A stretch of DNA of 33,861 nucleotides from Oscillospiraceae bacterium (GTDB lineage: Bacteria; Bacillota; Clostridia; Oscillospirales; Oscillospiraceae), in contig JAFWTG010000053.1 of assembly GCA_017519005.1 (NCBI GenBank), positions 1 through 33,861 of the forward strand, given 5' to 3'. Numbering within the stretch: the first letter of the stretch is position 1; the number at the start of each line of letters is the position of its first letter. The notes beneath the pieces were generated by a model. It saw only the letters and a list, made by a program, of their open reading frames with translations, had not been told where the DNA came from and ran no database searches. Positions 1-33,861 of this stretch are shown one piece after another. Both the position numbers and the translations under genes were made by a program.

Positions 1-360
1 AGCGAGGGCAATCGCCCCACCAAACACCTCCCCTGCCCACGGGACGGGGACCGGCCGCCCTAAAACCTCCCCGGCCACGGGGAGGGGGCCCGGCCGCAGG
101 CCGGTGGAGGGGTCCGCCCCCGCCTCGGAGGTACAATCATCCCCGCCGCAGCGAGGGCAATCTGCCCACCAAAAACCTCCCCTGCCAAAGGGAAGGGGAC
201 CGGCCGCCCTAAAACCTCCCCTGCCAAGGGGAGGGGGACCGGCCGCAGGCCGGTGGAGGGGTCCGCCCCCGCCTCGGAGGTACTATCATCCCCGCCGTAG
301 CGAGGGCGATCTGCCCGCAAAAACCGCCCCTGCCAAGGGGAGGGGGACCGGCCGCAGGCC
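1..360. repeat. 149-bp tandem repeat, two full copies and a truncated third
   Basis: Units beginning AGCGAGGGC start at 1, 150 and 299, giving an exact 149-bp period; the third stops near 360. Each unit contains CCTCCCC...GGGGAGG hairpins, a GGCCGCAGGCCGG palindrome and a GGTGGAGGGGTCCGCC tail followed by CGCCTCGGAGGTAC. A diverged single copy lies at 28236-28342 and a remnant near 24486-24520. The stretch is open in several frames, but the proline/glycine-rich translations are repeat artefacts with no ribosome binding site. It is probably a dispersed non-coding palindromic element that has been tandemly duplicated; it may continue left of the window. Confidence 0.85.
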
Positions 361-587
361 TTTTCCCGATCTTTTCGCCAGCTGTCCTTCGCATCCATGA
401 TCAGTGGAAAACATTCAAGAATGCCCAGCTCTGCAGCCTCCTGTTCGTGCCGCGTCGCTTCCTTGCCAAGCGCGTTCCGTTTCGTAGCTGTTATTATACC
501 ACAACTTTCTGTGAAGGAAAAGAACTTTGTTGCGTTTTTGATAAAACTGCTGTATAATAATTGAAATCGCACCGATTTCCAGTCCAT
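361..587. other. Non-coding gap between repeat and nth
   Basis: No convincing gene is seen. A minus-strand reading frame runs through about 361-520 without resembling any family I know and without a ribosome binding site. On the minus strand a TATAAT-like hexamer lies near 491-496 with no good -35. On the plus strand the nth promoter occupies the right end. The segment could hold the eroded 5' part of a lost gene. Confidence 0.4.
530..558 (+). promoter_or_regulatory. Predicted SigA promoter of nth
   Basis: TTGCGT (530-535) and a perfect TATAAT (553-558) are separated by 17 nt in an AT-rich stretch that contrasts with the GC-rich surroundings. The -35 matches only the TTG half of the consensus. 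It would serve nth and the downstream membrane-protein gene. Confidence 0.55.
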
Positions 588-615
588 ATTACTTCTTACT
601 TATTACTTCTTACTT
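588..615. repeat. Heptamer array upstream of nth (4 units)
   Basis: Four consecutive 7-nt units alternate ATTACTT and CTTACTT. The array lies between the predicted promoter and the nth start, so it would form the 5' untranslated region. It belongs to the period-7 family found elsewhere in the window. Confidence 0.8.
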
Positions 616-629
616 ACAGGATGACCGCT

Positions 630-1277
630 ATGGAAAAGAAAGAAAAAGCCCTCCGAATCATTGAAGCCTTAAAAGAAGACTACCCCGACGCCCTGTGCGC
701 CCTGCACAGCCAGAAGGACTACGAGCTGATGATCGCCGTGCGGCTCTCGGCCCAGTGCACCGACGAGCGGGTGAACCTGATTACCCCGGCTCTGTTCGAG
801 CGCTTCCCCACCCTGGAAAGCTTCGCTGAGGCCGACGTGGCGGAGGTGGAACAGCTGGTCCACTCCTGCGGCTTCTACAAGCACAAGGCCCGGGACATCG
901 TGCTGGCCTGCCAGATGCTGCTGGCGGACTACGGCGGCAGGGTGCCCGACAGCATGGAGGCGCTGCTGAAGCTCCCCGGCGTGGGCCGCAAAACCGCCAA
1001 TCTGCTGCTGGGCGACCTCTACGGCGTCCCCGGCTCCGTGGTCTGCGACACCCACTGCATCCGCATCTGCGGCAAGCTGGGCCTCACCGACGGCGCCAAG
1101 GACCCTGCCAAATGCGAAGAGCAGCTCCGGGCCGTCCTGCCGCCGGAGGAGAGCTCCGACTTCTGCCACCGCATCGTCCTTCACGGGCGGGCGGTCTGCA
1201 CGGCCAGAAGGCCCGCCTGCGAGCGCTGCTCTCTGGCTCCCTTCTGCGCATATTTCAATTCAGAACAGGAGAACTGA
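630..1277 (+). CDS. nth: Endonuclease III (DNA glycosylase/AP lyase)
   Basis: Base-excision repair enzyme that removes oxidised pyrimidines and nicks the resulting abasic site by beta-elimination. The 215-aa product has the usual family length. The helix-hairpin-helix motif LPGVGRKTA carries the catalytic Lys, VCDTHCIR carries the catalytic Asp, and the C-terminus has the iron-sulfur loop C-X6-C-X2-C-X5-C that ligates a [4Fe-4S] cluster. The ATG at 630 is preferred over the in-frame ATG at 621 because AGG at 618-620 then lies 9 nt upstream; the RBS is weak compared with its neighbours. A heptamer array forms its leader. The next gene starts one base after the stop codon, so the two are probably co-transcribed. 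Confidence 0.96.
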   Translation: MEKKEKALRIIEALKEDYPDALCALHSQKDYELMIAVRLSAQCTDERVNLITPALFERFPTLESFAEADVAEVEQLVHSCGFYKHKARDIVLACQMLLADYGGRVPDSMEALLKLPGVGRKTANLLLGDLYGVPGSVVCDTHCIRICGKLGLTDGAKDPAKCEEQLRAVLPPEESSDFCHRIVLHGRAVCTARRPACERCSLAPFCAYFNSEQEN

Positions 1278-1278
1278 T

Positions 1279-1737
1279 ATGGAGCTGCAATACGATCCCG
1301 CAGGGCGCTCCCTGCTGAAAACGACAGGCGTGCTGATGATCGTCTTCGGCGTCTTCGGCTGCCTGACTTATCTGCTGGGCCTGGCGGCTGTGACCGGTCT
1401 GGCCTACGCCACCAGCGGCATTTTCTCCGCCGTCAACGATCTGGTGGGCATGGGCCTGCTGCTGGCCGGGGCCGTCGTGGAGCTGATTACGGGCATTCTG
1501 GGCGTCCGGGCGGCCAAACGGCCGGCGCGGGCCGGGAAGGGCCGCGTGGTCTGGGGCGTGCTCTGCCTGCTGCTGAGCCTGGCGGGCCTCGTCCACATCG
1601 CGCTGCGAAACGTCGACGCGCCCCGCTGGGCGCTGGCCTTCGGCATGGTCCTGGGCGCCGTGGTCCCGGCGGTCTATCTGATCGGCGCGGCCCGGGTCCT
1701 CCGGGGCCCCGTGGCCGCGGAGCCGGAGGAGGAGTAA
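1279..1737 (+). CDS. Small four-helix membrane protein, unknown function
   Basis: A 152-aa hydrophobic protein not assigned to a named family. About four membrane segments are visible: residues ~15-40, ~55-78, ~88-108 and ~117-138, with a basic loop (KRPARAGKGR) between the second and third and an acidic tail (EPEEE). The RBS AGGAG (1267-1271) lies inside the end of nth and the ATG starts one base after the nth stop, which suggests translational coupling. The gene ends just before a strong terminator. The link to DNA repair may be positional only. Confidence 0.8.
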   Translation: MELQYDPAGRSLLKTTGVLMIVFGVFGCLTYLLGLAAVTGLAYATSGIFSAVNDLVGMGLLLAGAVVELITGILGVRAAKRPARAGKGRVVWGVLCLLLSLAGLVHIALRNVDAPRWALAFGMVLGAVVPAVYLIGAARVLRGPVAAEPEEE

Positions 1738-1759
1738 CCCTGCGCGGGGCATGATAACA

Positions 1760-1811
1760 CGCAAACACCGGAGAGCAAGACGCTGCTCTCCGGTGTTTGC
1801 GTTCTGTTTTC
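1760..1811. terminator. Strong intrinsic terminator between convergent genes
   Basis: A perfect 18-bp stem (1760-1777 with 1784-1801) encloses a 6-nt loop and is followed on the plus strand by TTCTGTTTTC. It closes the nth operon; the same hairpin lies just past the stop of the minus-strand lipoprotein gene and may act in both directions. Confidence 0.88.
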
Positions 1812-1827
1812 ACGCTTGGAAACCTGA

Positions 1828-2604
1828 TCAGTCCAGACGGATGGTCTGCCAGCGGTACTCCGCGCCGTCCAGGGAGGGGATGGGGGCCAGAACGACCGGC
1901 TTCCCGTCCTCGGGGCAGACCATCAGCTCCGGGTTGACGCAGCGCTCGGAGCCGCAGCGCTCCAGGGCCTCGTAATAGCCGTAGTCCTGCCGCTGCGCCT
2001 CGGTCAGGGACTCGTACTGCGCCGCAAAGCGTTCGCGGAAGGCTTTGCGGCAGCGCTCCAGGAAGTCCTCCTGCGAGACGCCCAGCAGCTTCAGCACGTC
2101 CGCGCTGCTCAGCCAGCGGCCGGTGGAGATCTCATAGCAATAGAAGCGGCATTCGCTCACGCCGAAGTCCATTTCCGCCGTCAGCTCCAGCGTCAGCACG
2201 TCCGCCCAGAGGCGGCTGCGGAAGCCCACGCGCCGGACGGAGAGGCCCAGCCGGTCCTCCATATCCGCCTTGGCCTCCCGGATCCAGCCGCCGAAGAGGC
2301 GGTCGATTTCCCCATTGACGGCCGCGGCGCCGGGAGTTTCGGCGTCCAGCGCGGGCAGCTCGTAGCTGTATTCGTATTCGTTGCCGAGATCGTCCTGATA
2401 AGTTCCCCGATCAAACACCACGGTTTTGATCAGCGGCGGGACTTCCGGCGCCGCGGTCTCAGCGGTCACTGCAGTCTCGGCGGTCTCGGCGGTCTCGGCG
2501 CCGCGGCCGGGCTCCGCCGTTTCAGCGGCCCCGGCGGGGCCTCCGGCGGCGCAGCCGCTCAGCAGCAGGGTCAGGGCCAGGAGCGTCAATATGAGCTTTT
2601 TCAT
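1828..2604 (-). CDS. Lipoprotein with a DUF3298/RsiV-like domain (tentative)
   Basis: A 258-aa exported lipoprotein. The start at 2604 is set by GAGGAGGG just upstream and by the signal peptide MKKLILTLLALTLLLSGC with a clear lipobox (LSGC). A low-complexity linker of TAE repeats (residues ~25-50) leads to a globular domain. That domain has a YEYSYELPAL strand, an (A)VNGEIDRLF helix and YEISTGRWLSSADVLKLLGV, a pattern seen in DUF3298-type domains of RsiV/PdaC-like proteins; the assignment is by eye. It is 38 nt downstream of the NAGPA-type glycosidase gene and is the last gene of that operon, so a cell-envelope role is inferred. Confidence 0.75.
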   Translation of the reverse strand: MKKLILTLLALTLLLSGCAAGGPAGAAETAEPGRGAETAETAETAVTAETAAPEVPPLIKTVVFDRGTYQDDLGNEYEYSYELPALDAETPGAAAVNGEIDRLFGGWIREAKADMEDRLGLSVRRVGFRSRLWADVLTLELTAEMDFGVSECRFYCYEISTGRWLSSADVLKLLGVSQEDFLERCRKAFRERFAAQYESLTEAQRQDYGYYEALERCGSERCVNPELMVCPEDGKPVVLAPIPSLDGAEYRWQTIRLD

Positions 2605-2642
2605 CTTGTCCCTCCTCGATCCTTGAATCGGGCTGCGCGAAC

Positions 2643-4109
2643 TTATTCGCCCACGTAAACCCAGGCGTTGGGCAGATGGCGGCCCTCGGGAATGGCCGCG
2701 TTGGAGCAGCGCATGACAGGCTCGCCCTTGTACCACATGATGGCTGTGGTGCCGCCGTCACAGTTCATGGCGGTGATGCCGTCGTGCCGCAGCAGGACCT
2801 CGGCGCAGACGGTGACGCTGCAGCCGGGGGAGGCCAGGGTCCGGCCCTCCACGGCCAGCATCAGGATCTCGCCGCGCTTGGACTGGCCGATGCAGGCTCT
2901 GGGGTTCTGGCTGGTCCAGATGCCGGGATCCAGCTTCTTGCCGTTGATCAGCAGGGCGGGGCTGAACTCCATGGCGTCGGTGGTCTCCTTGTTGACGGGG
3001 TCGAAGGTGTCGGTGATATAGAACCAGTGCTTGTCGCCCCGCATCTCCAGGCGCTTGTAGCCCCACTTGAAGGGCGTGCCCTTGTACTCCTTGCCGTCGC
3101 ACATGGCGTAGCCGCAGACCTGGCCGCCGTTGCCCACGCCGCCCTCGTCCTCGAAGCCGCTGCCGGTCAGGGCCAGGATGCCGCCGTTGCGCTTGGCGAT
3201 CACGCCGGCGGTCTCGCCGCGGTAGGGCAGGTTGGAGGCCGGGTAGAGATGGAGCCGGGAGGGCAGCTTGGCGATGGCCAGCACGCCGCGGGAGCCGTCG
3301 CAGTCCACCTCCAGCAGGAGGACCTGATTGCGGGTATCGATGGCCAGAACCTTCTCGCCCAGGCGGGTGTAGATGTCGGTGCCGTCCTTCTTCAGGCTGC
3401 TCTCGTTGATATCCACGCTGCCGTAGCCGTTTGCCAGGGCCTCGGGGTGCGCCTGGAAGTAAGCCTCCGCGCTGTCGATGTCCAGCTCATAGAACAGGGC
3501 GTAGAAGGCCTTTTGCTCCGCGTCCAGCTCCTCGAAGCCGGTATCCATGGTGGGCGCGTTGGAATCCGTGGGATCGGTCCAGATATGGACGTCGGCGTCG
3601 GCGTTAAAGTCGTCCACGGTGTTGTCGCCCACCTGGGCGTCGCGGCCCTTCGCCTCCCGCTCGGTGACCTCCTGCACAACGGAGGGCGGGAAGTAATAGG
3701 TCGCCAGGCCCTGGTGCCGCATGGTGGACCAGGCGGTGGAAATCCACCGCTCACGGTATTCCTTGATCAACGGCAGGTCGGAGAAGACCGCCGTCACATA
3801 GCAGATCGCAAAGATCAGGAAGAGGCAGAGCAGGCGCTTCCAGGCCTTGCTGCGGATCACTGCCCAGATCAGGGCGGCGGCGCCCAGCGCAAGGACGGCC
3901 AGCAGCGCGATATTGACGGTCTGGCTGGCCTCAAAGGCCTTTTGACGGTGGGTCAGCTGCATGATGATGGTATAGAGCAGGAACAGATCCATCAGCAGCA
4001 GCACCGAGAACAGGATCTGTTTTCCGGCGCTGCAGCGCTTCCGGCTTCCGTCGCCGCGGACGGCCGCGAAGCGCCCTCCGCCCTGCGCGTTTCCGTTGAA
4101 TTTACCCAT
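2643..4109 (-). CDS. Membrane-anchored phosphodiester glycosidase (NAGPA/DUF2233 family)
   Basis: A 488-aa protein. Residues ~28-50, ~65-84 and ~90-110 are three membrane helices. After a linker, the C-terminal ~200 residues match the NAGPA-type phosphodiester glycosidase fold: FSPALLINGK, NPRACIGQSKRGEILMLAVEGR and the hallmark NCDGGTTAIMWYKGE, then RHLPNAWVYV. Family members cleave sugar-phosphate diesters and are often annotated as exopolysaccharide biosynthesis proteins; here the domain should face outside. The start is supported by AAGGAGG 8 nt upstream. It lies 46 nt downstream of mnmA with no terminator seen and precedes a lipoprotein gene. The substrate is unknown. Confidence 0.88.
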   Translation of the reverse strand: MGKFNGNAQGGGRFAAVRGDGSRKRCSAGKQILFSVLLLMDLFLLYTIIMQLTHRQKAFEASQTVNIALLAVLALGAAALIWAVIRSKAWKRLLCLFLIFAICYVTAVFSDLPLIKEYRERWISTAWSTMRHQGLATYYFPPSVVQEVTEREAKGRDAQVGDNTVDDFNADADVHIWTDPTDSNAPTMDTGFEELDAEQKAFYALFYELDIDSAEAYFQAHPEALANGYGSVDINESSLKKDGTDIYTRLGEKVLAIDTRNQVLLLEVDCDGSRGVLAIAKLPSRLHLYPASNLPYRGETAGVIAKRNGGILALTGSGFEDEGGVGNGGQVCGYAMCDGKEYKGTPFKWGYKRLEMRGDKHWFYITDTFDPVNKETTDAMEFSPALLINGKKLDPGIWTSQNPRACIGQSKRGEILMLAVEGRTLASPGCSVTVCAEVLLRHDGITAMNCDGGTTAIMWYKGEPVMRCSNAAIPEGRHLPNAWVYVGE

Positions 4110-4155
4110 TAGGGGGTCCTCCTTTGTTTCTGTGGAATGTCTGTAAGCGTAAGGA

Positions 4156-5217
4156 TCAAATCAGCTCGCCGCCGCCCAGGACCGTATCGCCGTCGTAGAC
4201 CACGGCGTGCTGGCCGGGGGTGACGGCCCGCTGGGGCTCGTCGAAGTCCAGGCGGACGCCGCCGTCCTCCAGCGGCGTCAGCAGGCAGGGCTGCTCGGCA
4301 TGGCGGTAGCGAATCTTGGCCGCGCAGCGGATCGGTCCCGCCGGCGGCGTCCCGGAGATCCAGTGGAAGTTCTCCGTCCGCGCCGTCCGCGTGAAGAGCG
4401 CGCTGCGGGGGCCCAGGGTGACGGTGTTGGCCGCGGGGTCCAGCCGTACCACGTAGTAGGGCTCGGAAAAGGACAGGCCCAGGCCCCGGCGCTGGCCCAC
4501 GGTGTAGTGGATCAGCCCCCTGTGGCGGCCCAGGACGGTCCCGTCCGGGCTCACAAAGTCGCCGGGCTCCGGCCGCAGGCCGGTCCGCTGCTCGATCACC
4601 CGGGCGTAGTCCCCGTCGGGAACGAAGCAGATGTCCTGGCTGTCGGGCTTTCGGGCGTTCACGAAGCCCTTTGCCTCGGCGATGGCCCGGACCTCGGGCT
4701 TGCGCAGCTCCCCCAGGGGGAAGCGAACCCGGGCCAGCTGCTCCCGGCTCAGATGGTAGAGCACGTAGCTCTGGTCCTTGTCGGGGTCCAGGGCCTTTTT
4801 CAGCAGCAGTCTGCCGTTTTCCTCCACGATGCGGGCGTAGTGGCCCGTGACGACGGCGTCGCAGCCCAGCTCCCGGGCGCGGCGGTCCAGCCGGTCAAAT
4901 TTCAGCCAGTGATTGCAGTCCACGCAGGGATTGGGGGTTCGTCCCGCCAGATAGCTGCGGACGAACTTGTCGATGACCTTCTCCCGAAAATCGTCGGAGA
5001 AATTGAATACGTAGTGGGGAATGCCCAGACGGAAGGCCACGGCGCGGGCGTCCTCCACGTCCTCCAGGGAGCAGCAGCTGCGCTCCCGGGGCAGGCCGGC
5101 GTCCTCGTTTTGAAAGAGCTTCATGGTGCAGCCCAGGCAGTCCCAGCCCGCCTCCAGCATCCGCAGGGCGGCCACGGCGGAATCCACGCCGCCGCTCATG
5201 GCGATCAGTGCTTTCAT
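4156..5217 (-). CDS. mnmA: tRNA-specific 2-thiouridylase MnmA
   Basis: Installs the 2-thio group on the wobble uridine (U34) of Lys, Glu and Gln tRNAs using ATP and persulfide sulfur. The 353-aa product has the normal length. Visible motifs are the PP-loop SGGVDSA (residues 8-14), the catalytic NPC (Cys98), TGHYARI and the second catalytic Cys197 in [11 protein letters not shown]. It has the [11 protein letters not shown] segment after the N-terminal fold. The ATG overlaps the stop of the upstream DUF2207 gene (ATGA), and its RBS AAGGAGG lies inside that gene, so translation is probably coupled. Confidence 0.97.
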
Positions 5218-7064
5218 GGGCGGGGCCTCCTTTGGACGTCATGGGCGCGGGCTTTGTTCCCGCGTGCTTGCGCGGCGCTCCGGCGGGCGGCCTCCCGGGA
5301 CGGCGGACGCCGTTCGCCGGGGCTCCGGCGGGGCGGAGTCACCCGGGTGGAGACCTGCCGCTGCTGCCGCTGCTCGGGGCGGGGCCTGGCCGCCGGGTCA
5401 CGCTCGCCCCGGAGCCCTGCCATCAGTCGCCTGTAGCGGGCGTAGAAGGCGGGCGCGGTATAGCAGGGCTTGCCCTGCCAGAGCAGCCAGCCGCATTCCT
5501 CCATCCGGACCCGGTCCAGGGTCGCGGCCACCATGCGCCCTGCGCAGAGGGCGTCGGCAAAGGGCAGGACCCGGTAGAAATACTGCGGGTCGGCCGCCAG
5601 ATTGCTCTGCAGCTGCTCTGCGGAGGCGGAGAGGAGCCAGCGGCGGTAGCCCAGCAGCTCCGAGGCCAGGGCGGCGCCCTCCGCCGTGCGGCGGCCGCCG
5701 CAGCGCAGCAGCAGACCCACGGCCAGCTGCAGCGCCAGATTCAGCAGCGACAGCGCGCTCAGACCGCCTCTGCGGCCCAAAATCAGCAGGAACGCCGCGC
5801 TCAGCAGACCCAGAATCGCCGTGCGCAGGCTGTGCCGCCGCAGGAGGAAGCCGCCCAGCTCCTGAACCGCCAGGCAGGCCAGCCCGCCCAGCAGGGTCAT
5901 GGGAACGATCAGGAACCAGCGCCAGCTCTTGGAGGCCACCCAGAGGTCGAAGCAGGCCAGGCAGAGGGCCAGGCCGGCCCCCAGGGCCAGCAGCCGCAGG
6001 ATCCAGGGCGCGCCGGCCCTCGGATCGTAGACCCGGTCGCGCCAGAATTCGCGGGTCTTCTCGCCGCAGAGCCGCCTGGCCTTCAGATACTCGGCGCTGC
6101 GCAGATCGCAGTGCTCGTCGCGGGCGAACAGGGTGTCGAATATCTCCACCTCGTAGCGCTTGCGCTCCGTGTCCATGTCGATCTGCCGGGTCAGCCAGAT
6201 ATTCCCCCGCTTGGTGCGGCTGACGGTCAGATAGCCCAGAGAGGCCCATTGAATCACCATCAGCGCCAGGTCGGGCTTGCGGTCGGTGAGCACGTAGGGA
6301 ATCTCGCCCGCGTTGCCGCCCTCCGGCGGCATGGCCTGCCGCTTGGGCAGGATGGGCAGATTCCGCAGGAAGATCAGCCAGTAGAGCAGGGCCAGCGCCA
6401 GCAGGCCCAGGAAGAGGACCCGGTCCACGCGGACCGTCTTGCCGGCCAGGAAGCGCAGATCGAAATAGCCCTCGGGCAGCTCCAGCTCCAGGGTCATGGA
6501 CTCCCGGTCCCGGAGCGTCTGCCGGGCGTCCAGAACGGCGTCGATGCTTCCGGCCCGGTCGATCTCGATTTTCATGTAGTTGTCGATCAGCTCGCCGTAG
6601 TAGCCGGAGAAGAAGACCGGCATGGTCTCAAACTGGCCCGGCAGGCTGATCCGGACCCGGTAGCCCGCGATGGGGCAGGTCCAGGCCGGATAGAGCAGAC
6701 GCACGGAAAGCTTCTGAAGCCTGCCGTCGTCGGTGACGGTCTCGGCCAGGCGATAGGAGACGGTGAAGCTCTGCTTCCCGCTCCAGGGGCCGGTGAGAAC
6801 CAGCAGATCGCAGCCCTCGCCGCCCTTGCGGGTATAGGGCGCGGAGCAGCTCAGCTCCCGCGCGGAGGCGGAGACGGGAACCGTGAAGTCCCCGGCGTCG
6901 CCGCCGAACTCCACGGTGAAGCTCAGCGTCAACGTACAGGCGCCGTCGTTTTCCACGGCGCATTCGGTCTTCATTTCCGTGACCGTCGTTCCCTCGGCGG
7001 AGACCGCCGTCGTGAGCAGCAGCAGCATCAGCAGCGCCGCAGCCGCCAGAAAGAGCTTTCGCAC
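5214..7064 (-). CDS. DUF2207 family membrane protein with Arg-rich tail
   Basis: A 616-aa exported membrane protein. I chose the GTG at 7064 because AAGGAGG precedes it and it opens a signal peptide ([23 protein letters not shown]). The N-terminal ~200 residues form a beta-rich extracellular domain (AYTRKGGE-type strands, YRLAETV, YPAW). A membrane helix follows ([18 protein letters not shown]), then a cytoplasmic segment with [23 protein letters not shown] typical of DUF2207, then further helices. The last 65 residues hold about 19 Arg and many Pro, unlike the Gly-rich ends common in this family. The function of DUF2207 is unknown. It shares an ATGA overlap with mnmA. Confidence 0.86.
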
Positions 7065-7129
7065 GGGGCCTCCCCCTCCTTTCGCGCGTTCATTCAGCTT
7101 ATCATACCACAAGCGGCGCAAAAAAGCAA

Positions 7130-7151
7130 GGAAAACCGTCGACGGTTTTCC
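7130..7151. repeat. 22-bp perfect palindrome
   Basis: The half-site GGAAAACCGTC is followed directly by its reverse complement with no spacer, centred on the SalI-like GTCGAC. It lies between the mscS terminator and the DUF2207 start. It could be an operator for a dimeric regulator, or part of a repeated terminator cassette. Confidence 0.75.
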
Positions 7152-7163
7152 CTGCGCAGTGTC

Positions 7164-7193
7164 AAAAAAGCAGCCCCGCAGGGCTGCTTTTTT
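7164..7193 (-). terminator. Intrinsic terminator after mscS
   Basis: A stem of GCAGCCC/GGGCTGC is extended by A6/T6 flanks (7164-7176 with 7181-7193) around a CGCA loop. On the minus strand the stem is followed by a T run, which would end mscS transcription before the DUF2207-mnmA operon. The symmetric flanks allow it to work in both directions. Confidence 0.85.
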
Positions 7194-7209
7194 GTATGGA
7201 TCGTCGGCC

Positions 7210-8088
7210 TTACGCGTCTTCCTTCTGCAGACGGACGACGATGCGCTCCTCGGGATCGTCGATGCCATTGTCCTGCAGGGCCTTGGAGCAGTTCTCGACG
7301 GTGTTGAAGTAGGCGTCCCAGTAGTCGGCGGTCTTGCACCAGCCGCGGACCGTGAAGATATAGGTGTCGTCGTCCACGGCGGTCATGCGGGTGAAGGGGG
7401 CGGGCTCGGCCAGGATCAGCTCGGTGTTGGCGCAGGCCTCCAGCAGAACCCGCTTAACCTGCTCGGCGTCGGCGTCGTTGGTGATCTTGTAGTCCACGTC
7501 CACGCGGCGGATGGGCTCGGAGCTGTAGTTGGTGATGGTGGCGTTCATCAGATCGCCGTTGGGGACCAGGACCTTCTTGTTGTCCAGGGTCAGCAGGGTG
7601 GTGTAGAAGATGCTGATGTCCTTGACCACGCCCTGGACGCCGGAGCCCTCCACGTAGTCCTCCAGCCGGAAGGGCTTGAAGATCAGGATCATCAGGCCGC
7701 CGGCCAGATTGGTCAGCGCGCCCTGCAGCGCCAGGCCGACGGCCAGGCCGCAGGAGGCCAGGATGGCGATGACGCTGGACATGGACACGCCCAGGATATC
7801 CACCACCGCGATGATGAGGATCACGTAGAGCAGAGCCTTGACGAACTTCTCCAGAATCTTCTTGACGGCGGGATCCAGCCTGGTCTTCCCGAGGGCCTTG
7901 TTGATGCCCTTGCTCAGGAGCTTCACCACGAAGCTGCCGACGATCAGCACCGCGATGGCGGACAGGATCCGACCGCCGAAGGTGGCGACCAGCTCCTTAA
8001 CCTTGTCCCAGAAGGCGGAGGTGGGGTTCTTCTCCAGGATGGGTTCCACAGCCTCGGCGGCTGTCAGAAAAAACGCTTTGCCAAACAT
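7210..8088 (-). CDS. Small-conductance mechanosensitive channel (MscS family)
   Basis: A 292-aa channel that opens on membrane tension to release solutes during osmotic downshock. The ATG at 8088 is preferred because AAAGGAGG lies 8 nt upstream; that RBS sits inside a longer in-frame extension. Residues ~38-60 and ~78-100 are TM1/TM2. The Gly/Ala-rich pore helix TM3 is clear (AILASCGLAVGLALQGALTN), followed by the beta domain (FRLEDYVEGSGVQGVVKDISIFYTTL, VPNGDLMNATITNYS) and a C-terminal alpha/beta domain. It appears to be a single-gene transcript with its own promoter and terminator. Confidence 0.95.
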   Translation of the reverse strand: MFGKAFFLTAAEAVEPILEKNPTSAFWDKVKELVATFGGRILSAIAVLIVGSFVVKLLSKGINKALGKTRLDPAVKKILEKFVKALLYVILIIAVVDILGVSMSSVIAILASCGLAVGLALQGALTNLAGGLMILIFKPFRLEDYVEGSGVQGVVKDISIFYTTLLTLDNKKVLVPNGDLMNATITNYSSEPIRRVDVDYKITNDADAEQVKRVLLEACANTELILAEPAPFTRMTAVDDDTYIFTVRGWCKTADYWDAYFNTVENCSKALQDNGIDDPEERIVVRLQKEDA

Positions 8089-8140
8089 GCTTGCTTCCTC
8101 CTTTGTCATAATCGTAGGCGTGAGGACTTCACGCAGAATA

Positions 8141-8168
8141 ATTATACCACACTTTTGAATATTGTCCA
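8141..8168 (-). promoter_or_regulatory. Predicted SigA promoter of mscS
   Basis: On the minus strand TGGACA (8163-8168) and TATAAT (8141-8146) are 16 nt apart. This AT-rich patch in the divergent gap upstream of mscS fits a housekeeping promoter. Confidence 0.65.
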
Positions 8169-8234
8169 GCCCCGAAAGGAGCAAATCCGCGCATCCGGCG
8201 AAAAAACGGGCTTTCCTTCCGGCGGAAAGCGTGC

Positions 8235-8240
8235 TATAAT
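8235..8240 (+). promoter_or_regulatory. Predicted -10 element upstream of comB
   Basis: A perfect TATAAT lies 26 nt before the comB ATG. No good -35 is visible at 16-18 nt (TTTCCT is the nearest), so the promoter may need an activator or be weak. Confidence 0.5.
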
Positions 8241-8266
8241 CAGAAAAAACGAAACGGAGCGATTTC

Positions 8267-8965
8267 ATGGACGTTCAGATTTTGCAGCTCATCGAGGGCG
8301 CGAAGCGGGCCGAGGGCCTGACCGTGGTGATCGACGTGCTGCGGGCCTTTTCCCTGGAGTGCTTCCTGGCCCACTGGGGCGCGGCGGAGCTGCGGCCCGT
8401 GGGCGCGCTGGAGGCGGCCTTCGCCTGGCGGGAGCGGGACCCCGCCGCCCTGCTGGTGGGGGAACGGGGCGGGGCCAAATGCGAGGGCTTCGACTTCGGC
8501 AACAGCCCCTCCGGCATCCCGCCGGAGGCCGTCCGGGGCCGGCGGATCATCCATACCACCAGCGCCGGGACCCAGGGCGTCGCCAACGCCGTCCGGGCCG
8601 ATGAGATCGTCACCGGCAGCCTGGTAAACGCCGCGGCGGTGGCCGCCTATATCCGGAGGCGGGACCCGGAGCGGGTCAGCCTGGTCTGCATGGGCAACGC
8701 CGGCGTCCGGGAGGCCCCCGAGGACCTTCTCTGCGCGGCGTATATCCGCTCGCTGCTGCTGGGGGAGCCCATCCCGGACCTGGAGGCGCGGATCCGGGAC
8801 CTGCGTTGGCACGGAGGCGAGCACTTCTTCAACCCGGACACCCAGCAGATCTACCCGGAGCCGGACTTCTGGCTCTGCACGAAGCGGGATCAGTTTCCCT
8901 TCGTGCTCCGCGCCCGCCGGGACGATCTGGGTCTGTATATGGAGAAGGTGGACTGCAAATCGTAA
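8267..8965 (+). CDS. comB: 2-phosphosulfolactate phosphatase family protein (ComB-like)
   Basis: A 232-aa protein of the ComB family, whose archetype removes phosphate from 2-phosphosulfolactate in coenzyme M biosynthesis. Family signatures are VVIDVLRAFS near the N-terminus, LLVGERGGAKCEGFDFGNSP in the centre, IIHTTSAGTQGV, and CMGNAGVREAPEDLLCAAYI in the C-terminal half. The RBS GGAG lies 7 nt before the ATG. No other coenzyme M or sulfolactate gene is nearby and Clostridia are not known to make coenzyme M, so the true substrate is uncertain. It is followed by a palindromic repeat and then ybaK. Confidence 0.88.
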   Translation: MDVQILQLIEGAKRAEGLTVVIDVLRAFSLECFLAHWGAAELRPVGALEAAFAWRERDPAALLVGERGGAKCEGFDFGNSPSGIPPEAVRGRRIIHTTSAGTQGVANAVRADEIVTGSLVNAAAVAAYIRRRDPERVSLVCMGNAGVREAPEDLLCAAYIRSLLLGEPIPDLEARIRDLRWHGGEHFFNPDTQQIYPEPDFWLCTKRDQFPFVLRARRDDLGLYMEKVDCKS

Positions 8966-8987
8966 GCAGATACGTGAGCAAATATGC

Positions 8988-9062
8988 GTAGGGCGGCCTG
9001 ACCTCAGGCCGCCGCGATAACCGCCAGCGTGTCGGCGGCGGCCAGGGGTCTGGCCGCCCTAC
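8988..9062. repeat. Inverted-repeat element between comB and ybaK
   Basis: GTAGGGCGGCCTGACC (8988-9003) is mirrored by GGTCTGGCCGCCCTAC (9047-9062) with one mismatch, enclosing smaller GC-rich hairpins. It resembles the GTAGGG-starting elements at 21001 and inside dprA. It could fold at the RNA level as a terminator or processing site for comB. Confidence 0.7.
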
Positions 9063-9086
9063 GGCGCTCTATCGGAGGGAGGCACT

Positions 9087-9563
9087 ATGAAGAAGCCCGA
9101 AAAAACCAACGTCATGCGCCTGCTGGACCAGCAGGGACTCCCCTACGCCGTCCACGATTACAGTCACACCGACGCCCTCAGCGGCGCGGAGGTGGCGGCG
9201 GTGCTGGGCCAGGACCCGGAGCGGGTCTTCAAAACCCTGGTGACCGTGGGCCGCTCGGGGCAGCACTACGTCTTCGTGATCCCCGTGCTGCAGGAGCTGA
9301 ATCTGCGGCTGGCCGCCGCGGCGGCGGGGGAAAAGAGCATCGAGATGGTGAAGTCCAAAGAGCTGCTGCCCCTGACGGGCTATATTCACGGAGGCTGCTC
9401 CCCCATCGGCATGAAGAAGCGCTTCCCCACCTTCCTGGAGGAAAGCGCCGTGTTATACGATACCATTCTGTTCAGCGCGGGGAAGATCGGCTGGCAGGTG
9501 GAGCTCAGCCCCGACGCGCTGGCCCGGCTCGTCCCCTGTCAATACGCGGAGCTCTGCGACTGA
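9087..9563 (+). CDS. ybaK: Cys-tRNA(Pro)/Cys-tRNA(Cys) deacylase, YbaK/EbsC family
   Basis: A trans-editing enzyme that hydrolyses Cys mischarged on tRNA(Pro). The 158-aa product has the normal length and the family signatures DPERVFKTLVTVG, the central VIPVLQELNLRLAA and GYIHGGCSPIGMKKRFPT, where the last loop forms the editing pocket. A GGAGGGAGG ribosome binding site precedes the ATG. It follows comB in the same direction after a palindromic repeat. glgA downstream has its own promoter. Confidence 0.93.
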   Translation: MKKPEKTNVMRLLDQQGLPYAVHDYSHTDALSGAEVAAVLGQDPERVFKTLVTVGRSGQHYVFVIPVLQELNLRLAAAAAGEKSIEMVKSKELLPLTGYIHGGCSPIGMKKRFPTFLEESAVLYDTILFSAGKIGWQVELSPDALARLVPCQYAELCD

Positions 9564-9634
9564 ACGAAGCGCGGCGGCAACTGGCCTCCGCGGCCGTATT
9601 CGCCGCAACTTGCGCCCCTCCCGGGCCGGCGGAC

Positions 9635-9663
9635 TTGACAAATCCGCGGCAGATGGGTATAAT
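9635..9663 (+). promoter_or_regulatory. Consensus SigA promoter of glgA
   Basis: A perfect TTGACA (9635-9640) and a perfect TATAAT (9658-9663) are separated by the ideal 17 nt. This is the best promoter in the window and implies strong constitutive initiation of glgA about 27 nt before its start codon. Confidence 0.9.
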
Positions 9664-9696
9664 GGGGCAAAGTCATCCACAAGGAGGAACTGACAA

Positions 9697-11634
9697 ATGC
9701 CAAGAAAGAAAACCGAGATCAACCCGGAAGAAATCATAAAAGAAGAACCCAAGCCCGCCGAGACGCAGGCCCCCGAGCAGGCGGCTGAAAAGCCCGCCGC
9801 GGAGAAGAAGCCCGCGGCCCGCAAGCTCCGCGCCAAGAAGGCCGCTCCCGCAGAAGAGAAGGCCGCGCCCGCGGAGCCTGTCGCGGAGAAGAAGCCCGCG
9901 GCCCGCAAGCCCCGCGCCAAGAAGGCCGCTCCCGCCGAGGAGAAGGCTGCTCCCGCCGAGGAGAAGGCCGCGCCTGCGGAGCCTGTCGCGGAGAAGAAGC
10001 CCGCGGCCCGCAAGCCCCGCGCCAAGAAGGCCGCTCCCGCTGAGGAGGCCGCTCCCGTCGTGGAGGCCGCTCCCGTCGTGGAGGCCGCTCCCGTCGTCGA
10101 GGCCGCTCCCGTTGAGGAAGCCGCTCCCGTTGAGGAAGCTGCTCCCGTTGAGGAGGCTGCTCCCGTCGTGGAGCTGCCCCAGCCCCGCCGCAGCGTGGCC
10201 TTCATCGGCTCTGAGTGCTATCCCTTCGTGAAGACCGGCGGCCTGGGCGACGTAATGTACGCCCTGCCCCGCGCCCTGGCGAAGCTGAACTGCGACGTGA
10301 AGGTGATCCTGCCCCGCTATCGCTGCATCCCCCAGAAGTGGCAGGAGAAGATGGTCTACCGCGGCTCCTTCATGATGGACCTCTGCTCCGACGGCCGCAG
10401 CTTCTACGTGGGCATCATGGAGTACGTGTGGGACGGCGTGGTCTACGACTTCATCGACAACGATGAGTTCTTCTCCTACGGCAATCCCTACACGAACCTG
10501 ATCGACGATATCCCCCGCTTCTGCTACTTCGGCAAGGCCGCACTGGCCGCGCTGAACTATCTGGAATGGGTTCCCGACGTGATCCACTGCCATGACTGGC
10601 AGGCGGGCCTGGTGCCCGTGATGCTGCGGACCTTCTTCGCCGACACCCCGCTGCGGGATACCAAGTCCGTGCTGACCATCCACAACCTCCGCTTCCAGGG
10701 CATCTACAACATCCCCACCGTCAAATACTGGACCAATCTGCCCGACCACGTCTTCAACAAGGACGTGATGACCCAGAACTGGGTGGACGCCAACATGCTC
10801 AAGGGCGGCCTTACCTACTGCGACCGGATCACCACCGTCAGCAACACCTACGCCGGTGAGATCCAGACGGAGTTCTACGGCGACGGCCTGGACGCCCATC
10901 TGCGCTTCCACAGCGGGAAGCTGCGCGGCATCGTCAACGGCATTGACGTGGAGCAGTGGGACAGCCGCAGCGACAAGCTCCTGCCCTTCCCCTACGGCAC
11001 GGACGACGTCTTCGATCAGAAGCGGGCCAATAAGCTGGCTCTGCAGGAGCAGCTCGGCCTGGAGCAGAACGCCGACAAGATGGTGCTGGGCCTGATCTCC
11101 CGGCTCACCGACCAGAAGGGTCTGGACCTGGTGAACGCCATCCTGCCCGCTCTGATCGACGGCAACACCCAGGTGGTGATTCTCGGCACCGGCGACGCCC
11201 GCTATGAGGACAGCTTCCGCTGGTACGAGAACAACTACAAGGGCAGCGTCTGCTCCTATATCGCCTACGACGAGGCCCTGGCCCACCGGATCTACGCGGG
11301 CTCCGACGCCCTGCTGGTGCCCTCCCTCTTCGAGCCCTGCGGCCTGACCCAGCTGATCGCCATGCGCTACGGCACCGTCCCCGTCGTCCGGGAGACCGGC
11401 GGCCTGAAGGACACCGTCCAGCCCTACAACCAGTTCACCAACGAGGGCAACGGCTTCACCTTTGACCGCTACGACGCCGGCCTGCTGCTGGACGCCGTCA
11501 ACCGGGCCAAGACCCTCTACTTCACGAACCGCTGGCGCTGGGACGAGATGGTCCGCCGCAACATGCAGAAGGACGTCTCCTGGGAGAATTCCGCCCGCCA
11601 GTACCGTGCCCTCTATCTGGAGCTGAAGCCCTGA
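9697..11634 (+). CDS. glgA: Glycogen synthase with a histone-H1-like N-terminal extension
   Basis: Transfers glucose from ADP-glucose (or UDP-glucose) to growing alpha-1,4-glucan. The GT5 domain begins near residue 164 (RRSVAFIGSECYPFVKTGGLGD) with the sugar-nucleotide KTGGL motif at Lys179. The C-terminal GT-B half carries GLISRLTDQKGLDL, VVILGTGD and LFEPCGLTQLIAMRYGTVPVV (Glu546). The family is usually ~480 aa; here residues 1-163 are an added low-complexity region. It holds three copies of AEKKPAARKxRAKKAAP followed by seven EAAPVV/EAAPVE units. AAGGAGG 9 nt before the ATG and a perfect promoter show the extension is translated. It may anchor the enzyme to a polyanion; this is inference. 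Confidence 0.94.
   Translation: MPRKKTEINPEEIIKEEPKPAETQAPEQAAEKPAAEKKPAARKLRAKKAAPAEEKAAPAEPVAEKKPAARKPRAKKAAPAEEKAAPAEEKAAPAEPVAEKKPAARKPRAKKAAPAEEAAPVVEAAPVVEAAPVVEAAPVEEAAPVEEAAPVEEAAPVVELPQPRRSVAFIGSECYPFVKTGGLGDVMYALPRALAKLNCDVKVILPRYRCIPQKWQEKMVYRGSFMMDLCSDGRSFYVGIMEYVWDGVVYDFIDNDEFFSYGNPYTNLIDDIPRFCYFGKAALAALNYLEWVPDVIHCHDWQAGLVPVMLRTFFADTPLRDTKSVLTIHNLRFQGIYNIPTVKYWTNLPDHVFNKDVMTQNWVDANMLKGGLTYCDRITTVSNTYAGEIQTEFYGDGLDAHLRFHSGKLRGIVNGIDVEQWDSRSDKLLPFPYGTDDVFDQKRANKLALQEQLGLEQNADKMVLGLISRLTDQKGLDLVNAILPALIDGNTQVVILGTGDARYEDSFRWYENNYKGSVCSYIAYDEALAHRIYAGSDALLVPSLFEPCGLTQLIAMRYGTVPVVRETGGLKDTVQPYNQFTNEGNGFTFDRYDAGLLLDAVNRAKTLYFTNRWRWDEMVRRNMQKDVSWENSARQYRALYLELKP
9799..10170 (+). repeat. 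Tandem coding repeats in the glgA 5' region
   Basis: Copies of GCGGAGAAGAAGCCCGCGG start at 9799, 9883 and 9988 (spacings 84 and 105 nt; the extra 21 nt is a further GAGGAGAAGGC unit). About seven 18-nt GAGGCCGCTCCCGTC-type units follow. The near-identity at DNA level suggests recent expansion by slippage or recombination. Confidence 0.88.
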
Positions 11635-11678
11635 GCCGCGCCGGTCCTGCCGAAAGGACCCGCCGCCGCGCAGACGAA

Positions 11679-11730
11679 AGGCGCTGTCTCAATCCGGCGA
11701 TTTCCCGCCGGACTGAGGCAGCGCCTCTTT
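11679..11730. terminator. Long hairpin terminator between glgA and pth
   Basis: A ~21-bp stem (11679-11699 with 11706-11726, two G-U positions) and a 6-nt loop are followed by CTTT. Flanking CAGACGA/TCGTCTG lengthens the structure. It sits between convergent genes and probably ends both transcripts. Confidence 0.8.
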
Positions 11731-11742
11731 GCGTCGTCTGCG

Positions 11743-12333
11743 CTACAGGCCATTGTATTTGCTCGCCGCGCTCTGCACGCCGTTTCGGATCAGCTCCTGC
11801 GCGGCGGCGGCGGCGTGCTCCAGGGCGGGGGCCAGGGCCTTCTCCTCCTCCGGCGTGAAGCCGGAGAGGACCCAGTCCGCCAGATCGTAGTCGGGGTGGG
11901 GCTTTGCCCCCACGCCGATTTTAATTCGGGGGAAGTCCTGGCTGCCCAGGTGGGAGATCACGGACTTCAGCCCGTTGTGGCCCCCCGCGGAGCCCTCGGC
12001 CCGGACGCGGATCTTCCCCACGGGGAGGGAGATATCGTCCGAGATCACCAGAATATGGGAGATGGGCAGCTTGTAGAACATGGCCGCCAGCTGCACCGCC
12101 TCGCCGGAGTTGTTCATATAGGTCTCCGGCTTCAGCAGCAGGACCCGCTGCCCGGCCAGCTCCGCCGCCCGGGCAAGGCCGCGGAACCTCACCCGGTCGA
12201 TCCGCACGCCGGCTTCCTTCGCCAGCAGCTCCGCCGTCCGCCAGCCCACGTTGTGCCGGGTCCGCTCATACTCCCGCCCCGGATTCCCGAGGCCCACGAT
12301 GAGCCAATCAATGCTTGGTTTGTTGAACAGCAT
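11743..12333 (-). CDS. pth: Peptidyl-tRNA hydrolase
   Basis: Releases peptides from prematurely dropped peptidyl-tRNAs. The 196-aa product matches the family length. Seen: IVGLGNPGREY with the conserved Asn17, RHNVGW with catalytic His27, LLKPETYMNNSG, ISDDISLPVGKIR with the conserved Asp, and GSAGGHNGLKSVISHLG. The ATG at 12333 is chosen over 12339 because AAAAAGGA then stands 6 nt upstream. It is the last gene of the glmU-prs-pth set, a common arrangement in Firmicutes. A large inverted repeat separates it from prs and its left arm abuts the RBS. Confidence 0.96.
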   Translation of the reverse strand: MLFNKPSIDWLIVGLGNPGREYERTRHNVGWRTAELLAKEAGVRIDRVRFRGLARAAELAGQRVLLLKPETYMNNSGEAVQLAAMFYKLPISHILVISDDISLPVGKIRVRAEGSAGGHNGLKSVISHLGSQDFPRIKIGVGAKPHPDYDLADWVLSGFTPEEEKALAPALEHAAAAAQELIRNGVQSAASKYNGL

Positions 12334-12348
12334 ATGCATTCCTTTTTG

Positions 12349-12415
12349 CGCGGGGCGGCGCCTTCGGCGCCCCGCGCGCAATTCGCGCAGAGGGTGTCGA
12401 GGGCGCCGCCCCGCG
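12349..12415. repeat. 14-bp inverted repeat between prs and pth
   Basis: CGCGGGGCGGCGCC (12349-12362) is perfectly complementary to 12402-12415, with a nested GGCGCCTTCGGCGCC hairpin at the left arm. The 17-mer GTCGAGGGCGCCGCCCC (12396-12412) recurs exactly inside dprA (21324-21340). In mRNA the left-arm hairpin would lie directly before the pth Shine-Dalgarno sequence. Confidence 0.8.
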
Positions 12416-12420
12416 GTGTT

Positions 12421-13428
12421 TTATCGGGCGCCGAAGATGCAGTCGGAGATGGAGGTCTCGTCGGCGATGTGCTGGATGCACTTGGCGAAGATGGAGGCCG
12501 TGGAGAGCTGCTTGATCTTGGTGCTGGCATAGTCCTCGGGCAGGGGAATGGTATTGAGCAGGACCAGCTCCTTGATGACGCTGTTCTCGATGCGCTCCCA
12601 GGCCCGGGTGACCTTGCCCGTGGCGGCGTCAACGCGGTTGGAGAGGACGCCGTGGGTGGCGCAGGCGTAGACCTCCTTGGCCCCGCCCACCTCGATCAGC
12701 GCCTTGGCGGCGTTGCAGAGGGAGCCGGCGGTGTCCACGATGTCGTCCAGCATGATGCAGGTCTTGCCCTCCACGTCGCCGATGACGTTCATGACCTCGG
12801 AGACGTTGGCCTGGGGACGGCGCTTGTCCACGATGGCCAGGTCCATCTGGACCTGCTGGGCGAAGTTCCGGGTCCGGGCCACGGAGCCCACGTCGGGCGC
12901 AACCGCCACGAACTCGGCGTGGTCGCAGACGGCGGGATCAAACTTCTTCATATAGTAGTCCACAAACAGAGGGGCGCCGGAGAGATGGTCCAGGGGAATG
13001 TCGAAGAAGCCCTGGATCTGGGCGGCGTGCAGATCCATGGTGAGGATCCGGTCGGCTCCCGCCGCGGTGAGCATATTGGCCACCAGCTTGGCGGTGATGG
13101 GGTCGCGGCCTCTGGCCTTGCGGTCCTGCCGGGCGTAGCCGAAGTAGGGCAGCACGGCGGTGATCCGGCCAGCGGAGGCACGGCGCAGCGCGTCGATGTT
13201 GATCAGCACGGACATCAGGTTGTCGTTGACGGGCTTGCAGGTGGACTGCACGACGAAGCAATCTCTGCCCCGAACCGTCTCGTCCATCCAGACACAGATC
13301 TCGCCGTCGGCAAAGGCGGTGAGCGAGTTGTTGCTGAGCTTCACGCCCAGCTCCCGGCAAATTTCCTCCGCCAGAGGACGGCTGGTTTTTCCGCTGAAAA
13401 TCTTGACGGGTCTTCCGTTTGCGAGCAT
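12421..13428 (-). CDS. prs: Ribose-phosphate pyrophosphokinase
   Basis: Makes PRPP from ribose 5-phosphate and ATP for purine, pyrimidine, NAD, His and Trp synthesis. The 335-aa product is slightly longer than the usual ~315 aa. Seen: FADGEICVWMDETVRGRDCFVVQS, PYFGYARQDRKARGRDPITAK (ATP site), the metal-binding DLHAAQIQGFFDIPLDHL, and the PRPP loop CIMLDDIVDTAGSL. GAGGAG precedes the ATG. It lies between glmU and pth on the same strand, and the long shared run suggests co-transcription from the glmU promoter. Confidence 0.96.
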   Translation of the reverse strand: MLANGRPVKIFSGKTSRPLAEEICRELGVKLSNNSLTAFADGEICVWMDETVRGRDCFVVQSTCKPVNDNLMSVLINIDALRRASAGRITAVLPYFGYARQDRKARGRDPITAKLVANMLTAAGADRILTMDLHAAQIQGFFDIPLDHLSGAPLFVDYYMKKFDPAVCDHAEFVAVAPDVGSVARTRNFAQQVQMDLAIVDKRRPQANVSEVMNVIGDVEGKTCIMLDDIVDTAGSLCNAAKALIEVGGAKEVYACATHGVLSNRVDAATGKVTRAWERIENSVIKELVLLNTIPLPEDYASTKIKQLSTASIFAKCIQHIADETSISDCIFGAR

Positions 13429-13516
13429 AAATTTTTCTCCTCTTCTGTCGCTTGGTTGGTTTCGTTGCGTACCTTCTATGCATCAGCTCCGCGCGGCGGG
13501 GCTCATGTATCGGCGT

Positions 13517-14686
13517 TTACGGCTCGGGCAGCTTGTTCTTCAGCGCCCAGTCCTTTTTGATCTGCCCCCGGGGCCGGCTGATGGCCAGGGCCTGGGGCGG
13601 CACGTCCTCGGTGACCACGGTGCCGGCGGCCACGTAGGCCCCCTGCCCCACGTTCACCGGGGCGACCAGGGTGGAGTTGCAGCCCAGGAAGGCCCCGGCC
13701 TCCACCACGGTGTAGTGCTTTTCCGCCCGGTCGAAGTTGGCGGTGACGGTCCCGCAGCCCACGTTGGCCCCGGCCCCCAGGGCGGCGTCGCCCAGGTAGC
13801 TCAGGTGGGGGACCTTGGCGTCGGCGCCTACGCTGACGTTTTTCAGTTCCACGAAGGCGCCGGCCTTGGAGCGGGCCTCCATGACGGTGCCGGGCCGCAG
13901 ATTGGCGAAGGGGCCCACCTGCAGCTCGTCGCCCAGCCGGGCGCCGGCCACCTTGGACTGCTCCACCACGCAGCCGCGGCCCAGGGTGCTGTCAACGATC
14001 CGGGTGTTGGGGCCGATGACGCAGTCCGGGCCCACGGCGGTTTTCCCCTCCAGCAGGGTGCCGGGCAGGAGCTTCGTGCCCTCCCCCACCGTCACCCCGG
14101 GGGTGACGCAGGTGCTGCCCGGGTCCCAGATCTCCACTCCCATCCGGCTCAGGGCCAGCAGGCGCTCCCGAATCAGCAGCTCCGCGATCCGGGGCAGCTC
14201 CTCCGGGGCGCTCAGGTCAAAAAAGCCGTCCTCGCAGGTGGTGGGCTCTCCGGCCCGGCGCAGGAAGTGGCCGATGGGGGCCGTCTCGTCCAGCGCCGCC
14301 ATCAGCGCCAGCCGGTCCACCATGCAGGCGTTGGCCCGCTCCGGGCCCGCCCGCCGGTGCAGGGGCGCGTAGACCGTCGGTCCCGTCACCACCAGCAGGT
14401 CCCGCTCTCCGTCCTCGGCGGTGGAGAGGAAGACGTGGAGCCGGTCAGCGGGGCTCTCGTCGGAGGCGACGCTCAGCGACGCCCCGGCCGGGAAGCAGCT
14501 CCGTGCCTCCGCCAGCAGGGCCGGGCCGCAGACCAGGAAAAAGCGACTCACGCCGGCCTCCAGCAGGGCCTGGCTCAGCCAGCTCAGCAGCGGCACCCCC
14601 AGGACCCGGTGGAGCATCAGCGGCGTCTCGCTCCCGGTGCGGCAGCGATCGTCCAGCAGAAACAGCACCGCGGATCGCTCTGACAT
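13517..14686 (-). CDS. glmU: GlmU-like protein with degenerate uridyltransferase domain
   Basis: Bifunctional GlmU acetylates glucosamine-1-P and then forms UDP-GlcNAc. This 389-aa version is ~65 residues shorter than usual. The left-handed beta-helix half is intact: Arg264, Lys282, His294 and Tyr297 (HLSYLGDA), Asn317 and Lys323 correspond to the E. coli acetyltransferase residues, with Tyr387 replaced by Phe318. The N-terminal half keeps the outline (VLFLL...PLMLH, LLSWLSQALLEAG) but lacks the LxxGxGTxM motif, the Lys of PKVLH, the GTG loop and the metal-binding Asp. I therefore infer a monofunctional acetyltransferase. A clean RBS and the conserved glmU-prs-pth order argue against a decaying pseudogene. 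Confidence 0.87.
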   Translation of the reverse strand: MSERSAVLFLLDDRCRTGSETPLMLHRVLGVPLLSWLSQALLEAGVSRFFLVCGPALLAEARSCFPAGASLSVASDESPADRLHVFLSTAEDGERDLLVVTGPTVYAPLHRRAGPERANACMVDRLALMAALDETAPIGHFLRRAGEPTTCEDGFFDLSAPEELPRIAELLIRERLLALSRMGVEIWDPGSTCVTPGVTVGEGTKLLPGTLLEGKTAVGPDCVIGPNTRIVDSTLGRGCVVEQSKVAGARLGDELQVGPFANLRPGTVMEARSKAGAFVELKNVSVGADAKVPHLSYLGDAALGAGANVGCGTVTANFDRAEKHYTVVEAGAFLGCNSTLVAPVNVGQGAYVAAGTVVTEDVPPQALAISRPRGQIKKDWALKNKLPEP

Positions 14687-14719
14687 GGCCGCACCTCCTT
14701 CTCAAATCGGGCAGGCAAA

Positions 14720-14783
14720 AGAAAGTCCGTTATCCTACAGACTGCATTGTTTTCACTGCGGCCTATATTATAACAGACTTTCT
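14720..14783. repeat. Inverted repeat in the glmU-rnc gap
   Basis: AGAAAGTCCGTTAT (14720-14733) is mirrored by ATAACAGACTTTCT (14770-14783) with one mismatch and 36 nt between. The right arm overlaps the predicted glmU -10. It could be a looping operator or a leader structure. Confidence 0.65.
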
Positions 14784-14795
14784 CCGATTTGTACA
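14767..14795 (-). promoter_or_regulatory. Predicted SigA promoter of glmU-prs-pth
   Basis: On the minus strand TGTACA (14790-14795) and a perfect TATAAT (14767-14772) are 17 nt apart in an AT-rich gap, about 80 nt upstream of the glmU ATG. Confidence 0.62.
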
Positions 14796-14821
14796 TAGTA
14801 TTTCCGAAAATAGTTTTGCTT

Positions 14822-15505
14822 TTACAGGGTTCCCGGGTAGAGCCGCTCCACGGCCTGGCGGGCGGCGGCCTGCTCGGCCCGCTTTTTGCTGGAGCCGCTG
14901 CCGGTCCCCACGGGGCTGCCGTTCAGCAGCACCCGGACGGAAAATTCCTTGTCGTGGTCCGGGCCGCTCTCGCCCAGCAGCTCGTAGCTCAGGACCTGGT
15001 TCTTCTTCTGCTGGACCAGCTCCTGGAGCATGGTCTTGTAGTCGGCGTTCAGCTTGACCCGGGCCTTCACGTCCACCAGCACGAAATCGTAGATGAAGCG
15101 CCTGGCCGCACTCAGGCCGCCGTCCAGGTAGATGGCGGCGATGACCGCCTCCACCACGTCGGCGATGATGGAGACCCGCTGACGGCCGCCGCCTGCCTCC
15201 TCGCCCTTGCCCAGACGCAGGTACTCGCCCAGCTTCAGTTTTTTGGCCGTCTCGGCCAGGCTGGCCTCGCAGACCAGCTCGGCCCGGAGCTTGGTCAGCT
15301 CCCCCTCGTGGAGGTCGGGGAAGGCGCCGATCAGGTAGTCCGCCGCGGTGAAGCCCAGGATGGAGTCCCCCAGGAATTCCAGGCGCTCGTAGCTCCTGAG
15401 GCCGTCCTTATAGACCTCGTTGGCGTAGGAGGTGTGGGTCAGAGCCGTCTCCAGCAGGGAGAGGTCCCGGAAGGTATAGCCGATGGTTTTCTGGAGCTCG
15501 CGCAT
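14822..15505 (-). CDS. rnc: Ribonuclease III
   Basis: Double-strand-specific endoribonuclease for rRNA processing and mRNA turnover. The 227-aa product is of normal length. The signature ERLEFLGDSILG (residues ~40-51) and the metal-binding segment IIADVVEAVIAAIYLDGG form the catalytic domain; the C-terminal double-stranded-RNA-binding domain reads YKTMLQELVQ...GSGSSKKRAEQAAARQAVERL. Its ATG overlaps the plsX stop by one base (TGATG), with GGGAGG inside plsX as RBS, so the two are probably translationally coupled. In many Firmicutes acpP lies between plsX and rnc; here it is missing. Confidence 0.97.
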   Translation of the reverse strand: MRELQKTIGYTFRDLSLLETALTHTSYANEVYKDGLRSYERLEFLGDSILGFTAADYLIGAFPDLHEGELTKLRAELVCEASLAETAKKLKLGEYLRLGKGEEAGGGRQRVSIIADVVEAVIAAIYLDGGLSAARRFIYDFVLVDVKARVKLNADYKTMLQELVQQKKNQVLSYELLGESGPDHDKEFSVRVLLNGSPVGTGSGSSKKRAEQAAARQAVERLYPGTL

Positions 15506-16533
15506 CACTGGGCCTCCCGGGGCAGGATCATCTTGTCCACGTTGTCGATGATGGACTGGCAGATGCCGCCCTCCACCGCCGCCACAGCCTGCCGGATGGC
15601 GCCCAGCACGGCCTCGGTGTCGGCGGAGCCGTGGGCCTTGATGACGGGCTTGCAGATGCCCAGCAGCATGGTGCCGCCCACCCGGCGGTAGTCCATGACG
15701 GACATGGCCTGCTTCAGGTCCTTCTTCAGCAGGGCCGCGCCCAGCTTGGTCTTCAGGTTCTTCGTCAGGGTCCGCTTCAGCAGGGAGCCCATGAACATGG
15801 CGGTGCCCTCCGCGCCCTTCAGGAAGACGTTGCCGGAGAAGCCGTCGGCCACCAGCACGTCGCAGTCGCCCAGCATGGCCTCCCGGCCCTCGATGTTGCC
15901 GACGAAGTTGATGAGGCCCTTGTCGCCCGCGTCCTTCAGCAGCCTGTAGCTCTCCTTGTGGAGGGGATCGCCCTTGGAGTCCTCGGCGCCGTTGTTCAGC
16001 AGGGCCACCCGGGGATTCTCCAGCCCCAGGGTCAGCCTGGCGCAGAAGGAGCCCATGATGCCGAACTGCAGCAGGAACTCCGGGGTGCATTCCACGTTGG
16101 CGCCGGAGTCGATCAGGATCAGGCTGCCGGTTTTGGTGGGGATGGTGGGGCCGAAGGCCGCCCGGCGGATGCCCCGGACCCGCTTGACCACCAGGGTCGC
16201 GGCGGAGAGCAGGCCGCCCGTGGAGCCCGCGGAGACGAAGGCGTCGCCGCCGCCGTCCGCCAGGAGCTTCAGGCCCTTGACCATGGAGCTCTCCTTCTTG
16301 GTGCGGACCACGGTGGCGGGATCGTCGTGCATATCCACCACCTGCTCCGCGTCCATGAGCTCCACGCCCTTGGGCAGGGTCTCGATGCCCCGCTCCTTCA
16401 TGAGGCGCAGCAGCTCCTCCACGCGGCCCACCAGGACCACCTCCAGGCCCAGCTCCTTCGCGGCCCGGAAGCCGCCCTCCAGGAATGCCAACGGGGCGTT
16501 GTCGCCGCCCATGGCGTCAATAATGATTTTCAT
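15505..16533 (-). CDS. plsX: Phosphate acyltransferase PlsX
   Basis: Converts acyl-ACP to acyl-phosphate, the donor for PlsY in phosphatidic acid synthesis. The 342-aa product has the full family length. Seen: IIIDAMGGDNAP at the N-terminus, VSAGSTGGLLSAATLVVKRVRGIRR, ILIDSGANVECTPEFLLQFGIMG, NFVGNIEGRE, and VADGFSGNVFLKGAEG. GGGAGG lies 9 nt before the ATG. It is coupled to rnc downstream. Upstream it is separated from trmFO by two facing heptamer arrays. Confidence 0.97.
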   Translation of the reverse strand: MKIIIDAMGGDNAPLAFLEGGFRAAKELGLEVVLVGRVEELLRLMKERGIETLPKGVELMDAEQVVDMHDDPATVVRTKKESSMVKGLKLLADGGGDAFVSAGSTGGLLSAATLVVKRVRGIRRAAFGPTIPTKTGSLILIDSGANVECTPEFLLQFGIMGSFCARLTLGLENPRVALLNNGAEDSKGDPLHKESYRLLKDAGDKGLINFVGNIEGREAMLGDCDVLVADGFSGNVFLKGAEGTAMFMGSLLKRTLTKNLKTKLGAALLKKDLKQAMSVMDYRRVGGTMLLGICKPVIKAHGSADTEAVLGAIRQAVAAVEGGICQSIIDNVDKMILPREAQ

Positions 16534-16581
16534 ATTTATGTGCCTCCCTGTGTATATTTCGGGGGTATTGTTTTGAAATTG

Positions 16582-16682
16582 GAATGAAGAATTAAGAATT
16601 AAGAATTAAGAATCAGGAAGTAAACATTCAGAAGCATCCCGCAGATAATTCTTACTTCTTACTTCTTAATTCTTACTTGTTC
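16582..16682. repeat. Two facing heptamer arrays between plsX and trmFO
   Basis: The left array (16582-16623) is six 7-nt units of the GAATTAA type; the right array (16648-16682) is five units of ATTCTTA/CTTCTTA type, its approximate reverse complement. The 24-nt centre is unrelated. The arrays could pair into a long AT-rich hairpin. The right array runs into the 3' end of trmFO and provides its last residues and stop. Confidence 0.88.
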
Positions 16683-17969
16683 CAAGGCGGACAGCGCGCG
16701 CTCGGCGATGGCCAGGTTCTTGTTCGCCTTGCCCTTGACCCGCCGGCCCAGGGGGGGCAGCAGGCCGAAGTTGATATTCATGGGCTGGAACTTCGTCACC
16801 GAGGGATCGGAGATATAGCGGCCCAGGGCACCGACGGCCGTCTCGGCGGGGAACTCCGGCACGGGCTCGCCCTTCACGCGGGCGGCCATGCAGACCGCGG
16901 CCAGGAAGCCGGAGGCCGTGGACTCCACGTAGCCCTCCACGCCGGTCATCTGCCCGGCGAAGGCCACCAGAGGATTGCGCCGGTCGGCGTAAGTCCGGTC
17001 CAGCAGGCGGGGGGAGTCCAGGAAGGTGTTGCGGTGCATGACTCCGTAGCGGAGGAACTCCGCGTGCTCCAGGGCCGGGATCATGGAGAAGACCCGCTTC
17101 TGCTCCGGGAAGCGCAGGTGGGTCTGGAAGCCCACCAGGTTGTAGACGGACCCGGCGGCGTTGTCCCGGCGGAGCTGGACCACGGCGTAGGGGTCCTTCC
17201 CCGTCCTCGGGTCCGGCAGGCCCACGGGCTTCAGAGGGCCGAAGCGCAGGGTGTCCTCGCCCCGCCGGGCCATGACCTCCACGGGCATGCAGCCCTCGAA
17301 GACCTTGCCGTCCTCGAAGCCGTGGACCGGGGCCTCCTCCGCGGCGGCCAGCTCCCGGACGAAGGCCTTGTACTGCGCCTCGTCCAGGGCGCAGTTGACG
17401 TAGTCCGGGGTCCCCCGGTCGTAGCGGGAGGCGAACCAGGCCTGCTCCATGTCAACGGATTCAAAGCTGACCAGGGGGGCCGCCGCGTCGTAGAAGCTCA
17501 AATAGCCCGCCCCGCCGAAGTAATCCATGATGGCTGCGGACAGAGGCTCCGAGGTCAGAGGGCCTGTTGCGATGATCACAGGGCCCTCGGGGATCTCTGT
17601 GATCTCACGTTCCTCTACGCGGATGCAGTGGTGAGAGCGGATGCGCTCCGTCACCAGCCGGGAGAAGCCCTGCCGGTCCACGGCCAGGCAGCCGCCGGCC
17701 TCCACGCGGGTCGCGTCCGCGCAGGCCAGGATCAGGCTGCCGCAGCGCCGCAGCTCCTCCTTCAGCAGGCCCACGGCGTTTTCCAGCCGGTCCCCCCGCA
17801 GGGAGTTGGAGCACACCAGCTCGGCAAAGTCCGGGCTGTGATGGGCCGGGGTCATCTTCAGCGGCTTCATCTCGATCAGCCGGACGGCCAGCCCCCGTTC
17901 CGCCAACTGCCAGGCCGCCTCGCAGCCCGCCAGCCCAGCGCCGACGACGGTAACTGTTTCGTAGTTCAT
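16659..17969 (-). CDS. trmFO: tRNA (m5U54) methyltransferase, folate/FAD-dependent
   Basis: Methylates U54 of the tRNA T-loop using methylenetetrahydrofolate and FADH2. The 436-aa product matches the family. Seen: the FAD-binding VVGAGLAGCEAAWQLAERGL at the N-terminus, FAELVCSNSLRGDRLENAVGLLKEE, PVIIATGPLTSEPL, and the C-terminal GQMTGVEGYVESTASGFLAA and PMNINFGLLPP. The ATG at 17969 is chosen because GGA lies 6 nt upstream; no strong RBS is present. The final residues VRIKK and the TAA are encoded by a heptamer array. The dprA-topA-trmFO order is typical of Firmicutes, here with a lipoprotein gene inserted before trmFO. Confidence 0.96.
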   Translation of the reverse strand: MNYETVTVVGAGLAGCEAAWQLAERGLAVRLIEMKPLKMTPAHHSPDFAELVCSNSLRGDRLENAVGLLKEELRRCGSLILACADATRVEAGGCLAVDRQGFSRLVTERIRSHHCIRVEEREITEIPEGPVIIATGPLTSEPLSAAIMDYFGGAGYLSFYDAAAPLVSFESVDMEQAWFASRYDRGTPDYVNCALDEAQYKAFVRELAAAEEAPVHGFEDGKVFEGCMPVEVMARRGEDTLRFGPLKPVGLPDPRTGKDPYAVVQLRRDNAAGSVYNLVGFQTHLRFPEQKRVFSMIPALEHAEFLRYGVMHRNTFLDSPRLLDRTYADRRNPLVAFAGQMTGVEGYVESTASGFLAAVCMAARVKGEPVPEFPAETAVGALGRYISDPSVTKFQPMNINFGLLPPLGRRVKGKANKNLAIAERALSALEQVRIKK

Positions 17970-17978
17970 AAGCATTCC

Positions 17979-18006
17979 AAGTAACAAGTAATAAGTAATA
18001 GGTAAT
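17979..18006. repeat. Heptamer array upstream of trmFO (4 units)
   Basis: Units AAGTAAC, AAGTAAT, AAGTAAT and AGGTAAT lie between the lipoprotein gene and the trmFO start, beginning 10 nt before the ATG. The array occupies the place where a Shine-Dalgarno sequence would be expected. Confidence 0.8.
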
Positions 18007-18060
18007 AAGTTTAGATACTTCTTACTGATTCCTTTTTCTTCGACCCGCCGGCGATGGCGA

Positions 18061-18678
18061 TCAGCCGATGCTCGCCCCGATCTCCGGTCCGTCCGGCGTC
18101 GGTTCCAGGTACCAGTACCAACCCGGAGCGATCTCCTCAACGGCAATCGCCGCCTTCGAGAAATCAGCCGGGTCGCCGGAGGCGTCAGGACACCAGATCA
18201 GCTCGCACCAGTACAGCGGGTGTCCGCTGGAATCCTCCAGGCTTTTGAGAAAGACGCAGCCCAGGCTGCCCAACTCCCAATCGTCGGTATAGAGCAGATC
18301 GAAAAGCTCCGTACCGCGCAGAAAGCCCGCGGCGTCCAGGATCGGATGCTCCCGCAGCTTCTCCTGCGGTACGTGCTCGCCGCTCTTGTATGCGTACAGG
18401 CCCCCGTCCCGGGGATAGAATTGATAAATCACGCTTGCCCCATGGGATTCCAGCATGCACGCAGCCAGCGCTTCCATCTCGACGGGATGGGCCTTGAGAA
18501 AGGCCTCCGCCTCCTGCCGGATCTGCGCCAGCCGCGCTTCCTCCGACGCAAGCCCCGTCGTTTCCGGGCCTTGCGTGCCGGAGACGGCTTTCGTCGTCTC
18601 ATGAGCCGCTTTTGGCGTGCAGGCGCTCAGGGATATCAAAGCTGTGAGCAGAAGCAGAAGCACAAGCGCCCGTTTCAT
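18061..18678 (-). CDS. Lipoprotein of unknown function
   Basis: A 205-aa exported lipoprotein, family not recognised. The signal peptide MKRALVLLLLLTALISLSAC ends in a lipobox (LSAC). A Thr-rich spacer leads to a helix (LAQIRQEAEAFLKAHPVEMEAL) and then a Trp/Tyr-rich domain with several Cys (CELIWCPD). Its ATG overlaps the topA stop (ATGA) and its RBS GGAGG lies in the topA 3' end, so it is translationally coupled to topoisomerase I. This is an unusual place for an exported protein within the dprA-topA-trmFO set. Confidence 0.82.
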   Translation of the reverse strand: MKRALVLLLLLTALISLSACTPKAAHETTKAVSGTQGPETTGLASEEARLAQIRQEAEAFLKAHPVEMEALAACMLESHGASVIYQFYPRDGGLYAYKSGEHVPQEKLREHPILDAAGFLRGTELFDLLYTDDWELGSLGCVFLKSLEDSSGHPLYWCELIWCPDASGDPADFSKAAIAVEEIAPGWYWYLEPTPDGPEIGASIG

Positions 18679-20984
18679 TTTTTGTCCTCCGAAGCTTTCC
18701 GCGTTTTGGTGCTTCCGGCAGCAGATTTTTTCGCGGCAGTCTTTTTCGTTGTCGTTTTCTTCGCGGCGGACTTTTTGGCGGTCGTTTTCTTCGCGGCAGC
18801 CTTTCTCTGGTTCCCTGCGTCCTGCTCCTTGCTCTCTGCTCCCTCCGCCGCCTCGGCGGCGGCCTCGGGCTTCTTATAGTACCCGCGCTTGTCCTCGGGC
18901 AGGAAGTTCTCGCACTTCTCGTTGATGCAGAAGGGCTTCATGCGGCCCTTGCCGCTGCGCTTGAACATGGTCTGGCCGCAGGCGGGGCAGTCCTGATCCG
19001 TGGGCACGTCCCAGGTCATGAAGCCGCAGGCGGGGCCGGTCTCGCAGGCGTAGAAGGCGTAGCCCTTCCTGGACTTGCGCTTCAGCATCCCGCCGCCGCA
19101 CTTGGGGCAGCGGCCCGGCATGTGCTCCACGATGGGCTTGGCGTTCTTGCACTCCGGATAGCCCGGGCAGGCCAGGAACTTGCCGAAGCGGCCGAACTTG
19201 ACCACCATCCGCCGTCCGCAGAGCTCGCAGACCTCGTCGGAGAGTTCCTCGGGGACCTTGATCCGGGTGTCCTTCAGGGCCTCCTCGGCCTGCTCCATCT
19301 CCTTGTGGAAGCCGTCGTAGAAGTCCCGGAGCACCTGCTTGTAGTTCAGCTTGCCGGCCTCCACCTGGTCCAGCTTGTCCTCCATGCCGGCGGTGAACTC
19401 CACGTCGATCACGTCGTTGAAGCGGTCCAGCATCAGCTGGGTGACCACCTCGCCCAGGGGGGTGGGCTCCAGCTTCTTGTCCTTCTTGACCACGTACTCC
19501 CGATCCTGGATCGTGGAGACGATGGAGGCGTAGGTGGAGGGACGGCCCACGCCCTTCTCCTCCATGGCCTTCACCAGGGTGGCCTCGGTGTAGCGGGCGG
19601 GGGGCTGGGTGAAGTGCTGCTCGGGCCTGCTCTCCACGTGGCGGAGCGGCTCGCCCTCCCGCAGCTCGGGCAGGGCGTCCAGCTTTTCCTCGTTCTCGTC
19701 GTCCCGGCCCTCCTCGTAGACCGCCAGGAAGCCGGAAAACTTCAGGCTCTGGTGGTTGGAGCGGAAGGTGTGGCCCTTGCAGTCGGTGTCGATGACGGCG
19801 GTATCGTAGACGGCGTTGGACATCTGACTGGCCACGAAGCGGCTCCAGATCAGCCGGTAGAGTCGGAGCTGATCCCGGGTCAGGTCCTTTTCCAGGCTGT
19901 CGGGGTCCAGGCGGACGTCGCTGGGCCGGATGGCCTCGTGGGCGTCCTGGGCCGCGCTCTTGGTCTTGAAGCGGCGGGGGGCGCCGGGATGGAAGGCCTT
20001 GCCGTAGCGCTCCTCCACGTAGTCCTTGGCGGCTGCCAGCGCCTCCTCGGACAGGCGCAGGGAGTCGGTACGCATATAGGTGATGAGACCCACGGCGCCG
20101 TGGCCGCTGAGCTCCACGCCCTCGTAGAGCTGCTGGGCGATGGCCATGGTGCGCTTGGGGGTCATGTTGAGCTTGCGGGAGGCCTCCTGCTGGAGGGTGG
20201 AGGTGATGAAGGGGGGCGCCGGGCTCCGGCGCTTCTCCGCCTTTTTGATCTCCCGGACGGTGAAGGTCCGGCCCTGCACGTCGTTCAGCACGGCCCTGGC
20301 CTCCGCCTCGTTGGCGAGGCCGCGCTTCCTGCCGTCCTCGCCCAGGTAGTGGGCCTCGAAGCGGCCCGGCTTTTCCACGCATTCCAGGGTCACGTCCAGA
20401 GACCAGTATTCCTCCGGCACGAAGGCCCGGATCTCGTTCTCCCGCTCCACCACCAGGCGGGTGGCGACGGACTGGACCCGGCCCGCGCTGAGGCCCCTGC
20501 GGACCTTCCGCCAGAGCAGGGGGGAGAGCTGGTAGCCCACGATGCGGTCCAGGATGCGGCGGGCCTGCTGGGCGTCCACCAGGTCCAGGTCGATGTCCCG
20601 GGGCTGCTGGATGGCCTTGGTGACCACGCCCCGGGTGATCTCATTGAAGGTCACGCGGCGGGTCTTGGCGGCAGGCAGCTCCAGCAGCTCCTTGATGTGC
20701 CAGGAGATGGCTTCGCCCTCCCGGTCCGGGTCGGTGGCCAGGTAGACGGTGTCGGCCTTGTCGGCAGCCTTCTTCAGCTCGCGGATCAGCTCCGCTTTTT
20801 CCTTCATGGGGATGTATTCCGGGGTAAAATCATGCTCCAGATCCACACCCATGGTGCTCTTGGGCAGGTCCCGCAGGTGGCCCATGCAGGCCTTCACCTG
20901 GTAAGCCGGCCCGAGATATTTTCCGATGGTCTTCGCCTTGGATGGCGACTCCACGATCACAAGATCGGGATTTTGCTTTGCCAT
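18675..20984 (-). CDS. topA: DNA topoisomerase I with lysine/alanine-rich tail
   Basis: Relaxes negative supercoils by transient single-strand cleavage. The 769-aa product has the TOPRIM motifs VESPSKAKT (Glu12) and DPDREGEA (85-92), and the active-site Tyr303 in GLITYMRTDSLR. The zinc-ribbon repeats are CELCGRRM...CPGYPEC, CPKCGGGM...CETGPAC and CPACGQTM...CINEKC. After ~residue 710 comes a basic low-complexity tail built from AAKKTTAKKSAAKK, probably a non-specific DNA-binding extension. Just before the tail, a degenerate heptamer array is in the coding sequence. AGGAGG lies 10 nt before the ATG. dprA is upstream and a coupled lipoprotein gene downstream. Confidence 0.97.
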   Translation of the reverse strand: MAKQNPDLVIVESPSKAKTIGKYLGPAYQVKACMGHLRDLPKSTMGVDLEHDFTPEYIPMKEKAELIRELKKAADKADTVYLATDPDREGEAISWHIKELLELPAAKTRRVTFNEITRGVVTKAIQQPRDIDLDLVDAQQARRILDRIVGYQLSPLLWRKVRRGLSAGRVQSVATRLVVERENEIRAFVPEEYWSLDVTLECVEKPGRFEAHYLGEDGRKRGLANEAEARAVLNDVQGRTFTVREIKKAEKRRSPAPPFITSTLQQEASRKLNMTPKRTMAIAQQLYEGVELSGHGAVGLITYMRTDSLRLSEEALAAAKDYVEERYGKAFHPGAPRRFKTKSAAQDAHEAIRPSDVRLDPDSLEKDLTRDQLRLYRLIWSRFVASQMSNAVYDTAVIDTDCKGHTFRSNHQSLKFSGFLAVYEEGRDDENEEKLDALPELREGEPLRHVESRPEQHFTQPPARYTEATLVKAMEEKGVGRPSTYASIVSTIQDREYVVKKDKKLEPTPLGEVVTQLMLDRFNDVIDVEFTAGMEDKLDQVEAGKLNYKQVLRDFYDGFHKEMEQAEEALKDTRIKVPEELSDEVCELCGRRMVVKFGRFGKFLACPGYPECKNAKPIVEHMPGRCPKCGGGMLKRKSRKGYAFYACETGPACGFMTWDVPTDQDCPACGQTMFKRSGKGRMKPFCINEKCENFLPEDKRGYYKKPEAAAEAAEGAESKEQDAGNQRKAAAKKTTAKKSAAKKTTTKKTAAKKSAAGSTKTRKASEDKK
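18813..18844. repeat. Degenerate heptamer array inside topA
   Basis: Units CCCTGCG, TCCTGCT, CCTTGCT and CTCTGCT keep a 7-nt period and sit in the topA region encoding ESKEQDAGN, between the zinc ribbons and the basic tail. It is less regular than the other arrays, so chance similarity is possible. Confidence 0.5.
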
Positions 20985-21004
20985 GTATCCATTTCCTCCT
21001 GTAG

Positions 21005-21023
21005 GGACGGCACTCTGCCGTCC
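21005..21023. repeat. Short palindromic element between topA and dprA
   Basis: GGACGGCA and TGCCGTCC form an 8-bp stem with a CTC loop, preceded by TGTAGG. Its 19-mer recurs in reverse orientation inside dprA (about 21274-21292) with one mismatch, so this is a dispersed element. Confidence 0.7.
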
Positions 21024-21068
21024 GTGTCGTGTATTCGCAGCGCAGAGACAGGCCCTGCGGTTTGTGTT

Positions 21069-22340
21069 TCAGGATAATTCGTATATCTTCCCGGGCCTCT
21101 GGGCAACGCGTTTTTTGATTTGCAGGAGCGTAAGCTGGGGAAGAATCAGAGACGCGGCGATACCGGTACGGTCGATCAGCGCGTCCAGCTGGAGGGGACC
21201 GTCCCGAAGCGCCTCCGCGATCCGCCTCTGGATCGGCGTCAGCGCGGAAAGCTCGATCTCCGCCCGCGCCGGGGCGGACGGCAGAGCGCCGTCCCCGCGG
21301 GGCTGTTCATGCTCGGGCGGGGCGTCGAGGGCGCCGCCCCCTACAGTGTCAGCGTTTCGATTCTGTCGTCCTGAGCGGAGCGAAGCGGAGTCGAAGGACC
21401 CGCGTCCCCCGTCTCCTGTTGCCTGTTCCCTGTTCCCTGTTCCCTCGTTTTGCCTTCTGACCGTCCCGGGGTAGCGGAACCGATAGCGCTCCAGCACGTC
21501 CCAGCCGGACTCGGCGGCAAAGGCGCCGTTCCGCAGCAGGGCGTTGCAGCCCCGGCTCAGGGGGTCGTCCGGCGCGCCGGGCACGGCGAAGACGTCCCGG
21601 CCCTGCTCGGCGGCCCAGCGGGCCGTGATCAGAGAGCCGCTCCGCTCGGCGGCCCGGATCACCGCCACGCCGTCGGAGAGGGCGCTGATGAGCCGGTTGC
21701 GGACCGGGAAGCGGCGGGCGTCGGGGGGCGTGCCGGGAGGATACTCCGAGAGCAGACAGCCGCGCGCAGGCACCCGGGCGAAGAGCTCGGCGTTCTCCCG
21801 GGGGTAGACGATATCCGGGCCGCAGCCCAGAACGCCGACGACGGAGCCGCCGCCCTCCAGCGCGCCCCAGGCCGCGGCGGCGTCCACGCCCTTTGCCATC
21901 CCCGTGCAGACCGTGCCGCCGCAGGCGGCGATCTCCGCGCCGAAGCGGCGGGCCAGCCGCAGGCCGGCCTCGTCGGCCTGCCGGGCGCCCACCAGGCCCA
22001 CGATGGGGCGCTCCTCGCCGGGCAGCGTGCCCTTGTAGTAGAGCAGGATGGGGGCGTCCTCCTGGAGCCGGAGCCGGGACGGATAGACCGCGTCCGTCAG
22101 AACGACGGTGCGGACCTCCGTCTGCTCACAGCGCTCCAGCACAGCCCGCGCCGCGCGCAGGTCCTTGTCCAGCAGGGTCCTCCGCAGGGCCGGCGTCACG
22201 CCCGCCCGCAAAAGGGCCTGCTCGTCCGCCGCCCAGATTTCCGCCGGCGAGCCGAAGTCCTCCGCCAGGCTCCGCTGCCCCTTCGCGCCAAGGCCCTTCC
22301 GCTGGGTCAGCCAAATCCAATACAGATCTTGATTCTCCAT
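21069..22340 (-). CDS. dprA: DNA-processing protein DprA with repeat-derived linker
   Basis: Loads RecA on incoming single-stranded DNA during natural transformation. The 423-aa product is longer than many homologues. The N-terminal SAM-like region is followed by the Rossmann-like core: IVGLVGARQADEAG, GGTVCTGMAKGVDAAAAWGAL, VVGVLGCGPDIVYPREN, LLSEYPPGTPPDARRFPVRNR, and AERSGSLITARWAAEQGRDV. The C-terminal winged helix reads LTPIQRRIAEALRDGPLQLDALIDRTG. Between them about 60 residues (near 21275-21455) are encoded by three intergenic-type repeats read in frame. The ATG at 22340 lacks a clear RBS; a TTG at 22355 would lie in a heptamer array. Confidence 0.94.
   Translation of the reverse strand: MENQDLYWIWLTQRKGLGAKGQRSLAEDFGSPAEIWAADEQALLRAGVTPALRRTLLDKDLRAARAVLERCEQTEVRTVVLTDAVYPSRLRLQEDAPILLYYKGTLPGEERPIVGLVGARQADEAGLRLARRFGAEIAACGGTVCTGMAKGVDAAAAWGALEGGGSVVGVLGCGPDIVYPRENAELFARVPARGCLLSEYPPGTPPDARRFPVRNRLISALSDGVAVIRAAERSGSLITARWAAEQGRDVFAVPGAPDDPLSRGCNALLRNGAFAAESGWDVLERYRFRYPGTVRRQNEGTGNREQATGDGGRGSFDSASLRSGRQNRNADTVGGGALDAPPEHEQPRGDGALPSAPARAEIELSALTPIQRRIAEALRDGPLQLDALIDRTGIAASLILPQLTLLQIKKRVAQRPGKIYELS
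21275..21455. repeat. Composite of three repeat types within dprA
   Basis: From left to right: a GGACGG palindrome (about 21274-21292), a GC-rich element with GTCGAGGGCGCCGCCCC (21324-21340, identical to one between prs and pth), a CTGAGCGGAGCGAAGCGGAG element (21371-21390, flanked by GTC/TCGAAGGAC) of a type widespread in bacterial genomes, and a heptamer array with four CCTGTTC/CCTGTTG units (21415-21442). All are read through in the dprA frame. Confidence 0.85.
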
Positions 22341-22353
22341 ACAGATTATGTTC

Positions 22354-22459
22354 AAGTAAGAATTAAGAGGTAAGAAGGAAGAATTGCCCGTATCGAATTG
22401 CGATCCCGTTTTACCTCTTACTTGTTACTTCTTACTTGTTAATTCTTACTTCTTACTTG
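22354..22459. repeat. Two facing heptamer arrays between dprA and the RNA methylase gene
   Basis: The left array (22354-22381) has four units (AAGTAAG, AATTAAG, AGGTAAG, AAGGAAG). The right array (22411-22459) has seven (TTACCTC, TTACTTG, TTACTTC, TTACTTG, TTAATTC, TTACTTC, TTACTTG). They are in opposite orientation around a 29-nt centre, like those between plsX and trmFO. The right array supplies the last Lys and the stop codon of the upstream gene. Confidence 0.88.
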
Positions 22460-23208
22460 CATTCTCTTCTCAGTTCCCATAAAACTACCGTCGCCGCCAC
22501 CGCGGCGTTCAGGGACTCGCAGCGGGGCGACATGGGAATGATGGCTTCCCGGGCCGCGGCCGCCAGAAAGGCCTCGCTGACGCCCTGGCCCTCGGAGCCG
22601 ATGACGGTCACGCAGGCCTTCAGATCCACCCGGCGGATGTCCTCCGCCCGGTCGGAGAGGGCGGTGACGCAGACGGGCAGGCCCCGCGCCCGGCACTGAT
22701 CCAGGATGGCCTGCGTCTCCGCCTGGACGGGCGGACGGCGGAAGACGGCCCCCATGGTGGCCCGGACGGTCTTCTCCCCGTAGGGATCGGCGCAGCCGTC
22801 GGCCAGCACCACGGGAACGTCGAAGGCGTCGGCGGCCCGGAGGATGGTGCCCAGATTGCCGGGGTCCTGGAGCCCGTCCAGGATCAGGCTGCCGGGGACC
22901 AGCTCCAGCGGCGCAGGCTCCGGCATCCGGCAGAGGGCCAGCACGCCCTGGGGGGTCTCCATCCGGGAGATCTCCCGCATAAGCCCCTCGGGCACCCGCA
23001 GCTCCCGCACGCCGGCGGGCACCGGGAAGTCCACGCCCTCCCGCAGGAGCAGGGCGTCCACGCCCAGTCCCCAGCGCAGGGCCTCCTCCGCCAGCTTCGC
23101 CCCGTCGGCCACGAAGGCCCGGTACTCATAACGGTACTTGCGGCTGGCCATCAGCTTGCGCACCAGCTGCACGGTGGCGTTGGTCTTCGAGGTGATCCAT
23201 TCCGCCAT
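22453..23208 (-). CDS. SpoU/TrmH family RNA 2'-O-methyltransferase
   Basis: A 251-aa SPOUT methylase, probably of 23S rRNA or tRNA ribose 2'-OH using SAM. The N-terminal substrate-binding domain starts ITSKTNATVQLVRKLMASRKYR and resembles the RlmB/TsnR type. The knotted catalytic domain shows the three SpoU motifs: LQDPGNLGTILRAADAF, VIGSEGQGVSE and IPMSPRCESLNAAVAATVVLWE. AAGGAGG lies 7 nt before the ATG at 23208. The exact target nucleotide cannot be told. It is the first gene of the long minus-strand run containing dprA and topA. Confidence 0.93.
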   Translation of the reverse strand: MAEWITSKTNATVQLVRKLMASRKYRYEYRAFVADGAKLAEEALRWGLGVDALLLREGVDFPVPAGVRELRVPEGLMREISRMETPQGVLALCRMPEPAPLELVPGSLILDGLQDPGNLGTILRAADAFDVPVVLADGCADPYGEKTVRATMGAVFRRPPVQAETQAILDQCRARGLPVCVTALSDRAEDIRRVDLKACVTVIGSEGQGVSEAFLAAAAREAIIPMSPRCESLNAAVAATVVLWELRRECK

Positions 23209-23241
23209 GAGACATCCTCCTTCTCCCGATCCGGTATGACT

Positions 23242-23247
23242 ATTATA
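23242..23247 (-). promoter_or_regulatory. Predicted -10 element for the RNA methylase gene
   Basis: A TATAAT hexamer lies on the minus strand 34 nt upstream of the start, in the AT-rich divergent gap. The -35 is poor, so support is limited. Confidence 0.45.
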
Positions 23248-23318
23248 TTGTATCGTAGCATAATTTCCCCGCGAATGCAAGAAAAAAAACGCAATTCGAT
23301 TTCCCGCAAAAATTTCAA

Positions 23319-23347
23319 TTGTTTTTTCCCGCAAAGTATTATACAAT
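23319..23347 (+). promoter_or_regulatory. Predicted promoter of the CDF exporter gene
   Basis: TTGTTT (23319-23324) and TACAAT (23342-23347) are separated by 17 nt in the divergent AT-rich gap, 38 nt before the start codon. Confidence 0.5.
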
Positions 23348-23384
23348 AAAGGACGTACAAATACCTGACGGGAGGGACTATTTT

Positions 23385-24485
23385 TTGGATCGCAAACGCG
23401 TAATCATCCGCACCAGCATTCTGGGCATCGCCGCCAATTTGCTCCTGGCCGGCTTCAAGGCGGCCGTCGGCCTGCTCTCCAACTCCATCGCCATCATTCT
23501 GGATGCGGTGAACAATCTTTCGGACGCGCTTTCCTCGGTCATCACCATCGTGGGAACCCGCCTGGCGGGCAAAAGGCCCGATAAGAAGCACCCCTACGGC
23601 CACGGCCGGGTGGAGTATCTCACCGCCGCCATCATCGCGGTAATCGTCCTCTACGCCGGCATCAGCTCCCTGGTGGAGTCGGTGAAGAAGATCATCTCTC
23701 CCGAGACGCCGGATTACAGCGCCGTCAGCCTGATCATCGTGGGCGCCGCAGTGCTGGTAAAGCTGGCTCTGGGCTTCTACGTAAAGAAAACCGGCGAGCG
23801 CGTCCATTCCGACGCGCTGGCGGCCTCCGGCGAGGACGCCAGAAACGACGCCGTCATCTCCGCGGCCACGCTGGTGGCCGCCGCCGTCTATCTGATCTGG
23901 GGCGTCGCCGTCGAGGCCTGGCTGGGCGCGGTGATCTCTCTGGTGATCCTGAAGTCCGGCCTTGACATGCTCCGGCAGACCATCTCCCGCATTCTGGGCG
24001 AACGGGTGGACAGCGAGCTCAGCCTCGGCGTCAAGCAGACCGTGGCCGGCTTCCCGGCGGTGCAGGGCGCCTACGATCTGATCCTGCACAGCTACGGACC
24101 GGATATGATGATCGGCTCGATCCACATCGAGGTGCCGGACACCATGACCGCCGGGCAGCTCGATCAGCTGGAGCGGGAGATCACGGACCGCGTGGCGGAG
24201 GAGCACGGCGTCATCCTCACCGGCATCAGCGTCTACTCCGTCAACACCACCGACGACGTGGTTGCCCGGACCCGGGAGGATATCCGCCGCCGCGTGATGG
24301 CCCACGACCACGTGCTGCAGCTCCACGGCTTCCACATGCACGACGACGAGATCCGCTTCGATCTGGTGGTCGGCTTCGAGGCGAAGGACCGCCGCGAACT
24401 CTTCGCCGCCATCTGCCGGGAGATCCAGGAGGCCTATCCGCAGTATCACGTCTATATCACCCTGGACAGCGACGTCAGCGACTGA
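23385..24485 (+). CDS. Cation diffusion facilitator metal exporter, possibly Mn-type
   Basis: A 366-aa metal/proton antiporter of the inner membrane. TTG at 23385 is taken as the start because GGAGGG (23371-23376) lies 8 nt upstream; an ATG at 23319 has no RBS and coincides with the promoter. Six membrane helices are expected. The metal-site residues read N43xxxD47 in TM2 (AVNNLSDALSS) and D151xxxD155 in TM5 (EDARNDAVIS). That pattern has been linked to manganese-type members rather than the HxxxD/HxxxD zinc type; specificity remains inference. A long cytoplasmic C-terminal domain follows (residues ~205-366), with a His-rich HGFHMHDDE stretch near its end. Confidence 0.92.
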   Translation: MDRKRVIIRTSILGIAANLLLAGFKAAVGLLSNSIAIILDAVNNLSDALSSVITIVGTRLAGKRPDKKHPYGHGRVEYLTAAIIAVIVLYAGISSLVESVKKIISPETPDYSAVSLIIVGAAVLVKLALGFYVKKTGERVHSDALAASGEDARNDAVISAATLVAAAVYLIWGVAVEAWLGAVISLVILKSGLDMLRQTISRILGERVDSELSLGVKQTVAGFPAVQGAYDLILHSYGPDMMIGSIHIEVPDTMTAGQLDQLEREITDRVAEEHGVILTGISVYSVNTTDDVVARTREDIRRRVMAHDHVLQLHGFHMHDDEIRFDLVVGFEAKDRRELFAAICREIQEAYPQYHVYITLDSDVSD

Positions 24486-24606
24486 CGCCCGCAAAACCTC
24501 CTCTGCCCGCAGGGCAGGCAGCGTGATAAAAAGTTGAAAAACACCTCCATTTTCAATTTTCAACCTTCAATTTTCAATTCGATTCAGGACTGGAGATAAC
24601 AGTCGA
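24486..24606. other. Gap with repeat remnant and heptamer array
   Basis: No gene is seen. The left part (24486-24520) is a decayed copy of the 149-bp-type element (GCAAAACCTCCTCTGCCCGC). The array at 24550-24577 has four 7-nt units (TTTTCAA, TTTTCAA, CCTTCAA, TTTTCAA) with an inverted GTTGAAAA just upstream near 24532. Confidence 0.75.
24550..24577. repeat. Heptamer array, TTTTCAA type (4 units)
   Basis: Four perfect-register 7-nt units lie about 30 nt upstream of the Gx transporter gene. The unit sequence differs from those at the other loci while the period is the same. Confidence 0.8.
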
Positions 24607-25101
24607 ATGAAGCTAAACAAGATTCTGTCCCTGGCCCTGCTGACAGCGATTTCCCTGGTCCTCTTCATCGTCGAGAACCAGATTCCCGCGCCGGTGCCGG
24701 CGCCGGGGGTGAAGCTGGGCCTGGGCAATATCATCGTGGTCTGCGTCCTCTTCCTTTACGGGCGGAGGGAAGCGCTGGCCGTGCTGCTGGCGAAGCTCCT
24801 CCTCTCCGCTCTTCTCACCGGCAATCTGGGCGCCCTGGCCTATTCCGCCGCCGGAGGCCTGCTGAGCTGGGGCGGCATGTGCCTGCTGCGGCCCCTGCTG
24901 CGGCAAAGACAGCTCTGGGTCGCCTCGGTGCTGGGGGCCATGCTCCACAACCTGGGGCAGCTCCTGGCCGCCATGCTCATCGCCGCCGCGCCGGGTCTTC
25001 CGGCTTATCTGCCGGTGCTGCTGCTCTCGGGCATGGTCACCGGCCTCTTCACGGGTTTCGCCGCCCAGGCGGTGGTTCGGCGGCTGCATGGAAGCCCCTG
25101 A
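24607..25101 (+). CDS. Gx transporter family membrane protein
   Basis: A 164-aa hydrophobic protein with about five membrane helices, matching the family annotated as Gx transporter (formerly heptaprenyl diphosphate synthase component I). Typical features are the N-terminal ALLTAISLVLFIVENQIP, the loop PAPGVKLGLGNIIVVCVLFLYG and the central LLLSALLTGNLGALAYSAAGG. The fold resembles the substrate-binding S-components of ECF transporters; the ligand is not known. GGAG lies about 12 nt before the ATG, a weak placement. It is 15 nt upstream of the radical SAM gene and probably in one operon with it. Confidence 0.86.
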   Translation: MKLNKILSLALLTAISLVLFIVENQIPAPVPAPGVKLGLGNIIVVCVLFLYGRREALAVLLAKLLLSALLTGNLGALAYSAAGGLLSWGGMCLLRPLLRQRQLWVASVLGAMLHNLGQLLAAMLIAAAPGLPAYLPVLLLSGMVTGLFTGFAAQAVVRRLHGSP

Positions 25102-25116
25102 CAAAGGAGATACGAC

Positions 25117-26484
25117 ATGGAACACAGCGACGAGCTCATTCAGGTGCTTCCCGCCGCCCCCAGGCTGCGGCTTCTGCTGGGCAAGGGCCGCGAGACCGGA
25201 GCCCCCCTGGTCTGGACCTCCTTTCTGCTGCGTCAGCCCACCGACGAGGGCCTGCTGCTCTACAACACCCTGACCCTGGAGCTGCTGCACGTGCCGTCAG
25301 CCCTGCTTCCCGCTCTGGAGGCGCCCACGGGGGCGCTGCGGGACACGCTGCGGCGGAAATGGTTCCTGGTTCCACAGGATCTGGACCAGCACGCCGCAGC
25401 CCTGGAGCTGCGCTCGACGCTCCAGGAAATGGAGCCTCCGGCAGAACAACTGAAAAAGTATACGGTCTTCACCACCACGGCCTGCAACGCCCGCTGCTTC
25501 TACTGCTATGAGAAGGACTGGACACCCCGGACCATGAGCCTCGAGACCGCGGACAAGCTGACGGACTATATGCTCGCCCACAGTGGTGGGACGCGCTTCC
25601 AGATCGACTGGTTCGGCGGAGAACCCCTGGTAAATGTGCGGGTGATTGACCGGATCTGCAGCCGGTTACAGGAGGCCAGGGCCCGGTACTGCTCCCAGAT
25701 GACCTCCAACGGCTTTCTCTTCGACACGGCGATGATAGCCCGAGCGAAGGAGCTCTGGAAACTGGAAAAGGTCCAAATCACCCTGGACGGGATGGGCGAG
25801 ACCTACGATCGGATCAAGGACTACAAGACCGACGGCAAAGGCGCCTTCCGGCGGGTTACGGACAATATCTCGGCCCTGGCCGCTGCGGGAATCGTGGTTC
25901 ACATCCGCATGAATTACGAGCTCTACAACCTGCCGGAGATTGAGAAACTGGCCGATTGGCTGGTGGAGCGCTACCGCGGGATTCCCAGGGTTGCCGCCTA
26001 TCCGGCCCCGCTTTTTGAGGACCCGGATAATCCTGATGTCTGGCACACAGAGGCTGAGCGGGACCTGCTCTGCGCCGCAGAGCTGGATATGCGGGACCGC
26101 ATGGAGGCGGGTGGCCTGCGCCGCTCCCTGCCGCTGTCCCGGGAACCGGAGCTGTATATGTGCATGGCGGACCGAGGCTCTATGATTACCGTCCTGCCGG
26201 ATGGGGAGATCGGCCTCTGTCAGAACTATGACAGCAGCGGCTTCATCGGCAGTCTGGACGGCCCAGCGCTTACGCAGCAGGAGCTGTACAGCGGCCGGAT
26301 TCTGCGGGAGGAGATTCCCGCCTGCTCCGACTGCCCCATCTATCCCGGCTGCATCCGGCTGAAGCTCTGTCCCAACCAGATCTGCTATCCCCAGCGCCGG
26401 CATCTCCGGGAGGAAATCAAAAAACGTTCCATGCTGATGGAATGGAAGCAATATCAACATCTACAAGGGAGGACCAACGAATGA
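25117..26484 (+). CDS. Radical SAM/SPASM domain enzyme, probable peptide or protein maturase
   Basis: A 455-aa iron-sulfur enzyme. The N-terminal ~110 residues include an LLLYNTLTLELLHV segment like that at the start of many SPASM peptide maturases. The radical SAM core has CNARCFYC (Cys123, 127, 130) for the SAM-binding [4Fe-4S] cluster and GGEP at 167-170. The SPASM region holds Cys349, GEIGLC (Cys368), CSDCPIYPGC (403, 406, 412), Cys418 and Cys423, enough for two auxiliary clusters. SPASM enzymes modify peptides or sulfatases. No short Cys-rich or leader-like precursor gene is seen next to it. Its stop overlaps the pepF start (ATGA), so it is coupled to an M3 peptidase. Confidence 0.92.
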   Translation: MEHSDELIQVLPAAPRLRLLLGKGRETGAPLVWTSFLLRQPTDEGLLLYNTLTLELLHVPSALLPALEAPTGALRDTLRRKWFLVPQDLDQHAAALELRSTLQEMEPPAEQLKKYTVFTTTACNARCFYCYEKDWTPRTMSLETADKLTDYMLAHSGGTRFQIDWFGGEPLVNVRVIDRICSRLQEARARYCSQMTSNGFLFDTAMIARAKELWKLEKVQITLDGMGETYDRIKDYKTDGKGAFRRVTDNISALAAAGIVVHIRMNYELYNLPEIEKLADWLVERYRGIPRVAAYPAPLFEDPDNPDVWHTEAERDLLCAAELDMRDRMEAGGLRRSLPLSREPELYMCMADRGSMITVLPDGEIGLCQNYDSSGFIGSLDGPALTQQELYSGRILREEIPACSDCPIYPGCIRLKLCPNQICYPQRRHLREEIKKRSMLMEWKQYQHLQGRTNE

Positions 26485-28238
26485 ACAAGGAATGGGATCT
26501 GACGCCCCTGTACGAGGGCTTCGACACCGAAAAATTTCAGAACGACCGCAAGGCCCTGACCGAGACCGCCGCGGCCTACAACGCCTTCGCCGCCGCCCTG
26601 CCCGCCGACCGGGCCGCAGGCATCGCCGAGGGCCTGCGCCTGCAGGAGCGGATCGCGGGACTGGCCATGCCCCTGTTTGAGTATGCGGGCCTGCGCTCCG
26701 CCGTCAACACCTCCGACGAGGCGGCCGTCAACGCCCAGGCCGGTCTGGAGAAGCTGATGTCCGATATGAGCGCCGCCGACGCCGCCTTCCGGGCCTACGT
26801 GGGCAAGACCGAAAACCTGGAGGCGCTGATCGCCGCCGACCCCTTCCTGGGGGACTACGCCTATCTGCTCCGCACCATGAAGGAGGACGCTAAATACGTC
26901 CTGGATGAAAAGGTGGAGGAGGCCCTGGCCAAGATGAACCTCTCCGGCGGCTCCGCCTGGGAGAACCTCCAGGCCTATCTGAGCTCCACCGTGGAGGCGG
27001 AGTACCGGGGCGAAAAGATGAACCTCTCCGCCGTCCGCAACCTGGCCTACGACCCGGACCCCGCCGTCCGCAAGGACGCCTACGACGCGGAGATCGCCTG
27101 CTACGACAAGATCAAGGACGCAATCTCCTTCTCCCTGAACTCCCTGAAGCAGCAGGTCACCACCGAATGTGAAATGCGGAAGGCCGGCTCTCCCCTGGAG
27201 ATGACACTCCGGGCCAGCCGCATGCAGAAGTCCACCCTGGACGCCATGATCGCCGCCATTGAGGAATATCTGCCCGTGTTCTGGAAGTACCTGCGGGCCA
27301 AGGCGAAGCTGCTGGGCTACGAGGGCGGCCTGAAATGGTGGGACATGTTCGCCCCCATGGGCAAAAACACCGCGACCTACAGCGTGGAGGACGCGAAGAA
27401 GTATCTGGACGAGCACTTCCGTCCCTTCGCGCCGGATATGGCGGACATGATGATGCACGCCTTTGACGACGCCTGGATCGACTTCTACCCCCATCCCGGC
27501 AAGGTGGGCGGCGCCTTCTGCGCCAACCTCGCCTGCATCAAGCAGAGCCGGGTGCTGACCAACTTCGACGGCTCCTTCTCCGACATCGTGACCCTGGCCC
27601 ACGAGCTGGGCCACGCCTACCACGGCATGATGATCGAGAACCACCGCCCCCTGAACCTGGACTACTCCATGCCCGTGGCCGAGACCGCCTCCACCTTCAA
27701 CGAGACCGTGGTGATGAACGCCGCGCTGGACGAGGCGGCGGACCGGGAGGTGAAGCTGGGCCTGCTGGAGAGCCAGCTGCAGGACACCACCCAGATCATG
27801 TGCGACATCATGAGCCGCTACTGGTTCGAGACCGCCGTCTTCGAGAAGGCCAAGACCGGCTTCGCCTTTGCCGACGAGCTCTGCGCCATGATGAAGGAGG
27901 CCCAGAAGCGGGGCTACGGCGACGGCCTGGATCACGACACCCTGCACCCCTACATGTGGGTCTGCAAGAGCCACTACTATTCCTCCGGCCTGAGCTTCTA
28001 CAACTTCCCCTACGCCTTCGGCGGCCTTTTCGCGGCGGGCCTCTACGCCCAGTACCGCAGGGAGGGCGAGGCCTTCCTGCCCAAGTACCGGGCCCTGCTG
28101 AAGGCCACCACCGTGGCCTCCGTGGAGGACGTGGCCAAAATGGCCGACATCGACCTGGGCGACGTGAACTTCTGGCGCTCCAGCCTGGAGATCTTCAAGG
28201 CCCGGGTGGACATGTTCCTGGAGCTGGCCCAGCAGTAG
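26481..28238 (+). CDS. pepF: Oligoendopeptidase, M3 family (PepF type)
   Basis: A 585-aa cytoplasmic zinc metallopeptidase that cuts short peptides. The zinc motif HELGH is at residues 374-378 (TLAHELGHAYHG), with the downstream helix PVAETASTFNETVV supplying the third ligand. The product ends with FWRSSLEIFKARVDMFLEL typical of the family. GGGAGG lies 8 nt before the ATG, which overlaps the radical SAM stop codon. It may simply recycle peptides, but the coupling makes a role in trimming a modified peptide possible. A dispersed palindromic repeat begins at its TAG stop codon. Confidence 0.95.
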   Translation: MNKEWDLTPLYEGFDTEKFQNDRKALTETAAAYNAFAAALPADRAAGIAEGLRLQERIAGLAMPLFEYAGLRSAVNTSDEAAVNAQAGLEKLMSDMSAADAAFRAYVGKTENLEALIAADPFLGDYAYLLRTMKEDAKYVLDEKVEEALAKMNLSGGSAWENLQAYLSSTVEAEYRGEKMNLSAVRNLAYDPDPAVRKDAYDAEIACYDKIKDAISFSLNSLKQQVTTECEMRKAGSPLEMTLRASRMQKSTLDAMIAAIEEYLPVFWKYLRAKAKLLGYEGGLKWWDMFAPMGKNTATYSVEDAKKYLDEHFRPFAPDMADMMMHAFDDAWIDFYPHPGKVGGAFCANLACIKQSRVLTNFDGSFSDIVTLAHELGHAYHGMMIENHRPLNLDYSMPVAETASTFNETVVMNAALDEAADREVKLGLLESQLQDTTQIMCDIMSRYWFETAVFEKAKTGFAFADELCAMMKEAQKRGYGDGLDHDTLHPYMWVCKSHYYSSGLSFYNFPYAFGGLFAAGLYAQYRREGEAFLPKYRALLKATTVASVEDVAKMADIDLGDVNFWRSSLEIFKARVDMFLELAQQ

Positions 28239-28440
28239 CGCGGGCAATCTGCCCGCAAAAAACCTCCCCTGCCAAGGGGAGGTGCCCCAGTGCGCACACT
28301 GGGGCGGAGGGGTCCGCCCCCGCCTCGCAGGCCCCCCCGCAGGGGGCGGCCACCGGCCGCCCGCAGCACACAAAAAATCTGCGAAGGCACGGATTCCTCG
28401 CTGCGACGCGAAGCCAGTCCTTTCGGGCGCTCGGAATGAC
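28236..28440. repeat. Two dispersed repeat elements downstream of pepF
   Basis: 28236-28342 is a diverged single copy of the 149-bp-type element (GCAATCTGCCCGCAAAAAAC, CCTCCCC/GGGGAGG, then GGAGGGGTCCGCCCCCGCC) with a GCCCCAGTG/CACTGGGGC hairpin in its variable centre. A second element at about 28390-28440 runs GGATTCCTCGCTGCG...GCGCTCGGAATGACAA, a palindromic type common in bacteria. No gene is present; the DUF3885 RBS follows at once. Confidence 0.8.
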
Positions 28441-28456
28441 AAACAAGGAGACCCTT

Positions 28457-29125
28457 ATGCACGAAATTGAACGTCTGATCCTCTCCCGCGAGTTTCCCTA
28501 CCTCCAGCCCTGGTTCTACAACCACCCCTGGGCGCTGCGCTGCGAGCTGGGCCGGGGGAGAAGCCGCGTCGCCTTTCGCCGGAGGGCCCGGGAGCGGGCG
28601 GAGGAGATTTACCACATCCTGTTCCCCACGCCCGCCGACGCGGTGATTTTCAACTACAGGCTGGAGGACTGGTCCACCAGCGGTCCCGCCCGGACGGAGG
28701 CTCTGGGTCTCAGCGCGGAAGAAGCCGCCGCTCTGCTCAAGGCCGACATCCGCGCCGAAGTGACCCAGCTCCGTTTCCTGGAGGACATGCAGAACCGCTA
28801 CCGCCACGCCGCGGTGCGGGATCTGCCCTTGGGCGAAGCGGAGGAGGGCCGCCGCCACCGCATCGTCTGCTATGCCGACGGGACGGGCTTCGACGACCTG
28901 GGCCTGCTGCGGCGGCAGCTGCGGGACGAGGGCCTGGACGTCGGCCTGGTTTCCTTCCCCAACGAGTGCATCCTCTCGGTCTACGACGACCGGGGCTGCG
29001 ACGTCGTCTTTGCCGGCCCTGAAAAGCTGGCGGAATTCTACCCGCGGCTGGAGCCGTACTTCCTGGACTACGACCGGGAGGAGATGGCCCGCCGCTATGG
29101 AGGCGCCTCATGCTGCAAAAGCTGA
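28457..29125 (+). CDS. DUF3885 domain protein
   Basis: A 222-aa soluble protein. The C-terminal YDDRGCDVVFAGPE and YFLDYDREEMARRY match the ends of DUF3885 proteins I know from Bacilli, and WALRCELGRG near residue 25 fits the N-terminal FELG motif. Function is unknown; some members are encoded near contact-dependent or immunity-type loci, which is only suggestive. AAGGAG is 6 nt before the ATG. Its last 16 nt overlap the next gene, so the two are coupled. Confidence 0.82.
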   Translation: MHEIERLILSREFPYLQPWFYNHPWALRCELGRGRSRVAFRRRARERAEEIYHILFPTPADAVIFNYRLEDWSTSGPARTEALGLSAEEAAALLKADIRAEVTQLRFLEDMQNRYRHAAVRDLPLGEAEEGRRHRIVCYADGTGFDDLGLLRRQLRDEGLDVGLVSFPNECILSVYDDRGCDVVFAGPEKLAEFYPRLEPYFLDYDREEMARRYGGASCCKS

Positions 29126-30864
29126 AACTCTTACTGAAACAGCCCATCATTCAAAAGCTCGCCCTGCCCCGGCTGCGGAAGCTCTGGGCCCTGGGTCTGG
29201 TCTGCGTCCTGCTGGCGCTCAGCGTTCTGGTAAGCGCGGGCGGCGGACGGACGCCGGAGCCGACTCCCCCCTCCGGGACTGTCGAGGCCCCCGAAACGGC
29301 CCCCACAGTCCCGGCCACGGAGCCCACCGCGCCGGAGGAACCGGCGGAGCTTCAGGCCGTCAAGGGTCTGGAGCCCCTGCCCGGGGAAAGCGTCTCCGGC
29401 CTCTGCCGGGACGGGGACGGGGCCGCGGTCTTTCTGACCCGCTGGGACGACGACGCGCAGGTCTGGCGCATCCGCATGCTTCGCCTGGACCCGAAGACCG
29501 CCGCCGTCACCGAAGAGCTCGCCCTGGAGCCCATCGGGGAAAGCGCCTCCTTCGCCGTGCCGGAGCTGAACGACACGGAGATCCGCTTCGTGGACCGGGA
29601 CAGCGAGCGCTGCGCGGCCTTTGACCGCAGCGGCCGCTTTCTGGGCCTGAAGGATCACCCCGTCATGAGCCGGGAGCATCTGGGCTGGCGCAACGTCCTG
29701 CTCAGCGACGGCTGCTTCTACAAGCAGCGGGCCTGGGCCGAGTTCACCCGCAGCGACAGCGGCGAGCTGAACCGGGCCGTGGCCTTCTATGACGAAAAGA
29801 GCTGCGTGCATCTGGTGGGAGAAGCCTACGATCTGATCCGGGACGCGGACGGGCACCGGCTGCTGACGGTCCGCTTCTGCGGAGACGGCAGCGAGGAGCT
29901 GGCCCTGCTGGATCTGGACGCGAAGCGCTGCGTGGACCGGCTGGCCCTGGAGCTGGGGGAGAGCGCGGACGGCCTCCTGGGTCCGGACTGGGCGCTGCTG
30001 TCCCTGACCCAGGTGGAAGAGGCGGCCACGGGCTATCGAATCTGCTTCTGGTATCCCGAGGCCGGGCAGGAGACGCCTCTCGAAACCGAGACGCTGACGG
30101 AGCAGGCCCTTTCGGACGGCGTCGACGTGCTGCGCCAGCGGCTGGAGGCGCAGGGGCTGGTGCTCCGCCTGGACGAGGCCCCCGCCGTGGAGCAAACCCC
30201 CACCACGGGTCTGCCGGTCTATGAAAGCCGCTGCGAGACCGGCGCCTCTCTCTTCGGCCAGTACTGGATTCTGACGGAGCTGGACGCCTTCGTGCAAAAG
30301 CTCCCGGCGGGCATGATCCGGGAGCTGACGGCGGCGCCGGGCCAGGCTCCCGCGGAAGCGAACGGGCTGCAGGTCTTCATCGTCCGGAACATCCCCGGCG
30401 ACTCCTCCGCCTTTGCCAACGCCTGGATGGAGCCCACCATGATCTGCTTTGCCACCGAGGAATTCAACCCCACCCATCTGGCCCACGAGTTCATGCACAT
30501 CATGGACCGGCGGCTGCAGGGCTATCTGACGGCCCAGCGGCAGGACCTGGAGAGCGCCTGGCGGAGGCTGAGCCCGGACTACGCCTATGAGCCGGGGCTG
30601 AGCCAGGAGCAGAGCGACGCGCTGGAGGCTTATTTCGTCTCCTGGTACGCCCGGACCGACGGGGCCGAGGACCGGGCCGAGACCTTCCAGCGGCTTTTCG
30701 ACAGCGAGGAGCCGCTGACGGAGCAGTGGTGGTACAAGGACAAGCCCGGCGTCCAGGAAAAGGTCCGCTGGCTCAGCGAGACGCTGCGGGCCGCCTTCCC
30801 CAGCGTCCAGGCCGTGGAACGCGCCTGCTGGGAGAAGCTGCCGCCACCCGCCGCGGCGGACTGA
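29110..30864 (+). CDS. Membrane-anchored putative zinc metalloprotease
   Basis: A 584-aa protein, family not recognised. A basic N-terminus precedes one membrane helix (LGLVCVLLALSVLVSAG, ~residues 30-46), then a Pro/Thr/Glu-rich linker. Residues ~80-340 carry repeated beta-strand blocks that could form a propeller (LTRWDDDAQVWRIRMLRLD, RFVDRDSERCAAFD). The C-terminal domain has LAHEFMHIMDRRL, a HExxH zinc site at 459-463, and EDRAETF at 520-526 as a possible third ligand. The fold is expected outside the membrane. GGAGG is 7 nt before the ATG, within the DUF3885 gene. A strong terminator follows. Confidence 0.82.
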   Translation: MLQKLKLLLKQPIIQKLALPRLRKLWALGLVCVLLALSVLVSAGGGRTPEPTPPSGTVEAPETAPTVPATEPTAPEEPAELQAVKGLEPLPGESVSGLCRDGDGAAVFLTRWDDDAQVWRIRMLRLDPKTAAVTEELALEPIGESASFAVPELNDTEIRFVDRDSERCAAFDRSGRFLGLKDHPVMSREHLGWRNVLLSDGCFYKQRAWAEFTRSDSGELNRAVAFYDEKSCVHLVGEAYDLIRDADGHRLLTVRFCGDGSEELALLDLDAKRCVDRLALELGESADGLLGPDWALLSLTQVEEAATGYRICFWYPEAGQETPLETETLTEQALSDGVDVLRQRLEAQGLVLRLDEAPAVEQTPTTGLPVYESRCETGASLFGQYWILTELDAFVQKLPAGMIRELTAAPGQAPAEANGLQVFIVRNIPGDSSAFANAWMEPTMICFATEEFNPTHLAHEFMHIMDRRLQGYLTAQRQDLESAWRRLSPDYAYEPGLSQEQSDALEAYFVSWYARTDGAEDRAETFQRLFDSEEPLTEQWWYKDKPGVQEKVRWLSETLRAAFPSVQAVERACWEKLPPPAAAD

Positions 30865-30887
30865 ACCCGCCGTTCCCCATGCCGAAA

Positions 30888-30930
30888 CGAGGGCGTCCCC
30901 GCCGGGGGACGCCCTCGATTGCTGTTTTTT
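30888..30930 (+). terminator. Intrinsic terminator after the HExxH gene
   Basis: A perfect 13-bp GC-rich stem (30888-30900 with 30905-30917) with a GCCG loop is followed by a run of six T at 30925-30930. It ends the plus-strand operon before the convergent minus-strand gene. Confidence 0.9.
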
Positions 30931-30959
30931 CGGCTATGTAATACAACGGCTTCTGCGGA

Positions 30960-31772
30960 TCAGGACAGCAGCGCCATCCAGCGGCGCAGCAGGGCCAGAG
31001 CCGCGGCCCCCAGCCGCCAGACGGAGAGCTCCCGTTCCGGCAGGCGCTCCGTCCGGGGCTGCTCCCGGGAGCCGGAGCGATCCGTGAGCGCCCAGCCCAG
31101 GGACGCGATGTACGCGTAGCATTTCTCCCGCACGGGAAGCCAGGGCTGGCCGCAGCGCCGCGTGTCCCGGACGGCCTGGTGCAGCACGTTCAGATCGGTG
31201 AAGACGGCGTCCTCCCCGACCCCCAGGGTCTCGCGGATCAGCCGCAGATAGTTCTTCGCGCCGCCCGCTCCGAACTGATTGACCACCACGGCAAAATAGG
31301 CCGCCGTGGCGTCCGTTTTCATACCCCAGCTCCTGCAGAGCCGCAGATACTCCAGAATATCCCGCCGGGCCAGCTCGTCCTGGGCGGCCCGGCCGTCGGC
31401 GGAGCCCAGCAGGGCCGAGACGCAGCGGGCCTCCGCCTCCGTCAGCGTCCGGCGGGACCAGACGGTTCCCTCCCCGACGATCTCCCGGTAGAGGGAACGG
31501 GTCAGATAGTTCGCCGTGCCGGGCCAGCCGTTCAGCGCGAAGCGCAGCAGCTCCAGCGCCCGGGGACCGTGCCATTGGAGCAGGCCCAGGGAGCAGGCGC
31601 CTCCGTCGCTGCGGTTCACGGAGTCGTAGTCCCCCTCCGCCTGGGCGAAAAAGCCCTTCAGGGCCTCCACCAGCGCCTCGTCTCCCTCCCCGCCCGCCGC
31701 CCCCGCCGCGGGAGTCAGGGCCGCGCCGACCAGCAGCAGCGCCAGCAGCAGCGCGATCATCCTGTGTTTCAT
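30960..31772 (-). CDS. Secreted lysozyme-like cell-wall hydrolase (putative)
   Basis: A 270-aa protein with a signal peptide (MIALLLALLLVGAALTPAAGA). The segment AEGDYDSVNRSDGGACSLGLLQWHGPRALELL resembles lysozyme-like domains found in Firmicutes phage tail and wall-lytic proteins, with an early Glu in EGDYDSVN and the SxGxLQW block. GMKTDATAAYFAVVVNQFGAGGAKNYL fits the second half of that fold. The C-terminus ends in a hydrophobic/basic helix (SVWRLGAAALALLRRWMALLS) that could contact the membrane. GGAGGG lies 8 nt before the ATG. It is a single-gene unit. The enzymatic assignment is tentative. Confidence 0.72.
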   Translation of the reverse strand: MKHRMIALLLALLLVGAALTPAAGAAGGEGDEALVEALKGFFAQAEGDYDSVNRSDGGACSLGLLQWHGPRALELLRFALNGWPGTANYLTRSLYREIVGEGTVWSRRTLTEAEARCVSALLGSADGRAAQDELARRDILEYLRLCRSWGMKTDATAAYFAVVVNQFGAGGAKNYLRLIRETLGVGEDAVFTDLNVLHQAVRDTRRCGQPWLPVREKCYAYIASLGWALTDRSGSREQPRTERLPERELSVWRLGAAALALLRRWMALLS

Positions 31773-31857
31773 GGTATTTCCCTCCGTTTTCCTTGGTTTG
31801 TCTCTATTCTAGCACGACGCGCCCGCGGAAGCAGTCGAAATTCTCCCGTTTCTCCGG

Positions 31858-31885
31858 TTGATTTTCTTTGAAAATGATGTATAAT
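31858..31885 (+). promoter_or_regulatory. Predicted SigA promoter of nfnAB
   Basis: TTGATT (31858-31863) and a perfect TATAAT (31880-31885) are 16 nt apart, about 60 nt before the nfnA start codon, in an AT-rich patch. Confidence 0.7.
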
Positions 31886-31945
31886 AAAAGATAGCGTATC
31901 TGATCCGCAAGGATCCATACAGCAGCCTCGAAGGAGCGTGTTTTC

Positions 31946-32797
31946 ATGTATCAAATCGTTCGCAAGAAAGAATTGAATCCCACCGTGACCCAGATGGAGA
32001 TTCTGGCTCCCATGGTGGCCCGCAAGGCCAAGCCCGGCCAGTTCATCATTCTCCGGGTAAACAAAGAGGGAGAGCGCATCCCTCTGACCGTGGCCGGAAC
32101 CGACCCCGAGGAAGGCACCGTGAAGATCATCTTCCAGATCGTCGGCGCCACCACCGCTCTGTTGAACGCCAGGAACGAGGGCGAGTCCATCCAGGACTTC
32201 GTCGGCCCCCTGGGCGTCGCCACCCACACCGAAGGCATCCGCAAGGTCTGCATCGTCGGCGGCGGCGTGGGCTGCGCCATCGCCATGCCCGTGGCCCAGG
32301 AATTCCACCGCCTCGGCGCGGAGGTCACCTCCATCATCGGCTTCCGCAGCAAGGACCTGCTGATCCTGGAGGACGAGTTCCGGGCCTGCTCCGACCGGCT
32401 TGTCGTCATGACCGACGACGGCTCCTACGCCCGTCACGGCAACGTCACGGTGCCGCTGAAGGAGATGCTGGAGGCCGGGGAGCGCTTTGACATGATCATC
32501 ACCATCGGGCCTCTGATTATGATGAAATTCGTCACCCTAACGGCCAAGCCCTTCGGCGTCCCCGTCACCGTGTCCATGAATCCCATTATGATCGACGGCA
32601 CCGGCATGTGCGGCGGCTGCCGCCTGACGCTGATTCAGGACGGCAAGCGCGTCACCAAATTCGCCTGCGTGGACGGCCCCGACTTCAACGGCTACGAGGT
32701 GGATTTCGACGAGGCCATGTCCCGCAGCCGGATGTACTTCGACTTCGAGCGCCACGCCTACGAGGAAACCTGCAATCTGCTGAAAGGAGGCAACTGA
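31946..32797 (+). CDS. nfnA: NfnA-type FAD/[2Fe-2S] subunit of ferredoxin-NADP transhydrogenase
   Basis: Small subunit of the electron-bifurcating NADH-dependent reduced ferredoxin:NADP+ oxidoreductase, or the related sulfide dehydrogenase subunit. The 283-aa product has the ferredoxin-reductase-like FAD domain (KPGQFIILRVNKEGERIPLTVAG), the NAD-binding VCIVGGGVGCAIAMPVAQEF near residue 101, and the [2Fe-2S] loop GTGMCGGCRLTL...FACVDGP (Cys222, 225, 241, with Asp218 as a likely fourth ligand, as described for NfnA). AAGGAG precedes the ATG. It is followed one base later by nfnB, whose RBS lies in its 3' end. Confidence 0.93.
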   Translation: MYQIVRKKELNPTVTQMEILAPMVARKAKPGQFIILRVNKEGERIPLTVAGTDPEEGTVKIIFQIVGATTALLNARNEGESIQDFVGPLGVATHTEGIRKVCIVGGGVGCAIAMPVAQEFHRLGAEVTSIIGFRSKDLLILEDEFRACSDRLVVMTDDGSYARHGNVTVPLKEMLEAGERFDMIITIGPLIMMKFVTLTAKPFGVPVTVSMNPIMIDGTGMCGGCRLTLIQDGKRVTKFACVDGPDFNGYEVDFDEAMSRSRMYFDFERHAYEETCNLLKGGN

Positions 32798-32798
32798 A

Positions 32799-33861
32799 AT
32801 GGCCATCAACCCCAAGAAGCATGAAATGCCCTCCCAGGAGCCTCTGGTCAGAGCCCACAACTTCCATGAGGTCGCCCTGGGCTACACCGCCGAGATCGCC
32901 GTGGAGGAGGCCCAGCGCTGCCTCAACTGCAAAAACCGCCCCTGCGTGGAGGGCTGCCCCGTCAACATCGCCATCCCCGACTTCATCGCGAAGATGAAGA
33001 CCGGCGACTTCGAGGGCGCCTATCAGATCATCTCCCAGTCCTCCGCCCTGCCCGCCGTCTGCGGCCGCGTCTGCCCCCAGGAGAGCCAGTGCGAGAGCAA
33101 GTGCACCCTGGGCATCAAGTTCGAGCCCGTGGGCATCGGCCGTCTGGAGCGCTTCGCCGCCGACTGGCACAACGAGCATTCCACCGAGGCCCCCAAGATG
33201 CCCGAGCCCAACGGCCACAAGGTCGCCGTCGTGGGCGCCGGCCCCTCCGGCCTGACCTGCGCCGGTGATCTGGCGCGCAAGGGCTACAAGGTCTCCATCT
33301 TCGAGGCCCTGCACACCGCCGGCGGCGTGCTGGTCTACGGCATCCCCGAGTTCCGTCTGCCCAAGGCCATCGTGGCCAAGGAGGTCGAGGGCCTGAAGGC
33401 GCTGGGCGTGGACGTGGAGACCAACGTGGTCATCGGCAAGACCCTGACCATCGACGAGCTCTTCGAGGCCGGCTACGAGGCGGTCTTCGTGGGCTCCGGC
33501 GCGGGCCTGCCCAACTTTATGAACATCCCCGGCGAGAGCTGCAAGGGCGTCTACTCCGCCAACGAGTTCCTGACCCGCTCCAACCTGATGAAGGCCTACA
33601 AGGACGACCCCGTGACGCCCATCATGAAGGGCGGCAGGGTGGCCGTGGTGGGCGGCGGCAACGTGGCCATGGACGCCGCGCGTACCGCCCTGCGGCTGGG
33701 GGCCGAGCACGTCTACATCGTCTACCGCCGCTCCATGGAGGAGCTGCCCGCCCGTAAGGAAGAGGTGGAGCACGCCATCGAGGAGGGCATCGACTTCCGC
33801 CTGCTGCAGAACCCCGTGGAGGTGCTGGGCTACCACAATCCCGAGAACCCCCGCGACCCGA
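32799..33861 (+). CDS. nfnB: NfnB/GltD-type oxidoreductase subunit, truncated by the window edge
   Basis: Large subunit partner of NfnA, homologous to the glutamate synthase small subunit (often annotated gltA). The visible ~354 residues include two four-Cys sets for [4Fe-4S] clusters, CLNCKNRPCVEGC (Cys41, 44, 49, 53) and CGRVCPQESQCESKC (88, 92, 98, 102). They are followed by the FAD-binding VAVVGAGPSGLTCAGDLARKG and the NADPH-binding GGRVAVVGGGNVAMDAARTALRLGA with VYRRSMEELPARKEE. AAAGGAGG is 8 nt before the ATG. The coding frame is open to the right edge; about a quarter of the protein is missing. The pairing with nfnA supports Nfn over glutamate synthase. Confidence 0.94.
   Translation, partial: MAINPKKHEMPSQEPLVRAHNFHEVALGYTAEIAVEEAQRCLNCKNRPCVEGCPVNIAIPDFIAKMKTGDFEGAYQIISQSSALPAVCGRVCPQESQCESKCTLGIKFEPVGIGRLERFAADWHNEHSTEAPKMPEPNGHKVAVVGAGPSGLTCAGDLARKGYKVSIFEALHTAGGVLVYGIPEFRLPKAIVAKEVEGLKALGVDVETNVVIGKTLTIDELFEAGYEAVFVGSGAGLPNFMNIPGESCKGVYSANEFLTRSNLMKAYKDDPVTPIMKGGRVAVVGGGNVAMDAARTALRLGAEHVYIVYRRSMEELPARKEEVEHAIEEGIDFRLLQNPVEVLGYHNPENPRDP

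Follow-up and report, generated by a model that had tools for sequence, protein, structure and literature searches.

Nine short tandem arrays lie scattered through a 33,861-nt stretch of an Oscillospiraceae genome (the window), all with a period of seven nucleotides and with units that appear to change from locus to locus, and the question they raise is how a period can be held while the sequence is not. TRF, run on the window, placed all nine where they had been noted and reported period 7 for each (Table 1), confirming the observation. In a strict test, which asks for 17 or more matches to the base seven further on among 21 successive positions, seven of the nine arrays pass, the exceptions being those at 22354 and 18812 (TRF matches of 78% and 69%, respectively). 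The same test at other periods found no arrays in the window at 5, 6, 8, 10, 11 or 13 and a single one at each of 3, 9 and 12, and 300 block shuffles of the window gave a mean of 0.03 arrays (maximum 1).

Table 1. Heptad arrays, arms and cores of the window, with their supporting evidence and gene context
Feature	Position	Strand	Evidence	Context
Heptad array, NARKTRA (TTACTTC on +)	585..617	-	TRF 589-615, strict test	Directly upstream of endonuclease III-like gene (HhH-GPD match); no partner arm found
Heptad arm, NARKTRA (GAATTAA)	16579..16622	+	TRF 16582-16613, strict test, pair analysis	Between plsX and trmFO
Core between arms	16623..16645	.		Without GGWRT-headed hairpin
Inverted partner arm (TTCTTAC on +)	16646..16683	-	TRF 16649-16678, pair analysis	Overlaps trmFO 3' end; trmFO stop comes from the arm
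Heptad arm, NARKTRA (AAGTAAT)	17975..18011	+	TRF 17979-18010, strict test	Upstream of trmFO
Short degenerate stretch, putative remnant partner arm	18012..18035	-	By eye	
Degenerate heptads (GCAGGGA on -)	18812..18844	-	TRF; topA match, tail alignment	Coding, topA C-terminal tail
Heptad array (GGGAACA on -)	21408..21450	-	TRF 21415-21445, strict test	Coding, dprA linker, residues about 302 to 316
Weaker heptad arm, NARKTRA (AAGTAAG)	22354..22383	+	TRF; below strict test	Upstream of dprA
Core	22384..22408	.		Common to orthologous elements of G004 and G010
Partner arm (TTACTTC on +)	22409..22459	-	TRF 22411-22458, strict test, orthologue comparison	At 3' end of SpoU-type methyltransferase gene
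Heptad array (TTGAAAA on -)	24549..24579	-	TRF, strict test	Between CDF transporter and heptaprenyl diphosphate synthase genes

The excess extends to the rest of the genome. A sample of 261,634 bp was made up of the window and 19 further stretches, one from every fifth contig (L043, which would have been the twentieth, consisted of N throughout and was left out). It held 0, 7, 37, 2 and 5 arrays at periods 5, 6, 7, 8 and 9, and 20 shuffles of it gave a mean of 0.1 (maximum 1). Period 7 is therefore far commoner than 6 or 8, the reverse of the first result that the original prediction had named as speaking against it. The strict seven-nucleotide register that was claimed holds for the window arrays but not throughout the genus, where period 8 occurs in certain arrays that adjoin hairpins, beside one hairpin subfamily. 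An assembly artefact was ruled out, because the array family is present in 23 of 24 separately assembled genomes of the same genus, nine of these 23 having fewer than 10 places. The hosts are probably rumen bacteria.

The units are less varied than they had seemed. CTTACTT, GAATTAA and AAGTAAT all belong to a single family, NARKTRA (GAAGTAA, for instance), as variants in strand and rotation; read on two strands, this family accounts for six of the nine window arrays (588, 16582, 16648, 17979, 22354 and 22411); only those at 21415 (GAACAGG), 24550 (TTGAAAA) and 18812 (GCAGGGA) lie outside it. The proposed difference in unit between loci thus holds for these three and not for the other six, and the impression of a changing unit is partly an illusion. 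Further afield the diversity is real, as 131 sampled arrays use 28 canonical units, the commonest being AACAGGG, with one G run of three; most of the others have no such run. NARKTRA occurs at 0 to 266 places per genome among the 24 genomes of the genus. Counts of reversed patterns were unusable as negative controls for these heptad searches because other heptad families match them.

Many arrays are paired. An element reads as purine-rich heptads, a core, and then reverse-complementary pyrimidine-rich heptads, and this purine-first order was seen in 30 of 31 inverted neighbor pairs, with one pyrimidine-first (29 vs 1 when a locus that was fetched twice is counted once). The arms of one locus are alike, with a mean unit distance of 1.57 compared to 2.44 between loci (35 pairs; reached in 0 of 5,000 permutations), so that terminal inverted repeats, a trait of MITEs, are present. 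Among the NARKTRA arms, mirror-image sharing of heptad variants within a locus was not significant (14 pairs, p 0.055), and the NARKTRA cores of different loci showed no resemblance by eye.

Hairpins often accompany the arrays, and on a preferred side. A perfect hairpin lies within 40 nt of the 3' end of the purine strand in 43 of 179 arrays, of the 5' end in 3 and of both in 6. Of 61 REP-like hairpins headed by GGWRT that were examined in the genus, 35 have an array of period 7 upstream and 4 one of period 8; six further periods gave no upstream array. On the downstream side, 4 have a period-7 array. The foot of many of them reads GTGGTAT, while others have GCGG, TCGG, GAGG or ATGG. Most heads are single, but six pairs lie less than 200 bp apart, all of them inward-facing, although one of the six (L013) is made up of the two strands of one palindrome. 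No autonomous element, i.e. a gene framed by GGWRT heads, was recognised among the head pairs listed. In the genome carrying the window, identity reaches 90% or more in 30 pairs of GGWRT hairpins, and the arrays upstream of them have a mean identity of 0.60 (0.69 in the best register), compared to 0.45 (0.58) for arrays upstream of unrelated hairpin pairs. Arrays diverge faster than the copied hairpins they adjoin, yet keep some resemblance.

Compared between species, orthologous gaps may lack an element, contain one, or contain elements or cores that are unrelated. Three such gaps required at least 4, 4 and 4 changes by the strict array test, and 6, 6 and 4 when degenerate and octad arms were scored by hand; an element shared by two genomes (G000 and G004) differs by 7 nt. 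Since presence differs between species, the arrays do not behave as ancient, fixed features. In the species compared, neither a precise insertion junction nor a target duplication was seen, and no enzyme that would mobilise the elements turned up. The original prediction therefore stands in part: the period excess and the species differences were borne out, but its central contrast, between a process that generates arrays and an element that is copied, was a false choice, given 28 units, many inverted arms and hairpins copied at 90% identity or more.

We consider it about an even chance (a probability of roughly 0.5) that the arrays are mostly arms of small intergenic inverted-repeat elements of REP/MITE-like kind, whose arms turn over by slippage. 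The core in much of the genome would be one or two AT-rich, REP-like hairpins with a GGWRT head, and the elements would spread as non-autonomous copied or mobile units. After copying, the arms would change by slippage of whole heptads and by substitution in register, and the period would therefore persist while the sequence drifts into families. Counted against this reading are the 127 of 179 arrays with no perfect hairpin within 40 nt, the absence from the window of any of the GGWRT-headed hairpins listed (its cores are short, unrelated spacers), and the lack of a GGWRT link in the unrelated genome G283 (0 of 14), where hairpin polarity relative to the arrays is 2 vs 3. The dissimilar NARKTRA cores fit local formation as well as copying, and the missing junction, duplication and enzyme, like the non-significant mirror-image sharing, also weigh on that side.

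Replication slippage with a preference for a seven-nucleotide step on purine-rich gene ends would need no mobile element, and is the rival we regard as unlikely rather than implausible. It would accommodate the period-7 excess in G283 (19 arrays vs 1 at period 6 and 0 at period 8) and on a Trichormus plasmid (12 vs 1 and 2), as well as the closer similarity of heptads within arrays than between them (1.28 vs 1.54) and the tendency, seen by eye, of arrays to start at the stop codons of neighboring genes. The available part of PMC4692102 also cites the hypothesis that a heptameric unit corresponds to the DNA segment gripped by the polymerase. Slippage alone, however, does not account for inverted pairs of a single polarity, for the likeness of the arms at each locus, or for the one-sided arrays at headed hairpins, and array density varies greatly among species of one genus.

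It is rather improbable that the arrays are regulatory structures under selection at the ends of genes, whether RNA hairpins or arrays that bind proteins, acting for instance at transcript 3' ends or as stop-codon buffers. Their positions would suit such a role: genes flanking them are co-directional in 76 cases, convergent in 19 and divergent in 8, the purine strand is in sense near stops (37:12; 16:3 in convergent gaps), and the pyrimidine strand is in sense near starts (24:11). Two of the four window elements fold better than shuffles (16579..16683, z -4.4; 22354..22459, z -2.9), but the other two do not (17975..18035, z 0.04; 24549..24579, z -0.13), and the window has no Rfam match. While 91 of the 131 arrays are intergenic and 28 lie at gene edges, 12 are coding; the neighbors include ordinary housekeeping genes whose sister-species orthologues have no arrays, and the 28 units are diverse.

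A more doubtful proposal is a dedicated, as yet undescribed end-processing activity that would add purine-rich heptads to both 3' ends, facing inward, where DNA is inserted or broken; the element or site would set the unit. Were it active in Clostridia and also, using different units, in Xanthomonas, this would explain why unrelated phyla share period and convergent polarity without common sequence.

Two enzymes that might make or move the heptads were dropped as general candidates, as the arrays of G283 (99% complete) occur with neither a Y1 transposase nor a reverse transcriptase detectable, and other genomes also lack them; both, promising at first, are weakened accordingly, the reverse transcriptase with the proviso that G283 has no such enzyme escaping the profiles used. 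We think it very unlikely that RAYT (Y1, HUH) transposases make or move heptad elements along with REPs. Y1 genes were found in 21 of 40 relatives, of 19 Y1 genes examined in the genus, 12 have a GTAG-headed hairpin no more than 300 bp away on one side or both (both sides in 7; background 32 of 400 random 300-bp stretches), and 13 of 145 GTAG hairpins have a period-7 array upstream. The strong array link, however, belongs to the GGWRT hairpins, and no Y1 gene flanked by these was seen, RAYT flanks carrying GTAG hairpins instead. Least credible of all is a telomerase-like reverse transcriptase that adds heptads, the candidate being the UG26 enzyme of the genome carrying the window (RT_UG26, E 3.7e-161): full UG26 matches track heptad richness among 24 genomes (9/10 vs 5/14, p 0.013), but the association is confined to one clade and vanishes outside it (p 0.5), RVT_1 is absent from G283, G204, G091, G005, G003 and G012, none of seven genomes from beyond the genus has UG26, arrays having been seen in six of these, and G009 has UG26 with only 2 NARKTRA places. 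A precedent is offered by UG17 (DRT10), reported in the available part of PMC12632851 to synthesise tandem-repeat DNA; a UG-type reverse transcriptase wherever arrays occur, which would be the DRT10-like trait, was not found.

Earlier reports of an excess of seven-base repeats in bacteria gave no mechanism, and similar repeats are already known in a few unrelated bacteria. MITEs are short, non-coding, dispersed elements with inverted terminal arms, as are the elements described here, but the arms of the latter are tandem heptads of drifting sequence. The STRR sequences of heterocystous cyanobacteria, with which the arrays had been compared, are heptanucleotide repeats; in the one Nostocaceae replicon searched (350 kb of the Trichormus plasmid, 12 arrays) the match is one of period alone: purine-first pairs are absent, and none of the arrays has a hairpin within 40 nt. 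Closer among published repeats is the GGGAATC heptamer of Xanthomonas, described together with GGGGA(C/T)T in Nostoc (PMC4692102). In the available text of that report, these share with ours a seven-base unit, arrays a few units long, an intergenic and dispersed distribution, the purine-rich strand in sense downstream or antisense upstream of genes, under-representation in divergent gaps and variation between related species; in Xanthomonas there are also convergent inverted pairs in close proximity, 'convergent' being, by our reading, the same sense as here. They differ in having one unit type per genome, compared to 28 in our sample, and in the central place given to G-quadruplex capacity, whereas most units here have no G runs; our elements also show hairpin cores and vacant orthologous gaps, which the available text does not describe. 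If the polarity common to Xanthomonas is not due to chance, one process may underlie the repeats of several phyla.

The TAACTGA repeats of Beggiatoaceae are likewise seven-base direct repeats between genes, patchily distributed across phyla, but according to the part of PMC4679880 available they have one favored unit, placed before start codons, with related heptamers rare, and are direct nearly without exception (169 sets, one indirect repeat). REP/RAYT systems and REPINs resemble the elements in their high-copy headed hairpins and inward-facing doublets (PMC3733652, PMC6006769 and PMC3116915, each as available in part), and GTAG REPs and RAYT genes both occur in the genus, but the GGWRT hairpins carry upstream heptad or octad arrays, and G283 has arrays without a Y1_Tnp match. 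Heptad arms in Clostridia were mentioned in none of the titles and abstracts that the literature search listed, most subscription journals lying outside its reach. What sets the present repeats apart is their use as paired arms, often around hairpins, that come and go between species.

The genus offers a test bed for such repeats. Copy number in its two dozen species runs from zero into the hundreds, synteny is conserved around gaps both vacant and occupied, the pairs follow a strict rule of polarity, and the period (7 or 8) seems to vary with the hairpin subfamily. Octad arrays were noticed by eye beside CATATC hairpins, where the hairpin arm is a candidate template for the adjacent unit.

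The heptad arrays (tandem 7-nt repeats) form a real, period-specific and polarised repeat system. All nine arrays listed in the original prediction were present in the window, and seven of them passed a strict test (at least 17 of 21 successive positions equal to the base 7 nt further on), by which no array was found across the window at periods 5, 6 or 8; shuffled windows gave an average of 0.03 period-7 arrays. The window corresponds to contig C57 in a 2.29 Mb genome (141 contigs, 86% complete), from which a sample of 261,634 bp was drawn, comprising the window and 19 stretches (one further stretch, all N, was excluded). Arrays at periods 5, 6, 7, 8 and 9 numbered 0, 7, 37, 2 and 5, so the check named beforehand, whether period 7 is commoner than 6 or 8, came out in favour of 7. 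Twenty sister loci (280,058 bp) gave 6, 48 and 2 arrays at periods 6, 7 and 8. With additional stretches, picked mostly because they held matches, the own-genome sample grew to 537,346 bp and 131 arrays.

These 131 arrays, mostly of 4 to 6 units, use 28 canonical units, the commonest being AACAGGG, AGGCATC and AATTCTC. The units tend to be purine-rich on one strand, with 6 or 7 like letters in 43 arrays vs about 17 expected. The NARKTRA family (e.g., GAAGTAA) accounts for 40 arrays of the own and sister loci, and across the 24 genomes of the genus (this one and 23 further species) the places with three successive NARKTRA heptads range from 0 (G018, a genome 95% complete) to 266 (G022). G019 has few such places (21) and 283 matches to the backward pattern, which suggests a further abundant heptad family.

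Neighbouring arrays no more than 170 bp apart (n = 71; own, sister and six other loci) were inverted copies of one unit family in 31 cases, in the same orientation in 23 and unrelated in 17. The purine-rich arm came first in 30 of the 31 inverted pairs, or 29 distinct pairs, since L079 and L167 represent one locus; in the exception, a terminator-like hairpin separates what are apparently two elements. The 3' end of the purine strand therefore faces the core on both strands. Arms within a locus are more alike than chance (mean unit distance 1.57 vs 2.44 between loci; 0 of 5,000 permutations, 35 pairs).

Two kinds of hairpin were found. GTAG-headed hairpins (REPs) are common, and one lies within 300 bp of 12 of 19 Y1 (RAYT-like transposase) genes examined, on both sides in seven, vs 8% of random stretches; the REP-associated tyrosine transposase model matched one Y1 protein, with a score under the curated cut-off. 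Hairpins of the second kind combine an AT-rich stem with a GGWRT head, and the 45 nt upstream held a period-7 array in 35 of 61 cases, a period-8 array in four and none at six other periods; period 7 occurred downstream in four. The corresponding period-7 counts for 145 GTAG hairpins were 13 upstream and 7 downstream. By a slightly looser score, the period seemed to differ between stem types: CAAATTGCCATTTG stems had period 7 in 12 of 13 cases and 8 in one, CAATTCTGCGAATT stems period 7 in 6/6, and CATATC stems period 8 in 4/4. None of the GGWRT hairpins first listed falls inside the window, where the elements have short cores.

The original prediction favoured a generating process over a copied element, a contrast that was not supported in that form. 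Thirty pairs of GGWRT hairpins in the own genome share 90% identity or more (mean 0.95), while their arrays agree at a mean of 0.60 when compared at the same offset and of 0.69 in the best register (unrelated pairs, 0.45 and 0.58). Adding the sister species, orthologues included, gave 48 pairs, with arrays at 0.59 and 0.70. The hairpin itself is copied, and the adjoining array, inherited in part, diverges faster. The reading we prefer, at roughly even odds, is that REP/MITE-like elements carry heptad arms, which slippage would turn over. Shared cores were not found by eye among NARKTRA elements without GGWRT hairpins, which leaves room for these having formed locally.

Alignment of orthologous gaps, which had been proposed as a check, showed that array presence varies. 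Across the genus, the genes from the methyltransferase gene through to plsX keep the same order. Five species have a trmFO-plsX gap of 29 to 33 bp; in the remainder it is occupied by NARKTRA arms, by octads with a hairpin, by REPs or by composites. In the methyltransferase-dprA gap, the own genome, G004 and G010 have a common core, the first two differing by 7 nt, and G005 has an unrelated core with arms of its own. By the strict test, arrays occur in 5/17, 4/17 and 6/20 species at three gaps, and a three-gene tree with several weak nodes requires at least 4 changes for each gap; when degenerate and octad arms were included by hand scoring, the minimum on that weakly resolved tree was 6, 6 and 4.

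A reverse transcriptase was considered as the maker of the arrays, as UG17 (DRT10) is reported to synthesise tandem-repeat DNA (PMC12632851). The own-genome enzyme is UG26, a candidate defence group (E 3.7e-161), with full-length relatives in 10 of the 24 genomes of the genus; 9/10 genomes with UG26 are heptad-rich vs 5/14 without (p 0.013). Beyond the UG26 main clade the association is gone (p 0.5), and profile searches, which divergent enzymes can escape, found no UG26 in seven genomes outside the genus, six with arrays, and neither Y1_Tnp nor RVT_1 in array-bearing G283. Several RAYT-like Y1 genes occur per genome, many of them next to GTAG-headed hairpins that match their own type. L188 and L205 each have a frame of >600 aa that includes the Y1 domain and resembles, by eye, a sugar-kinase fusion.

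Locations of features in the window and in other stretches (L numbers)
Feature	Location	Source
UG26 reverse transcriptase	L187:2810-4261 (G000, own genome, contig C27)	PADLOC
RAYT-like Y1 genes	L045:520-1047; L023; L188; relatives in L189 to L205	
dprA array	window 21408-21450	
Tandem repeat	window 1-355	
Extra open frame	window 18061-18678	

Outside the genus, 79 additional loci (L080 to L158), most of them from other Oscillospiraceae, although L131 may belong to same-genus G018, held 16 arrays in 1.36 Mb, nine of them in L130, a stretch of a MAG with a separate unit family (AGCTAAC). Period 7 lay upstream of 2/55 GGWRT hairpins in these loci vs 1/2,677 other hairpins. Among 295 genomes of the order, 10, the own genome counted, contain GAATTGAGAATTGTGGTAT (2 mismatches); of eight such loci read, four had heptads by eye (L208, L210, L211, L212) and four had none. 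In L212 (G091), heptad arms flank a hairpin between two apparent tRNA genes (by eye; the flank is partly masked). In 400 kb of G283, 19 period-7 arrays were found vs 1 (period 6) and 0 (period 8), with 3/3 inverted pairs purine-first, no GGWRT-array link (0/14) and no hairpin polarity (2 vs 3). In a Trichormus plasmid (350 kb), 12 period-7 arrays were found vs 1 (period 6) and 2 (period 8); none formed a purine-first pair or had a hairpin nearby.

Arrays are coding in 12 of 131 cases (simple gene caller). The dprA array encodes part of an interdomain linker; in several sisters (L160 to L165) the linker peptides read as other heptads, differing between species, and in other sisters the insert is absent. 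The purine strand tends to be the sense strand near stops (co-directional 37:12, convergent 16:3), and the pyrimidine strand near starts (24:11; divergent gaps 6:2); sister loci show the same bias near stops (16:3) and a weak one near starts (12:10). A study of G-rich heptamers (PMC4692102) describes the same strand preference by gene position in three organisms, with 70 and 75 convergent pairs in two Xanthomonas genomes, a likeness that lies in layout and need not mean a common family. Between topA and trmFO, the window has an extra 205-aa frame with no Pfam match, absent by tblastn from all 20 sister loci. A tandem repeat with a 149-bp unit (2.4 copies, 91% matches) lies upstream of an endonuclease III-like gene.
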